Shown here: piece by piece, positions 1 through 53,910 of the stretch
Layout: the number at the start of each line of letters is the position of its first letter
Position numbering within the stretch: the first letter of the stretch is position 1
From: an uncultured Muribaculaceae bacterium
GTDB taxonomy: Bacteria > Bacteroidota > Bacteroidia > Bacteroidales > Muribaculaceae
DNA: 53,910 bases
Direction of reading: 5' to 3'
Assembly: GCA_947625935.1 (NCBI GenBank)
Contig: CANQQE010000023.1
Span: 1-53,910, forward strand
Made by a program: the position numbers and the translations under genes
The notes under the pieces: model-generated
Told to the model about the DNA's origin: nothing
The model's database searches: none
What the model saw: only the letters and a program-made list of their open reading frames with translations

Positions 1-104
1 ATGATCGTAAGAATCTGCTTTAGGATGTACGCCTGATCCTCCAGCATGGAGAACTCGTTTACCCGTTTCCCCAGGTGTAGGTCCGATAAGTGAATGAGTC
101 TCAT
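1..104 (-). CDS. sbcD: SbcD exonuclease subunit, N-terminal fragment
   Basis: Partial gene leaving the window at its left edge; only the first 34 codons are present. Read on the minus strand from an ATG at 104 it begins MRLIHLSDLHLGKRVNEF, which holds the DLHLG metal-binding motif that opens the Mre11/SbcD metallophosphoesterase fold. In the family, SbcD forms with SbcC a nuclease that cleaves DNA hairpins and double-strand ends in the cytoplasm. A purine-rich AAGAAGG lies upstream of the ATG and a good promoter lies at 136-164. The gene is divergent from the LytTR regulator. The motif is strong, but with so little sequence another calcineurin-like phosphoesterase cannot be fully excluded. 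Confidence 0.85.
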   Translation of the reverse strand, partial: MRLIHLSDLHLGKRVNEFSMLEDQAYILKQILTI

Positions 105-135
105 GGCGGCGCCCTTCTTTCTGTTTTTCACGTCC

Positions 136-164
136 ATTTTAGCAAAAGCAGTCAAAAAATGCAA
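136..164 (-). promoter_or_regulatory. Predicted promoter of sbcD
   Basis: On the minus strand TTGCAT (159-164) and TAAAAT (136-141) are separated by exactly 17 bp, and TGC immediately precedes the -10 (extended -10). It points into sbcD, 32 bp ahead of its ATG. Confidence 0.55.
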
Positions 165-219
165 CCCTGGGGTAAAAGCCGGATTTTTTCCTCTTTCGGT
201 AGAAATCAAGAAAAAGATG

Positions 220-228
220 TGCTATACT
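220..228 (+). promoter_or_regulatory. Predicted extended -10 promoter of the LytTR/GHKL operon
   Basis: TGC followed by TATACT (223-228) forms an extended -10, with no clear -35. It lies about 30 bp ahead of the TTG start of the response regulator. The same TGTGCTAT context recurs at the exporter promoter near 1679. Confidence 0.4.
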
Positions 229-259
229 ATCCAAAATACGTAAAGGGGGCCGGGGAAAC

Positions 260-961
260 TTGACATATAAAATAGCGGTCTGCGACGACGCGCCTGCCGA
301 CAGGGCCCTGCTCCGCGATATGGTTCGACGCTGGGGGGAGCGGCGGGGCGCCGCGGTTCAGGTTCTGGAATTCCCCACGGCGGAGAGCTTTCTCTTTCAA
401 TACGCCGAAGACAAAAATTACGATATCCTCCTGCTGGACGTGGAAATGGGAGGCGTGTCTGGCATCGGCCTGGCCAAGCGTGTCCGGGCGGACGGCAGCC
501 GGGCGGAGATCGTGTTCATCACCTCCCACTTTGAATTTATCGCCGAGGGGTACGAGGTGGACGCGCTGCACTATTTGGTCAAGCCGGTGGCGGCGGAAAA
601 GCTCTATGAGGTCCTCTCCCGGGCGGCGGAACGGTTGGCGGCGGCGCCGAAGGCCCTGGTCGTCACCTGTGACGGGGTGACGGTAAAGCTTTTTGAGAGG
701 GATATCCTCTATGTGGAATCCTTCGCCCACTATATTGAAATTCACACCCGCACGGACGTGTACAGGCTCAAGGAGCGTATCACGGCCTTTGAAGAGAAGC
801 TCAGCGCCGATTTTTACCGCGCCCACCGCTCCTACATCGTAAACCTAAAGGCCGTGGAGCGGATCGCCCGCTCCTCTGTGACTCTGGCGGGCGGGGCGGA
901 AATCCCCCTGGCCCGGGGGAAATATGACGACATCAACAGGGCGTTCATAGAGAGGAATTAA
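260..961 (+). CDS. LytTR-family response regulator
   Basis: Two-domain regulator of 233 residues in the AgrA/LytR class. Residues 1-120 form a receiver domain: acidic pair in VCDDA near residue 8, phospho-acceptor Asp in ILLLDVEMGG near residue 57, and the conserved Lys of LHYLVKP near residue 108. Residues 130-230 form a LytTR DNA-binding domain with the typical stretch ILYVESFAHYIEIHT and the ending SFYRAHRSYIVNL-like segment (here FYRAHRSYIVNLKAVE). The start is a TTG preceded by GGGGGCCGGGG; no better start is in frame. One base separates it from the partner kinase, so the two are surely co-transcribed. It probably controls the downstream ABC exporter through the paired repeats at 1621-1651. 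The signal sensed is unknown. Confidence 0.93.
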   Translation: MTYKIAVCDDAPADRALLRDMVRRWGERRGAAVQVLEFPTAESFLFQYAEDKNYDILLLDVEMGGVSGIGLAKRVRADGSRAEIVFITSHFEFIAEGYEVDALHYLVKPVAAEKLYEVLSRAAERLAAAPKALVVTCDGVTVKLFERDILYVESFAHYIEIHTRTDVYRLKERITAFEEKLSADFYRAHRSYIVNLKAVERIARSSVTLAGGAEIPLARGKYDDINRAFIERN

Positions 962-962
962 G

Positions 963-1613
963 ATGCTAAAACGTACCTACTTGAAGCTGGTGGAGTACCA
1001 GACGGAGCAATCCCGGCGGCACCTGGAGGAGGTGCGGAGCATCCACCGGGAAATGCGGGGCTACAAGCACGACTTCCACAACCATCTCCAGACCCTCAAG
1101 GGGTACCTGGAGGCCGGGGACACGGACCGGGCCCTGCGCTATATTGGAGAGTTGGACCGGCGGCTGATGGACGTGGACACCCTGCTCAAAACCGGCAGCA
1201 CCTCCCTGGACGCCATCCTCTCCGCCAAAATTGCCCAGGCGAAGAGCGAAAACATCGCCGTCACGGTGAAGGCCAACGTGCCTGACGGTCTGACAATCAG
1301 CGACTTGGAGCTGTCGATTATTGTCGGAAATCTCCTGGACAACGCTATCGAGGCCTGCAAGGCGGCCGGGGGCGAGAAATTCATCCGCCTCTACATCGGC
1401 ATGAAGGGGAAAATGCTCTACTTTTCCATGCTCAATTCCGCCGGGGCCAAGCGCAGGAAGATCGGCAGCTTGTTCACGAGCCGCAAGTCCGGGGCCCATG
1501 GCTTCGGCCTCCGGCGCGCCGAGGCCATCATAAAGGACCACGGCGGCTGGGTCAAATACAACAGCGAGGAGGGGGCCTTCACCTCGGAATTTCTGGTTCC
1601 GGCGCTGCCATAA
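963..1613 (+). CDS. GHKL-type sensor histidine kinase lacking a membrane domain
   Basis: Cytoplasmic histidine kinase of 216 residues, only the catalytic half of an AgrC/ComD-like protein. The phospho-acceptor region reads YKHDFHNHLQTLKGYLEAG (about residues 38-56), typical of the SPOB-a/GHKL group. The N box ELSIIVGNLLDNAIEAC lies near residues 118-134 and the G-rich box AHGFGLRRAEAIIKDHGG near residues 178-195. No hydrophobic segment is visible anywhere, whereas classical peptide-sensing relatives carry six or seven membrane helices. The ATG lies one base after the regulator's stop. With no sensor domain, the input may come through another protein, possibly the exporter encoded next, but this is inference. 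Confidence 0.9.
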   Translation: MLKRTYLKLVEYQTEQSRRHLEEVRSIHREMRGYKHDFHNHLQTLKGYLEAGDTDRALRYIGELDRRLMDVDTLLKTGSTSLDAILSAKIAQAKSENIAVTVKANVPDGLTISDLELSIIVGNLLDNAIEACKAAGGEKFIRLYIGMKGKMLYFSMLNSAGAKRRKIGSLFTSRKSGAHGFGLRRAEAIIKDHGGWVKYNSEEGAFTSEFLVPALP

Positions 1614-1620
1614 AATGCGA

Positions 1621-1651
1621 TTCGTGTACGGACGGCGGCGTTTCGTGCACG
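1621..1651 (+). promoter_or_regulatory. Probable LytTR operator: paired direct repeats, 21-bp period
   Basis: TTCGTGTACG (1621-1630) and TTCGTGCACG (1642-1651) differ at one base and start exactly 21 bp apart, two helical turns. LytTR regulators such as AgrA and ComE bind paired direct repeats with this geometry just upstream of the -35 region. The site lies between the LytTR/GHKL genes and the ABC exporter and ends 27 bp before the exporter's -10. Confidence 0.75.
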
Positions 1652-1676
1652 AATTTTCTTTTTCCTCGCGTTTTGT

Positions 1677-1684
1677 GCTATGAT
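1677..1684 (+). promoter_or_regulatory. Predicted -10 of the exporter operon
   Basis: TATGAT at 1679-1684 with a preceding TG forms an extended -10. The sequence at the -35 spacing is only T-rich (weak), as expected for a promoter needing an activator bound at 1621-1651. The first ABC gene starts 23 bp downstream. Confidence 0.5.
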
Positions 1685-1707
1685 GGGCGCGAAAGGAGTG
1701 AAAAACC

Positions 1708-3552
1708 ATGGAATACGAAAAGGATCCAGACAAAAGGCCCTATAAATCGGTGCTGAGCAACGCCTGGTGGAGCTTTCGGGGGATGATCTCCGGGACGCCG
1801 CTGTCGCTGCTGGTGATGGTGCTGGAGGTGCCCCTGGCGGTGTTCCTGGCCTGGGGCGAGGTACGTCTCCCGGCCTTGGTGGTAGGAGAGGTGACGCGCG
1901 GGGCGAGCCTCCGGCGCGCGGCGCTGGCTGTGGGACTCTTTCTGCTGGCGGTGCTCCTGGCCACGGTCCTGCGGGACACCTGCGAGACGGTGCTGCGTGT
2001 TTACCTGCAAAAATACCGTTCCCTCCGGGGCGATGAGCTGAACCGAAAGGCCATGGAGTGTCAATATCAGACCTTTGAGAAAAAAGAGACCCGGGACTTG
2101 GGCGAGCGGGCCGGGAAGGCCACCTGGGAGTGGAACGGCGGCCAACCCCTCAGCGACGTGCCAAGGCGCGCCCTGAAGCTTACGGAGAACATTTTGTGCT
2201 ACGCGCTCCTGGGCACGGTCCTGTCCAATGTCAGCCCCTGGCTGGTGGTCCTTTTGACCCTGACGCCGGTGGTGAATATCCTGTGCGCTCACGCTTACCG
2301 AAAATGGCAGTACGCCGTCCGTCCCGCTCGGACGGACCTGCGCCGCAGACTGGACTACGTCTGCGCAAAGCCCGCCGATTTTGCCGCCTGGAAGGATATC
2401 CGCGTCTACGGCATGGCCGGGTGGTTCCGGGAGCTCTACCGGGACCTGCTGGATCTGGACCTGGGCTGGGCAAAACGCGGGAGCTTCCGGGAATTTCTCG
2501 TGCGTCTGGCAGATCTCCTGGTGATTCTCCTCCGGGACGGAGCGGCCTACGCCGTGCTGATCATGGAGGCCCTCCGGGGACAAATCACGGCGGAGCAATT
2601 CGTCCTCTACTTTGCCGCTGTGTCCTCCTTCGCGGGCTTTGTGGGGAACATCGTCAGCGAGTGGAACGGGATTATGAATGCCAGCCTCTTCGTCTGCGAC
2701 TTCCGGGAGTTTCTGGACTTGCCTGATGACACGCCGGAGGGGACGCGGAGCACCGCGGAATGCCTGGACCGGGCCCCGGAGATCGTCTTCGACCACGTAT
2801 CTTTTCGCTACGACGGCGCCGAAGCCGACACCATCCACGACCTCAGCCTGACCATAGCCCCCGGCGAGAAGGTCGCCCTAGTGGGCCTCAACGGTGCGGG
2901 GAAGACGACGCTTGTGAAGCTCCTGTGCGGCCTTTACGCCCCGGCCTCCGGGGAGATTCGCCTGGGCGGCGTGCCCACGGGGGATTTTCGGCGGGAGGAA
3001 TATTATAAGCTCCTCTCCCCCGTATTTCAGGATGTACAGACGGGGCCCTTCACAATTCGCGAGACGGTCGCCTGCCAGCTGGACGGTGGCGGTGACGGGG
3101 TCCGCGCGGAGGCGTGCCTTCGGCGGGCGGGCCTGGGGGAGAAGCTGGACGCCCTGCCAAAGGGCATGGACACGGTGCTGGATAAGCAGCTTGACAAGGA
3201 CGGTACGGATCTCTCCGGCGGGGAGAAGCAGAAGCTCATGCTGGCCCGGGCCCTCTACAAAAACGCGCCCGTCCTCGTCCTGGACGAGCCCACGGCAGCC
3301 CTGGACCCCATTGCGGAAAATGAAATCTATTTACAATACAACGCCATGACGGAGGGAAAGACCGCCCTCTTCATCTCCCACCGTCTGGCATCCACCCGCT
3401 TTTGCGACAGGATTGTCTTCTTAAAGGACGGCGAGATCACGGAGCTGGGGACCCACGAGGAGCTTATGGCCCTGGGCGGCGAGTACAGCAAACTCTTTGA
3501 GATTCAGAGCTGCTGGTACAGGGATGACTACAAGGGAGGTGCGGAGGAATGA
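1708..3552 (+). CDS. ABC exporter half-transporter (subunit 1)
   Basis: Fused membrane plus ATPase protein of 614 residues, type IV (ABCB-like) exporter layout. The first ~340 residues hold about six hydrophobic segments. The ATPase domain has Walker A GLNGAGKTT (393-401), Q-loop VFQDVQ, signature LSGGEKQ (from 502), Walker B VLVLDEPTA (522-530) and H-loop ISHRLAS (His558). The start is supported by GAAAGGAG at proper spacing. Its stop overlaps the next gene's start (ATGA), so the two subunits are translationally coupled and most likely form a heterodimer in the membrane. No peptide precursor, peptidase domain or immunity gene is visible beside it, so the substrate is unknown; drug, peptide or signal export under LytTR control are all possible. 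Confidence 0.93.
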   Translation: MEYEKDPDKRPYKSVLSNAWWSFRGMISGTPLSLLVMVLEVPLAVFLAWGEVRLPALVVGEVTRGASLRRAALAVGLFLLAVLLATVLRDTCETVLRVYLQKYRSLRGDELNRKAMECQYQTFEKKETRDLGERAGKATWEWNGGQPLSDVPRRALKLTENILCYALLGTVLSNVSPWLVVLLTLTPVVNILCAHAYRKWQYAVRPARTDLRRRLDYVCAKPADFAAWKDIRVYGMAGWFRELYRDLLDLDLGWAKRGSFREFLVRLADLLVILLRDGAAYAVLIMEALRGQITAEQFVLYFAAVSSFAGFVGNIVSEWNGIMNASLFVCDFREFLDLPDDTPEGTRSTAECLDRAPEIVFDHVSFRYDGAEADTIHDLSLTIAPGEKVALVGLNGAGKTTLVKLLCGLYAPASGEIRLGGVPTGDFRREEYYKLLSPVFQDVQTGPFTIRETVACQLDGGGDGVRAEACLRRAGLGEKLDALPKGMDTVLDKQLDKDGTDLSGGEKQKLMLARALYKNAPVLVLDEPTAALDPIAENEIYLQYNAMTEGKTALFISHRLASTRFCDRIVFLKDGEITELGTHEELMALGGEYSKLFEIQSCWYRDDYKGGAEE

Positions 3553-5360
3553 AGCTTTCGGAGCATCTCCGCATCTTTGGGCGCGGCATTCGTTTGCTCT
3601 ATGAGATGAGCCCCGCGTACACCGTGCTTTTTATGCTGGAGGCCCTTGTCTCCGCCGTCACGCCCTACGTACCCATCTGGTTTTCGGCGCGGCTTATCGA
3701 TGCCATCGCCGCCGGGAGACCGCTCCGGACGCTGGCGCTGTACGCCGCCCTCACCGTGGGACTGACGTTTCTTATGAAGCTCCTGTCCGCCGCCCTCGTC
3801 CGGCGCCGGGATGTGGGGAGCGAGGCGCTGGGCTATAACGCCGATTGGCGCTACGCTGAAAAGGCTATGGACATGGCCTACAAAAACGTAGAGGACCGGG
3901 ACACGGCCCTTTTGCGGGAGCGGATTCGAAAGGAGACCCAGACGGGCTACAACTACTGGTATCTGGAGGCCGGCGTGGCTGAGCTTATCCGCTTCACGGC
4001 CCAAATCGCCGCCAGTATCACCCTCACCGCGTCCTTTTTCGGCGTCAAGAGCATCCCTTTGTGGATGAAGCTGGCCCTGGTGGGCGGCGTCCTCCTGACC
4101 TTGCTGGCCGGTATGTTCCTCAAGTCGCGGAGTGAGAGGATCATGAAAGTTTTTTTCGACCGGCTGGTGGATACCAATATCCGCAGCGAAAAACTGGATT
4201 CCTTCATCAAGGGGTATTCCAACGGCAAGGACATCCGGCTCTACGGCATGGCGGAGGACCTGGCGGCGCGGGCGCTCCGGTTCGGAAACGAGTTTTGCCG
4301 GGAACTCGCCCGGACGGACATCCCCGCAAGCCTCCTCAACTCCGTGGGGAAGATATTCGACTACGGCCTCCGATTCGGCGTTTATATGATCCTGATCTTC
4401 GCCGCCCTCCGAGGCGGGGTGTCCGTGGGCTCTATCGCGCAGTACGTGTCCTGCGTCACCCTGCTCATCGCCGCCGTCACCGAGCTTGTGAGCACCGTGC
4501 AGATGACACTTCTCAACGATGGGTATTTAAAGCGCTATTTCTCCTGGTTCGACATCCCCAACGAGATGTACAAGGGCACCCTCACCGTGGAGAAACGGGA
4601 CGACAACGAATATTTTGTAGAATTCCGGGACGTGTCCTTCAAGTACCCCCACACGGATGCCTGGGCGCTTCGGCACGTTAACATGAAATTCAAGGTGGGC
4701 CAGAAGCTGGCGGTGGTGGGTATGAACGGCTCTGGCAAGACCACCTTCATCAAACTGCTCTGCCGCCTTTACGACCCAACGGAGGGCGTCATACTTCTGA
4801 ACGGCGTGGACATCCGCAAGTACGACTATGACGAATACATGTCCCTCTTCTCCGTGGTGTTCCAGGATTTCAAGCTCTTCGCCGTCTCGCTGGGGCAGAA
4901 CGTGGCCGCAAGTACCGATTACGACCAGGTACGCGTGGAGGACTGCCTAAAACGCGCTGGGTTTGACAAGCGGGAGGCAGCCATGCCTCAAGGCCTAAAC
5001 ACGCCCCTCTACAAGGACTTCGACAAGGACGGTGTGGAGATTTCCGGCGGCGAGGCGCAAAAGATCGCCCTGGCCCGCGCTCTCTACAAGGACGCTCCCT
5101 TCATCATCCTGGACGAGCCTACCGCAGCTCTGGATCCGGTGTCGGAGTACGAGGTCTACAGCCGCTTCAATCGCATCGCCGGGGACAGGACCGCCGTCTA
5201 TATCAGCCACCGCCTGGCCTCCTGCCGCTTCTGCGACAAGATCGCTGTCTTTGACGCCGGTCAAATCGTCCAATCCGGCCGTCACGAGGACCTGATAGCC
5301 GACCGGGCAGGCAAATATCACGAGCTCTGGACCGCCCAGGCCCGGTATTATACAGATTGA
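3549..5360 (+). CDS. ABC exporter half-transporter (subunit 2)
   Basis: Second half-transporter of 603 residues, starting inside the ATGA overlap with subunit 1. It has an N-terminal membrane domain (about residues 1-330). The ATPase domain has Walker A GMNGSGKTT (from 391), VFQDFK Q-loop, signature ISGGEAQ (from 498), Walker B FIILDEPTA (518-526) and H-loop ISHRLAS. The catalytic Glu after Walker B is present in both subunits, so neither nucleotide site is obviously degenerate, unlike many heterodimeric exporters. It ends just before the terminator hairpin at 5411-5460. The expected role is ATP-driven export of an unidentified substrate together with subunit 1. Confidence 0.93.
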   Translation: MKLSEHLRIFGRGIRLLYEMSPAYTVLFMLEALVSAVTPYVPIWFSARLIDAIAAGRPLRTLALYAALTVGLTFLMKLLSAALVRRRDVGSEALGYNADWRYAEKAMDMAYKNVEDRDTALLRERIRKETQTGYNYWYLEAGVAELIRFTAQIAASITLTASFFGVKSIPLWMKLALVGGVLLTLLAGMFLKSRSERIMKVFFDRLVDTNIRSEKLDSFIKGYSNGKDIRLYGMAEDLAARALRFGNEFCRELARTDIPASLLNSVGKIFDYGLRFGVYMILIFAALRGGVSVGSIAQYVSCVTLLIAAVTELVSTVQMTLLNDGYLKRYFSWFDIPNEMYKGTLTVEKRDDNEYFVEFRDVSFKYPHTDAWALRHVNMKFKVGQKLAVVGMNGSGKTTFIKLLCRLYDPTEGVILLNGVDIRKYDYDEYMSLFSVVFQDFKLFAVSLGQNVAASTDYDQVRVEDCLKRAGFDKREAAMPQGLNTPLYKDFDKDGVEISGGEAQKIALARALYKDAPFIILDEPTAALDPVSEYEVYSRFNRIAGDRTAVYISHRLASCRFCDKIAVFDAGQIVQSGRHEDLIADRAGKYHELWTAQARYYTD

Positions 5361-5410
5361 CGTATAAAGTAGACCGGTTTCAATCGCAAAAGAAGACGCG
5401 TTCCGGCAAA

Positions 5411-5460
5411 GCGTCGAAAGTCCTGAATTTTTGGGGCTTTCGGCGCTTCAGGCGTTTTTT
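5411..5460 (+). terminator. Terminator after the ABC exporter operon
   Basis: GCGTCGAAAGTCC (5411-5423) pairs with GGGGCTTTCGGCGC (5433-5446) with one G-T pair and a short loop. A second pairing, CCTGAA/TTCAGG, brings the structure next to TTTTTT at 5455-5460. The two pairings share bases and are alternatives. Confidence 0.65.
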
Positions 5461-5632
5461 CTGGCAGCGTGTTTTTTACCATTTTTGAAAAATACCGGAC
5501 ATTTTAGCTTTTTTATTCTTCTTTTCGGGATATTGGCAGATTATAACGGTCAAAAAACACAATATATGGGAGCGTTTCCCTTCAAAACCACTATTTTTTC
5601 TGAAAATAGAAGCCGATGTTGTCTATCTTTCA
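5461..5632. other. AT-rich spacer before the polysaccharide promoter
   Basis: Low-complexity, T-rich stretch between the exporter terminator and the polysaccharide promoter. A forward open frame through here has no ribosome binding site, runs across the terminator and has no recognisable motif, so no gene is called. Confidence 0.5.
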
Positions 5633-5661
5633 TTGACAAACGCGCCGCCGCAGTGTATAAT
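5633..5661 (+). promoter_or_regulatory. Consensus sigma-A promoter of the polysaccharide locus
   Basis: TTGACA (5633-5638) and TATAAT (5656-5661) are both perfect matches to consensus with an ideal 17-bp spacer. Transcription would start near 5668, about 350 nt before the first polysaccharide gene. Confidence 0.88.
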
Positions 5662-5667
5662 ATCAAA

Positions 5668-6017
5668 GCTATAGGTGGATCGTGACGCTTTGCGTAACGG
5701 CCATTTATTCAGGCAAAACCAAAACGTCAGGTTTTAAGCGGGTTTGCGGCTGCTGAAGCCTATATCCTTTTTGATTTTTCTCCCCGGATGCGGAAAGGCA
5801 AATCGGAGATCCGCCGAAAACCGGCTTCGGATTTGCCCTGCTTTGACCCGGCGGGGATCGAGAAGTTCCAAAAGGAGGTATGAGCAACCCGTGATGAAAA
5901 TTACGGGCGTTTTGCTATGCTTGAAAGCGCCTAAAATGGCAGTTGAGCGCTTATGGGGATCTCCTTTAAAATGATTGTAAAAAAGAAATAAGTCGCTGCT
6001 CTGGAGAAACAGCGGAT
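5668..6017 (+). promoter_or_regulatory. Long structured 5' leader of the polysaccharide operon
   Basis: About 350 untranslated bases with several nested inverted repeats. CGTGACGC (5681-5688) pairs with GCGTAACG (5692-5699) with one mismatch. TCCCC (5781-5785) closes with GGGGA (5853-5857) around GGCAAATC (5797-5804)/GATTTGCC (5830-5837) and an inner GCCG (5813-5816)/CGGC (5822-5825). AGCAACCCGT (5883-5892) faces ACGGGCGTTTTGCT (5903-5916), with a U run inside the 3' arm. An AAAGGAGG at 5871-5878 and a short frame (5893-5974) follow. The pattern resembles a cis-acting leader, but it matches no riboswitch consensus that I know. Confidence 0.45.
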
Positions 6018-8024
6018 TTGAGGTGCAATTTGTTCGTGATGCAAAAGATAGCAAAGTTAAACAGACAAACGCTGCATTGGAAGATCATAGCGATCTATCT
6101 TCTGCTCTTTGATATGTTCGCGCTGAACATATCGCATTTTCTGGCGCTGTGGGTACGGTTTGACTGCCAGTATTCAGAAATTCCTTCAAATTACTTATTC
6201 TCCTTTGTCCATTTGGCCCCGTTCTATACGATCGTCAGTCTGATCGCCTTTTGGCGGTTCCACCTCTATAACAGCGTCTGGCGATTTGCCAGTTTCAATG
6301 AGTTTACCCGGGTGGTTTTGGCTACTGCCGCAACCTTCATTTTGCATATTCTTTTGACGATTCTTTACGTCCGCGCTTTCCCGTGGTTTGGCGTTGTGCG
6401 GATGCCGCTTACCTACTATGCTTTTGGCATTGTGATCCAATTTCTGCTCACCCTTTCCTCCCGTTTTTTCTATCGCTTCATTTTGCTGATGAGGGATATG
6501 CGCCGCAAAGCTTCTTCCAATGTCGCGCGCATTCTTTTGGTAGGCGGCGGTGAGGCTGGGCAGATGGTTCTGCATAGCATCAATCAGGCGCGGGATGTCC
6601 GGGAGAAGGTTTGCTGCGTCATTGATGACAATCCGAATAAGTGGAACCGGTATATTGATGGAATTCCCATCGTTGGCGGACGGGATGACATTTTAAAGTC
6701 TGTCAAGGCCTTCCGGATCGACAAGATCATCGTGGCCATCCCCAGCGCGACGGCAAAGGAAAAACGGGATATCCTAAATATCTGTAAAGAAGCGGGATGC
6801 GAAATAAAGAATCTGCCCGATATGTACCGCTTCATGACCGGGGATGTGCCGGTCCTGAATGCCCTCGCGGATGTCTCGATGGAGGACCTTCTTGGACGGG
6901 AGCCGGTAAAGGTGGATATGCAGGGCATCTTCCAATTCCTCCAGGGAAAGACAATCCTTGTAACCGGCGGCGGCGGTTCCATCGGTTCGGAGCTTTGCCG
7001 GCAGATCGCGGCCCACACCCCAAGGCAGCTCATCATCTTTGATATGTATGAGAACAACGCCTATGACATTCAGAACGAACTGATGAGAAAATACCCGACG
7101 CTGAATCTCACAGTGCTCATCGGATCGGTGCGGGACAGCGCGCGCATCAATAGCGTGTTTGAGCAGTACCGTCCTGAGATCGTTTATCATGCGGCTGCCC
7201 ACAAGCACGTCCCCCTGATGGAGTCTTCCGCAAATGAAGCGATTAAAAATAATGTGTTTGGCACCTACAAGACGGCCTACGCCGCGATGAAAAACGGCTG
7301 CAAGCGGTTTGTACTGATCAGCACCGATAAAGCGGTGAACCCGACCAATGTGATGGGCGCCAGTAAGCGGATGTGCGAAATGGTCATCCAATCCTTTGAC
7401 AAGATGATCGAAGAAGGCAGGGAGGCCGAGATTCCGCGGCTGTACGCCCACATGAGCAACGAAGACAGCAAAATGACCGAAGGTCTGCCCGCGGGATTCC
7501 ACGCGACGACTGAGTTTGTGGCGGTGCGATTTGGGAACGTGCTTGGCAGCAACGGCTCGGTGGTGCCCCTCTTTAAAAAGCAGATCGAGGCGGGCGGGCC
7601 GGTGACGGTGACGCACCCCGACATCGTGCGCTACTTTATGACGATCCCGGAGGCGGTGAGCCTGGTGCTGCAAGCGGGCACCTATGCCGAGAGCGGGACG
7701 ATCTATGTGCTGGATATGGGAGAGCCGGTCAAGATCGATGATCTTGCCCGAAACCTGATTAAGCTCTCCGGAAAAGACATCAAGATCGAATATACAGGAT
7801 TGCGTCCCGGCGAAAAGCTCTACGAAGAGAAGCTAATGGACGAAGAGGGTCTCCGGACAACGCCCAACAAACTGATTCATATCGCGAATCCCATTCCGAT
7901 GGACACACAAAAATTCTTCTGCCAACTCAAGGAGCTAATGAAGGTGTGCTACGCGGAAAATATTGATATCCACGAAATGATTGGCCAGATCGTTGAAACT
8001 TATCACAAGCCAGTTGCTTGTTGA
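6018..8024 (+). CDS. Membrane-bound nucleotide-sugar 4,6-dehydratase (CapD/PglF family)
   Basis: Polysaccharide biosynthesis enzyme of 668 residues that in its family converts UDP-GlcNAc or a related sugar to a 4-keto-6-deoxy intermediate. About four N-terminal membrane helices (residues 20-150) come first, then a Rossmann-like domain with VGGGEAGQ (from ~175), then the dehydratase domain with TGGGGSIGSE (from 316) and TDKAVNPTNVMGASKR (436-451). There Met446 replaces the usual Tyr of YxxxK, as is typical of PglF/CapD. The segment after EMVIQSF carries about 25 extra residues (AEIPRLYAHMSNEDSKMTEG) compared with relatives I know. The start is uncertain: TTG 6018 has GGAGA upstream, but GTG 6036 or ATG 6039 also fit. 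First gene of the polysaccharide locus. Confidence 0.92.
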   Translation: MRCNLFVMQKIAKLNRQTLHWKIIAIYLLLFDMFALNISHFLALWVRFDCQYSEIPSNYLFSFVHLAPFYTIVSLIAFWRFHLYNSVWRFASFNEFTRVVLATAATFILHILLTILYVRAFPWFGVVRMPLTYYAFGIVIQFLLTLSSRFFYRFILLMRDMRRKASSNVARILLVGGGEAGQMVLHSINQARDVREKVCCVIDDNPNKWNRYIDGIPIVGGRDDILKSVKAFRIDKIIVAIPSATAKEKRDILNICKEAGCEIKNLPDMYRFMTGDVPVLNALADVSMEDLLGREPVKVDMQGIFQFLQGKTILVTGGGGSIGSELCRQIAAHTPRQLIIFDMYENNAYDIQNELMRKYPTLNLTVLIGSVRDSARINSVFEQYRPEIVYHAAAHKHVPLMESSANEAIKNNVFGTYKTAYAAMKNGCKRFVLISTDKAVNPTNVMGASKRMCEMVIQSFDKMIEEGREAEIPRLYAHMSNEDSKMTEGLPAGFHATTEFVAVRFGNVLGSNGSVVPLFKKQIEAGGPVTVTHPDIVRYFMTIPEAVSLVLQAGTYAESGTIYVLDMGEPVKIDDLARNLIKLSGKDIKIEYTGLRPGEKLYEEKLMDEEGLRTTPNKLIHIANPIPMDTQKFFCQLKELMKVCYAENIDIHEMIGQIVETYHKPVAC

Positions 8025-8196
8025 CGGAGAGAAGAAGCGTGGTGAACGCGCCGTAGAAGATCCCGCTCCACGCAAGGGCCGTTGTGCCGCTGTGACGAGC
8101 GGGGCGGTGGCGCTGGAAAGACGGCTCTGAATGGCCCCACAGTCCTAAAAACAGATATGATGATGCCCGAAAGGGTGTCGGGAAAGTAGGAAACGG
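8025..8196. other. Intergenic gap in the polysaccharide operon
   Basis: 172 bp between the dehydratase and the sugar transferase. A small CCCGAAAGGGTGTCGGG inverted repeat lies just before the next gene. No gene or relic is recognised. Confidence 0.4.
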
Positions 8197-8829
8197 ATGA
8201 TGTATCGTCGATTCATAAAACGGTTCTTAGATGTGCTGCTGGCTCTGCTGGCGCTGATTGGCCTTTCCTGGTTCTTCCTATTGGTGGCGATCCTCATTTT
8301 TGTAAACGATCCGGGCCCAATCTTCTTTAAACAGAAGCGGATCGGGATCCATAAGACGACCTTCTGGTGCTATAAGTTTCGCACCATGAAGGTCTCGACG
8401 CCCCATGACACGCCCACCCACCTCTTGGAAAACCCGGAGCAGTATATCACAGGGGTTGGGCGTTTTCTGCGGAAGTTCAGCATCGATGAGCTTCCCCAGC
8501 TATGGAACATCCTGATCAACGACATGTCCTGGATCGGCCCGCGGCCAGCCCTATGGAATCAGGATGATCTGGTGGCGGAACGGGACAAGTACGGCGCGAA
8601 CGACGTCATGCCCGGGCTCACCGGCTGGGCGCAGATCAACGGCCGGGACGAGCTGGAGATTCCGGAAAAAGCGAGGCTCGATGGAGAATATGTGGAGCAT
8701 CTGAGCTTTGGCTTTGATTGCAAGTGCTTCTTTGGAACGATTTTCACCGTGCTCCGTCATGACGGCGTGGTCGAAGGCGGGACGGGAAACATGGCAGACG
8801 AGAAGCAGAAGGAGATACTCGGAAGATGA
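8197..8829 (+). CDS. Undecaprenyl-phosphate sugar-phosphate transferase (initiating enzyme)
   Basis: Bacterial sugar transferase of 210 residues, the short single-domain form of the WcaJ/PglC group. It transfers a sugar-1-phosphate from its nucleotide donor to undecaprenyl phosphate at the inner face of the membrane and so starts each repeat unit. One N-terminal hydrophobic hairpin (residues 12-36) is followed by family motifs PIFFKQKRIG, KFRTM, SIDELPQLWNIL, WIGPRPAL and PGLTGWAQINGRDEL. Its stop overlaps the start of the downstream epimerase (ATGA). The preceding 4,6-dehydratase suggests a 6-deoxy amino sugar as first residue, which is inference. Confidence 0.93.
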   Translation: MMYRRFIKRFLDVLLALLALIGLSWFFLLVAILIFVNDPGPIFFKQKRIGIHKTTFWCYKFRTMKVSTPHDTPTHLLENPEQYITGVGRFLRKFSIDELPQLWNILINDMSWIGPRPALWNQDDLVAERDKYGANDVMPGLTGWAQINGRDELEIPEKARLDGEYVEHLSFGFDCKCFFGTIFTVLRHDGVVEGGTGNMADEKQKEILGR

Positions 8830-9701
8830 AAAGGATATTGATCACCGGGGCGAACAGCTACATCGGAACATCGTTTGAACGATATATAATGGATAACTAC
8901 CCAGGTCAGTATTCGGTGGATACCGTGGACATGATCGACGGAAGCTGGCGGGAAAAGAGCTTCGCGGGCTATGACAGCGTTTTCCATGTGGCGGGGATCG
9001 CACATTCCGACAGCGGAAAGATCAGCCCGGAAAAAGAAAAATTATACTATTCGGTCAATACCGATTTGACGGTCGAGACGGCAAAGAAAGCCAAAGCGGA
9101 CGGTGCAGGACAGTTCATTTTCATGAGCAGCGCTATTGTGTATGGCGAGAGCGCGCCGATCGGAAAAGACAAGCTGATCACCAAGGATACGCCGGTATCT
9201 CCGGCAAACTGCTACGGCGACAGCAAAGTGCAGGCAGAGAATGGGATTCGTCCGCTGAACGATGATCATTTTCATGTCGTTATCTTACGGCCTCCGATGA
9301 TTTATGGAAAAGGCAGCAAGGGGAATTATCCCCTGCTTTCTAAAATCGCTCAAAAAACGCCCATTTTTCCGTATGTGAAGAATGAGCGCTCCATGCTGTA
9401 TATTGAGAATTTGTGCGCGTTCGTGCGGCTGATGATCGAGAACGGCGAGGCAGGCACCTTCTGGCCGCAGAACGCGGAGTACAGCAACACCAGCGAGCTG
9501 GTGAAAATGATCGCCGCGGCGCATGGGAAACGGGTACAGCTGGTGAAAGGCTTCGGCTGGGCACTGAAGCTGCTCAGTTACATGACGCCGATCGTCAATA
9601 AGGCGTTTGGAAGTTTGCGGTATGACATGGGAATGAGCGGGTATTCGGTGGATTATATACGAGTTCCATTAAAAGATAGTGTGGAGTTGTCAGAGAAATA
9701 G
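8826..9701 (+). CDS. NAD-dependent sugar epimerase/reductase (extended SDR)
   Basis: Extended short-chain dehydrogenase of 291 residues. The N-terminal nucleotide motif is TGANSYIGTSFERYI (residues 6-20), catalytic Ser lies in MSSAIVYGE, and the YxxxK pair in NCYGDSKVQAE. It starts inside the ATGA overlap with the sugar transferase, so the pair is translationally coupled. In many Firmicutes loci such a protein beside PglF-like dehydratases reduces the 4-keto intermediate or epimerises the activated sugar before priming. The substrate cannot be told from sequence. Confidence 0.85.
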   Translation: MKRILITGANSYIGTSFERYIMDNYPGQYSVDTVDMIDGSWREKSFAGYDSVFHVAGIAHSDSGKISPEKEKLYYSVNTDLTVETAKKAKADGAGQFIFMSSAIVYGESAPIGKDKLITKDTPVSPANCYGDSKVQAENGIRPLNDDHFHVVILRPPMIYGKGSKGNYPLLSKIAQKTPIFPYVKNERSMLYIENLCAFVRLMIENGEAGTFWPQNAEYSNTSELVKMIAAAHGKRVQLVKGFGWALKLLSYMTPIVNKAFGSLRYDMGMSGYSVDYIRVPLKDSVELSEK

Positions 9702-9747
9702 ATGAACGCATTTTATAATATTATTAGAAGAAAGGAGCGGGCTGATT

Positions 9748-10959
9748 ATGGGGAAAAAGGTTGCAGTGGTTTCATATGTTGCGGCTTTGCCAGGTGAAAA
9801 AGGCCTTAATCGTATGTATTTTTTAGCCGATTTACTGCAAAGAAAAGGATTTGACGTTGAATTTATCACAAGCAACTTTCAACATTGGGAGAAAAAACAG
9901 CGTAATCCCGATATGGATACGTCGAATTTTCTGTGTAAAGTTACATTATTACCGCAGCCTTCATATTCAAAGAACATTGAGATCAAAAGGGTTTTTAGCT
10001 ATCGAATTTTAGCCAATAATATTAAAAAGCATCTTGAGAAAAATGCCTATGATTTAATATATTGCAGTATTCCCGATAATCATACCAGTGCCATATGCGT
10101 AAAATATGCTAAAAAGCGTAATATACCGGTTGTTATCGATATAGAGGATCTCTGGCCAGAGACAATGAAAATGGTGCTCAATATACCTATGATAACGGAT
10201 ATATTATATTCATATTTTTCTCATGACGCAAAAATCACATATAAAAATTGCGATGCGGTAGTGGGGTCTTCAGACACATACCGAGATGAACCCGCAAAAT
10301 ATGGAATCAGCGTTCCAAGAAAGATGACGGTGTATGTCGGAACAGATTTATCGGTTTTTGATGAAGGAGTAGAACGATATAGCGAAGAGATAGATAAGCC
10401 TAAAAGTGAGTTTTGGGTATCATATGCGGGAACATTAGGTAGAAGCTATGATATTGGCACGCTTGTTGAATCGGCGAATATTATAAAAAAGAAGCATGAT
10501 AATATTAAGATAAAGATCCTGGGCGACGGACCGTTGAGGGAGGAATTTGAAAAGAAAGCCAAATCTTTATGTGGAAATGTTGAGTTTTTAGGTTACCAAC
10601 CGTATCAAAAAATGGCGGCGTTTTTATCAAAATCTGATATCACTGTTAATTCTATCGTTCATGGTGCGGCGCAGAGCATTGTCTCAAAAATAGGCGATTA
10701 TTTGGCGGCAGGAGCGGCGATGATCAACACTTGCGAAGACCCGGAATTTTGGCGGAAAGTCGAAACAGACGGATTTGGCCTGAATGTAAGACCCGGAGAT
10801 GCGGAAGCGTTGGCGGATAAAATATTGTATTTATATGAGAATAAGGCTGTATTGACAGATATGGCAAAAAAGGCTCGCAAAATTGGTGAGCAGCAATTTG
10901 ATCGAAATACGTCCTACTTAAATATTGTAAGTTTAATATCAGATATGCTCGACAGATAA
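9748..10959 (+). CDS. Glycosyltransferase family 4 (GT-B, WbuB-like)
   Basis: Cytoplasmic glycosyltransferase of 403 residues. The C-terminal donor-binding half has WVSYAGTLGRSYDI (about residues 223-236), KIKILGDGPL and FLGYQPYQKMAAFL, the order typical of GT4 retaining enzymes. N-terminal acceptor domain begins VAVVSYVAALPGEKGLNR. ATG is preceded by GAAAGGAG at good spacing. The gene is distinctly AT-rich compared with the genes before it and marks the start of an AT-rich block. It probably adds the second or a later sugar of the repeat unit. Confidence 0.9.
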   Translation: MGKKVAVVSYVAALPGEKGLNRMYFLADLLQRKGFDVEFITSNFQHWEKKQRNPDMDTSNFLCKVTLLPQPSYSKNIEIKRVFSYRILANNIKKHLEKNAYDLIYCSIPDNHTSAICVKYAKKRNIPVVIDIEDLWPETMKMVLNIPMITDILYSYFSHDAKITYKNCDAVVGSSDTYRDEPAKYGISVPRKMTVYVGTDLSVFDEGVERYSEEIDKPKSEFWVSYAGTLGRSYDIGTLVESANIIKKKHDNIKIKILGDGPLREEFEKKAKSLCGNVEFLGYQPYQKMAAFLSKSDITVNSIVHGAAQSIVSKIGDYLAAGAAMINTCEDPEFWRKVETDGFGLNVRPGDAEALADKILYLYENKAVLTDMAKKARKIGEQQFDRNTSYLNIVSLISDMLDR

Positions 10960-11027
10960 GATAGGTGCAGTGGAAAGCGATAAAGCAATGATATACATAC
11001 CCGAAAATATCGTTATGATTGGCGGGC

Positions 11028-11191
11028 ATTACGGCGCTTTTTCTCAATAAGTATTTCAGTGACAAATTTCAGGGCATCCAACCGGCGGTTACATGCGTAT
11101 GTTCGGGGAAATGTTTGGCGGTGTGGAGCTTCGTCTGAATACCGGCTTCCTATCTGGTAGAGAGAATCTCTCGGCGATTGCGAAGGAATAG
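11028..11191 (+). pseudogene. glf: Remnant of UDP-galactopyranose mutase (glf)
   Basis: Translation of this otherwise non-coding gap gives two pieces of a UDP-galactopyranose mutase in different frames. From 11028 comes ITALFLNKYFSDKFQGI. After a shift near 11080 comes GGYMRMFGEMFGGVELRLNT, then GFLSGRENLSAIAKE and a stop at 11189-11191. These match the family's central FxYDNxYFNDxYQGIP-GGYTxMFExML-xVxLNTDFF region. The rest of the gene is missing. The piece is not a copy of the intact Glf at 38492-39670, which differs in this region, so it looks like a relic of an earlier locus configuration. The remaining bases of the 10960-11265 gap hold nothing I recognise. Confidence 0.7.
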
Positions 11192-11265
11192 ATCCATTTA
11201 TATCATAATCATGGGTTTGTGATTAGATTTTGACGTAATGAAATTGTCTTGTGAGGTGTTAAATC

Positions 11266-13293
11266 TTGTCCAATATAAAGGCAATGATAAAAAACGATTT
11301 ATGGCGTTGGAACTATATTGTCCCGTTTGTGAATAAGCATCGCTATGACGAAAAAGGTAAAATTGACTTACTGCGGCATATTATACGCGCGTATGCGCAA
11401 ATTCGTCCGATTAGCGCACACGAAGGAAAACGAACAGTCGGAAAAGATACGCGAAAGCTGCTGGAAACAGTGCAAATCCAAATCAGCGCGGATAGTCAGT
11501 TTGTGTATTTTATTGATTGTTCGAAAACGCTTGCCATACCGGGAAATGTGCTGAGTAATTTTACGATTCCATATGACAAGATCGTTCACGGAACATTTGA
11601 TAAACTGGCAACGCAGGCCGTCGGCGAGGATAGGTACGGCCAAGAGGCGGCACAGGTCATCTTTGGTATTCGGCAGTTGGTGGATCGCATTCTTGAAGCG
11701 CTGAATGAAGCACCCCTTTCTGACGTCACACGTGAGAGACGCATACGTGATTTTTCTGTAATGCTTTCTCAACCTGCAAGCCATTTCGATGAAGCATTGC
11801 AACGTATACTTTTTTTCAACCAAATACTGTGGCAGACGAGACATCGGCTTAATGGCTTGGGAAGATTGGACCGTATACTTGGGGATTTGTATGCAAATGA
11901 TATTGCCGCCAATCTTCTGGATCGCGAAGGCGCGATAGAAATGGTATTGGATTTTCTTACTCAGCTCAGCCGGTATGCGGAATATAAAAGTGACGCGCTG
12001 CAAGGCGACATCGGGCAAATCATTATATTGGGCGGTTTGGATGCAGACGGCAAGTATTTTTGCAATGAATTGACGGAAATTTTCTTGACAGCGCAGGCAA
12101 AGTTAAAAAAACCGGATCCTAAGACGTTGTTGCGTGTAAGTACAAATATGCCCGTTGAACTGCTTCGAATTGCTGTAAAATGTCTGACAGCAGCTACAGG
12201 GAGCCCTCTTTTTTCAAATGATGATGTAGTTGTAAATGCGCTGCTGGATTTCGGCATGCCAAAAGAGGATGCCTACAATTATTGCGTTTCAGCGTGCTGG
12301 GAACCATTCATAGTTGGTAAATCCCTGGATCAAAATAATATTGCTATGTTTGACTTCTTCGCTGCATTGGATGATTTGCTGTCAGAACGTGAATACAAAG
12401 ATTTTGGAAGTTTATTAGAAGATTATTTACGCAAGAACAGCGATTATTTTGGCCATTTTCTTGAGTCATTAAATGATTTTAAGTGGGCAGCTGATCCGCT
12501 GGTGTCGATGTTTACTGATGAATGCAGTGAGAAGCGGTTGGACATTTCTCAAGGTTCGGCGAGGTACAATAATTACGGCATTACTACAGTAGCCCTTTCC
12601 AATACAGTAGATAGCTTGCTGAATATTAAAAGACTTGTCTTTGACACCAATCAATACTCGTGGAAAGAACTTATGCGCGTCAGAGCGAAGAATTATGATG
12701 GCGAAGATACGCTGCTTGCTGACCTTCGCGCGTTTAGATGCTATGGTCGTGATAGTGTCCAGGCATCAGAGCTTGCGAACCTCATAATGGATGCTTTGGC
12801 CGAAAAGGCAATGGCATATCATAATCCCTTGGGGGGTACAGTGAAGTTTGGCGTTAGTTCACCGGGGTATAATCTTCAAGGAAAGAAAAAAGCGGCGGAT
12901 GTATCAGGAAGAAAGAATGGCGAGCCGTATAACACACATATCTCTTGCGTGAATGCTCCTTACACCGAAGTGGTTTGCTTTGCGGCAAGATTAAATTACA
13001 AGAACCAACGGTTTAATGGGAATGTTGTAGATTTCTTTGTCTCCGGGGATTTTCTTCAGAAAAATGAGGATAAATTTGTTTTGTTTTTGCAAGGCGCAAT
13101 TCGTGAAGGATTCTTTCAGATGCAGATGAACATTATGGACAGCGCCACATTGATCAATGCAAAAGCACACCCGGAGGACTATACCGGCTTGATAGTGCGT
13201 GTTTGGGGATTTAGCGCTTATTTCAATGAGCTTCCGGAAAGCTACCAAAATTTATTGATCGAGAGGGCTTTGGCTGCGGAGAGAAATGCATGA
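11266..13293 (+). CDS. Glycyl radical enzyme of unknown specificity (PFL-like)
   Basis: Glycyl radical enzyme of 675 residues. The C-terminal radical loop reads RVWGFSAYF with Gly648 as the predicted radical site, 28 residues from the end, as usual for the superfamily. The thiyl Cys is Cys344 in VSACWEP, matching the GCVEP motif of dehydratase-type members; Cys340 lies four residues before it. The SGRKNGEP segment (~543) corresponds to the PDGRKAGEP loop. Length is short against 760-850 residues in known dehydratases. The start follows a weak GAGGTG. The gene couples by ATGA to its activase. Family members include pyruvate formate-lyase, glycerol/propanediol dehydratases and CutC; motifs do not fit PFL itself (no Cys-Cys pair). 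The position within a CDP-polyol module suggests a surface-polymer precursor as substrate, which is inference. Confidence 0.85.
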   Translation: MSNIKAMIKNDLWRWNYIVPFVNKHRYDEKGKIDLLRHIIRAYAQIRPISAHEGKRTVGKDTRKLLETVQIQISADSQFVYFIDCSKTLAIPGNVLSNFTIPYDKIVHGTFDKLATQAVGEDRYGQEAAQVIFGIRQLVDRILEALNEAPLSDVTRERRIRDFSVMLSQPASHFDEALQRILFFNQILWQTRHRLNGLGRLDRILGDLYANDIAANLLDREGAIEMVLDFLTQLSRYAEYKSDALQGDIGQIIILGGLDADGKYFCNELTEIFLTAQAKLKKPDPKTLLRVSTNMPVELLRIAVKCLTAATGSPLFSNDDVVVNALLDFGMPKEDAYNYCVSACWEPFIVGKSLDQNNIAMFDFFAALDDLLSEREYKDFGSLLEDYLRKNSDYFGHFLESLNDFKWAADPLVSMFTDECSEKRLDISQGSARYNNYGITTVALSNTVDSLLNIKRLVFDTNQYSWKELMRVRAKNYDGEDTLLADLRAFRCYGRDSVQASELANLIMDALAEKAMAYHNPLGGTVKFGVSSPGYNLQGKKKAADVSGRKNGEPYNTHISCVNAPYTEVVCFAARLNYKNQRFNGNVVDFFVSGDFLQKNEDKFVLFLQGAIREGFFQMQMNIMDSATLINAKAHPEDYTGLIVRVWGFSAYFNELPESYQNLLIERALAAERNA

Positions 13294-14075
13294 CGGAGTC
13301 AGAAAAAAAGCAAAAGATTCGCGTAACAAATATACAGCGTTTCAGTTTACATGACGGTCCCGGTATTCGAACAACGGTTTTTTTGAAAGGCTGCTCTTTG
13401 CGCTGCCCGTGGTGCGCGAATCCCGAAAATGTGAGGTATGAGATAGAGCCTTGGCAAAAGAGTGATGGTACAGCCGGATTATTTGGCCGTGATATTTCGC
13501 TGGATGAGTTGTATGACGAACTGCTGAAAGATCGGGGCTTTTATTTGGAAGGCGGCGGAGTTACATTTTCGGGAGGGGAACCACTCTTACAGATTGAACA
13601 TTATCTGCCATTATTGGAAGAATTAAAGCAAAATCATATACACCTAGCCATCGAAACGGCCTTATTTGTTGATCAAAAGCAGGTTGAGGCAGCTATTCGC
13701 TTTTTTGATTGGTGGTATGTGGACATGAAATTGCTTGTTCCTGAATGGTGCCGCCGGCTATTGAACGGAGATGCGCGGCAATATTTGGATAATCTCACGT
13801 TTCTTACGGAACATGGTATTTCACCAACGATCCGTATTCCTTGCGTTCACGGATATACGGACACACCTGAGAGCCTTGAGCGTATTGCCCATTGGATCAA
13901 AAAACTTGAATTAAAACAGGTTGAGATTTTTGGTATACATGACTTGGCAAGGGAAAAATACAAAAGTCTGGGTCGAGAATGGCCTATGGATCTTTCTGAT
14001 AATGAAGAGGCCGTTCGTAATGTGGCGCGATTTCTTAATAAATCACAAATCCAATGTAAAATGATCAGGATTTAA
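13290..14075 (+). CDS. Glycyl radical enzyme activase (radical SAM, PflA-like)
   Basis: Radical SAM protein of 261 residues that should abstract hydrogen from Gly648 of the adjacent enzyme using S-adenosylmethionine and a 4Fe-4S cluster. The CxxxCxxC motif is Cys35-Cys39-Cys42 (KGCSLRCPWCANPENV), preceded by FSLHDGPGIRTTVF, the usual activase entry. The SAM-binding GGE motif is FSGGEPLL. The extra two-cluster ferredoxin insert of dehydratase activases is absent; only about 25 residues separate the cluster motif from the next helix, so it has the compact PflA-like form. It starts inside an ATGA overlap with the enzyme gene, which ties the two functionally. Confidence 0.92.
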   Translation: MTESEKKQKIRVTNIQRFSLHDGPGIRTTVFLKGCSLRCPWCANPENVRYEIEPWQKSDGTAGLFGRDISLDELYDELLKDRGFYLEGGGVTFSGGEPLLQIEHYLPLLEELKQNHIHLAIETALFVDQKQVEAAIRFFDWWYVDMKLLVPEWCRRLLNGDARQYLDNLTFLTEHGISPTIRIPCVHGYTDTPESLERIAHWIKKLELKQVEIFGIHDLAREKYKSLGREWPMDLSDNEEAVRNVARFLNKSQIQCKMIRI

Positions 14076-14132
14076 GCTTGATAAAAAATGTTATAAAAGA
14101 TGAATGATGTCTTATCAGGTTAGGAGCGAATT

Positions 14133-15338
14133 ATGACACAGACGCAGAAAGAAAAATTACAGTATGTTGCTGCGGGAATTGTTCGGACGCTGCTGAAGCT
14201 TTTTTGGATTTTCCCAATTAAGAATAATCGGATAGCCATGATTTCATATGCCGGCAGACAATATTCATGTAATCCAAAATATATTTCACTTTATTTGCAG
14301 AAATACTACCCTCAAAAGTTTGAGCTTATTTTTGCGCTCAGAGATACAGAAAAATGGGACAGCAACGGGGAACGGTTTGTAAAATTTTTGTCTTTTCAAA
14401 ACTTCTATTATTTTTGTACGGCAAAAGTATTGATCAGCAATTCAGGGATGCCAACATATCTTCCCAAGCGTCATAATCAATATGTGATAAACACATGGCA
14501 TGGAGGGGGCGCATATAAGACACAGAAGAGCGGGGGGAACCTTGAAGAAGACACGATAACAAAGCCAAGACTGAAATTGCATTTGTATAAAACTCGGTGT
14601 ACTGACCTTGTTCTTTCCAGCTGCAAGAGTTTTACAGAATTTGCCGTACCGGAACTTGTTCTTCAATATACAGGGGAAGTCATGCCTTGCGGAATGCCAA
14701 GAAACGACATTTTTTATCATGGAGACGATGCAACGATCCGAAATAAGGTTTGCGCAAGACTAGGCATTGATAATGACCGAGAAATAATTCTGTATGCGCC
14801 CACATATCGCGGCAGCATTGACAGCATGCAAGTGCAGGCAGAAAAATTATTTACAATGGATTTAAATATTGAGAATTTGTTTGGCGCTGTACAGAAAAGG
14901 TTCAAAAATAGTCCAGTTTTGTTAATTCGAGCGCATCATGCGATGAATATGGCATCCCATTCAAAATCTGCCGACATTATTGATGTATCGGATTATCCTG
15001 ATACGCAAGAGCTGCTTTGTTCGACAGATATTCTTATTTCTGACTATTCCTCAACGATTTGGGATTTTTCATTAACAAAAAAGCCATGTTTTTTGTATTG
15101 TCCCGACCTCAACTACTACATGCACGATGATCGAGGGACATATACACCGATTGAGACATGGCCGGGTATATTGTGCCGTTCCAATGATGAACTTGAGCAG
15201 GCGATACTTCATTTTGACGAGGCGGAGTATATCAAAAAAGTGGAGAAACACCATGCAGACCTTGGCAGCTATGAGAAAGGCACCGCCTGTGAGCAAGTTT
15301 GTAAACGTATCGCAGAAGTTTGTGGAGTGGAGTCATGA
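14133..15338 (+). CDS. CDP-glycerol/ribitol polyolphosphotransferase (TagB/TagF family)
   Basis: Polyol-phosphate transferase of 401 residues. Family motifs are visible: INTWHGGGAYK (about residues 119-129), LYAPTYRG (~220), LIRAHHAM (~265), TDILISDYSSTIWDF (~298-312) and FLYCPDL. In teichoic-acid enzymes the HG and SDYSS regions bind the CDP-polyol. It would transfer glycerol- or ribitol-phosphate, or a modified polyol-phosphate, from its CDP donor to the lipid-linked glycan at the membrane. AGGAG precedes the ATG. The neighbouring cytidylyltransferase likely makes its donor. Confidence 0.9.
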   Translation: MTQTQKEKLQYVAAGIVRTLLKLFWIFPIKNNRIAMISYAGRQYSCNPKYISLYLQKYYPQKFELIFALRDTEKWDSNGERFVKFLSFQNFYYFCTAKVLISNSGMPTYLPKRHNQYVINTWHGGGAYKTQKSGGNLEEDTITKPRLKLHLYKTRCTDLVLSSCKSFTEFAVPELVLQYTGEVMPCGMPRNDIFYHGDDATIRNKVCARLGIDNDREIILYAPTYRGSIDSMQVQAEKLFTMDLNIENLFGAVQKRFKNSPVLLIRAHHAMNMASHSKSADIIDVSDYPDTQELLCSTDILISDYSSTIWDFSLTKKPCFLYCPDLNYYMHDDRGTYTPIETWPGILCRSNDELEQAILHFDEAEYIKKVEKHHADLGSYEKGTACEQVCKRIAEVCGVES

Positions 15339-15436
15339 CAACAGAAGAACATCTTCTTAAAGTTCAAAGGAAAAGGTACGCTGAAAAATGAAAATGTCAT
15401 GATAAAGCTTTAGGCGGCTGCGAGACAGGAGAAGCG

Positions 15437-15508
15437 ATGAAGCTCGTTGGTGATAGGATTTATCAGGCGCGCTTTAAAGACGCGGGAAGGAAAAAGAGAG
15501 CATCATGA
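15437..15508 (+). CDS. Possible 23-residue peptide coupled to the cytidylyltransferase
   Basis: Tiny frame starting ATG at 15437 after AGGAGA and ending in a TGA that overlaps the cytidylyltransferase ATG (ATGA). The product would be basic, starting MKLVGDRIYQARFKDAGRKK. It may only serve translational coupling or be a remnant; no family is recognised. The rest of the 15339-15504 gap shows nothing else. Confidence 0.25.
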   Translation: MKLVGDRIYQARFKDAGRKKRAS

Positions 15509-16224
15509 ATGTTGTGGTTATCTTTGCGGGTGGTACTGGCCAGCGCATGAATATGAAGACCAGGCCAAAGCAGTTTTTAGAATTTCATGGAAAGCCCATT
15601 CTTGTTTACACATTGGAACAGTTTCAGCAACATGAGGGTATTGATGGTATTGTTATTGCAAGTCTCGCAGGCTATATAGATTATTGTTGGCAACTTGTCC
15701 ACAAATATGATTTGACAAAGGTTGCGGCTATCGTTCCTGGCGGGGAAAATGGGCAAATGTCAATCTTTAATGGTTTGAAAAAGGCTGGAGAACTGTACGA
15801 TCCTGATTCTGCAGTGCTGATTCACGATGGAGTCAGGCCTCTAATCGACCAAGAGACAATCAGCCGATGTATTGATTGCGTAAATGCTCATGGATCTGCT
15901 GTTACGGTTACACCAGCAACAGAAACGATCGTTATGAGAGGCGAAAGCGAAGAGATTGGCGAGATCATTGAGCGGTCCCACTGTCAAATGGCACGTGCGC
16001 CTCAATGTTTTGTCTTGAAAGATATTTTGGAAGCGCATCATAAGGCGCAGTTAGAAAGGAAATTGAGTTTTATCGATTCGGCATGTCTTATGCGTTATTA
16101 TGGGCATAAACTGTATTCGGTGGAAGGAAAACCAGAGAACATTAAAATCACGACTCCAAGTGACTTTTATATCTTTCGCGCAATCATGGATGCCCGGGAA
16201 AATTCTCAAATTTTAGGGCTTTGA
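15505..16224 (+). CDS. IspD/TarI-like polyol-phosphate cytidylyltransferase
   Basis: Nucleotidyltransferase of 239 residues that couples CTP to a polyol phosphate. The N-terminal CTP-binding loop is FAGGTGQRMNMKTRPKQFLE (from residue 6), followed by IVPGGENGQMSIFNGL and LIHDGVRPLI, the classic IspD/TarI signature. Because it sits between a TagB/TagF-type transferase and an SDR in a polysaccharide locus, activation of ribitol-5-phosphate or a related polyol for surface polymer synthesis is far likelier than the isoprenoid role. No TarJ-type dehydrogenase is present; the adjacent SDR and the glycyl radical enzyme may shape the polyol instead. Confidence 0.88.
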   Translation: MNVVVIFAGGTGQRMNMKTRPKQFLEFHGKPILVYTLEQFQQHEGIDGIVIASLAGYIDYCWQLVHKYDLTKVAAIVPGGENGQMSIFNGLKKAGELYDPDSAVLIHDGVRPLIDQETISRCIDCVNAHGSAVTVTPATETIVMRGESEEIGEIIERSHCQMARAPQCFVLKDILEAHHKAQLERKLSFIDSACLMRYYGHKLYSVEGKPENIKITTPSDFYIFRAIMDARENSQILGL

Positions 16225-16235
16225 GGTGTGTTTGA

Positions 16236-17240
16236 ATGTGGCTGGATCAGGATCAGATTCAAAAGGATTTGGAACAGATTGCGACATCTGAGTTTATTCC
16301 GTGGGAGAAACTAAGGGAGAAAAGAGTACTTGTTACAGGCGCGACGGGCTTAATTGGTTATGCGACTGTGACGGGGTTGCTTTATACCAGCAGAAAAAGA
16401 GGGCTGAACACCAAGGTTTTGGCGCTTGTCAGGGACATGGAACGAGCGAAGGACCGTTTTTCCGAGTGGATCGGGCAGGATGATTTATTGTTCCTTGCCG
16501 GTAGCGTTGAAAATATGCCCTGTGTGGATGGAGATGTCGATTATATTATTCACGGTGCCAGTCAAACCACAAGTAAAGCGTTTGTGACGCAGGCGGTGGA
16601 GACGATCCGCACGGCTGTTATAGGGACCGATAATCTCTTAAGAATAGCGCAAGAGAAGCATAGTAGCGGGTTCCTCTATTTGTCCAGTATGGAGGTTTAT
16701 GGGCATCCGCAGAAAGGCCACAAAGTGAAAGAATCGGATGCGGGTGCCTTCGATCCACTGGATTTGCGAAATAGCTACCCGATCGGGAAGCAGCTTTGTG
16801 AAAATCTTTGCTGTGCGTATTCAAAAGAGTATATGGTCCCGGCGAAGATTATACGTCTGACGCAGACCTTTGGCGCAGGTGTAAACTATGATGATACCCG
16901 CGTGTTTGCCGAGTTTGGACGGTGTGTAAAAGAAAAGCGAGACATTGTCTTGAAAACAAAAGGCGAGACAGAACGTAGTTATCTGTATATTGCGGATGCT
17001 GTGACAGCTGTGCTTATTGTATTATTGAAAGGCGAAGCGGGGCAGGCTTATAATGCGGCTGATGAGAGAACCTATTGCTCCATCGCGGAGATGGCACGGC
17101 AGGTGGCAGAACTGGGAGGAATAAAGGTCCGCTTTGATCTGCAGGATGAAAAGAAGCTCGGGTTTCCGAGCGTTATCTATATGGATTTAGACACAGCGCT
17201 TCTCCGTGGCCTCGGATGGTTACCCGGGGGGGGGGTATAA
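16236..17240 (+). CDS. Extended SDR sugar/polyol enzyme, C-terminus truncated at a G10 tract
   Basis: NAD-dependent epimerase/dehydratase of 334 residues as read. The Rossmann motif is TGATGLIGYATVTG (residues ~34-47), catalytic Ser lies in YLSSMEVYG and YxxxK in NSYPIGKQLCE. The gene follows the cytidylyltransferase by 11 bases. Its last codons run into ten G residues (17226-17235), giving ...LGWLPGGGV and a stop. With eleven G the frame would continue as ITVLEMFRRMIGR and stop at 17276-17278, which fits the usual GWxP...LEE..RR.I ending of extended SDRs. The sequenced form is thus probably one slippage state with a shortened tail. Whether the short form is active is unknown. Confidence 0.87.
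   Translation: MWLDQDQIQKDLEQIATSEFIPWEKLREKRVLVTGATGLIGYATVTGLLYTSRKRGLNTKVLALVRDMERAKDRFSEWIGQDDLLFLAGSVENMPCVDGDVDYIIHGASQTTSKAFVTQAVETIRTAVIGTDNLLRIAQEKHSSGFLYLSSMEVYGHPQKGHKVKESDAGAFDPLDLRNSYPIGKQLCENLCCAYSKEYMVPAKIIRLTQTFGAGVNYDDTRVFAEFGRCVKEKRDIVLKTKGETERSYLYIADAVTAVLIVLLKGEAGQAYNAADERTYCSIAEMARQVAELGGIKVRFDLQDEKKLGFPSVIYMDLDTALLRGLGWLPGGGV
17226..17235. repeat. Poly-G tract, G10
   Basis: Ten consecutive G followed by TATAAC at the 3' end of the SDR gene. A length change of one base alters the C-terminus and moves the stop from 17240 to about 17265 (G9) or 17278 (G11). Confidence 0.95.
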
Positions 17241-17317
17241 CAGTGTTGGAGATGTTTAGAAGAATGATTGGACGCTGAAGACTTTTTTAGAAAACTAACG
17301 ATAAGAAGGAAAACAAG

Positions 17318-18523
17318 ATGCGTAAGGTAAAAAACGCACTTTTTAAGGCAATGGTGTTTATATATATTTTTTTCAAGGCGTGTGCTGCGAAGATCGTGAA
17401 AAAGTGCGGAGATGAAGTCCTTATTATTGAGTTTGGACATTTTGGTGATACTTTGGTTGACTCAGGCGCCATTATATTTATTAAGCAGTGGTATGAAAAA
17501 AGGGGAAAAACAGTTTCTCTTCTTTGCGCACCAGAGACTTGGAAAATGCTGAAACTTATCCCAGATTTGAGTCAGATGAATGTCTTACCATTTGCCTCCT
17601 ACAAGTTCGAGTATTCCTTGCAAAGTACTCGTGAATTACTGCGTAATATTGGGAAAAGATATTCCGATGTGATTTTACTATCCCCTATTTCGCCATATTA
17701 TTTTTTATTTACCGCTTGTATCCCCGGAAAAAAGAGCGCTAACCTGTATCCGGAATTTTTTTGCGGATGGAGAAAAATTTTCCTGTTCCTTTTCCGCCCG
17801 TTTTTTAAAAACATTTATATTTCCAAATCAGGGCAGAGCCGGTTTCACATGGTTGCAGAGTTTTTGAATGTAATTGGAACAAGAGGATATAGACCTCAAA
17901 TTACTTATTTGCCTGTCCAGGAAGTACATCTTGAGGAGGAGCCGCCCTATATTTCAATTATTGTGGATTCATCCAATCCCATTAGAAAGTGGCCAGTTGA
18001 AAATGTTGTTCAACTCATAGATTGGCTTCTGAATCATTATGATCACAGGATATACCTTCTTGGGGCAACACCTGATCTCACATTGACTTCACAACTTGAA
18101 GGACTGCCGAGTGAAAAAAAAGCAAGAATTAGAGATCTAGCTGGAAAGACAACGGTAGAAGAGTGGATCGAGAGAATACGCCGCAGTGAATTTATTATTG
18201 GTGTTGACAGCGGCGCGATTCACGTTGCTGCTTCCACGGGAACGCCAGCATTTTGCCTTGCAGGGAGGTGGTCGATTGATTCATTTGTTCCCTACCCATC
18301 AGATGTGGTTCATGATGGATTAACGGGACCCATCTGCGTCTTTCGAAAAGACGCGAATGATCTTCTCTGCAGGAACTGTGTGGGAAGAACGGGGCAATAC
18401 GGAAAAACGAATAAAAAGTGTTTTGATTTGTGCAGGCAAGGTAAGCCGTGCTTGTGTTTGCGGGAGCTTACAGCAGAGGATGTTATGAAGGCGATTTGTA
18501 GAGAAAGCAAAATGAAATTCTAA
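17318..18523 (+). CDS. Glycosyltransferase family 9 (heptosyltransferase-like)
   Basis: GT-B glycosyltransferase of 401 residues in the heptosyltransferase family. The C-terminal half carries SEFIIGVDSGAIHVAASTGT (about residues 288-307), the family's donor-binding signature, and the N-terminal half starts with LIIEFGHFGDTLVDSG, the ADP-heptose-type acceptor-domain opening. A Cys-rich tail (CRNCVGRTGQ...CFDLCRQGKPCLC, residues ~351-385) may bind metal and is unusual. The ADP-heptose synthesis genes four genes downstream make a heptose donor plausible. The gene is AT-rich. Confidence 0.88.
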   Translation: MRKVKNALFKAMVFIYIFFKACAAKIVKKCGDEVLIIEFGHFGDTLVDSGAIIFIKQWYEKRGKTVSLLCAPETWKMLKLIPDLSQMNVLPFASYKFEYSLQSTRELLRNIGKRYSDVILLSPISPYYFLFTACIPGKKSANLYPEFFCGWRKIFLFLFRPFFKNIYISKSGQSRFHMVAEFLNVIGTRGYRPQITYLPVQEVHLEEEPPYISIIVDSSNPIRKWPVENVVQLIDWLLNHYDHRIYLLGATPDLTLTSQLEGLPSEKKARIRDLAGKTTVEEWIERIRRSEFIIGVDSGAIHVAASTGTPAFCLAGRWSIDSFVPYPSDVVHDGLTGPICVFRKDANDLLCRNCVGRTGQYGKTNKKCFDLCRQGKPCLCLRELTAEDVMKAICRESKMKF

Positions 18524-18570
18524 GGTACTGAATGCGCTAGCCAGTATTTGTGTCGGGTGAGGATGTAGCC

Positions 18571-19797
18571 ATGAATGAACCAAATGTTTTTTTAAAGAAA
18601 GCAGTAAAAGTTGGATTGGGCGTGGTGGCAGGAATATCTTTTTCAACGATCATTGAATTTAGTCAAGTTCCAGGACTTGAGTTTTTGTCCTTTTTCAATG
18701 GTTTTATGGATATTGGGGCCTTTATTTCTACAATCGTTATAGGGCTGTATTTGATAGCGGTATTTTTTAAGCATAAGTGGGTCCCTTCGAAAGTTTGTAT
18801 AACAATATTATTATTATATATTCTAATAGTTCTTTCTACCATTATTTCCGGAGCGACTATAGTAAAGCGCGGAATCTTATCTAATATTTTTTTAGTGTTG
18901 TTGTTTGATGCATGCGTGGATACTGAGGACGGTCCTATTGTTTTGTCCGTTCTTAATACGATGAAATTGTTATGCTTGCTTAACTTCCTTACAGTGATTA
19001 TATACCTTAGGAATGGAGGCATGCCGTATTTTGACTTGAGGATTAACGATGCAAGAATGACAAATACTGGTCAATACCTTTTAGGTGTTGACAATGGTCA
19101 TATTGTTACGCTATTACCGCTGATTTGCTGTGATATCGCTGAGTTTCAAAAGAACAGGAAGAAGACAGCCCTAATTTTGCCCGCGATATTTATTCTTGGA
19201 ATTTTTCTGACTTTTTCAGTGACGACGGTGCTGATTCTCGCTGGAACAGCCATTTTATTCTGGATATGCAAAAAGAAATCTGAAATAAGGAAGATCCTTT
19301 TAGACAGACGGTTGTTTATAGCGTCTCTACTTGCTTTTTTCCTGTTCTTTATTATCTTTGAAGGCTATTCGATATTTTCCAACCTGTTTTTTACGCTTTT
19401 TGGGAAGGATATCGCTAGCTCCGGAAGGGCAAGATTATACCCAATAGCAATTTCCTATATCCAAAAGAAATGGCTGTTCGGATATGGATATGTTTACAGC
19501 AACAACTGGATTGGGGGCTACAATTCTCCGCACAATATTATTTTAGATATGCTGCTTTCCGGCGGAGTAGTTGGACTTTGTATTTATTTCTCGATCCTAA
19601 GTTCGACCATGAAAGCGGGATTATTAACGCTTAAAAAGGATCAGACGAAGGATGGGTGCTTATTTTTCATGTGTGCCATTGTGGCGTTTGTTTTTTGCTC
19701 AATGGCGGAAGGCTATGACACATATGTTTCGTTTTATCTGTTTTGGTGGATGTGCTTAGCGGTCGCACAATGGGACAAATTTGAAAAGCTGCTCTAA
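18571..19797 (+). CDS. O-antigen polymerase-like membrane protein (Wzy)
   Basis: Integral membrane protein of 408 residues with about ten hydrophobic segments and a long external loop ending in GYVYSNNWIGGYNSPHN, which resembles the O-antigen ligase/polymerase pattern with a conserved His in a PHN motif. It would join lipid-linked repeat units on the outer face of the membrane. ATG 18571 is chosen because GAGG lies eight bases before it; a GTG at 18550 would add seven residues. Sequence conservation in this family is low, so the call rests on topology and position beside the flippase. Confidence 0.8.
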   Translation: MNEPNVFLKKAVKVGLGVVAGISFSTIIEFSQVPGLEFLSFFNGFMDIGAFISTIVIGLYLIAVFFKHKWVPSKVCITILLLYILIVLSTIISGATIVKRGILSNIFLVLLFDACVDTEDGPIVLSVLNTMKLLCLLNFLTVIIYLRNGGMPYFDLRINDARMTNTGQYLLGVDNGHIVTLLPLICCDIAEFQKNRKKTALILPAIFILGIFLTFSVTTVLILAGTAILFWICKKKSEIRKILLDRRLFIASLLAFFLFFIIFEGYSIFSNLFFTLFGKDIASSGRARLYPIAISYIQKKWLFGYGYVYSNNWIGGYNSPHNIILDMLLSGGVVGLCIYFSILSSTMKAGLLTLKKDQTKDGCLFFMCAIVAFVFCSMAEGYDTYVSFYLFWWMCLAVAQWDKFEKLL

Positions 19798-19827
19798 GTT
19801 TAAGAAAAAGGCAGGGAGGTCCGAAGA

Positions 19828-21255
19828 ATGTCAGTCAGGATAAACGGAAAAGATTATCTATGGAGTTATATTGGCATTTTCTTCTCCGTTGGATCTTCCG
19901 TTATCATTATGCCGTTTGTGCTCTATTTCCTGAGCGATGAGATGTATGGACTTTGGAGCGTGTTCCAAAGCATGTCCGTGATAACGACGCTGTTTGATTT
20001 CGGATTCAGTACGACGTTTGCAAGGAATATCAATTATTGCTGGAATGGAGCGGAAGAGCTGAAGACGACAGGCGTGCGGTTCGCGACAGACGGCGCTCCA
20101 AATTATCCGCTCATGAAGGTCACGATGAAGGCCTGCCAGTATGTGTTTCTGCTGCTTTCGGGAATAGCGCTGGCATGCCTCGCGTCATTTGGCACGCTGT
20201 ATGTGGCGCATATCACCCAGGATATTTCCGGACCTGAGCCGATGATCGCATGGGTGTTTTACGGCATCGCAATCTTTCTGAACCTTTACTACGGCTATTT
20301 CAACGCGTTTCTCTACGGAGTAGGTGCGGTCGCCGCGGTCAATCGGGCAACAGTTATTTCACGAATAGTCCAGATTTGCCTGACGATTTTACTGCTGCTA
20401 TCGGGGCTTGGGATTGTCGGGACTGCGATCGCTTACCTTGCGTATGGCTTTGTATTTCGGGTGCTGGGAAAATGGAGCTTTTTTCGATACAAGGGGATCG
20501 GGCAATCATTGCAGGCAACGGGTACAAATCCAACGAGAAGGGAAGTGTGGGAGAGCTTTCGCGTCGTATGGCACAACGCAAGTCGAGAGGGTATCGTAAC
20601 GCTGGCAAATTATCTGGCCAATCAAGCATGCACGATTATCTGCCCGCTCTTTTTGACGCTTGCGCAGACGGGCGTTTATTCTCTTGCGGTGCAGCTCGCG
20701 ACGGTGTTGGCAAATGTGGCAGGTGGAGTTTATTCCGCGAATCAACCTGTCTTGCAGTCGGCGTATATTTCCAATGACAAACCTAGAACGAAAAGAACAA
20801 TGTCCCTGATCGTCGTCTCATATGTGCTTCTGTATGTTGTTGGCTTGATTGCCGTTGTCACGGTTGGCTTACCCATTTTGCGCTTAATAAAGCCAAGTAC
20901 CACGCCGAGCATCGCGGTAATGCTCGGGGCGGGAATTTATCAATTTATATTAAAATTCAGAAACTGCTATACCTCTTATTTTTCGTGCACCAACAGGATC
21001 CCTTACGCGGGGTCGTTTATATGCTCTTCGGTTTTGTGTGTATGCTTGGCGCTTCTTTTCCTTGGGGGGGCGCGTTTGGGCATATGGGGTTTGCTGCTCG
21101 CGCAGATCGTGAGTCAAATTGTTTTTAACGTATGGTATTGGCCGAGGCTGGCGCACCGTGAAATGCAGCTTTCCGCGCCAGAGATGGTTCGATTGGGCGT
21201 TGACGAGATCGGAAAACTGTTACGAAATTTTACGAAAGGAACCACTTCGGAATGA
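19828..21255 (+). CDS. Polysaccharide flippase (Wzx/MATE-like)
   Basis: Membrane protein of 475 residues with 12-14 hydrophobic segments. Its start SYIGIFFSVGSSVIIMPFVL and early FGFSTTFARNINY segment are typical of polysaccharide biosynthesis exporters of the MOP superfamily. It should flip undecaprenyl-linked repeat units to the outer leaflet. GGGAGG precedes the ATG. A G7 run (21064-21070) lies in frame near residue 413, encoding Gly-Gly-Ala. The stop overlaps the hldE start (ATGA). Confidence 0.9.
   Translation: MSVRINGKDYLWSYIGIFFSVGSSVIIMPFVLYFLSDEMYGLWSVFQSMSVITTLFDFGFSTTFARNINYCWNGAEELKTTGVRFATDGAPNYPLMKVTMKACQYVFLLLSGIALACLASFGTLYVAHITQDISGPEPMIAWVFYGIAIFLNLYYGYFNAFLYGVGAVAAVNRATVISRIVQICLTILLLLSGLGIVGTAIAYLAYGFVFRVLGKWSFFRYKGIGQSLQATGTNPTRREVWESFRVVWHNASREGIVTLANYLANQACTIICPLFLTLAQTGVYSLAVQLATVLANVAGGVYSANQPVLQSAYISNDKPRTKRTMSLIVVSYVLLYVVGLIAVVTVGLPILRLIKPSTTPSIAVMLGAGIYQFILKFRNCYTSYFSCTNRIPYAGSFICSSVLCVCLALLFLGGARLGIWGLLLAQIVSQIVFNVWYWPRLAHREMQLSAPEMVRLGVDEIGKLLRNFTKGTTSE
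21064..21070. repeat. Short G7 run within the flippase gene
   Basis: Seven G in frame, followed by CGCG and not by TA as in the five longer tracts. A length change would truncate the last ~60 residues of the flippase. It is shorter than tracts known to slip often. Confidence 0.6.
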
Positions 21256-22757
21256 GCAAGAGAAATCGGGTCTTGATTATCGGAGACGCAATGATCGATA
21301 CGTATATTTACGGGAATGTGGAACGAGTCTCCCCGGAAGCGCCTGTCCCGGTCGTTTGCCCCAGCCGCAAAGTGAATTGTTTGGGCGGCGCCGCAAATGT
21401 CGCGCAAAACGCCGCTTCCTTGGGCGCTGAGGTGATGGCAGCTTTTGTTATTGGGGATGACGAGAACGGGCAAAAATTGCAAACCATGCTGGAGTCTTCT
21501 GAAATCGACTGCGCGTTTCTTTGCAAGGAATCAGAGCAGCGTACCATCCACAAAATGCGGATTGTGGGAAATAATCAACAGATTGCGAGAATTGATTGGC
21601 ACGACCGGTACAGCCTGTCAGAGCATACGGAGAGAAAGCTTTTTTCCGCGGTTTGCGCTGCCATGGAGAGAATCGATATTGTTGTTCTGAGTGATTATGG
21701 GAAAGGAACCTGTACAGAGCGGATTTGCCGGGATGTCATCAGGATCGCTCGGGATAACCACAAGCCAGTCATTGTGGATCCAAAAGGAACTTCTTGGGGA
21801 AAATACGCCGGCGCTTCCGTAATCACACCAAACCTGAAGGAAATGAATACCTTTAGCGGAGCGAAAGTCCCCAACATATCGGAGAAGATCGAAACGGCGT
21901 ATGGAGATATTTGTGGCACGATCCACATTGAAAATGTGCTGTTGACTAGGTCAGAATGTGGCATGACCCTCCTGCAAGAAGGAAAGGCCTCTCATTTTCC
22001 GGCAAAAGCACGAGAAGTGTTTGACGTGTCAGGGGCGGGAGATACTGTTGTCGCGGCGTTAGCTTCTGTACTGGATGTGAATATGGACAATCTCATAGAT
22101 AGTGTGGAGATCGCGAATATCGCGGCGGGGCTTGCGGTGGCGAAGCCCGGAACGGCAACGGTGACACTAGAAGAAGTGCAAAATGAGATCGCTCGCGCTG
22201 ACCGCGACGAAATCCGAGGGAAGATTTATACCGAGGCGGAATGGGAAAGGCTTCTACAGACGGTGCGTTTTTGGAGGATGACGGGCGACCGCATCGTGAC
22301 GACGAACGGATGTTTCGACATTCTGCACCGTGGGCATATTCGTCTTCTGGAGGAGGCACATAAGTTTGGCACAAGGCTGATTGTCGCGGTAAATTCCGAT
22401 GACTCCGTGAAGCGACTCAAGGGCGCGGCTCGTCCCATTAACGCGGAAGCGGATCGTGCGTATCTCGTAGCGGCGCTCAGCATGGTAGACGCGGTTGTCC
22501 TGTTCGATCCGCGTCGCGCTCCCTATACACTTTCAGACGCGCAGCGCGCGAGCATGAGCGTGAACGCGCAGGCCGCATGTGCCGAAGCGCCGATGCGGCT
22601 CATGGAGCTTTTGTCCCCGGACGTCCATGTCAAGGGCGGAGATTATAACCTATCGGACATTCCAGAGGCGATTTTCGCGAAAGAGATGAAATGTGTGCCG
22701 TTTGAAAACGGCTATTCCACGACGGGAACGATTCAGAAAACAAAAACTGCAAAATAA
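21252..22757 (+). CDS. hldE: Bifunctional heptose-phosphate kinase/adenylyltransferase
   Basis: Two-domain enzyme of 501 residues. The N-terminal PfkB-type kinase (about 1-315) opens VLIIGDAMIDTYIYG and has the anion-hole/catalytic motif GAGD (261-264); in the family it phosphorylates D-glycero-D-manno-heptose-7-phosphate at C1. The C-terminal adenylyltransferase (about 345-500) has TTNGCFDILHRGHIRLLEEA with the HxGH site at 359-362, and VKGGDYN near the end. Together they make ADP-heptose once the 7-phosphate is removed. It overlaps wzx by ATGA and is followed by gmhA and gmhB. The length is slightly above the ~475 of enterobacterial HldE, with about 25 extra residues around 415-440. Confidence 0.93.
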   Translation: MSKRNRVLIIGDAMIDTYIYGNVERVSPEAPVPVVCPSRKVNCLGGAANVAQNAASLGAEVMAAFVIGDDENGQKLQTMLESSEIDCAFLCKESEQRTIHKMRIVGNNQQIARIDWHDRYSLSEHTERKLFSAVCAAMERIDIVVLSDYGKGTCTERICRDVIRIARDNHKPVIVDPKGTSWGKYAGASVITPNLKEMNTFSGAKVPNISEKIETAYGDICGTIHIENVLLTRSECGMTLLQEGKASHFPAKAREVFDVSGAGDTVVAALASVLDVNMDNLIDSVEIANIAAGLAVAKPGTATVTLEEVQNEIARADRDEIRGKIYTEAEWERLLQTVRFWRMTGDRIVTTNGCFDILHRGHIRLLEEAHKFGTRLIVAVNSDDSVKRLKGAARPINAEADRAYLVAALSMVDAVVLFDPRRAPYTLSDAQRASMSVNAQAACAEAPMRLMELLSPDVHVKGGDYNLSDIPEAIFAKEMKCVPFENGYSTTGTIQKTKTAK

Positions 22758-22776
22758 ATTCAGGAGAAACCGCGTT

Positions 22777-23355
22777 ATGGGAAATATTCAGAAGATTCGG
22801 GAAGAAATACAAGCGTCGATCGACGCCAAAATCCAGGTGTTGCGCGACGAATCAGCCCTGCAAACCATCGCTGCCATTGCAGAGTGCGTTGCGGAAACCC
22901 TCCGAAACGGCGGGAAGCTGCTGGTTTGCGGAAATGGAGGCTCGGCGAGCGACGCGCTGCACATTGCGGGGGAGATTGTAGGCCGTTTTCAAAAGGAGCG
23001 GAAAGCGTATCACGCGGTGGCGCTGAACGCGGATGTGGCGACGATGACGGCGATCGCGAACGATTACGGATACGAACAGGTGTTTGCGCGTCAGGTGGAA
23101 GGCCTTATGAATCAAGGCGACGTCCTGCTGGGAATTTCGACCAGCGGGAATTCTGAAAATGTGGTTTGCGCGTTTCAGAAAGCCCATGATCTTGGCGGAA
23201 AAACGATCCTGCTTGCGGGCAGAGACGGTGGAAAGCTGAGATCTATGGCAGATTTGGCGTTTGTTGTGCCATGTCAGGTAACGGCGCATATTCAGGAGGT
23301 TCATGAGTGCGTATACCATATTCTCTGCGGTCTTGTGGAGGACGCACTGCTTTGA
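22777..23355 (+). CDS. gmhA: Sedoheptulose-7-phosphate isomerase
   Basis: SIS-domain isomerase of 192 residues, the usual GmhA length, converting sedoheptulose-7-phosphate to D-glycero-D-manno-heptose-7-phosphate in the cytoplasm. Motifs are LLVCGNGGSASDALHIAGE (about residues 47-65), LNADVATMTAIANDYGYEQVFARQ, GISTSGNSENVV and the C-terminal EVHECVYHILCGLVE with its metal/substrate His. ATG 22777 is chosen because AGGAGAA precedes it and the length then fits; the open frame extends upstream without a start signal. The stop overlaps the gmhB start. Confidence 0.93.
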   Translation: MGNIQKIREEIQASIDAKIQVLRDESALQTIAAIAECVAETLRNGGKLLVCGNGGSASDALHIAGEIVGRFQKERKAYHAVALNADVATMTAIANDYGYEQVFARQVEGLMNQGDVLLGISTSGNSENVVCAFQKAHDLGGKTILLAGRDGGKLRSMADLAFVVPCQVTAHIQEVHECVYHILCGLVEDALL

Positions 23356-23813
23356 ACGGTGGACGAAAAGCGGCTTTCTTCGACCGAGACGGCACGATCA
23401 ATGAGGATGTCGGCTATTTGCACCGCCCGGAAGAATTGGTTTTTATTCCTAAAACAGCAGAGCTGATTCGGCTTTGCAATAAACATGGCTACCTGGTTAT
23501 TGTGGTGACCAATCAGTCCGGAATCGCGCGGGGAATGTATACCGAAAAGGAAATGCGCGAGCTTCATCGCGTGATGAATGACCGCCTTCAGAAAGAATAT
23601 GGAGCGCATATTGACGCATTCTACTTTTGCCCCCACCTTGAAGAGATTACGGGTCCGTGTTCGTGCAGAAAACCGAAGCCAGGCTTGTTTTTGCAGGCAA
23701 TTCAAGACTATGGGATCGACCCGCAAAGATCGATTTCTTTCGGCGATTCTGTCAGAGATGAGACCGCCTCTCGTGCGGCGGGAATTAGAAAATTCTTTTA
23801 TATTCGTCGGTAA
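23352..23813 (+). CDS. gmhB: D-glycero-D-manno-heptose-1,7-bisphosphate 7-phosphatase
   Basis: HAD-family phosphatase of 153 residues. The nucleophile motif is AAFFDRDGTINEDVGYL (Asp pair near residues 10-12). VVTNQSGIARG is the second HAD motif, and the zinc-binding Cys/His loop FYFCPHL...GPCSCRKPKPG is characteristic of GmhB. The last motif is SFGDSVRDETA. The start is set at TTG 23352, which overlaps the gmhA stop (TTGA) with GGAGG eleven bases before, and gives the family's normal N-terminus. It supplies the step between the kinase and adenylyltransferase activities of HldE. Confidence 0.9.
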   Translation: MNGGRKAAFFDRDGTINEDVGYLHRPEELVFIPKTAELIRLCNKHGYLVIVVTNQSGIARGMYTEKEMRELHRVMNDRLQKEYGAHIDAFYFCPHLEEITGPCSCRKPKPGLFLQAIQDYGIDPQRSISFGDSVRDETASRAAGIRKFFYIRR

Positions 23814-23904
23814 GAATCTGGCGTAGAGGTTGGGCCCGCGGGGAATTTGACGGATTCCGATGCTCCGGACAGGATATGATTTGAGGAGAAGGAAACATAC
23901 GCTT

Positions 23905-25782
23905 ATGGATTTTGTGAAAAAGCTGATATCGGCAATCCCCATTCGCTATGCAACGGTATTATTCTGTGTAGTGCTGCTGCTAGGTTCGCTTGTCCTTTAC
24001 AGCGTATATTCCTATAGAAAAAAGAAAGACAGTACTTTTACCAGCATTATTTGCGTTGCCATAGTTATAATTGAGGCTTTGTTTTTCACTTGCGCTGATT
24101 TGCCGGCGCTGCAGTGCGATCCCGTTCAGGTTCGTGCGGTTGTGTCTGAAGACGCGAGAAATGCTGAGGGCAGTGTTCAGCTGAAGTCCATAAGCATCAA
24201 CAGCGAATCGATTCCTTTTCCTGAAGTAGAAAGCGGAAAATGGTACTGGAAGAATGGGATGTACTGTTGGGACCAGACCGGAGAAATGACATGGGGGGTA
24301 ACGCGAAGCGTTGTTTTGTTGGTTCCGGTGGGAACTGAAAGAGTGTTTACGTTTTGGGCAGACGCGCAAAGCGGCTGTGTGGAGATAACGGTTAATGGCC
24401 ATACGCAAACGCTGAGCCTCAATTCGCCAACCGCAGGAGATCGGCAGGTACGAATTGAAAATTCAACGCTTCGCAAACAGATTATAAGCGCGGCTTTCTA
24501 CGTCCTCTTTTATTTGATCGTCCATGCCATCGTTTTCCTGATCGTAATACTACTTGCAAAACCATTATATATAGTTGCGCTCAAATTTTTCAGGCACTGG
24601 AAATATGAAATCTGTATGCTGCTTTTCAGCCTGATGAACCTGATTAAGTATACAAGGTTTCCAAACTATTACGAGTATTCAAATACATTTTATTTTAACA
24701 GTTATGAGTTTGGCTTTATCAAGCGTGGCTTGCTGGGAGAAATACTAACAAATATTGAACCGTACCTTACGGTGAAAGACTTACTATACTGGAAATTGTT
24801 TTTCAGCGTTATCGTTTACGCTTTCATAAGCGTTTTGGCAGGCCATGAGATCAGAAAACAAAACGATGAGAAAATTCGCTGGTTTCTGGTCCTCGTAGTT
24901 TGTGCTTTGCCTAGCTCGTATGAATTGATTTACGATGATTTGCGTTTTGACGTATATATTTTCTTCTTGCTGCTGATCTGCGTAGTTTTAATTGCTAAAG
25001 AGCGGATGATTTGGCTTATACCTATTCTTTCCGTATGTATTATCTTGATTGGAGAGGTCAGCTGCGTTTATATGATGCCATTCCTTTTGGCAGCTTTACT
25101 TTATCAATACGCCCGGAAAAAAGAAAAACGATACCTCTTTTCTATGATCGCTACTGCGGCTTCCACGTTTGCGCTGATGTGTTTATTTTTGTTTCTGGAT
25201 GATCCTAGGGCAGCATATGGGAGCGGCACAATTATTCAGCATCTGCAAAATCATTTTGAGGGGCAGATTCACAGTGGCGCCATTTCTGCGGAGATGTCCG
25301 GACTGTCCGCGATTTTGGCGGACGGAAATCGAAAGATGGCGTTATATTCACGGAAGTTCGCGCTATTTTTGCTTAGCTTGATACCTGCTTTTCTAATGCT
25401 GTGGGTTATTTGGAAAAAATTGTATGCGAAATGGAAAGAGAAAAATTCGCCTTCCATGACGCAAAAAGCGGCTTTTTGGCTTTTGCCCTTGTCTGGGCTG
25501 GGCGCGCTCATTGTGATGCTGATCTCATATGACTATGGCCGTTATTGCGTTTTTATGTTTGGAGAAGAGATAGCTGGGATTTTCCTGCTTGCCCGAAGCG
25601 AGGGGATTCAACTGAAGTATTCTGATCTTCATCTTTCAGATCAGGAGGCAACGGGAGACAGCGTTTGGCCGCTTGTGATTTGCGTATTTTATTTATCTTT
25701 TGGAGTCCTCGGGTCTGGAGTCATGGATACACCGATGGTAAATCAATTTGATAAGTTTATATCCGGGTTTTTGAACGCATAA
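23905..25782 (+). CDS. Large multi-spanning membrane protein, possible GT-C glycosyltransferase
   Basis: Membrane protein of 625 residues, family not identified with certainty. Two N-terminal hydrophobic segments flank an external beta-rich domain (about residues 65-190: SGKWYWKNGMYCWD, then VVLLVPVGTERVFTFWA). At least eight further membrane segments follow. A loop reads YEFGFIKRGLLGEIL. The overall layout, many membrane helices next to lipid-linked sugar genes, fits a GT-C enzyme or a surface-glycan modification protein. ATG 23905 is preferred because GAGGAGAAGG precedes it; ATG 23860 would add 15 residues. A short G6 followed by TA (24293-24298) lies in frame. Confidence 0.6.
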   Translation: MDFVKKLISAIPIRYATVLFCVVLLLGSLVLYSVYSYRKKKDSTFTSIICVAIVIIEALFFTCADLPALQCDPVQVRAVVSEDARNAEGSVQLKSISINSESIPFPEVESGKWYWKNGMYCWDQTGEMTWGVTRSVVLLVPVGTERVFTFWADAQSGCVEITVNGHTQTLSLNSPTAGDRQVRIENSTLRKQIISAAFYVLFYLIVHAIVFLIVILLAKPLYIVALKFFRHWKYEICMLLFSLMNLIKYTRFPNYYEYSNTFYFNSYEFGFIKRGLLGEILTNIEPYLTVKDLLYWKLFFSVIVYAFISVLAGHEIRKQNDEKIRWFLVLVVCALPSSYELIYDDLRFDVYIFFLLLICVVLIAKERMIWLIPILSVCIILIGEVSCVYMMPFLLAALLYQYARKKEKRYLFSMIATAASTFALMCLFLFLDDPRAAYGSGTIIQHLQNHFEGQIHSGAISAEMSGLSAILADGNRKMALYSRKFALFLLSLIPAFLMLWVIWKKLYAKWKEKNSPSMTQKAAFWLLPLSGLGALIVMLISYDYGRYCVFMFGEEIAGIFLLARSEGIQLKYSDLHLSDQEATGDSVWPLVICVFYLSFGVLGSGVMDTPMVNQFDKFISGFLNA

Positions 25783-25793
25783 GAGGTGTATAA

Positions 25794-26303
25794 ATGTTGA
25801 CGCGTATTCGAAAAGCAGCGCTGCCCGCCGCGGTCTACTTGCTCTTTGTTGCATTTCTCCTTGTTTTGTTTCTTCACCCCCAAAGATGTTCTTTTGAAAA
25901 GAACCTTGAAAAAGCAACTGTTGAAGGGATTGGGCAAGCCGATAATAATCAATATATTTTTTCCATAGAGGAAAACGCTATAAACCAAGATGATCCATTT
26001 TTAATGGCTGAGATTCGCGGGTGGCTGGTCCAAAAAGGGGAAGAATACGGCAAGCCGATCCCGATGGAAATACTTTTGTCCGGAAAGAGTGGAACATTTT
26101 CCGTAAGACTTTACAGAGAGAAACGGCTGGATGTTCCGTATCTGGATCAGAGGGATACCGAGAGCAAAGATTTATATGTCGGTTTTCTTGCGAAATTCCC
26201 GGGGTTAGAAGTTCCGAAGGGAAATTACAAGATCGGCTTTTTGCTGGAGGAAGATACGGGGAAAAGCGTCCTTTGGACGAAAGAAGTGCTGAGTGTTACT
26301 TGA
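25794..26303 (+). CDS. Small membrane-anchored extracytoplasmic protein, unknown function
   Basis: Protein of 169 residues with one N-terminal membrane segment (AAVYLLFVAFLLVLFLHP, about residues 12-29) and a ~135-residue extracytoplasmic domain containing alternating beta-type segments (MAEIRGWLVQKGEEYG, MEILLSGKSGTFSVRLYR). No family recognised. It follows the large membrane protein by 11 bases and precedes two GT-C paralogs, so it may assist external modification of the glycan. The gap 26304-26370 holds only the next gene's GAAAGGAAAGG binding site. Confidence 0.7.
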   Translation: MLTRIRKAALPAAVYLLFVAFLLVLFLHPQRCSFEKNLEKATVEGIGQADNNQYIFSIEENAINQDDPFLMAEIRGWLVQKGEEYGKPIPMEILLSGKSGTFSVRLYREKRLDVPYLDQRDTESKDLYVGFLAKFPGLEVPKGNYKIGFLLEEDTGKSVLWTKEVLSVT

Positions 26304-26370
26304 GCGCCGGAGCGAAATAACTTATTGCGAAAAAACAACCGACTTGCTTTGAGAAAGGAAAGGATAGCAG

Positions 26371-28458
26371 ATGGATCGGAATGCAAAAATTGCACAGAAC
26401 AACGATAAAAACAAGAAATGGTTCGCCATAGCGATAGATGTGTTTTTGGGGACCCTCCTACTCTTATCTATTATTCATATTGCGTATCTGACGTTTGCAA
26501 AGATGAACCCATACGGTTTAGATTCTGATCTTGTCAACGAAATCACATATAGGCAAGAGAGTTTTGAACAAAAAACGTTTTTCCCAAAGGGCTTTACTCA
26601 TTCTGCGGAAGCTTTATCGAGTCGTCCGGTTCTGATTTATTGGCTGTTTTATGGAATTACAAAGAATTTTCTGCTTTCCTATCAGCTTGAAAATATGACG
26701 ATGTTTATCTGCCAGCTTGCTGCGATGTATTTTCTATTGAATCAACTTTCCACTTCGTTAACTGGAAAGCTGTTCTCCCTGTCAATGTTTGTAATTTGGC
26801 AGCAGATTGGTGCTAGTATTTCGTGTAGTAGTGTTTTGTTTTGGCCGAGTGATGCCTATTCCGTTTTTGCAACATTTTTTCTTTTGACAGTAGGGCTATA
26901 TCTGAAACTTTTTCGCTATAGTTTCGATGGATCAAAGAAAACAAAAGCTATTTTACTTTTGGTATTGACTGTAGGAATAGCTGTTTACATAGGACTCTCC
27001 TCGCCGAGGCTCTTATTTGTTTTATATATTCCAATTTTTCTTGTTGAATTTTTCGCTTTTTTATTCAAGTATCTTAGGAGAGACATAATTACAAAAAAAG
27101 ATAAGTTTTTCTTCATGCTGGCCTTGTTCTTGGTTGTACTCAATGGTGGGTGTTACTGTTTGCTTTTGCAGACGCACCGGGCGGATTTTTCCAGTATAAC
27201 TCCTGTCATTCGTCCCGTTTCCGAATGGTTTAATTGGTCGGATCTATCTCGGTATTTTACTTTTGCGCTCAATGCTTTGGGAATCGCCGGGAGTGGGTCA
27301 ATAATATCTTCTTCCGGTTTGATCTTTATTTTGCACGCTTGTTTCGCATTTTTACTTGTAATGGCTATTGTATATGAAGTCAAAATAAAAAAAGAGAAAG
27401 ACAGAGAGGTTGTATTCTTGCTCCGTATCTTTGTGGTTTCAGGCCTGTTTGTGCTTTTGTATATGATTATCACTGGGCATAGTGCACATCGTTTCTTTTT
27501 CCCCATTTCCATACTTATCCCCGTCTTCTGCGGAAAAGCGCTTGGAGATTGGGCGGTAGCTGAAAAAAGTGGGGGAGGGTTACCGCTGGCAGCTTCTTCG
27601 ATGGGCTTGGCATGCCTTTTGCTTCTCAATTTAAGATTAACTCTGTGGAATTATTCCGTTGCGCCGTCGGACTTAGTTAAGGTGTCTGAATGGCTGATTG
27701 AAAATGATTATTCGTACGTTACGGCTTCTTACTGGAATGCTGGGGTAATTAAGGGATATACGAACGGGGGGATAGAGACATGCCACTCCACAAACTATTT
27801 AGAATACAATGGAATAATTGACTTAGTGCCGCATAAGTGGTTGATTGATACCCGAAAGTTCGAAGAAGAACATTTAGGAGAACCGACAATCCTGCTCCTT
27901 ACAGACGCCGAAGAAAAGACCATTTTCGACCAAAAGAACGGCGTGTACTGGATGCTTGAGACGGAAGGAACAAAAGTAAAGGAAATTGGCGGGTTCAATC
28001 TCTACGAGCTGCATGAAAATCCGTATACGCTGCTTCCCAAAGTGGAAGCGCGGCGGCAGGAAGAGATTGCGGAAAACCCCACGGTCAGCGTTTTTGATTA
28101 TCCGGGAGAGGAGGGTTTGCTGTATGAAAACGCGGTGCTAGACGCGTCGGGAAAGCTGGTTTCAAACGGCGACCCGGGAATCCTTTTACAGGTGTCGCGT
28201 TCCGACCTGGAGGAGGGCGTATATGAAATCATTTTGCATTACAAAGTGCGGTCATATAAAGGGAAAGAAAAAGCCGTTTTGGATTTCTCCCTGGGCAATT
28301 CGGAATACCGCTCGACGTCAATCCGCAGATATGCGACGGTAGCGGCGCTGAAGGATGTGACCGTGACGGAGGGTCAGATTTTGCAGGTACGCGTGTGGAT
28401 CCCAAGCGGTATGGAGATCGAGATCGAATCCGTGGAGTACAGAACACCGAACAAATGA
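26371..28458 (+). CDS. GtrC-like membrane glycosyltransferase (GT-C) paralog 1, intact
   Basis: Membrane protein of 695 residues with about ten hydrophobic segments over the first ~430 residues and a ~260-residue soluble C-terminal region. The first external loop reads LDSDLVNEITYRQESF, with acidic residues where GT-C enzymes keep their catalytic Asp/Glu. The C-terminal part contains TASYWNAGVIKGYTNG, LLLTDAEEKTIFD and a final beta-sandwich-like domain. It is the intact paralog of the split gene at 28574-30612. Working with the GtrB-like GT2 and GtrA downstream, it may transfer a lipid-linked sugar to the polymer outside the membrane; specificity is unknown. Confidence 0.72.
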   Translation: MDRNAKIAQNNDKNKKWFAIAIDVFLGTLLLLSIIHIAYLTFAKMNPYGLDSDLVNEITYRQESFEQKTFFPKGFTHSAEALSSRPVLIYWLFYGITKNFLLSYQLENMTMFICQLAAMYFLLNQLSTSLTGKLFSLSMFVIWQQIGASISCSSVLFWPSDAYSVFATFFLLTVGLYLKLFRYSFDGSKKTKAILLLVLTVGIAVYIGLSSPRLLFVLYIPIFLVEFFAFLFKYLRRDIITKKDKFFFMLALFLVVLNGGCYCLLLQTHRADFSSITPVIRPVSEWFNWSDLSRYFTFALNALGIAGSGSIISSSGLIFILHACFAFLLVMAIVYEVKIKKEKDREVVFLLRIFVVSGLFVLLYMIITGHSAHRFFFPISILIPVFCGKALGDWAVAEKSGGGLPLAASSMGLACLLLLNLRLTLWNYSVAPSDLVKVSEWLIENDYSYVTASYWNAGVIKGYTNGGIETCHSTNYLEYNGIIDLVPHKWLIDTRKFEEEHLGEPTILLLTDAEEKTIFDQKNGVYWMLETEGTKVKEIGGFNLYELHENPYTLLPKVEARRQEEIAENPTVSVFDYPGEEGLLYENAVLDASGKLVSNGDPGILLQVSRSDLEEGVYEIILHYKVRSYKGKEKAVLDFSLGNSEYRSTSIRRYATVAALKDVTVTEGQILQVRVWIPSGMEIEIESVEYRTPNK

Positions 28459-28573
28459 ATTTACGGTTTATGATTGATCACGCTTAAAGCAGACGCTTCC
28501 AGCTTGTGATATGATGAAGCAAAAAGGGAGATAGATTAATTCAGAGAAACATTTCTGAAAGGTGAATTAGAAT

Positions 28574-30612
28574 ATGAACAAAAGAATAGAGGTAAAAGAG
28601 AAAATTACGGTTTTCGCTTTACTTATCTTGCTGCTTGGCTTAATCGGTTATATGGAATGGTTCAATTTTGCCAAGCTCATTCCCCAAGGCCTCGATTCCG
28701 ACTTGGTCAATGAAATTAAATATAGACAGCTGAGCTGGGAGCAAAAGTCTTTGTTTCCAGAAGGGTTTTACCACAGTCAGGAGCTTTTTTCCAGCCGCCC
28801 GGTTTTGCTGTATTGGCTGTTTTATGCGATTACAAATGATTTTATGTTTGCGTACCAATTAGAAAACGGAATCATGTTTCTGATGCTTCTTGCTTCTTTG
28901 TGGTTTCTGATGGGCGCGTTGACAAAGAATCTTCAAACAAAGCTCTTGACCTTATGTATATTTATTGGCTGGATGCCGACTGTGGGCGCGTATGTGCTGT
29001 TTTTCCCGTCTAATGCTTATGTTCTTTTTGCGATAGCCACTTTTTTATCACTTGGTTTTAGATTTCGCATGATACGGCAAGAAAAGTGGCTCAAATCCTA
29101 TCGGGGGGGGTATCTACTTATCTATCAATCCTTTGTATGTGCGGAATTGCGGCCTATTTAGGGTATTCCAGTCCAAGGCTACTACTGACCCTGTATTTCC
29201 CGCTTATTTGTATTGATTTACTAAAGCTCTTTTCCGCCTATTTGCGCGCGCACACCCTCCCCATAAAAGTTCTGCGGGTGCTTCTTTTGGACCTTGTTTT
29301 GTTGGGAATAAGCGCGGTAATGTATATGTATGGGGTGCGCAATTACGGCGACTGTTTTTATCCGGTGCCTGCGAATATTGCCGGCGTCTCAAGTTGGTTC
29401 AATTGGACGGTTCTCTCCACAGTATTTCGTGAGTTGTTGGAGGCGCTGGGGATACGCGGCGGAGGAAAGTTCGCTTCTTCAGCAGGACTTTCTATCATTG
29501 TCAGTGCGGCTTTCGTGCTTCTCGTTCTTCTTTCCACCGGATGGGGAATCTATCAGCATAAGGAGAGGAAAGAAAAGGGCACAGAGGAAATAGTTCCATT
29601 TGCGCTAATAGTGACAATGATCGTTGTTTTGCTAAGAGTTACGGTGATGCAGTCGGGGGAGTCCAGCCCAAGATACTACTATTGTACGACGCTTCTTTTC
29701 CCGATTGTCTGCTCCTTGGCGATCGAAGAATGGTCTACGGGAGAGCATGGAAAACAGTACAGTCTGCCGTTTGGGTTGGTTTCTCTTGCGGCCTTGATCA
29801 TATTTTCTCTTACATGGCGAATTTATTTTTCAACGCCAGTCTCAACCCGTTTGCAAGTCGCGGAATATATGAAAGAGAATGGGTACGGCTACGTTACAGC
29901 GTCATATTGGAATGCGGGGGTTTTGAGAGGATATACCAATGGAGCGATTGAGGCACAACGCTTGGATTATCTAGGCAATACTCCAAGATACTGGATGACC
30001 GATTCCAGGTTGTATACCGACGAGCGCCTCGGAGAGCCGGAGATTCTTCTCCTCACAGACGCCGAAGAAAAAGCCATTTTTGACAAAAAGAACGGCGTGT
30101 ACTGGATGCTTGAGACGGAAGCGGAGAAGGTTCAAGAAATAGATATATATAATTTGTACGCGCTTCATGAAAACCCGTTTACGCTGCTGCCGAAGGTGGA
30201 AGCGCGACGGGCAAAGGAAATCCTTGACGAGCCATTCATCATAGAATTTGATTATCCGGGTAACGGCGCTCTTCTCTATGCGAATGGAACTGTAGATCCA
30301 GAAGGCAGTTTTGTTTCGGATGGAACCTGCGGATTTGTCGCAACCGCGTCCCATTCTGACTTGGAGCCAGGAACATACAATTTGATTTTGCACTTCAATG
30401 TAAAACCATATGAGGGGATTGAGCAAGGTGTGTTTGATGTTCTTGTTGATAATTCGGGGTATCGTTCAGTCCGAATTCGGAAATACGCTTCTTCAGCCAG
30501 GATTGAAGATGTTGTCATTTCAAAGAACCAAACCTTGACCTTACGGATTTGGGTGCCCGATGGGATGAAAATTGAAATCAAATCCATCGAATATCAACGG
30601 AAGAACACATGA
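28574..30612 (+). pseudogene. GtrC-like membrane glycosyltransferase paralog 2, split by a G8 tract (probable phase-off allele)
   Basis: Reads as two frames. From ATG 28574 the first 195 codons match paralog 1 (LDSDLVNEIKYRQLSW, FSSRPVLLYWLFYAI) up to KSYRGG, then end at 29161 after the frame is lost. The homology resumes at once in the next frame (VSTYLSILCMCGIAAYLGYS) and runs to 30612 with TASYWNAGVLRGYTNG and LLLTDAEEKAIFD. The break is exactly at eight G (29103-29110). Nine G (or six) would join both parts into a 679-residue protein close to the 695 of paralog 1. Nothing else in the gene is damaged, so this looks like a reversible slippage state and not decay. A sequencing error in the homopolymer is the main alternative. 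Confidence 0.82.
29103..29110. repeat. Poly-G tract, G8 (inside a coding frame)
   Basis: Eight G followed by TATC inside the second GT-C paralog. At G8 the frame closes 17 codons later; G9 or G6 restores the full protein. Confidence 0.95.
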
Positions 30613-30646
30613 CAAATTAAGAATGGATCGAGTGAAAGGAACAATC

Positions 30647-31612
30647 ATGGAAAAGAAAAAAATCAGCGTTACCATTCCCTGCTACGGGGAAGAGAAAAGT
30701 GTCCGGCAGATGTACGACCGCCTGACGGCCGTGTTCGCGGAGAAGCTGCCCGAGTACGACTATGAGATCATCTATGTGGATGATCATTCTCCTGACAATA
30801 CGGAGGAGGAGATCCGCAAATTGTGCGCGGTAGACAAACGTGTAAAAGCCGTTTTCAACGCGCGTAATTTTGGATTTACAAGGAATGTTTTTGCTTCGCT
30901 TCTGTATGGGGACGGAGACGCGACATTTATGCTGTTTGGCGATTTGCAGGATCCGCCGGAGATGCTTCCGCAAATGGTCGCAGAGTGGGAACAGGGCAAG
31001 AAGGTGGTTGTCGGACAAAAAGTGAAGAGCGAAGAGTCAAAGTTTATGTATGCCATGCGTTCGCTGTACTATTTTGTCATTGAAAAGCTGTCTAGCTCTA
31101 AGCAGGTGGCACACTTTAATGGCTTTGGCCTGTATGATCGGGCTTTTATCGATGTTCTCCGACAGTTGGATGATCCGGCTCCATATTTAAAGGGGATTGT
31201 CTCTGAATTCGCGATGGATCTGTGTGTTCTGCCTTATGAGCAGGCCAAGAGCATGCGGGGGAAATCGGGTGAAAATTTCTTTAAAAATTACGATATTGCC
31301 ATGTTGGGCATCACTTCGTACACGAAGATTCTTATGCGGATTGCCACATTCCTCGGTGCGGGGCTGGGAATTTTCAGTGTTATTTTGGCGCTGTTTGTCT
31401 TAATCAGCAAGCTTCTGAATTGGAACGCGTACCCCTACGGTACGGCCTCCATCCTGATCGGTGTGTTTTTCATCGGTGCGGTGCAGCTGTTCTTCATGGG
31501 TATTTTAGGAGAGTACATACTGAGCATTAACACACGCTCTATGCGGCGTCCGCTTGTCGTTGTAGGTGAAAAGATCAACTTTGACAAGGAAAAAGAGACA
31601 GAACATGACTGA
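30647..31612 (+). CDS. GtrB/DPM-like glycosyltransferase family 2
   Basis: GT2 enzyme of 321 residues. It begins ISVTIPCYGEEKSVRQMYD and has the metal-binding acidic pair Asp45-Asp46 in YVDDHSPDNTEE, the second acidic motif in MFGDLQDPPEML, and two C-terminal membrane segments (about 230-300). This is the architecture of bactoprenol-phosphate glucosyltransferases (GtrB, ArnC), which make undecaprenyl-phosphate sugars for use outside the membrane. ATG 30647 has GAAAGGA at good spacing; the frame is open further upstream. With GtrA (39660) and the GT-C proteins it would complete a Gtr-type side-branch system. The stop overlaps the next start. Confidence 0.9.
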   Translation: MEKKKISVTIPCYGEEKSVRQMYDRLTAVFAEKLPEYDYEIIYVDDHSPDNTEEEIRKLCAVDKRVKAVFNARNFGFTRNVFASLLYGDGDATFMLFGDLQDPPEMLPQMVAEWEQGKKVVVGQKVKSEESKFMYAMRSLYYFVIEKLSSSKQVAHFNGFGLYDRAFIDVLRQLDDPAPYLKGIVSEFAMDLCVLPYEQAKSMRGKSGENFFKNYDIAMLGITSYTKILMRIATFLGAGLGIFSVILALFVLISKLLNWNAYPYGTASILIGVFFIGAVQLFFMGILGEYILSINTRSMRRPLVVVGEKINFDKEKETEHD

Positions 31613-32936
31613 GAATAGAATGTCCCTTCATACAACTGAAGCGCTCCTTGACTGGATCCGCTCCCGCAATGCCACGATCCATGTGCGGATCGACAAAACG
31701 ACGCTGGACCAATGCGCGCCTTGGTATTATGACGGCGAATCGGGCACGGTCCGCAATCCCGTGGGGAGCTTCTTCCAGATCGCGGGGCTTCGCGTGACAG
31801 AAGGGGAAAGGACACTTCTGGAGCAGCCCATCCTCCTACAGAACGAGATCGGCTATCTCGGCATCATCCGCAAGCGGATTTGCGGCGAGATGCACTATCT
31901 CATGCAGGCAAAGATCGAACCGGGGAACATCAATAAAATCCAGCTTTCCCCGACGATCCAGGCGACAAAGTCGAACTTCACGCAAAAGCACGGCGGCGCG
32001 AAACCCGCCTATCTCGACTATTTTATCCATGCGTCGAACTATAGGATCGTCGTCGACCAGATCCAGTCGGAGCAGTCGTCCCGGTTTCTCGGCAAGCGCA
32101 ACCGGAACATCATCATCGAACTCGCCGAAAATGAGGATATCGAGGTGCTGCCGTCGCACAGGTGGATGACGATGCCGCAGATCAAAGCGCTTATGCGTGA
32201 AGACAACCTCGTCAACATGGATACACGGACAGTGCTGTCCTGCCTGCCACTGGAGGAGCATCTCAGCGAGTTTACGGACGCCGCGTTCCTGCGCTCCGTG
32301 CTGGGCGGGGGAAGGGACAACCTTTCGGAGATCTATCAGTATATCAACAATTACAAAATGTTCGACGAGACTCAACTGCGGCTCGTCCCGCTGTTTTCCC
32401 TCGAAAACTGGGAGACGCGAAACGGGGAATTTGTCTGCAAGGGGCCGTACAGCTTTAAGGTCGTGTTCTGCGACATTGAGATCGAGGGGCGGGAGGTCCG
32501 GCATTGGCGCCAGCCGCTGTTTGAGGCGGCGGGGATTGCGACGTTTGGTTTGCTGACCCGGGTTTACCATGGCGTTCGGGAATTTCTCGTCCGCGCGACG
32601 CCGGAGGTCGGGTGCTTTGACAAGATCGAGCTGGGGCCGTCGGTGCAGCGGGAGTATATCCACGACGACGCGAAGGACACCGCGGTGGATGCACTGTTTG
32701 ACGCGCGCCTGGAGACCGGGAAGGGCGTCAAGTTCAACACGCTGCTTTCCGAGGAGGGCGGCCGGTTCTACCATGAGCAGAACCGAAACGTCGTGGTGGA
32801 AATTGAGCCGGACGAGCTGCCCGCACCCCCGGAAGGGTATTTCTGGACGGACTACAAGACGCTTGGCACTCTCGTGAAGGTCAACAACTGCCTGAATATC
32901 CAGCTTAGAAATCTTTTGTCGGTATTGGAGTGGTGA
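31605..32936 (+). CDS. NDP-hexose 2,3-dehydratase
   Basis: Enzyme of 443 residues made of two related halves, as in EvaA/TylX3-type NDP-hexose 2,3-dehydratases. The N half holds GSFFQIAGLRVTEGER, LEQPILLQNEIGYLGII, LMQAKIEPGNINKIQLSPTI; the C half repeats this as FKVVFCDIEIEGREVRHW, WRQPLFEAAGIATFGLL, LVRATPEVG and IELGPSVQ. In antibiotic pathways it removes water from dTDP-4-keto-6-deoxyglucose, starting 2-deoxygenation. Its gene overlaps the GT2 end by eight bases, and one base after its stop comes a Gfo/Idh oxidoreductase, the enzyme type that performs the next step. Unusual in a surface-polysaccharide locus. Confidence 0.9.
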   Translation: MTENRMSLHTTEALLDWIRSRNATIHVRIDKTTLDQCAPWYYDGESGTVRNPVGSFFQIAGLRVTEGERTLLEQPILLQNEIGYLGIIRKRICGEMHYLMQAKIEPGNINKIQLSPTIQATKSNFTQKHGGAKPAYLDYFIHASNYRIVVDQIQSEQSSRFLGKRNRNIIIELAENEDIEVLPSHRWMTMPQIKALMREDNLVNMDTRTVLSCLPLEEHLSEFTDAAFLRSVLGGGRDNLSEIYQYINNYKMFDETQLRLVPLFSLENWETRNGEFVCKGPYSFKVVFCDIEIEGREVRHWRQPLFEAAGIATFGLLTRVYHGVREFLVRATPEVGCFDKIELGPSVQREYIHDDAKDTAVDALFDARLETGKGVKFNTLLSEEGGRFYHEQNRNVVVEIEPDELPAPPEGYFWTDYKTLGTLVKVNNCLNIQLRNLLSVLEW

Positions 32937-32937
32937 T

Positions 32938-33948
32938 ATGAAAAAAGTAAGAATCGGCATCATTTGTCCCTCTGAGATCGCGTTCCGGCGCTTCCTGCCC
33001 GCGATTCAAAAGTGTGACTGCGCCGAATATATCGGTGTGGCCCACGCCGACGAAAAAGAGTGGTTTGGGGACCGGACGCCGGACCCGGCGGTGATCGCCG
33101 GCGAGGCGAAGAAAGCCCAGTCCTTTGCCGACGTCTGCGGCGGCACGATCTTCGACAGTTATGAAGCGCTCCTGTCCTCGCCGGATGTGGATGCGGTCTA
33201 TCTGCCGCTGCCGCCGGCGCTGCATTTCAGGTGGGCGAAGGCCGCGCTGGAGCACGGCAAACACATTTTCCTCGAAAAGCCCTCTACTACCTCCGAGAAA
33301 GATACGAAAGAGTTGATCGATCTCGCCGGAGCGAAGGGCCTTGCGGTTCATGAGAACTATATGTTCGCGTTCCACAAACAGATCGGCGAGATACAGGACA
33401 TCGTCAAGAGCGGCAGAATCGGAAACGTGCGGCTGTACCGCATCGCGTTCGGGTTCCCGCAGCGCGCGAAGAACGACTTCCGCTACAACAAGGCCCTGGG
33501 CGGCGGCGCGCTTCTGGACTGCGGCGGATATACGCTGAAATTGGCGGCCATGCTGCTGGGCGAGACGGCGCGGGTGGTCTATTCCCGCCTCAACGACACC
33601 CCCGATTTTGACGTGGACATCTACGGCAGTGCGGCGATGGTGAACGACGGGGGCGTGACGGCGCAGATCGCGTTCGGCATGGACAACAGCTACAAGTGCG
33701 AGCTGGAGGTCTGGGGGAGCAAGGGCTTTTTGAGAACAGGTCGAATTTTGACCGCGCCGGACGGTTTCGAGCCCACTGCGGAGATCACAATCGGCAACGA
33801 GACCGAGACCGTAAAGCTTAGCGCGGACGACACGTTCAGAAAGTCTATAGAGCATTTCTGTAAGTGTGTCGCGGACGAAACGGCAAGAAAAATAAACTAT
33901 GAGACAATCGCGCGGCAGGCGGAGCTTGTCGATGCGGTTAGAAATTAA
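32938..33948 (+). CDS. Gfo/Idh/MocA oxidoreductase, probable NDP-sugar 3-ketoreductase
   Basis: NAD(P)-dependent oxidoreductase of 336 residues. The Rossmann start is KVRIGIICPSEIAFRRFLPA (Gly-rich loop atypical, CPS in place of GxG). The FLEKPSTTSEKD segment (Glu113-Lys114-Pro115) is the family's EKP catalytic motif, and GGGALLDCGGYTLKLA is the conserved mid-domain segment. Relatives such as KijD10 reduce the 3-keto group left by the 2,3-dehydratase, giving dTDP-4-keto-2,6-dideoxyhexose. The immediate linkage to the dehydratase gene makes that role likely here. Confidence 0.87.
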   Translation: MKKVRIGIICPSEIAFRRFLPAIQKCDCAEYIGVAHADEKEWFGDRTPDPAVIAGEAKKAQSFADVCGGTIFDSYEALLSSPDVDAVYLPLPPALHFRWAKAALEHGKHIFLEKPSTTSEKDTKELIDLAGAKGLAVHENYMFAFHKQIGEIQDIVKSGRIGNVRLYRIAFGFPQRAKNDFRYNKALGGGALLDCGGYTLKLAAMLLGETARVVYSRLNDTPDFDVDIYGSAAMVNDGGVTAQIAFGMDNSYKCELEVWGSKGFLRTGRILTAPDGFEPTAEITIGNETETVKLSADDTFRKSIEHFCKCVADETARKINYETIARQAELVDAVRN

Positions 33949-33984
33949 TAGAAAAGAAGAAAACTTGGGATGGAGGTGAATGTG

Positions 33985-35016
33985 ATGAAAGTTACGGTTA
34001 TTGGTGCGAACAGTTATATCGCGCGAAATCTTCTTGCCGTTTTGAAAAGAAGGTTCCCAAACGTACTGCTCCGGCTCTACGACTGCGCCGATACGCACGC
34101 AGACGGAGAGCAGGCATATGAAAAAGTGCAGATTCTGGATAGAGCGTCTGTTTCAAATATAGACCTGAAAGCAGATGTTGTTTTTATGTTCGTCGGGAAG
34201 ACCGGTTCAGCCGCAGGCTTTGACGACTATGATACATTTATTGATATCAATGAGCGCGCCCTGCTTCATGTCCTCGAAGCTTATAGGAAACAGGAATCTA
34301 AAGCAAAGATCGTTTTTCCTTCGACAAGGTTAGTCTATAAAGGCAGCAGCATGCCCTTGAAAGAGACGGACGAAAAGGAGTTTCGAACCATTTACTCGAT
34401 CAATAAATTTGCCTGTGAACAATATTTGGAGCAGTTCAGCCGCGTATACGGTGTGCGGTATTGCGTTTTCAGGATCTGTGTTCCTTATGGATCTCTGATC
34501 CCGGGGGCGTCTTCTTACGGGACGATAGAGTTCATGCGGAACAGAGCGATGAAGGGTGAGAATATCCGACTGTACGGAAACGGAGAAGTGAGGCGCACGT
34601 TTACGCATATTGAGGATCTGTGCAACAACTTGATCGATGGGGCAGTTTGTACGCTCTGCGAGAATGACTTTTACAATATCGGAGGCGAGGATTGGAGCCT
34701 TCTGGAAGTTGCCGAACGGATTGCCGCACGGTATGGCGTTGAAGTGGAGCATGTGGAATACCCGAGGGTAGAGGCATGCATTGAATCAGGGAACACAGTT
34801 TTCGATGCTTCCAAGCTCGCCGCGTTAGGAATTTATCCGCGCCACAAGATCGAAGAATGGATTAATTCGCAGGGCAGCGAAGAAGATGAAAAAATGAACC
34901 GGGGGGGGGTACATGATTCTGTAAACCGGTTCTTCTTTGCAAGACAATTTGTGCCACGAAACAAAAATCAGACTTTCATCAATGTTCATTTCAGCCCGCA
35001 CCGACGTGCTGCATGA
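33985..35016 (+). CDS. Extended SDR, probable dTDP-4-keto sugar reductase, with a G9 tract near its end
   Basis: SDR of 343 residues from ATG 33985, which has GGAGGTG before it; an upstream in-frame ATG lies within that site. Rossmann motif GANSYIARNLLA, Ser in VFPSTRLVYKG, YxxxK in TIYSINKFACE. The normal fold ends near KIEEWINSQ; then nine G (34901-34909) lead into a 36-residue tail (VHDSVNRFFFARQFVPRNKN...) that looks untypical. With G10 the frame stops at once (GGT ACA TGA), with G8 after TAC ATG ATT CTG. In the present state translation ends 36 bases before rmlC. Likely a C4 reductase of the dideoxyhexose pathway; specificity unknown. Confidence 0.82.
   Translation: MKVTVIGANSYIARNLLAVLKRRFPNVLLRLYDCADTHADGEQAYEKVQILDRASVSNIDLKADVVFMFVGKTGSAAGFDDYDTFIDINERALLHVLEAYRKQESKAKIVFPSTRLVYKGSSMPLKETDEKEFRTIYSINKFACEQYLEQFSRVYGVRYCVFRICVPYGSLIPGASSYGTIEFMRNRAMKGENIRLYGNGEVRRTFTHIEDLCNNLIDGAVCTLCENDFYNIGGEDWSLLEVAERIAARYGVEVEHVEYPRVEACIESGNTVFDASKLAALGIYPRHKIEEWINSQGSEEDEKMNRGGVHDSVNRFFFARQFVPRNKNQTFINVHFSPHRRAA
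34901..34909. repeat. Poly-G tract, G9
   Basis: Nine G followed by TACATGA after the conserved end of the SDR fold. Length decides whether translation stops there or runs on to 35016. Confidence 0.95.
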
Positions 35017-35052
35017 CTGGATAAAAACAATTTGATGAAAGGAAAATGATAT

Positions 35053-35628
35053 ATGGCACAGCTGAAAATCACAGAGCTTGCGCTTCCGGGCGTGAAGATC
35101 ATCGAACCGACGTACTTCGAGGACTACCGCGGGTATTACTGCGAGACATATTCCTCCCGCACCATGGCGCAGTACGGCTTGAATCCGGTTTTCATCCAAG
35201 ACAACCACAGCCTTTCCCTGAAAAAGGGGATCATCCGAGGCATCCATTTCCAAAACAACCCGCATCCGCAGCTCAAGCTGGTGCGCTGCACGAGGGGACG
35301 TGTAATGGACTACGCGGTTGATCTGCGGCGGGATTCACCCACATTCAAGAAATGGGTGGCCGTGGAGCTTTCCGCGGAGAATCGCAAGCAGATCTGGATC
35401 CCCTCCGGCTTCGGTCATGCGTTCATTACGCTGGAGGACGACTGCGAGGTTCAGTATAAGGTGGACGACTGGTATTATCCCGAACTCGACCGAGCCATCG
35501 CTTGGAACGATCCGGAGATCGGAATCGACTGGGGCACAGACAGCCCGGTGATTTCCGTGAAAGATACGAAAGCGCCGACGCTTGCGGAAAGTGACGTAAA
35601 CTTCACGATGGAGGAGAATCCTGCATGA
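35053..35628 (+). CDS. rmlC: dTDP-4-keto-6-deoxyhexose 3,5-epimerase
   Basis: Cupin-fold epimerase of 191 residues, the normal RmlC length. It epimerises C3 and/or C5 of dTDP-4-keto-6-deoxyglucose or its deoxy derivatives. The catalytic His lies in GIIRGIHFQNNPHPQLKLV. Other family segments are GRVMDYAVDLRRDSPTFKKW, WIPSGFGHAFITLEDDCE and VQYKVDDWYYPELD with the catalytic Tyr region. AAAGGA precedes the ATG. No rmlD is found, so in this locus the product probably feeds the SDRs around it and makes an L-configured deoxysugar other than, or besides, rhamnose. Confidence 0.93.
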   Translation: MAQLKITELALPGVKIIEPTYFEDYRGYYCETYSSRTMAQYGLNPVFIQDNHSLSLKKGIIRGIHFQNNPHPQLKLVRCTRGRVMDYAVDLRRDSPTFKKWVAVELSAENRKQIWIPSGFGHAFITLEDDCEVQYKVDDWYYPELDRAIAWNDPEIGIDWGTDSPVISVKDTKAPTLAESDVNFTMEENPA

Positions 35629-36605
35629 AAACAGCTATTGTTACAGGCGCGGGCGGGTTCATCGGGCGTAAGCTTACGGAAAGCCTCGCTCAAAAATATG
35701 TAGTTTACGCGATCGTTTACAATGAAAGGGAAAAAGAAGGTTTACCAACTTCAAATGATGTGATTCCAGTAACCGGTGATCTCAATAATTGGGAAGATTT
35801 AGCCGAGAAATTTCCGAAGGGACAACCGTTCGATCTGTTTTATCATCTGGCTTGGGGAGGTATTTCCTCCGCGGCTTATAAAGATATGGATATACAGGAG
35901 AACAATATTACTATGTCAATCTGCGCGGCGCGGCTTGCTTGCCGTGTTGGCTGCCAAAAGTTTATTTTTGCTGGGACAAATCAGGAATACTTGGTTTCTC
36001 CTTCCTCGATAGACGGAACGATCTGTAACGCAAGCGTATACGGGATCTGCAAAAAGAGCGCCCGGGAACTTTGTCAGGTCCTTCTGCGGGACGCCATGAA
36101 GTTTAACGCGACCGCCTTTACCAATGTCTTTGGCCCGGGAGATTTCTCCAAAAGAACCGCGAATTTGTTCATTGGAAAACTGCTGCGTGGAGAAGCTCTT
36201 GATCTTATTGAAGGTAATCACGAGTACGACTGGACATTTGTTGATGATGCTGTGGCGGGATTGATTGCTGTGGGCGAAAAAGGCATAAACGGAAAGCAGT
36301 ACTATATCGGTTCACGTAAACTCCCTACATTCCGCCAGATTCTCACAGAGGTGCGGAACACGATCTGTCCGGACGCGGAACTTCGTTTTGGGAAATATAC
36401 GGACAACACCTACACGGATTACTCGAAGTTTGACCTTAATGCGCTATATGATGACACCGGCTTTGAATGCGGATCAGACTTTAAAGAGAGCATTCTGAAA
36501 ACGGCAAATTGGCTTCAATCGCAGACCCCGAAAAACATGGTGGGGGGGGTAACTGAATATAGAGTTATCCTGTTGGCTGCCGCGCGAAAGGCGGTGGCCG
36601 CATGA
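35625..36605 (+). CDS. Tandem SDR 1 with G8 tract; coupled by ATGA to SDR 2
   Basis: Extended SDR of 326 residues starting in an ATGA overlap with rmlC. N-terminus MKTAIVTGAGGFIGRKLTE, YxxxK in SVYGICKKSARE, binding-type segments FNATAFTNVFGPG and YDWTFVDDAV. The enzyme fold ends at ILKTANWLQSQTPKN, the place where SDR 3 simply stops. Here eight G (36542-36549) let translation run 21 codons further and end in a TGA overlapping the SDR 2 start (ATGA). G7 or G9 would stop the ribosome about 55 bases earlier, so tract length may control expression of SDR 2 more than activity of SDR 1. Probably reduces or epimerises a dTDP-keto-deoxysugar. Confidence 0.85.
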   Translation: MKTAIVTGAGGFIGRKLTESLAQKYVVYAIVYNEREKEGLPTSNDVIPVTGDLNNWEDLAEKFPKGQPFDLFYHLAWGGISSAAYKDMDIQENNITMSICAARLACRVGCQKFIFAGTNQEYLVSPSSIDGTICNASVYGICKKSARELCQVLLRDAMKFNATAFTNVFGPGDFSKRTANLFIGKLLRGEALDLIEGNHEYDWTFVDDAVAGLIAVGEKGINGKQYYIGSRKLPTFRQILTEVRNTICPDAELRFGKYTDNTYTDYSKFDLNALYDDTGFECGSDFKESILKTANWLQSQTPKNMVGGVTEYRVILLAAARKAVAA

Positions 36606-36659
36606 AAACTGCCATTGTCACAGGCGCGGGCGGGTTCATCGGCGGCGCGCTGACCGAGC
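36453..36659 (+). repeat. ~207-bp direct repeat, copy A (SDR 1 end to SDR 2 start)
   Basis: Nearly identical to 37418-37625 and includes the G8 tract. The offset is 965 bp before the tract and 966 bp after it, because the tracts differ by one G. Recombination between copies would delete or duplicate SDR 2 exactly. Confidence 0.88.
36542..36549. repeat. Poly-G tract, G8
   Basis: Eight G followed by TAACTGAA at the 3' end of SDR 1. At G8 the TAA/TGA stops downstream are out of frame and translation reaches the SDR 2 start. Confidence 0.95.
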
Positions 36660-37522
36660 GGCTTCTCCAAGAGGGATATGCCGTTTATGGGGTGGACATC
36701 AATGAGGCGGCTTTGCGCAGATTCGCGGGACAGCCCTCTTTTTTCCCGGTCTGTGAAGATCTGGAAAACCCGGAGATTGCCTCCCGTCTGCCGCAAAGAG
36801 CGGATGCCATTTTTCACCTTGCCCTGAAAGGCACAATGGGCGCCAAGGACCGGGGAGACGCGGACCTTCAAATTAGCAATATTTCTTCGGCGGTCCACTT
36901 TTGCGGCACGGTGATCGATCGGTGTGAGCGCTTTATCTTTTGCAGCTCCAGCTATGAGTTTTTGCGGGACAAAAAGGACCAGCGCATTCCCATGTGCTTC
37001 TATGGCGCCGCGAAGCGCGCCGCGGCGGATATGTGCGCAAACATTGCGTATCACGGCGGCAAGGAATACAATAAAGTCATTTTTACAAACACATTTGGCG
37101 TGGGGGACCGCTCAAACAAGGCGGTCAACACGATCATTCGCCGAATGCTGCACCGGGAACCTCTGACACTGGTGGAAGGCAGCGACCGCAACGACTGGAC
37201 CTACATCGATGACACCGTCGAGGGGCTGATGGCGGTGCTGGAAAAGGGAAAGCCGTTTCAGACCTATTATATCGGCCATCGGGAGATCACGACGTTCCGC
37301 GAGAAAATCACTGTGATGCGGGATGTGCTTTGCCCGGAGATGAATCTCGTCTTTGGGACAATGCCGGAAGATTCCTGTGTTCATTATGACGAGATCGACC
37401 TTGACGCGCTGTACCGTGACACCGGCTTTGAATGCAGATCAGATTTTAGAGAGAGCATTCTGAAAACGGCAAATTGGCTTCAATCGCAGACCCCGAAAAA
37501 TACGGTGGGGGGGGGTAACTGA
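36602..37522 (+). CDS. Tandem SDR 2 with G9 tract; uncoupled from SDR 3 in this state
   Basis: Extended SDR of 306 residues. N-terminus MKTAIVTGAGGFIGGALTE is identical to SDR 3. Ser is in IFCSSSYEFLR, YxxxK in MCFYGAAKRAAAD, and NDWTYIDDTVEGL is the substrate-side motif. It starts in the ATGA overlap with SDR 1. Nine G (37507-37515) place a TGA directly after VGGGN, so translation ends 45 bases before the SDR 3 start. With G8 it would read on, as SDR 1 does, and end in an ATGA overlap at 37568. Its middle differs from SDR 1 and SDR 3, so the three probably have different stereochemical outcomes. Confidence 0.86.
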   Translation: MKTAIVTGAGGFIGGALTERLLQEGYAVYGVDINEAALRRFAGQPSFFPVCEDLENPEIASRLPQRADAIFHLALKGTMGAKDRGDADLQISNISSAVHFCGTVIDRCERFIFCSSSYEFLRDKKDQRIPMCFYGAAKRAAADMCANIAYHGGKEYNKVIFTNTFGVGDRSNKAVNTIIRRMLHREPLTLVEGSDRNDWTYIDDTVEGLMAVLEKGKPFQTYYIGHREITTFREKITVMRDVLCPEMNLVFGTMPEDSCVHYDEIDLDALYRDTGFECRSDFRESILKTANWLQSQTPKNTVGGGN

Positions 37523-37625
37523 ATATAGAGTTATCCTGCTGGCTGCCGCGCGAAAGGCGGTGGCCGCATGAAGACTGCCATTGTCACAGGCGCGGGCGGG
37601 TTCATCGGCGGCGCGCTGACCGAGC
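37418..37625 (+). repeat. ~207-bp direct repeat, copy B (SDR 2 end to SDR 3 start)
   Basis: Second copy of the repeat at 36453-36659, with scattered single-base differences and one more G in the tract. Confidence 0.88.
37507..37515. repeat. Poly-G tract, G9
   Basis: Nine G followed by TAACTGA at the 3' end of SDR 2; the TGA at 37520-37522 is in frame in this state. Confidence 0.95.
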
Positions 37626-38479
37626 TTTTGCTCAATAAAGGCGTTGCCGTCTGGGGCATAGACGTGAGCGAATCCGCGCTGAAGAGACACCGTCGTCCCA
37701 ATTTTACACCTGTTATTGCCGATTTCACAAAATACGATCTGCTCTCAAAAGTTTTGCCCCAGAATGCCGATGTGTTTTATCACTTCGCGTGGCAGGGTAT
37801 TTTTGGAGAAGCATTCAAGGACTATGCCCTTCAACTGAGCAACGCGAAGTATGCCTGCGACGCACTGATGGCGGCAATCCAGATCGGGTGTAAAAAGTTT
37901 ATCTTTGCGGGGACAATGAACGAATACGAGATGGACGAGTATATCCGGAGAGATACCTTTGAGCCCAGGTATACATACATCTATTCCGCGGTGAAGCAGG
38001 TCAGCGAGGCAATCTGCAAGACGCTGGCATACAAACACGGGATTGCGTTCAACGCGGGACGGATCGCCATGGCCTATGGGGAGAATAACCGTTCCCAAAT
38101 GGTGCCGAACGTGGTGATGCGAAACCTCCTCACCAACACGGCGTGCAAGCTGGTGGAAGGCACAGACCTATATGACATGATTTACATTGACGACATTGCC
38201 GAGGCGTTTTACGCCATAGGAGAGCGGGGCGTCGACATGAAAAGCTACTATGTAGGGCATAGGAAGGTAAAAACTTTCAAAGAGATTATTGTGGAAATCG
38301 CGGAAGTGCTGAATCCTGACTGCCCGCTGCTTTTCGGCGCGTATCCCGATGTGCCGTCCGGTGTAAAGTACGAGAATATTGATCTTGAGGCCCTATATAG
38401 GGATACGGGCTTCGAGTGTACGACGGATTTCCGGGAAAGCATCCTGAAAACAGCGGCGTGGGTCAAAGAAAACTTGTAA
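37568..38479 (+). CDS. Tandem SDR 3, no G tract
   Basis: Extended SDR of 303 residues. N-terminus MKTAIVTGAGGFIGGALTE, YxxxK in YIYSAVKQVSEAICK, NADVFYHFAWQGIFGEAF near residue 66, and LYDMIYIDDIAEAFYAIGE towards the end. It closes with ESILKTAAWVKENL and a normal stop, showing where SDR 1 and SDR 2 would end without their tracts. No clear ribosome binding site precedes its ATG (GGCGGTGGCCGC), which fits dependence on ribosomes arriving from SDR 2. Probable role: 4-ketoreductase or epimerase for a dTDP-deoxysugar. Confidence 0.86.
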   Translation: MKTAIVTGAGGFIGGALTELLLNKGVAVWGIDVSESALKRHRRPNFTPVIADFTKYDLLSKVLPQNADVFYHFAWQGIFGEAFKDYALQLSNAKYACDALMAAIQIGCKKFIFAGTMNEYEMDEYIRRDTFEPRYTYIYSAVKQVSEAICKTLAYKHGIAFNAGRIAMAYGENNRSQMVPNVVMRNLLTNTACKLVEGTDLYDMIYIDDIAEAFYAIGERGVDMKSYYVGHRKVKTFKEIIVEIAEVLNPDCPLLFGAYPDVPSGVKYENIDLEALYRDTGFECTTDFRESILKTAAWVKENL

Positions 38480-38491
38480 GGAGAAAATAAC

Positions 38492-39670
38492 ATGGGCAGG
38501 ATCATCGTTGTCGGCACAGGTTTTTCGGGGAGCATCCTCGCGCGGAAGATCGCGGAGGAATGCGGACGAAAGGTGGAGGCCGTGGAAAAGCGCAGCCATA
38601 TTGGCGGGAATATGTACGACGAATACGACGAGCACGGGATCCTCGTGCAGCGCTACGGACCGCATTTTCTCAACACCAACAAATATTGGATCATCGAATA
38701 CCTGTCCCAGTACGCGGAGCTTTTCCCGCATAACACGAAGCTCCTGAGCTTTCTCGACGGACAATATATCCGCCTGCCGTTCAACTTTCAGTCCGTGCAG
38801 GAGCTGATCGGCGCGAAGCGGGCGGAGTCGGTCCTGCGGAAATTGCGGGAAAACTTTCCCGGCAGCGACCGTGTGCCGATCCTGCAAATTGTCGACTGCC
38901 CGGACCGGGATGTTTCCGAATTTGGGACGCTGCTGTTTGAAAAGGCATTTCGGACCTACACCTCTAAAATGTGGGGAACGGATGTCAACAAGATCGACAA
39001 ATATGTTTTGGAGCGGGTTCCGTTCGCGATGAATTACGACGAGCGATACCTCAATAAGGATTTTCAGTACCTGCCAAAGAAGGGGTTTACGGAGATTTTC
39101 CGAAATATGCTGGATCATCCGAACATCGACGTTCGCCTGGAGACGGACGCGCTTGAGCACATCGCCTTTGAGGAGCGGACAAACGAGATCACCTATGACG
39201 GGGATGAGGTGGAGCTTTTGATCTTCACCGGGCCGATCGACGAGCTGTTCCAGTACAAGTTCGGCAGCCTCCCGTACCGTTCGCTGGATATCCGGTACGA
39301 ATCCAGCGAATCGGAGGACGTCCTGCCGTCGGAGATCATTTCCTTCCCACAGGCGGAGGGAAAGACGCGCAGCACGGAATACAGGAAGATTATGTTTGAC
39401 GACAGCGGCGCGCGGGGTAGCGTCGTCGCCACTGAGTACCCGCTCTGGTACGATCCGAACGCCAAGGTCGGAAACATTCCGTACTACCCGGTGGTGACCC
39501 AGGAGAGCGAGGCGCTGTACGGTCGGTATCTTGGGGAGGCCGCAAAGTATAAGAATCTGTTCCTCTGCGGCCGGCTCGCGGAATTTAAGTATTATAACAT
39601 GGATGTGTGCATTGAACACGCCATCGCGTATTTTGAAAATGTGAAAGAGTATTTGCGTCATGAAAGATAA
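38492..39670 (+). CDS. glf: UDP-galactopyranose mutase
   Basis: FAD enzyme of 392 residues converting UDP-galactopyranose to UDP-galactofuranose in the cytoplasm. The FAD-binding start is IIVVGTGFSGSILARKIAEE, then EKRSHIGGNMYDEYDEHGI and RYGPHFLNTNKYWIIEYL, the family's YGPHxFHTN-type motif in a variant form. Further matches are KMWGTDVNKIDKYVLERVPF and LIFTGPIDELFQYKFGSLPYRSL. It implies galactofuranose, or another furanose, in the glycan. AAGGAG precedes the ATG. The last 11 bases overlap gtrA. Confidence 0.92.
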   Translation: MGRIIVVGTGFSGSILARKIAEECGRKVEAVEKRSHIGGNMYDEYDEHGILVQRYGPHFLNTNKYWIIEYLSQYAELFPHNTKLLSFLDGQYIRLPFNFQSVQELIGAKRAESVLRKLRENFPGSDRVPILQIVDCPDRDVSEFGTLLFEKAFRTYTSKMWGTDVNKIDKYVLERVPFAMNYDERYLNKDFQYLPKKGFTEIFRNMLDHPNIDVRLETDALEHIAFEERTNEITYDGDEVELLIFTGPIDELFQYKFGSLPYRSLDIRYESSESEDVLPSEIISFPQAEGKTRSTEYRKIMFDDSGARGSVVATEYPLWYDPNAKVGNIPYYPVVTQESEALYGRYLGEAAKYKNLFLCGRLAEFKYYNMDVCIEHAIAYFENVKEYLRHER

Positions 39671-40064
39671 AGTCCTGAATTTTTGGCGAAGCGAGACGTT
39701 TCGGTATCTTGTCTTTGGCGCGCTGACCGTTCTCGTGAACGTCGCCGCCTTCAAGCTGCTCGATCTGATCTGCGACAGCATTCTCGCCAATACGCTGGCG
39801 TTCTTTATCGCGGTTTTGTTTGCCTACTGGACAAACAGTACGTTTGTGTTTCACGCGCCGCACACATGGAAGAATTTTCTGGAGTTCATGGGGATGCGGA
39901 TCGGGACGCTGCTGATCGACGACGGCGGGATGTTCCTGCTGCTTCAGTGGGGATGCAACGATCTGGTCGCGAAGTGCGTTGTGAATGTATTCATTATTGT
40001 CATCAATTATATCGCGAGCAAGCTTTTAATCTTCCGAAAGGAAAAAGGGGAAGAAAACACATGA
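39660..40064 (+). CDS. GtrA-family membrane protein
   Basis: Small membrane protein of 134 residues with four hydrophobic segments, the standard GtrA layout. It starts [20 protein letters not shown] and ends in [18 protein letters not shown]. GtrA proteins are thought to flip undecaprenyl-phosphate-linked sugars for side-branch addition; the GtrB-like GT2 at 30647 would make this substrate. The gene begins within the end of glf, and its TGA overlaps the start of rmlA. Confidence 0.9.
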
Positions 40065-40939
40065 AAGGCATCATTTTAGCGGGCGGCAGAGGCACAAGGC
40101 TCTACCCGAACACCATTTCCGTTTCCAAGCAGCTCCTGCCCATCTATGACAAGCCGCTGATCTACTATCCACTGTCGGTTCTGCTTCTTGCAAGGATTCG
40201 TGAAATTCTCATCATCTCGACGCCGGATGATATTGCGCATTACAAAAAGCTCCTCGGCGACGGCTCGCGAATCGGTGTACGGTTTACATACGCGGTGCAG
40301 GGTAGGCCCCGGGGGCTTGCGGACGCGTTCATCCTTGGCGCGGAGTTCATTGGAAACGACAGCGTGTGCCTTGTGCTGGGCGACAATGTGTTTTACGGGC
40401 AGTTTTTCTCGGCTACGCTGGACGAGGCAAAGCAACAGGCGGAAAAGGAGGGCGCGACGATCTTCGGCTACCCGGTGAAGGATCCGAGAGAGTTCGGCGT
40501 CGTGGAATTTGACGAAAACAATCGTGTCCTGTCCATCGAGGAAAAGCCACAGGAACCGAAGTCCAATTACGCCGTGCCTGGGCTGTATTTCTACAATAAC
40601 GAGGTCGTGGAGATCGCGAAAAACATAAAGCCCTCCGCGCGGGGAGAGCTGGAGATCACGGCTGTGAATAACGAATATCTGCGGCAGGGGAAATTGCGTG
40701 TGTCGCTGATGGGCCGCGGGATGGCGTGGCTGGACACGGGATCGCCCAACGGAATGCACAAGGCGAGCAGCTTTGTGAAAGCGGTGCAGGAGATGCAGGG
40801 GTTCTATATCTCGTGCATCGAAGAGATCGCGTGGCGGCGTGGATTCATCACGACCGAACAGATGAGAACGCTCGGCGAAGAACTGAAAATGACAGAATAC
40901 GGACAGTATCTGCTGTCTCTTGCGGAGGAAACAAAATGA
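40061..40939 (+). CDS. rmlA: Glucose-1-phosphate thymidylyltransferase
   Basis: Nucleotidyltransferase of 292 residues, normal RmlA length, making dTDP-glucose. N-terminal loop [24 protein letters not shown] carries the GxGTRLxP-x(n)-SKQLLP signature, then [39 protein letters not shown], and [17 protein letters not shown] near the end. ATG 40061 overlaps the gtrA stop (ATGA) and gives the normal N-terminus; the frame is open upstream without a start signal. Feeds RmlB directly downstream. Confidence 0.95.
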
Positions 40940-41955
40940 CCATTTTTGTGACCGGCGGCGCCGGATTTATCGGCTCTAATTTTATCTTTTTCATGCTGAA
41001 TAATCACCCGGAAGACCGGATCGTCTGCCTGGACAAGCTGACCTACGCGGGGAATCTCAGTACACTGAAAGATATTATGGACAGCCCGAACTTCCGCTTT
41101 GTAAAGCTCGATATCTGCGACCGGGAGGGCGTGTACAAGCTTTTTGAAGAAGAGAAGCCCGACGTGGTTGTCAATTTCGCGGCGGAGAGCCACGTCGACC
41201 GCAGCATCGAAAACCCGGAGGTGTTCCTTCAGACGAACATCCTCGGCACGCAGGTGCTGATGGACGCCTGCCGGAAGTACGGCATCCAAAGGTTTCATCA
41301 GGTGGGGACGGACGAGGTCTACGGCGATCTGCCCCTGGACCGGCCGGACCTGTTCTTCACAGAGACCACGCCGATCCACGCTTCCAGCCCATATAGCGCT
41401 TCGAAGGCAAGCGCCGACCTGCTCGTCCTTGCGTACCACCGCACGTTTGGCCTGCCGGTGACGGTTTCCCGCTGCTCGAATAACTACGGTCCGTACCAAT
41501 TCCCGGAAAAGCTGATCCCGCTGATGATTGCGAATGCGCTGAACGACAAGCCCCTTCCCGTCTACGGTAAGGGCGAAAACGTCCGTGACTGGCTCTACGT
41601 CGAGGATCACTGCAAGGCGATCGACTGCATTCTTCGCAAGGGCCGGGACGGCGAAGTGTATAATATCGGCGGGCACAATGAGATGAAGAACATTGATATC
41701 GTGAAGCTGATATGCAAAACGCTCGGCAAGCCCGAGAGCCTCATCACCTATGTCACCGATCGCAAGGGCCACGACATGCGCTACGCCATCGACCCGGCGA
41801 AGATCCACAGGGAACTGGGCTGGCTGCCCGAGACGAAATTCGCCGACGGCATCCAGAAGACGATCCAGTGGTACCTGGACCACAAGGCGTGGTGGGAGGA
41901 GATCATCTCCGGCGATTACCAGAATTATTATCAAAGAATGTATGGAGATAGGTGA
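40936..41955 (+). CDS. rmlB: dTDP-glucose 4,6-dehydratase
   Basis: Extended SDR of 339 residues making dTDP-4-keto-6-deoxyglucose, the branch point for the dideoxysugar enzymes upstream. Motifs: [59 protein letters not shown] (YxxxK), [20 protein letters not shown] and [15 protein letters not shown]. It starts in an ATGA overlap with rmlA and is the last gene of the polysaccharide locus, followed by a strong terminator. Confidence 0.96.
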
Positions 41956-42017
41956 TTTCCGTGGATAAAAACGAATGAGTCCGCTGTTCAAGATGGAATC
42001 ACTTTAGGCTGTATAAG

Positions 42018-42056
42018 CAAGGCCAGGGACCAAAAAGGTCCCTGGCCTTGGCGTTT
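42018..42056 (+). terminator. Terminator of the polysaccharide locus
   Basis: A perfect 14-bp stem, CAAGGCCAGGGACC (42018-42031) and its complement (42037-42050), with loop AAAAA is followed by GCGTTTTG. It may also serve the convergent gene at 42091-42489. Confidence 0.9.
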
Positions 42057-42090
42057 TGATTCACTGTTTTACTGAATCTGTCTCTGCTCC

Positions 42091-42489
42091 CTACAGGTCC
42101 GCTTTTGTCTTGGGGCGCATGGCGCCCAGCGTTCTGACGTGATATCCGGCGCCTCCGCGAAGCAAAAACGCCGCTTCCAAATTATCTGGATCCAGCGCTG
42201 CCAATTTTTCCCGAAGGCTGGCGGAAGGAATATCCAACTCGCCGCCCCGGGTCATGCACAGACCCTGGCGGATTTTCTTCTGCCCGCTGTTTACCAGGGT
42301 TTGCAGGAACCGCTCCTCCTCCGTGACGCGGTCAAAGGAAGGATTCAAGTCGTCTGCCAGGGCGGAAAATCCCAGGACAGAGCCCTGCGCGGTCTTGACA
42401 ACAACAGCCATCCGGGCCGCCGGGTCCGCCGTGAAAATGTTCCGGGCATGTTCCGCCAAAGCCAGATATTGTTCAGGAATAGTCATCAT
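42091..42489 (-). CDS. Hypothetical protein, 132 residues
   Basis: Soluble protein, family not recognised. It begins MMTIPEQYLALAEHARNIF and contains a central RMAVVVKTAQGSVLGFSALADD stretch. GAGGAGG on the minus strand precedes the paired ATG codons. It is convergent to the polysaccharide operon and GC-rich like the flanks. No membrane segment or signal peptide. Confidence 0.7.
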   Translation of the reverse strand: MMTIPEQYLALAEHARNIFTADPAARMAVVVKTAQGSVLGFSALADDLNPSFDRVTEEERFLQTLVNSGQKKIRQGLCMTRGGELDIPSASLREKLAALDPDNLEAAFLLRGGAGYHVRTLGAMRPKTKADL

Positions 42490-42570
42490 CGATTTTTTAC
42501 CTCCTCTGTGCTTTTTGTATATCCGGCCGCTAAATGCGCGCTGATTTCAAGCTTTGACCCAAATCCGAGG

Positions 42571-42978
42571 CTATACGGGGCTATCAGGATGGTTCCGTTC
42601 CCGGTTTAGAATGTAGACATGACCCGGCTCTATGAGATAGACGCCGTTTTCATCTACCCGGTACTCGTCGTAAATGACCAGGACGTATTCCCCCACTTTT
42701 AGATTCTGATCGTCGCCATAGTCCGTTACCGGGTCCAGGCTGACATGGCATTCGATGCCGTAGGCGCCCCATTGGCCCACAAAGTAGCGCCATTTGGTTC
42801 CGTCCGGCAAGGTTTCCTCCCGAATTTCTTTGATTTGCGTTTCCACACGGGGATAGTACGTCCATATTTCCTCTTCTCCGTCCGGGCGGGTCAAGAGGTA
42901 ACTCGTGAGCGCCAGCCCGGCCACGGCGATCAGGCCAATGACGCACCAGAAGATCTTCCAACTCCTTTTCATTTTCAT
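42571..42978 (-). CDS. Hypothetical membrane-anchored protein, 135 residues
   Basis: Begins MKMKRSWKIFWCVIGLIAV, with one N-terminal membrane segment (about residues 8-28), followed by a soluble domain (TLPDGTKWRYFVGQWGAYG, LKVGEYVLVIYDEYRVDENG). It is likely an anchored extracytoplasmic protein. The start at 42978 is chosen because AGGAGGAGG lies directly before it and a good promoter (43033-43061) precedes that; the open frame continues upstream across the promoter. Function unknown. Confidence 0.72.
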   Translation of the reverse strand: MKMKRSWKIFWCVIGLIAVAGLALTSYLLTRPDGEEEIWTYYPRVETQIKEIREETLPDGTKWRYFVGQWGAYGIECHVSLDPVTDYGDDQNLKVGEYVLVIYDEYRVDENGVYLIEPGHVYILNRERNHPDSPV

Positions 42979-43032
42979 TCCCTCCTCCTTTAAAATGGAA
43001 ATAAAATGTTTCCGATTCCGCTCCTCGCTGCC

Positions 43033-43061
43033 ATTATAGCACTCCATTTTTTGAAAATCAA
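43033..43061 (-). promoter_or_regulatory. Predicted promoter of the 42571-42978 gene
   Basis: Minus strand TTGATT (43056-43061) and TATAAT (43033-43038), 17 bp apart, with TGC before the -10. Confidence 0.7.
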
Positions 43062-43204
43062 GAAGTGTGGCACAGGTGGGAATTTCCTGGCGTAAGTGGG
43101 AAAAACAACAAAATGTAATTAAAAATACTCCGGCGTACAACGGGCGCGTTTCTCAAAATTACCATCGGCGGACATGAATAAAACATTCGCGGGGGACGCA
43201 AATA

Positions 43205-43234
43205 TTGACAAAGGAAGGCCGAAAGTAGTAAAAT
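43205..43234 (+). promoter_or_regulatory. Predicted promoter of the CHAP-like gene
   Basis: TTGACA (43205-43210) and TAAAAT (43229-43234) with 18-bp spacing, 54 bp ahead of the ATG. Divergent to the promoter at 43033-43061. Confidence 0.7.
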
Positions 43235-43288
43235 AGCCGCAATGCAGGTTCTATTTTACGACTATAAAAACGAAGGAGTGAATAAAAA

Positions 43289-43852
43289 ATGGGGAATCCT
43301 GTCAGCAAGGTGATCGCTGTTGCCATGGGGGAGATCGGCTATTTTGAAAAGGAGACTGACTGCGGCTTAGACAGCAAGAGCGCCAACGCGGGGGATGGGA
43401 ATTACACCAAGTACGCCCGGGATTTTGATACCAAGTACCCGAATTGGTACAACGGTAAGAAAAACGGCTATGCCTGGTGCGATATGTTCATCGATTGGTG
43501 CTTCCTGACCGCTTATGGCTATGAGGCGGCTCTGAAGCTGCTTTGCCAGCCGGAAAAAAGCAGGGGCGCGGGCTGTACATACTCCTACGGGTATTTCAAG
43601 GAGAAGGGGCAGGCCGGGAAGACGCCCAAGGTCGGCGCCCAGATTTTCTTTGGGTACGAGGAAAACAAGCTGACCCATACCGGGCTGGTCTATCGGGTGG
43701 ACGAGGAAAACGTGTATACCATTGAGGGAAACACCGCCGACCAGGTGGCCCAGCGGGTGTATTCCCGAGACGCGGAGCAGATCTGGGGCTACGGGTACCC
43801 CGCTTATGACGAGGAACCTTCCACCGCCGAGGCCGCGCAGGCGGTGATTTAA
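43289..43852 (+). CDS. CHAP-like amidase/endopeptidase domain protein
   Basis: Protein of 187 residues resembling a CHAP/NlpC-type peptidoglycan hydrolase catalytic domain. The presumed catalytic Cys lies in GYAWCDMFIDWCF (about residue 66), His in LTHTGLVYRVDEENVYTIEG (~131), with the acidic/polar third residue in EGNT. The N-terminus GEIGYFEKETD and NYTKYARDFD resemble phage and secreted lysin domains. There is no signal peptide and no cell-wall binding repeat, which is odd for an external hydrolase; it may be phage-derived or exported otherwise. It stands alone under its own promoter. Confidence 0.75.
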   Translation: MGNPVSKVIAVAMGEIGYFEKETDCGLDSKSANAGDGNYTKYARDFDTKYPNWYNGKKNGYAWCDMFIDWCFLTAYGYEAALKLLCQPEKSRGAGCTYSYGYFKEKGQAGKTPKVGAQIFFGYEENKLTHTGLVYRVDEENVYTIEGNTADQVAQRVYSRDAEQIWGYGYPAYDEEPSTAEAAQAVI

Positions 43853-43937
43853 AGCATTTGAAGGGATGAGCAGACGGGGAATGGGGTCCGGTTTTCGGTC
43901 CGCGCCGTTTTAAAGGGTCAAACAAAATAAAGACGCA

Positions 43938-43987
43938 AGCGCCGCCCCGGCGCGCCTTCCTTGTGGAGGATGCCCCGGGGCGGCGCT
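43938..43987 (+). terminator. Possible terminator after the CHAP-like gene
   Basis: AGCGCCGCCCCGG (43938-43950) pairs perfectly with CCGGGGCGGCGCT (43975-43987) across a 24-base loop; only a scattered T-rich stretch follows. The remainder of the 43853-44129 gap holds no recognisable gene. Confidence 0.5.
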
Positions 43988-44129
43988 GTGTTCGCTCTTT
44001 CCCCTCCCGGCTCCACGGCCCATAAAAAATGTCAAACGGTGTCGAAGCGCATAGAATGAAGGGAGGAACGGGAGCCCCGTTCCCCTTTGAAATCATTCGC
44101 TCAATGGAGTCAGAATAAGGAGGTAGCGT

Positions 44130-46721
44130 ATGAAATTTCGAAGCATGATGATGCTCGTGTTGTCCGTGGTGCTTCTTGGATCCGTGCGGGGCGCTTCTGC
44201 CGACGCTGACAGCCGGAGCGGACCCACTATGGATCAGGCGGAAGTCGCCGGGGAACAGGTGACCGGCTGCTTTGTCTTCCATTTGGAGCACTGCGCCGTC
44301 ATGGCGGTGGGGAAGACCGTCCTTCCCAGCGACTGGACCGTGGTCTCCGACGGAGCGGTCACCACCTTTACCACCCAGCATTTCACAGGCGATGGGGTGG
44401 GCGTCAGCTTCACGGTCACACCGGAGGAGGGCTGCCTGATCACCAGCGCGTACTATGAGAATCACGCTATTCCCGGCCTGCGGGGCGGGGTCGTTTCCCA
44501 AAACGGCAGCGTGGAATTCGCCTACACCATGCACGCCAACCAGAACGTGGACCACTATGTGACGGCCTACCGGCCCAAGCTGGCGGTCTCCATCCGGCAA
44601 AAGGAGCTAGAGGAAGCGGAGATCGGTCAGACCGTTACATTGGACCTGACCGTTACGCCGGATGACAGCGAGCAGCTGCAAGGCTTTAAGCGGGACCTGC
44701 AAGCGGTCACCGTGATCATCGGGGACACGCCTTACACCGTTCCCGTTCACGATCAGGACGGGGTCTGGATCGGCTCCTTTCCCTACACGGTCCGAGGGGC
44801 GGATGTGCGGGACGGCACGGTGACGGCTACGGTTTTCGCCGCCGTCAACTATTATGGCACGGTGAATGTGACCAATAACGGCGAAACCGCCGACAACGGC
44901 ACGTTTACCACCAGCGCCACCGTGAACAGCACCGATACCGTGGTATTTCCCGTGCGCGCTCCCGCTTTGGAGGTGACCAAGACCGTTGACAAACCGGCTC
45001 CGCAGCTTGGCGATACGGTTACTTACATGGTCACGGTCACAAACAGCGGACAAGTAGATCTTCACCAGGTGGCAGTGGAGGACCGGATGGAGGGGATCGA
45101 GCTCCCGGGCGGCCAGGATTGGGAGATCGGTGACCTTCCCGCCGGGGAATCCAGGGAACAGACCGCCTCCTTCACCGTGACGGAGGAGCTTATCCGGGCC
45201 TTTGGAGGCCAAACCCTGACGGGCATCGCCGCCGCCACCGGTTACAGCCTTTTCGGCGTCCAGGTCACCGCCTCGGATGCCGCCGCTGTGACCATCCCCG
45301 GTCCCGCCCCGGCACTGATGGTGACGAAAACCGCCGACCAAACCGGCGGCGCACAGCTATTCGACAAGATCACCTACACCGTCACGGTTTTCAACACCGG
45401 AAACGTGACGGTCATCGGCGTCACCGTGACCGACCCCCTGACCGGGCTGCGGGAAACCATCCCGTCCCTTTCGCCCGGCGAGAGCGGCGCTTTCACCACG
45501 GCCTATGTGGTGACGGCGGCGGATGTGCGCGTCGGCGCCATCGAGAACACCGCCTTTGCCGAGGGGATATCTGGCGGTGAAAAGATCACCGCCTCCGGGG
45601 CCGTGGTGACGGCTGCCGAAAAAATCCCCCTGACCGTCCGGATCACCGGGAACCGGGACGAGGCTGCGTATGACGGAGAGCTCCACGAAATCGGGGGCTT
45701 CACGGTGGAAACAGAGGACCGTCTGGCGCTGCCTCCCGGCCTGGAGGTGGTCCTTGCCCCCGGAAAAAGGGCCTACGCCGCCGGCACCGAAGCCGGCGTC
45801 TACCCCATGGGCCTGACGGCGGCGGATTTTTCCATGACCGGCGAAAACGCGGGGTGCTATGACGTGCAAATCTGGTACACCGATGGCTGCCTGGAGATCA
45901 AGGCCGCCGAGGAGAGCGCCTACACAGCCACGGTCCGGCAGGGTGGGCTCATTTACGGCGAACAGCCGGAGCCGGCGGCAGCGGTGGAAGGCCCCGGCGC
46001 GGAGGGGTACGGCCAGCCTGAGATCACCTACTATCGAGTAAGCGATGCCGGGGAGGAGCCCCTCTCCGAAAGGCCGAAGGACGCGGGGACGTACAGAGTG
46101 GAGGCGGTTTGGCCCGCCACGAAGAACCTGCCCCAGGCGCGGGCCAGCGCCGTCTTTGTGATCGCCCGGCGGACCCTTTCCCTGCGCGGAGAGGAGACTC
46201 GCCCTTATACCGGCAGCCCCGTAACCTTGGAGATCACCCAGCAGGACCTGCGAGAGGGCTCCCTTGTGTATGGCGACAGCCTGACGCTGAACGCTCGGAT
46301 CACCGGCATGGACCCTGGAATTTACACGGAGGTGGAGGGTTTGGAGAGCCTGCGGGTTTTGAATGGGGACAGGGATGTAAGCGGTAATTACACTGTCCGG
46401 GTCACCGGCAAGCTGACCGTTGCCGCCCCCGAAGCTCCGTCGGATCCGCCTGGATCAACCGGCGGGCCGGACGCTTCCACCGTTCCGGATGCCCCCCATG
46501 TGCCGGATATTCCCGATGTGCCGGACGTGGAGGAGGGGCCGCCCCTGACGGGCCTTCCCTTTACCGTGGAAAAGTGCTGCGTCCTGCACCTGCTGATTTT
46601 GCTGCCGGCCTTGGCGGCGGCGGTGTACGATGCCTACGACGATCACCGCTGTCAGAAGCTGGAACTAGAACTTCTTAAGAAGCTGCATGCGTGCCCGCCT
46701 GGCAGGAAAAAAGATTCTTAA
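44130..46721 (+). CDS. Secreted DUF11/MBG-domain surface protein
   Basis: Surface protein of 863 residues. Signal peptide MKFRSMMMLVLSVVLLGSVR with cleavage near residue 25. At least two DUF11-type repeats follow, from LEVTKTVDKPAPQLGDTV (~283) and LMVTKTADQTGGAQLFD (~395). The second half has MBG-like domains (LTVRITGNRDEAAYDGELHE, then YTATVRQGGLIYGEQPEP and TLSLRGEETRPYTGSPVTLE). A Pro/Asp/Val-rich stalk (PHVPDIPDVPDVEE) precedes a C-terminal membrane helix (LHLLILLPALAAAVYDAYD) and charged tail. No LPxTG is visible, so it is held by the helix. Likely adhesin or cell-surface structural protein; ligand unknown. AAGGAGG precedes the ATG. Confidence 0.85.
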   Translation: MKFRSMMMLVLSVVLLGSVRGASADADSRSGPTMDQAEVAGEQVTGCFVFHLEHCAVMAVGKTVLPSDWTVVSDGAVTTFTTQHFTGDGVGVSFTVTPEEGCLITSAYYENHAIPGLRGGVVSQNGSVEFAYTMHANQNVDHYVTAYRPKLAVSIRQKELEEAEIGQTVTLDLTVTPDDSEQLQGFKRDLQAVTVIIGDTPYTVPVHDQDGVWIGSFPYTVRGADVRDGTVTATVFAAVNYYGTVNVTNNGETADNGTFTTSATVNSTDTVVFPVRAPALEVTKTVDKPAPQLGDTVTYMVTVTNSGQVDLHQVAVEDRMEGIELPGGQDWEIGDLPAGESREQTASFTVTEELIRAFGGQTLTGIAAATGYSLFGVQVTASDAAAVTIPGPAPALMVTKTADQTGGAQLFDKITYTVTVFNTGNVTVIGVTVTDPLTGLRETIPSLSPGESGAFTTAYVVTAADVRVGAIENTAFAEGISGGEKITASGAVVTAAEKIPLTVRITGNRDEAAYDGELHEIGGFTVETEDRLALPPGLEVVLAPGKRAYAAGTEAGVYPMGLTAADFSMTGENAGCYDVQIWYTDGCLEIKAAEESAYTATVRQGGLIYGEQPEPAAAVEGPGAEGYGQPEITYYRVSDAGEEPLSERPKDAGTYRVEAVWPATKNLPQARASAVFVIARRTLSLRGEETRPYTGSPVTLEITQQDLREGSLVYGDSLTLNARITGMDPGIYTEVEGLESLRVLNGDRDVSGNYTVRVTGKLTVAAPEAPSDPPGSTGGPDASTVPDAPHVPDIPDVPDVEEGPPLTGLPFTVEKCCVLHLLILLPALAAAVYDAYDDHRCQKLELELLKKLHACPPGRKKDS

Positions 46722-46731
46722 AAATAGGCAA

Positions 46732-46758
46732 GGCCGCCGGGAAAACCGGCGGCCCTTT
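46732..46758. terminator. Bidirectional terminator between convergent genes
   Basis: GGCCGCCGG (46732-46740), loop GAAAA, CCGGCGGCC (46746-46754), then CTTTCC. It lies between the surface protein gene and the convergent VWA gene. Confidence 0.7.
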
Positions 46759-46783
46759 CCGTGGGATGGGAAACGTCTAAAAC

Positions 46784-48580
46784 TCAATCGGAATCCTCCA
46801 TCAGCGTCCGCAGATAGGTCCCCACAATGTGGGCGAAGCTGAGAATGCTGCGACTGTAAATAAATTCCTTGCCGTATATTTTTCTTTCAGCGGCCAGATC
46901 CTCCTCGCTGCCCACAAAGATCCCCAGCACCCCAATGCCTAAGCTCCGGGTCTTTCGCACCTCCTGCGCCGTGTCCCTGACGGCCTCCTCTCCCACATAG
47001 GCTGGGGGGCGGGAGCTGCCGGGACGCCGGACGCCCAGATTGTTGGGTCTGCCGTCGGACAGGAGGATCAGGATCTTCTTTTCCTCCGGGCGGGCAAGCA
47101 TTCCCTCCCGAATGGCCCGGATGGCCAGCGCGTCCCGGTTTTCCCCGAAGGCCCGGAACTGCAAAATGCTCCTGTTGGCTTCTATGGGGTCGTCATAGTC
47201 CCGGTACCGGTGGATCATGGTGTAATCCCAGTAGGAGCAGAAGCCGCAGACCCGGTGGGGGATGCCCGCCAGACTCAGGGCCTGGCTGACGATGTAGCCC
47301 TGGGCGGCGATCTGGGGCTGGCGCAGGGCCTGGGAGCTGCTGCTGTCCAGAAGGATGTCCACCAGGAAATCCGCCTGATCCCGCCGCTTTTCCCGGTCAA
47401 AGAGCTTGGGATCCCGGATCCTGCCCACCTTCCACAGCCGCCCGGGGACGATTTGCCCCTGTTCTGAGGGCACGGCGTCCTCGTCCATGCGTTGGATCTG
47501 GGCCTGTTTCAGCATGGCGGAGAGCAGCGTGACGCTCCGCTGGATGTTCTGCCCCTTCATCTGGAAGTACATCTCGTTTTTCATGCTCTGCATCTGGGTG
47601 CGCAGGTACTGGGTGTTTTTCAGCACGGGGTTTTGCAGCACCCCCTGGGTAAAGTGGAGGGAGCAGCCCCGATGGATGCCGGTGCACAGCCGCCGGTTTC
47701 GCTTCTCCCGCTCCGCCGGCGGCAGGTCGCTTTTCCCAAACTGCCGTTCTATGAAGGCGTAGACCTTCTCCGCCTCCGCCGGGTCCGGCGGCGCGACCTC
47801 TTCCTCCTGGCTGTCATTCGGGCGGACCGCTTCCCGGCGAGCGGGACGGACCTGGCCGGTTTTCAGCAGCTCCTCCCGGGCGGCGGACAGGTATTCTTCC
47901 AAAACCTGCTGGATCTGCCGGTCGGAAAGGGCCTGACTGCGGGAAAAGGCCACCAGCGCCTCCCCGGTCACCCGGCGCACCGCCTTGAGATCCCCGTGCA
48001 GGGCTTCAAAGGTTGGGTCCGCCAGGCTGTTATAGAGCCGGTCGATTGCGGCGATGATGGCCTCCGTATCCCGGGCGTCTGAAAGGCCGTCGATGATTTC
48101 CACCGCGGGCAGCAGCTCTTCCGGAATTTGTACCGGCTGGCCCAAAAAACGGAGGATCAGGCATTTTCGCAGCTGCTCCGGACGGCCTCGGAAGGAGCCT
48201 CCCTCCAGCAGCTCCCGGAAGGCCCGGGCCCGCATTTCCGCGACGCCCCGCCGCTCCCGGCTGGCCAGGGGATAGGCCGCCGCGTCTACGCACAGCTGGG
48301 TCAGGGTGGTGAGGGCCTGTTCATCAGCCCCCATCGCCCGCTTTTGCAGAGTGTAGAGAGCCAGGGCCCGGGGGTCAAAATGGCTGACGAAGGCCCCCTG
48401 CTTCACGGCGTCGTAGAGCGCCAACCCTGGACTGCGCAGAAAGGTTTCCGCGTCGGGCCGGACGTCCAGGGAGTAGTCTCCGCTGACGGTCCAGAACAGG
48501 TTGCGGAGCCGGTTTTCAATTTCCAGGCGGCGGCCTTCCAAGGCGGGTAAGTCTTCCGCCGCCTGGCCCCTACCCTCCAA
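46784..48580 (-). CDS. VWA-domain protein (CoxE/NorD-like)
   Basis: Protein of 598 residues from a TTG at 48580, whose TTTGGAGGGTAG context overlaps the stop of the upstream ATPase and has GGGAGG before it; an ATG at 48649 inside the ATPase gene would add 23 residues. The C-terminal von Willebrand A domain has the MIDAS-type motif DILLDSSSSQ, YIVSQALSLAGIPHRVCGF and ILLSDGRPNNLG. The N-terminal ~350 residues are helical and charged without a named domain. Such proteins work with MoxR ATPases in assembling or activating metalloenzymes or other complexes. Its client here is unknown. Confidence 0.87.
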   Translation of the reverse strand: MEGRGQAAEDLPALEGRRLEIENRLRNLFWTVSGDYSLDVRPDAETFLRSPGLALYDAVKQGAFVSHFDPRALALYTLQKRAMGADEQALTTLTQLCVDAAAYPLASRERRGVAEMRARAFRELLEGGSFRGRPEQLRKCLILRFLGQPVQIPEELLPAVEIIDGLSDARDTEAIIAAIDRLYNSLADPTFEALHGDLKAVRRVTGEALVAFSRSQALSDRQIQQVLEEYLSAAREELLKTGQVRPARREAVRPNDSQEEEVAPPDPAEAEKVYAFIERQFGKSDLPPAEREKRNRRLCTGIHRGCSLHFTQGVLQNPVLKNTQYLRTQMQSMKNEMYFQMKGQNIQRSVTLLSAMLKQAQIQRMDEDAVPSEQGQIVPGRLWKVGRIRDPKLFDREKRRDQADFLVDILLDSSSSQALRQPQIAAQGYIVSQALSLAGIPHRVCGFCSYWDYTMIHRYRDYDDPIEANRSILQFRAFGENRDALAIRAIREGMLARPEEKKILILLSDGRPNNLGVRRPGSSRPPAYVGEEAVRDTAQEVRKTRSLGIGVLGIFVGSEEDLAAERKIYGKEFIYSRSILSFAHIVGTYLRTLMEDSD

Positions 48581-49496
48581 AGACGTCCTCCCGGCTCCAG
48601 CCGGCGGGAATGCGGGTGTTGGCCGCGTCTTCCAAAATTTCCTTTTCAAAGCTGTCGAAGCTCTTGTTCAGTACCCCCATGCGGATGGCGAGACTGGGCC
48701 AGAGGCCGGAGCGGATGGCGCGGATCCCGCCGATCATGCCCCGCAGATCCAGCGCCTTGGTTGAGATTTCCCCATTTCCGGCTTTCCGCTGGAGGTCCAG
48801 AAACAGCCCGGAAAACTGCTCTAGCGCCGGATTCTTCATATCCGGGAAGTACCGCCGCAGCAGGTCCTCCAGGGTCTCTTTTTGGAGCGGAGGCATGTCC
48901 ACCACCAGGAACCGGGACACCAGGGCCTCGTTCAGCTCCCGGGTGCCGGCATAGCCCAGGTTCATGGTTGCCAGGAATCGGGCGGCGGGGTGCAGGGGAA
49001 TCCGCTGATAGCCGGGCACGTCGATCCGCCGCCGGTGGTCCAGGGCGGCGTGGAGGACGGAAACGGCGTCGTTTTTCGCCATGTTGATCTCGTCCAGCAC
49101 TCCGAAGCCCCCGGCCTGGGCACAGAGCGTCACCGGACCCTTCCGGAATTGCACCTGATTGTCCCGAAAGGTGTCGGTGCCGATGAGGGAAGCGCTGTCC
49201 GTATGGATGTGGCAGGAAATGTCGAAGGCCGGCCGGCCGAAGACCCAGGACAGGGTCTGGCACAGCACGTTCTTTCCCGTGGCCTTCCCGCCGCACAGCA
49301 GCAGATTTTCCCCCTGGAGCAGCCCCGCCATGGCCATTTCCAGGGTGTCCTTTCCCAGAAAGGGCATGGCGGGGACCTCCACCCGCCCGGCAAATTCCGG
49401 CTCCACCGGATACCGTTCCCGAAAGGCCGCCGCCTCCCGGATCAGCTCCTCCGAGACGCCCTGGCCGGTCAAATAGGCGTGAATATCTTGCTTCAT
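48570..49496 (-). CDS. MoxR-family AAA+ ATPase
   Basis: AAA+ ATPase of 308 residues. Walker A is LLCGGKATGKNVLC with Asn in place of the usual Thr/Ser after GK. Walker B is GVLDEINMAKNDAVSVLHAA, and the sensor region is FLATMNLGYAGTRELNEALVSRF. ATG 49496 is chosen because GAGGT lies upstream and the normal MoxR N-terminus follows (MKQDIHAYLTGQGVSEELI). It sits between a zinc-ribbon gene and the VWA gene in one operon, the usual MoxR-VWA chaperone pair acting in the cytoplasm. Confidence 0.9.
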   Translation of the reverse strand: MKQDIHAYLTGQGVSEELIREAAAFRERYPVEPEFAGRVEVPAMPFLGKDTLEMAMAGLLQGENLLLCGGKATGKNVLCQTLSWVFGRPAFDISCHIHTDSASLIGTDTFRDNQVQFRKGPVTLCAQAGGFGVLDEINMAKNDAVSVLHAALDHRRRIDVPGYQRIPLHPAARFLATMNLGYAGTRELNEALVSRFLVVDMPPLQKETLEDLLRRYFPDMKNPALEQFSGLFLDLQRKAGNGEISTKALDLRGMIGGIRAIRSGLWPSLAIRMGVLNKSFDSFEKEILEDAANTRIPAGWSREDVFGG

Positions 49497-49506
49497 AGCG
49501 CTTACC

Positions 49507-49779
49507 TCACCATTCGTCGGATTCCTGGAGCCGAAGCCGCTCCCGCCGCCAGGCCTCCCGGGCGGCGGCCATCTGCTCGTAAGCTTTTTCTCCCAGGCAC
49601 TCCCGGGCTTTGGGGCACCGCTGGGAGCAGTCCATGAGATCGCTGTAAACCGTCTCCCCGCAGTTGCCGCAGGGAACGGACAGATCGGTGGAGAGCAGCT
49701 CCACCGTCGCCCCACACCGGGGGCAGGCCTTTTCCAGAATTTGGGGGCCCTTTTTTCCCTGACAGCCTTCCAAAATCAT
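49507..49779 (-). CDS. Small zinc-ribbon protein
   Basis: Protein of 90 residues. Cysteines in CPRCGATVELL and VPCGNCGETVYSDL form a four-Cys zinc ribbon; three more follow in DCSQRCPKARECLG, which could bind a second metal. The rest is a charged helix (AAREAWRRERLRLQESDEW). Start at 49779 with AGAGGTG before it. First gene of the operon, ten bases ahead of the MoxR gene, so it may be an accessory of that system. Confidence 0.78.
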   Translation of the reverse strand: MILEGCQGKKGPQILEKACPRCGATVELLSTDLSVPCGNCGETVYSDLMDCSQRCPKARECLGEKAYEQMAAAREAWRRERLRLQESDEW

Positions 49780-49798
49780 TTCGTTCACCTCTTGCCCT

Positions 49799-49827
49799 AT
49801 TGTAGCAGAAAACCGGGACGGACTCAA
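49799..49827 (-). promoter_or_regulatory. Predicted promoter of the zinc ribbon-MoxR-VWA operon
   Basis: Minus strand TTGAGT (49822-49827) and TACAAT (49799-49804), 17 bp apart, with TGC before the -10. Confidence 0.68.
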
Positions 49828-49891
49828 GCCCCCATTTTCTTGTCTGAAAGCGGGAATGCTTGCACATTTGAGTATTTTATCTAAATCGGGC

Positions 49892-49920
49892 TTGCATATT
49901 CCGGGAAAATCCGTTATAAT
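49892..49920 (+). promoter_or_regulatory. Predicted promoter of tdk and the nucleoside operon
   Basis: TTGCAT (49892-49897) and TATAAT (49915-49920) with 17-bp spacing, 28 bp before the tdk start. Divergent from the promoter at 49799-49827. Confidence 0.72.
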
Positions 49921-49948
49921 GGTGAAAAATAAAAAGGGAGGACTCTCT

Positions 49949-50569
49949 TTGGCAAAGCTCTATTTCAAATACGGAGCCATGGGCTCCAGCAAAACCGCCC
50001 AGGCCCTGATTACTAAATACAACTACGAGGAAAATGAGCTGAAGGTCTGGCTCATCAAGCCCAGCGCCGACGTGCGGGACGGGGCCAGCCGCCTGCGCAG
50101 CCGGATCGGGCTGGAGGCGGAGGTGGAGATTCTGCCCCCGGAGGGGGACGTGTACGCCCGGTTCCAGGCCGATCAGCTGGGCCACTGCGACGTGATCATC
50201 GTGGACGAGTGCCAGTTTCTGATGGAGGATCAGGTGGACCAGCTCCGGGCCATTGTGGACGATTTCAACGTGCCGGTGATGTGCTTCGGCCTGCGGACGG
50301 ACTTCCAGTGCCATCTTTTTGCCGGGAGCCGGCGGCTGATGGAGGTGGCGGACACCATCCAGGAGATCAAGACCATCTGCGACTGCGGGGCCAAGGCCAC
50401 GGTCAACGCCCGGATCGGCGCGGACGGTAAAATCGTCACGGAAGGGGCCCAGCTCCTGCTGGGGGGCAACGACAGCTACATCGCCATGTGCCACAAGTGC
50501 TGGGTCCGGGGCATCCGGGAGGGCAAGCGGATTAAGCTCCACGGTATGGGAGAGCCGATCCCTCTGTGA
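49949..50569 (+). CDS. tdk: Thymidine kinase
   Basis: Type II thymidine kinase of 206 residues from TTG 49949 (GGGAGG before it), phosphorylating thymidine with ATP in the cytoplasm. Walker A YGAMGSSKTAQAL, catalytic VDECQFLMEDQVDQL, lasso region CDCGAKATVNARIGADGK and the zinc Cys pairs (CDC near 144, CHKCW near the end). Upstream in-frame ATGs lack a binding site and would lie across the promoter. The deoC gene follows within 36 bases, so tdk probably leads a nucleoside salvage operon. Confidence 0.93.
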   Translation: MAKLYFKYGAMGSSKTAQALITKYNYEENELKVWLIKPSADVRDGASRLRSRIGLEAEVEILPPEGDVYARFQADQLGHCDVIIVDECQFLMEDQVDQLRAIVDDFNVPVMCFGLRTDFQCHLFAGSRRLMEVADTIQEIKTICDCGAKATVNARIGADGKIVTEGAQLLLGGNDSYIAMCHKCWVRGIREGKRIKLHGMGEPIPL

Positions 50570-50610
50570 CCGACGAAAGCGTTAAAAAATACAAATAAAG
50601 GAGAATGAAA

Positions 50611-51279
50611 ATGGAACTGTCTGAAATCCTGTCCAAATGCGACCACACCCTATTGTCCCAGACCGCGACCTGGGAGGAGATCCGTGCCCTGTGCGACGAC
50701 GGTATCACCTATCACACCGCCTCGGTGTGCATTCCGGCGTCCTATGTTGCCCAGGCCAAGGCCTATGTGGGGGAGAAGCTCCCCATCTGCACCGTCATCG
50801 GCTTCCCCAACGGCTACGCCACCACCAAGGCCAAGTGCTTCATGGCCGCCGACGCCGTGGAAAACGGGGCGGACGAAATCGACATGGTCATCAACCTGGG
50901 CTGGGTGAAGGACCGGAAGTACGACGCGGTCCGGGACGAGATCGCCGCCGTGAAGAAGGCCTGCGGAGGAAAGCTCCTGAAGGTCATCATCGAGACGTGC
51001 CTGCTTACCGACGAGGAAAAGATCGCCCTGTGCCAGGCGGTCACCGAGTCCGGCGCGGACTACATCAAGACCTCCACCGGCTTTTCCAAGGCCGGGGCCA
51101 CCTTCCACGATGTGGAGCTCTTTGCCAAGCACATCGGCCCCAACGTGAAGATCAAGGCCGCCGGAGGCATCTCCAGCCTGGACGACGCGGAAAAATTCAT
51201 CCAGCTGGGGGCCTCCCGCCTGGGGACCTCCCGGATCGTGAAAATCGCCAAGGGCCTGAAAAACGACGGAAGCTACTAA
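50611..51279 (+). CDS. deoC: Deoxyribose-phosphate aldolase
   Basis: Class I aldolase of 222 residues splitting deoxyribose-5-phosphate into acetaldehyde and glyceraldehyde-3-phosphate. The Schiff-base Lys lies in [20 protein letters not shown] and the second active-site Lys in [35 protein letters not shown] is also typical. ATG 50611 is preferred to ATG 50605, which is too close to AAAGGAG. Deoxyribose-1-phosphate from DeoD and its conversion by DeoB feed this enzyme. Confidence 0.95.
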
Positions 51280-51307
51280 AATTCGGAATCTTAAAGGAGG
51301 AAATATT

Positions 51308-52054
51308 ATGTTAACTACCCCTACTGTCCATAACGAAGCCAAACTAGGGGACTTCGGCAAGACTGTCCTCATGCCCGGCGACCCCCTCCGGGCCAAAACC
51401 ATTGCGGAAACTTTCCTGGAAAACCCGGTGCTGGTGAACAATGTCCGGGGCGTTCAGGGCCACACGGGATACTATAAGGGCGTCAAGGTGTCCGTCATGG
51501 CCTCCGGCATGGGCATCCCCGCCATCGGCATCTATTCCCACGAGCTGTACAACGGCTACGGCGTGGAGAATATCATCCGGGTGGGCTCCGCCGGGGCCAT
51601 CCAGGAGAACATCCACCTGTACGACCTGGTGCTGGCCATGGGCGCCTGCACCGACTCTAATTTTGCCAGCCAGTTCCATCTGCCCGGCACCTTCGCTCCC
51701 ATCGCCTCCTACGAGCTGCTGTCCGCCGCCGTGAAGGCCGCCGAGGAAAACGGAGCCGTGTACCATGTGGGCAACGTCAACTCCTCCGACGTGTTCTACG
51801 GCGACCACGAAGGGGTCCCGGCGGGGCTGGACAGCGTCTACGGCCTGAAAAAAATGGGCGTCATGGCTCTGGAGATGGAGGCTGCCGCCCTGTATATGAA
51901 CGCCGCCCGGTATGGCAAGCGGGCGCTGTGCATCTGCACCATTTCGGACCACGTCCTCACCGGGGAGGAGACCACCTCCGCCGAGCGGCAGAACGCCTTC
52001 ACCACCATGATGAAGGTGGCCCTGGACGTGGCGGCGGCCATGGAGGGGAAATAA
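51308..52054 (+). CDS. deoD: Purine nucleoside phosphorylase, DeoD type
   Basis: Phosphorylase of 248 residues cleaving purine (deoxy)nucleosides with phosphate. Motifs are VLMPGDPLRAKTIAETFLE (about 18-36, phosphate site), MGIPAIGIYSHELY, IIRVGSAGAIQ and VMALEMEAAALYMNA, with ISDHVLTGEETT holding the catalytic Asp. AAAGGAGGAAATATT precedes the ATG. Hexameric low-molecular-weight family. Part of the deo operon. Confidence 0.95.
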   Translation: MLTTPTVHNEAKLGDFGKTVLMPGDPLRAKTIAETFLENPVLVNNVRGVQGHTGYYKGVKVSVMASGMGIPAIGIYSHELYNGYGVENIIRVGSAGAIQENIHLYDLVLAMGACTDSNFASQFHLPGTFAPIASYELLSAAVKAAEENGAVYHVGNVNSSDVFYGDHEGVPAGLDSVYGLKKMGVMALEMEAAALYMNAARYGKRALCICTISDHVLTGEETTSAERQNAFTTMMKVALDVAAAMEGK

Positions 52055-52057
52055 GAA

Positions 52058-53221
52058 ATGAAGAGGCTATTCCTGATCGTGCTGGACTCCTGCGGCGCGG
52101 GGGCCATGCCGGACGCCCCGGCTTTTGGGGACGTGGGGGTGAACACCCTCCGCTCCTGCGCCACGTCCAAGGAGCTGAATATTCCCAATCTCCAGGCCGC
52201 CGGCCTGGGGAATGTGGACGGCCTGGACTTTTTGGGCCGGACGGAAGCGCCTGCCGCCGCCGTGGCCCGGCTGACGGAGGCTTCTATGGGCAAGGACACC
52301 ACCATCGGCCACTGGGAGATCGCCGGCGTGGTGTCCCCGGAGCCCCTGCCCACCTATCCCCAGGGCTTTCCCGAGGAGGTACTGGCCCCCTTCCGGGCGG
52401 CCACCCATCGGGGCACCCTGGCCAACGCCCCCTGGTCCGGCACCGAGGTGATCAACGCCTACGGCGACGAGCATGTTCGCACCGGGGACCTGATCGTGTA
52501 CACCTCCGCCGACTCCGTGTTCCAGATCGCCGCCCATGAGCAGGTGGTGCCTCTGGAGGAGCTCTACGAGGACTGCCGCATCGCCCGGAAAATTCTCACC
52601 GGCAAGCACGGGGTGGGGCGGGTCATCGCCCGGCCCTTCCTGGGGGAAAAAGGAAAGTATTACCGCACCACCAACCGCCACGACTTTTCCCTGGAGCCGC
52701 CGAAGGCCACCCTGCTGGACGCGGTAAAGGGTGCGGGGATGGACTCCATCGCCGTGGGGAAGATTTTCGACATTTTCGCCGGGGTAGGGATCACCGAGCA
52801 TGTCTACACCAAGGGCAATACCGACGGGCTGGAGAAGACCCTTTCTTACGCGGACCGGGATTTTCACGGGCTGTGCTTTGTAAATCTGGTGGACTTTGAT
52901 ATGCTCTACGGCCACCGGCGGGACATCGACGGATACGCCCGGGCCCTGACGGAATTCGACCGGTGGCTTCCTAAATTCCTGGCCAAGCTGGGGCCGGAGG
53001 ACGCGGTGATGATCACGGCGGACCACGGCTGCGACCCGGCCTACACCGCCACCACGGACCACACCCGGGAGTATGTGCCCCTGCTGGTCCTGGGGCAAAA
53101 GGTCCGGCCGGTCAACCTGGGGACCCTGCCCACCTTCGCCGCCATCGCCGCCACGGCGGCGGAGCTGCTGGGGGTAAAGCTGGATACGCCGGGGACCAGC
53201 TTCGCCGGGCAGATTCTTTAA
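52058..53221 (+). CDS. deoB: Phosphopentomutase
   Basis: Metal-dependent mutase of 387 residues of the alkaline-phosphatase superfamily, converting (deoxy)ribose-1-phosphate to the 5-phosphate. Metal and phosphate sites lie in FLIVLDSCGAGAMPDA (N-terminus), MGKDTTIGHWEIAG with the phospho-Thr region, NLVDFDMLYGHRRD and MITADHGCDP..TDHTREYVPLL. It starts three bases after deoD and ends 13 bases before cdd. Confidence 0.96.
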   Translation: MKRLFLIVLDSCGAGAMPDAPAFGDVGVNTLRSCATSKELNIPNLQAAGLGNVDGLDFLGRTEAPAAAVARLTEASMGKDTTIGHWEIAGVVSPEPLPTYPQGFPEEVLAPFRAATHRGTLANAPWSGTEVINAYGDEHVRTGDLIVYTSADSVFQIAAHEQVVPLEELYEDCRIARKILTGKHGVGRVIARPFLGEKGKYYRTTNRHDFSLEPPKATLLDAVKGAGMDSIAVGKIFDIFAGVGITEHVYTKGNTDGLEKTLSYADRDFHGLCFVNLVDFDMLYGHRRDIDGYARALTEFDRWLPKFLAKLGPEDAVMITADHGCDPAYTATTDHTREYVPLLVLGQKVRPVNLGTLPTFAAIAATAAELLGVKLDTPGTSFAGQIL

Positions 53222-53234
53222 AGGAGGGAGCGCC

Positions 53235-53645
53235 ATGTCGCCGGAGGAGCTGATCCGCCTGGCCCGGGAGGCCATGACCCACGCCTACGCCCCCTACTCC
53301 CACTATCAGGTGGGGGCGGCGCTGCTGTGCGCAGACGGGACGGTGTACCAGGGATGCAACATTGAAAACGCCACCTATACCCCCACGGTCTGCGCCGAGC
53401 GCGCCGCCTTTTTTAAGGCGGTGTACGACGGGAAGCGGGCGTTTACCGCCATCGCCGTCTGCGGCGGGAAGGACGGGGTGCTCACCGGCTTTTTCCCGCC
53501 CTGCGGGGTTTGCCGGCAGGTGATGCGGGAATTCTGTGGGGACGACTTTGTCATTTACCTGGACGGCGGCCCGGAGGGCTGGCAAAAAAAGACCCTTGCC
53601 GAGCTGCTGCCCGGGGGCTTCCAGGCGGAAAAGTATATGCTTTAA
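53235..53645 (+). CDS. cdd: Cytidine deaminase
   Basis: Zinc deaminase of 136 residues converting (deoxy)cytidine to (deoxy)uridine. YAPYSHYQVGAALL, the catalytic TVCAERAAFFKAV (Cys-Ala-Glu) and the zinc motif PPCGVCRQVMREF are all present. AAAGGAGG precedes the ATG. It completes the salvage cluster. Confidence 0.95.
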   Translation: MSPEELIRLAREAMTHAYAPYSHYQVGAALLCADGTVYQGCNIENATYTPTVCAERAAFFKAVYDGKRAFTAIAVCGGKDGVLTGFFPPCGVCRQVMREFCGDDFVIYLDGGPEGWQKKTLAELLPGGFQAEKYML

Positions 53646-53655
53646 AGTGAAATAT

Positions 53656-53678
53656 TGGCGGCAAAATGGCCAGTTTTT
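53656..53678 (+). terminator. Weak terminator after cdd
   Basis: TGGC (53656-53659) and GCCA (53669-53672) form a short stem followed by GTTTTT. The stem is short, so partial read-through into the lipoprotein gene is possible. Confidence 0.35.
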
Positions 53679-53720
53679 CCCGATAGAGTTGTGCGTTTCT
53701 ACAAAAGATGCGCAAACCGG

Positions 53721-53749
53721 TTGATTTTTTTCCAAAAATATGTCACAAT
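53721..53749 (+). promoter_or_regulatory. Possible promoter of the lipoprotein gene
   Basis: TTGATT (53721-53726) and CACAAT (53744-53749), 17 bp apart, with TGT just before the -10. Confidence 0.45.
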
Positions 53750-53805
53750 AGGCTCGGCATTGGAACCAATGCTTAAAAATCAAATTACAAACAGGAGGAA
53801 AAAGA

Positions 53806-53910
53806 ATGAAAAAGATCATCGCACTTCTGCTGGCGGCGATCATGGTCATGGGCCTGCTGGCCGCTTGCGGCCCTGCCGGCAGCACCGAGTCCACCGGCGG
53901 CGCCCAGGGC
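53806..53910 (+). CDS. Lipoprotein, N-terminal fragment; probable nucleoside-binding protein
   Basis: The last 35 codons of the window encode a lipoprotein signal peptide with a positive start (MKK), a hydrophobic core and lipobox LLAAC (Cys at residue 21), then a Gly/Ser/Thr-rich linker. AGGAGG precedes the ATG. The mature domain lies outside the window. Position after deo-cdd suggests the BMP-type binding protein of a nucleoside ABC importer, a common arrangement in Clostridia, but this is inference from context. Confidence 0.8.
   Translation, partial: MKKIIALLLAAIMVMGLLAACGPAGSTESTGGAQG

Follow-up and report, generated by a model that had tools for sequence, protein, structure and literature searches.

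Poly-G tracts in a surface-glycan locus of a Clostridia-like gut bacterium: probable contingency tracts with a junction variant that may switch the next SDR gene

Introduction

Here we describe five poly-G tracts in a surface-glycan locus carried on 53,910 bases of DNA (hereafter the window), which we read, with a probability of about 60%, as slippage-prone contingency tracts, including a junction variant in which a tract at the end of one SDR gene switches the SDR gene that follows. Phase variation of the slippage type, as proposed in the first-pass annotation, is still the best reading of the tracts, whose lengths and frames differ among homologues. The reading builds on the tract sequences and their frames, on their recurrence in relatives, and on the occurrence of both frame states among homologues.

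Poly-G tracts in the window

The five tracts are as follows:

17226-17235, + strand, G10 tract at the 3' end of an SDR gene
29103-29110, + strand, G8 tract, putative in-gene frame switch in a membrane-protein gene
34901-34909, + strand, G9 tract, putative C-terminal tail switch in SDR 0
36542-36549, + strand, G8 tract at junction A-B, at the end of SDR A
37507-37515, + strand, G9 tract at junction B-C, at the end of SDR B

All five lie on the coding strand and, as had been reported, are followed by TA. Elsewhere in the window no G run reaches eight, and C runs stay below seven throughout. Its sole G7 (21064, followed by CG) also falls within the glycan locus. The number of runs is not significant by itself, because dinucleotide shuffles of the window average 2.8 runs of at least eight (2.78 ± 1.66) and contain at least five in 13 of 100 cases; the count was therefore dropped as evidence. 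The pattern is unusual because all five runs are followed by TA (5/5, against 4.7–6.2% of G3–G5 runs, 2/8 G6 runs, and 0/1 G7 runs) and because real genomes can hold far fewer such runs, the closest relative found (G070) having four in approximately 2.0 Mb, with two of the four inside the matching SDR locus. The proposed confinement to one locus thus holds in full within the window and nearly so in G070.

The nominal parent assembly contains 31 such runs in 3.69 Mb, the five of the window included, and was rejected as a background because several of its other contigs, on our reading of their gene content, look like Bacteroidota alongside a window that was correctly labeled Clostridia-like. A homopolymer of about eight or more in a surface-related gene or promoter, as is characteristic of contingency loci, is present both in the window and in relatives. 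Searches of the window with Rfam (at gathering scores) and for tRNAs returned nothing, and a Pfam scan of 40 of its ORFs gave no reverse transcriptase family, the component sought as a mark of a diversity-generating retroelement.

One tract interrupts a gene outright:

28574..30612, + strand, membrane-protein gene split by the G8 at 29103 (initially labeled GT-C)

The sequence past this tract stays open for about 500 codons in a different frame, and the gene is off as assembled because the part past the tract sits in that other frame. When the two pieces were compared separately to the intact paralogue at 26371-28458, the N piece matched residues 22-182 at 50% and the C piece residues 195-694 at 43%. 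The earlier proposal that a tract switches a GT-C gene survives in part: the gene is split at 29103 just as an in-gene frame switch would split it, and the GT-C label lacks Pfam support, with no family found for either this gene or its paralogue. The tract at 29103 is best explained as a conventional in-gene switch that is currently off.

The SDR chain and its junctions

Two of the remaining tracts fall within a chain of SDR genes in the following setting:

31566..41955, + strand, dTDP-deoxysugar cluster around the chain (NDP-hexose 2,3-dehydratase, Gfo/Idh, SDR 0, RmlC, SDR A-C, GLF, RmlA, RmlB)
35053..35628, + strand, RmlC-type dTDP-sugar 3,5-epimerase (PF00908; TIGR01221 above cut-off)
35625..36605, + strand, SDR A, NAD-dependent epimerase/dehydratase family, with the G8 tract
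36550..36601, + strand, junction module 1: TA, small predicted hairpin, read-through tail VTEYRVILLAAARKAVAA
36575..36599, + strand, predicted hairpin over the SDR B ribosome-binding site (60-nt start region MFE -23.9)
36602..37522, + strand, SDR B, with the G9 tract
37516..37567, + strand, junction module 2, with a predicted hairpin at 37541-37565 before SDR C
37568..38479, + strand, SDR C, last of the chain, without a tract and without the tail found on A and B
38492..39670, + strand, UDP-galactopyranose mutase (GLF), with its own AAGGAG

The four SDR genes had been proposed to switch on and off independently, and neither part of that proposal fits: all four SDR tracts lie 3' of the SDR domain and none interrupts one, and SDR C can be coupled only when SDR B is translated. 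At both 36542 and 37507, one frame adds 17 codons and ends in an ATGA over the next SDR start, and the remaining two frames stop 3-7 nt past the tract; tract length modulo 3 should therefore switch translational coupling, and these two tracts appear to act on the next gene. With its G8, SDR A reads through to the ATGA spanning the SDR B start (the coupled state); with its G9, SDR B stops at +7, with the SDR C start at +52 (the uncoupled state).

According to the proposed mechanism, in one length class (modulo 3) ribosomes would translate the 17-codon tail beyond the tract, open the predicted hairpin over the ribosome-binding site of the next SDR, and terminate within the ATGA at its start, whereupon that SDR would be translated. 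With a tract of either other class, termination would come shortly past the tract, the hairpin would stay closed, and the next SDR would be off or low. As assembled, A would be coupled to B and B uncoupled from C, and because the SDRs form a chain, the first uncoupled junction would limit which dTDP-sugar enzymes are made. We infer that slippage would take place in the cell, that the next gene would depend on read-through, and that the glycan would be affected. GLF is probably independent of the chain owing to its weakly structured start region (MFE -4.2) and its own AAGGAG.

Close copies of the tracts differ in length and frame, as seen among paralogues and different species rather than within one clone: the flanks of the G8 at 36542 and the G9 at 37507 are 91% and 98% identical, and two L215 sites carry G9 and G10 with downstream sequences that are 96% identical. 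The two junction modules of the window are nearly identical, compared with 53-58% DNA identity among the SDR genes themselves (58% for SDR A and B), and the chain comprises two SDRs in the sister genome and three in the window. Both features would be expected if tract and hairpin merely accompanied a recombination module by which SDR genes are duplicated and shuffled, with tract length having no regulatory role; we regard this as highly improbable, as it leaves unexplained the early stops in both other frames and the occurrence of similar runs within unrelated genes.

Predicted structure at the next starts

By prediction, the next ribosome-binding site is held in structure. The start regions of SDR B and SDR C (MFE -26.2 for the latter) are the most structured among the window starts examined, SDR A reaching -12.1 and the starts of RmlC, GLF, GT9, and two GT-C-labeled genes lying between -3.3 and -6.9. 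Across the relatives and the window, 26 junction starts (24 of the coupled type described below and two with GTG starts) have a mean MFE of -20.2, versus -7.5 for 81 other intra-operon starts in the same loci (p 3e-13), and GC contents of 0.52 and 0.41, respectively. Relative to shuffled sequences, the z-scores are -2.29 for junction starts and +0.25 for the others, with 14/26 and 3/81 falling below -2 and the other 12 of the 26 junction starts above it. Accessibility of the SD sequence shows a smaller contrast than MFE (0.38 at junctions versus 0.55 elsewhere, p 9e-4), and that of the start codon does not differ significantly between the two sets (p 0.11).

Frame design of the junctions in relatives

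In 24 of 36 candidate junctions, including both SDR junctions of the window, one frame brings the upstream stop into overlap or contact with the start that follows (the coupled-type frame, which ends exactly on that start), against a null of 9.3 ± 2.4; a count of 24 was reached in none of 1000 shuffles. Thirteen of these junctions are now in the coupled frame and 11 are not. Their other two frames stop within 18 nt past the tract in 44 of 48 cases (median 8). All 24 belong to one homologous family, representing 24 of its 27 members, with none among the nine candidates outside it. Removing the junctions now in the coupled frame leaves 11/23 versus 4.9 expected (2/1000 shuffles). Taking one junction per cluster gives 7/16 versus 3.1 expected (15/1000 shuffles), and doing both gives 4/13 (161/1000 shuffles), these one-per-cluster figures using a gapped global identity clustering that was too lax and merged 139 of 144 tracts; the flank clustering of tracts was redone with BLAST. 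The codon positions of tail changes, available for four junction pairs, were too sparse and were dropped.

The other two SDR tracts differ from this design:

16236-17240, + strand, SDR gene with the G10 at its 3' end
33970..35016, + strand, SDR 0, with the G9 at 34901

At 17226 none of the three frames terminates on the start of the following gene, and the tract therefore alters a short C-terminal tail only; that gene (GT9 family, 17318) begins in a region of weak predicted structure (MFE -4.3). In its present frame, SDR 0 continues for 34 codons past the tract and ends in ..HRRAA, the other frames stopping at +7 and +15, and the RmlC start at 35053 is likewise weakly structured (MFE -3.3). 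In the sister genome the tract matching the one at 34901 is also a G9.

These two tracts, which alter tails only and precede weakly structured starts, favor the view that length changes nothing except the C-terminal tail of the upstream SDR (its stability or partners) at the junctions as well, the next SDR starting from its own ribosome-binding site. So does the Ala-Ala ending of 15 of the 26 junction read-through tails, compared with 25 of 1593 ORFs of at least 150 aa, and 12 of the 244 of these that end in ATGA; such an ending may resemble C-terminal degrons. Such a switch would have no need of the exact ATGA ending or of the strong predicted hairpins at junction starts; moreover, the junctions are homologous, and the GC-rich coding of the hairpin could itself yield Ala-Ala. 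We therefore consider a tail-only switch unlikely, if still credible, and favor switching of the next SDR.

Relation to known systems

The poly-G tracts of Campylobacter and Neisseria are phase-variation contingency loci of the simple-sequence-repeat type. The tracts described here resemble them in frame switching and in the genes affected, with runs of 8-12 Gs located in genes for glycosyltransferases and acyltransferases, for a DNA methylase, and for surface proteins; relatives also offer promoter-spacer examples (L156, L159). Unlike in those genera, the hosts are gut Clostridia, and tracts located 3' of an enzyme domain would act on the next gene. The flank comparison covered the tracts of the present study, which have the A-rich, C, and TA flanks in common. 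Translational coupling through an ATGA overlap and a hidden ribosome-binding site is also well known, and the junctions share with it the overlap, a strong predicted hairpin at the next start, and an upstream ORF that would have to run through it. Ordinary coupling is fixed, whereas here a mutable tract would decide whether coupling happens.

The available part of a study on another gut commensal, Bifidobacterium breve, describes a G-tract between two ORF pieces of a sortase-pilus pilin gene, with replication slippage studied by maximum-depth sequencing; as presented there, it joins pieces within a gene, with one pilin subunit per cluster, and involves neither a chain nor a hairpin-coupled next gene (PMC9187656). 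The PhasomeIt phasome survey, in the portion available, assigns repeat tracts to ORFs or promoters by first seeking an ORF that includes the repeat and, where there is none, increasing the distances measured from the 3' end of an ORF by 200 bp, and by our reasoning would give a junction tract to the upstream ORF instead of the next gene (PMC6321876). In the parts of the literature available to us, we found no precedent for a chain-coupling switch, poly-G phase variation itself being known, and recognized none for a poly-G strategy in a Clostridia-like lineage, well known as it is elsewhere; the accessible review literature on gut Clostridia discusses DNA inversion. If our reading is right, mutation-prone repeats would set how far translation reaches along an operon, beyond single-gene switching, a population would gain graded sets of sugar-modifying enzymes, and poly-G phase variation would extend to gut Clostridia.

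Flanks and distribution of the tracts

The tracts are rich in single genomes rather than broadly spread. G065 is the only rich genome (35 TA tracts) among 200 of its family, with the next highest at 6, and G076 the only one (20) among 398 of its phylum, with the others at most at 2; a broad spread was accordingly rejected for the groups searched. All 22 coupled junctions outside the window come from MAGs named Lapin, as do the run-richest genomes, which would suit an artefact of assembly or sequencing in one metagenome project. We rate this the least probable of the readings considered, since TA follows runs of G8 or more in 35/51 cases in G065, 1/19 in G068, and 1/14 in G061, all named Lapin, and since open frames flanking the runs on both sides fit biology. 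G069 was left out of the TA comparison (31 TA hits among 35 runs and 26 control hits, several at contig ends). Among 20 related genomes searched, a set that excludes G069 and the window's own genome, MutS1 is present in 20 and MutL in 19; loss of mismatch repair thus does not explain instability in these relatives.

Across 94 tract clusters, the shared flanks are A-rich at -11..-8, with C at -1 and TA after the run, in every codon phase. As a stop signal, TA is an insufficient explanation, TAA or TAG being present in only 58/126 cases and TA taking each of the three codon phases where the tract lies within a gene (V 24, G 14, Y 13). A role as a promoter -10 box would account for few cases, the consensus check for -35/-10 spacer tracts flagging 5/126 TA tracts at the thresholds used; L156 and L159 in relatives fit, and the five tracts of the window lie in coding sequence. 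A more speculative idea, which we hold to be quite unlikely, is that C, G-run, and TA, together with an A-rich block lying roughly a helical turn upstream, mark a site common to gut Clostridia whose record labels differ, and that wherever this site arises a dedicated activity, or a strongly slip-prone DNA context, makes and changes G-runs; at the SDR chain, each slip would both add a degron-like Ala-Ala tail to the upstream enzyme and open translation of the next one, and the array would be a stepping switch passing sugar synthesis along from enzyme to enzyme. The shared flanks offer a testable case for context or an enzyme directing G-run formation.

The G-runs of the window junctions directly precede the predicted hairpin and so resemble a slippery site, as would be expected if programmed ribosomal or transcriptional slippage drew several frames, in fixed ratios, from one unswitching DNA sequence. 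This is improbable given that 32/51 in-gene tracts do not sit in the long frame, and that lengths of 8 to 12 occur, plus a single G15 and a single G17, whereas the length would be expected to stay constant at a fixed recoding site. The 19/51 in-gene tracts that are in frame come near to a random share, in line with contingency tracts. Of the 51 downstream pieces, 30 were scanned and 19 gave a Pfam match, some below the curated cut-off; these matches include GT4, acyltransferase 3, FkbM, FkbH, DNA methylase, and surface domains.

Proposed coupling at the junctions between SDR genes

All five G-runs named in the first-pass annotation are present on the coding strand, each followed by TA, and the window contains no further G8+ run; C runs of at least 7 are absent as well.

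17226, coding strand: G10
26371-28458: intact paralogue of the gene split at 29103
29103, coding strand: G8, in a split membrane-protein gene
31566-41955: dTDP-deoxysugar cluster (2,3-dehydratase, Gfo/Idh, SDR 0, RmlC, SDR A, SDR B, SDR C, GLF, RmlA, RmlB)
34901, coding strand: G9
36542, coding strand: G8, SDR A-B junction
37507, coding strand: G9, SDR B-C junction

A count of five is ordinary against dinucleotide shuffles of the window (2.78 ± 1.66 G8+ runs; 13 of 100 shuffles reach five), but not against the closest real relative found, G070, in which about 2.0 Mb hold four, including two in the matching SDR locus. The genome-wide scan proposed in the first-pass annotation gave 31 G8+ runs in G000, the 3.69-Mb assembly nominally holding the window.

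At 36542, the present frame reaches +56 and stops in an ATGA over the SDR B start (+52), while the other two end at +7 and +3. At 37507, it is the present frame that stops at +7; the open frame again reaches +56 and ends over the SDR C start. The two tracts differ in length by one G, with flanks 91% and 98% identical. SDR C has no such tail, and SDRs A and B extend about five residues beyond its end point before the tract. At 17226 and 34901 no frame ends on the next start, and the tail alone changes. We infer every dynamic step, and consider it roughly 60% probable that slippage drives switching and that tract length sets translational coupling at both SDR junctions. The long-frame tails of 34901 and of a related stretch (L092, 9279) have diverged, both ending in Ala-Ala (..HRRAA, ..HLLAA), as do 15 of 26 junction tails.

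Strong hairpins are predicted in the 60-nt start regions of SDR B and SDR C (MFE -23.9 and -26.2), compared with -12.1 for SDR A and -3.3 to -6.9 for RmlC, GLF, GT9, and two GT-C-labelled starts. Predicted mean MFE is -20.2 at 26 junction starts vs. -7.5 at 81 other intra-operon starts of the same loci (p = 3e-13), with predicted unpaired SD of 0.38 vs. 0.55 (p = 9e-4) and start-codon accessibility giving p = 0.11. GC is 0.52 vs. 0.41, and the shuffle z, which corrects folding for composition, is -2.29 vs. +0.25 (p = 1e-11), falling below -2 at 14/26 and 3/81 starts, respectively.

Poly-G phase variation is of a known kind. A literature search, weak in that most subscription journals lay outside its scope, found no poly-G switch acting by length-dependent translational coupling, and the word "coupling" is absent from a 2025 review.

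Recurrence of the junction design

Pooling the window, L073-L120, and related-MAG loci (L142-L231, retrieved with a TA-containing pattern that biases TA counts there) gave 144 distinct G8+ contexts, 126 with TA (51 in-gene, 28 junction, 47 other). Candidate junctions were those not in-gene, with an upstream frame of at least 180 codons, an ATG 30-130 nt past the tract, and any following dinucleotide. A frame ends exactly on the next start in 24/36, against 9.3 ± 2.4 with shuffled spacers in real ATG context (reached in 0/1000; a separate run of 500 gave 9.2 ± 2.5, largest 18). At present 13 stand in the coupled frame and 11 do not. All 24 belong to one homologous family of 27, with none among the remaining nine candidates, and the 22 outside the window all lie in Lapin-named MAGs. 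With one junction per cluster, 7/16 remain vs. 3.1 expected (15/1000 shuffles); without the currently coupled junctions, 11/23 vs. 4.9 (2/1000); and with both restrictions, 4/13 (161/1000), the clustering method being too lax in both clustered counts. The architecture is therefore real but represents a single evolutionary family, with moderate evidence for preservation of the frame while unused.

Candidate frame and promoter switches at other tracts

The ORF at 28574-29161 stops soon after the tract at 29103, beyond which about 500 codons are open in another frame, up to 30612; compared separately, the pieces match paralogue residues 22-182 (50%) and 195-694 (43%). The arrangement resembles a classical frame switch that is off in the assembled sequence. 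Neither gene has a Pfam match, GT-C being the label of the first-pass annotation.

Near-identical contexts differing in length by one G also occur at two L215 sites (96% identical downstream), between L089 and L205, and among L187 sites; other close pairs have equal lengths (e.g., L206 sites, the L084 pair, L144 with L189), as do 34901 and its G070 match. In-gene TA tracts are in the long frame in 19/51 and out of it in 32/51, the former close to the one-third that free switching would give. A Pfam scan of 30 of the 51 downstream pieces gave matches for 19, including acyltransferase 3, GT4, FkbM, FkbH, DNA methylase, EAL, and surface domains; some matches, namely two to PMT_2 and a few more, do not reach the curated cut-off. 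In genome G076, a G9 (L211, 3051) falls close to the start of a long gene for an N6 DNA methylase of the N6_Mtase and Eco57I families, which may be a restriction-modification gene subject to phase variation. Genome G065 has seven small genes with a G-run seven or eight codons past the start.

L176: 5012
L179: 5000
L180: 8579 and 5014
L187: 3068, 2796, and 2564

Their open frames (e.g., MSEEKKFQ, then VTPEQEDTLKEVAGG) look like the Gly-Gly-terminated leaders of RiPPs or bacteriocins, so that leader expression may be phase-variable. At L156 1511 and L159 1499, the G-run fills the 18-base spacer between TTGACA and TATAAT/TATTAT boxes, a putative promoter-spacer switch. In G000, a G10 and a G8 (L033 and L035, both at 10001) lie immediately 5' of TAATTTG, near genes for 1840- and 1458-aa proteins with signal-like starts; the motif resembles the Bacteroides -7 promoter box, so that these are perhaps promoter-spacer switches too.

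A rare flank signature

In both L073-L120 and the MAG stretches that were fetched, about 5-9% of G3-G6 runs are followed by TA, as are 0/10 and 4/12 G7 runs, respectively; for G8+ runs the figure is 34/44 (window and L073-L120 combined).

Genome-wide TA hits/runs
Higher: G065 35/51, G076 29/40, G063 11/18, G074 10/14, G071 8/12, G066 8/9, G073 9/18, G064 5/7, G072 19/42
Low: G080 1/45, G068 1/19, G061 1/14, G067 3/16, G062 1/7, G075 2/7, G070 1/4, G079 3/9, G078 0/2; G081 none
Other: G077, four hits to three runs

G069 was set aside; in its contigs C3, C8, C10, C20, C24, and C31, a G8-TA motif lies 34-62 bases from the contig start, a hint of a dispersed repeat at which the assembly breaks. 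Upstream, positions -11 to -8 favour A, -6 and -5 favour T, and -1 favours C. These preferences persist when each BLAST cluster is represented by a single tract (94 clusters); TA is then present in 83/94, and in 12/16 of those retrieved without the pattern. Among in-gene tracts alone (48 clusters), A reaches 0.49 over -11 to -8 vs. a background of 0.29, the top of 53 windows, and the signature is present in each of the three codon phases (78 tracts). Stops, promoters, and protein sequence were considered as explanations, and none accounts for it. The signature is rare: G065 alone stands out among 200 genomes of its family, and G076 alone among 398 of its phylum.

Origin of the contig and layout of the glycan locus

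The window encodes a LytTR regulator with an SPOB/GHKL kinase, and related named contigs supplied 69 loci, of which 35 lie in MAGs named Lapin ("rabbit"); labels are mostly Oscillospiraceae and other Clostridia, with a few Bacilli, Bacteroidales, and others. Its own genes and these relatives thus point to gut Clostridia as the source, bearing out the earlier description of the organism as Clostridia-like. Misbinning is probable for the contig and may also account for labels like that of L098 (Bacteroidales); several other G000 contigs look Bacteroidota by gene content. SDR searches in 60 related genomes gave weak matches (best 36% identity, E = 1e-12). The window's purine nucleoside phosphorylase is 98% identical to that of G070, and its right flank is 90-95% identical to G070 DNA.

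Matches to fetched G070 stretches (L262-L265) cover 31.7-34.8, 37.0-42.0, and 43.8-53.9 kb, and most of 0.2-31.6 kb has no match in those stretches; its counterpart may lie elsewhere in G070. With the dTDP-sugar end and right flank matching and most of 200-31600 unmatched, this is possibly a swapped polysaccharide locus. RmlA, RmlB, and RmlC score above curated NCBIfam cut-offs, and the SDRs match many models, all weakly. Also within the glycan locus are a pyruvate-formate-lyase-like glycyl radical enzyme with a radical SAM gene (11266-14075). A PfkB-cytidylyltransferase fusion with an SIS gene (21252-23355) resembles heptose-phosphate synthesis by HldE and GmhA.
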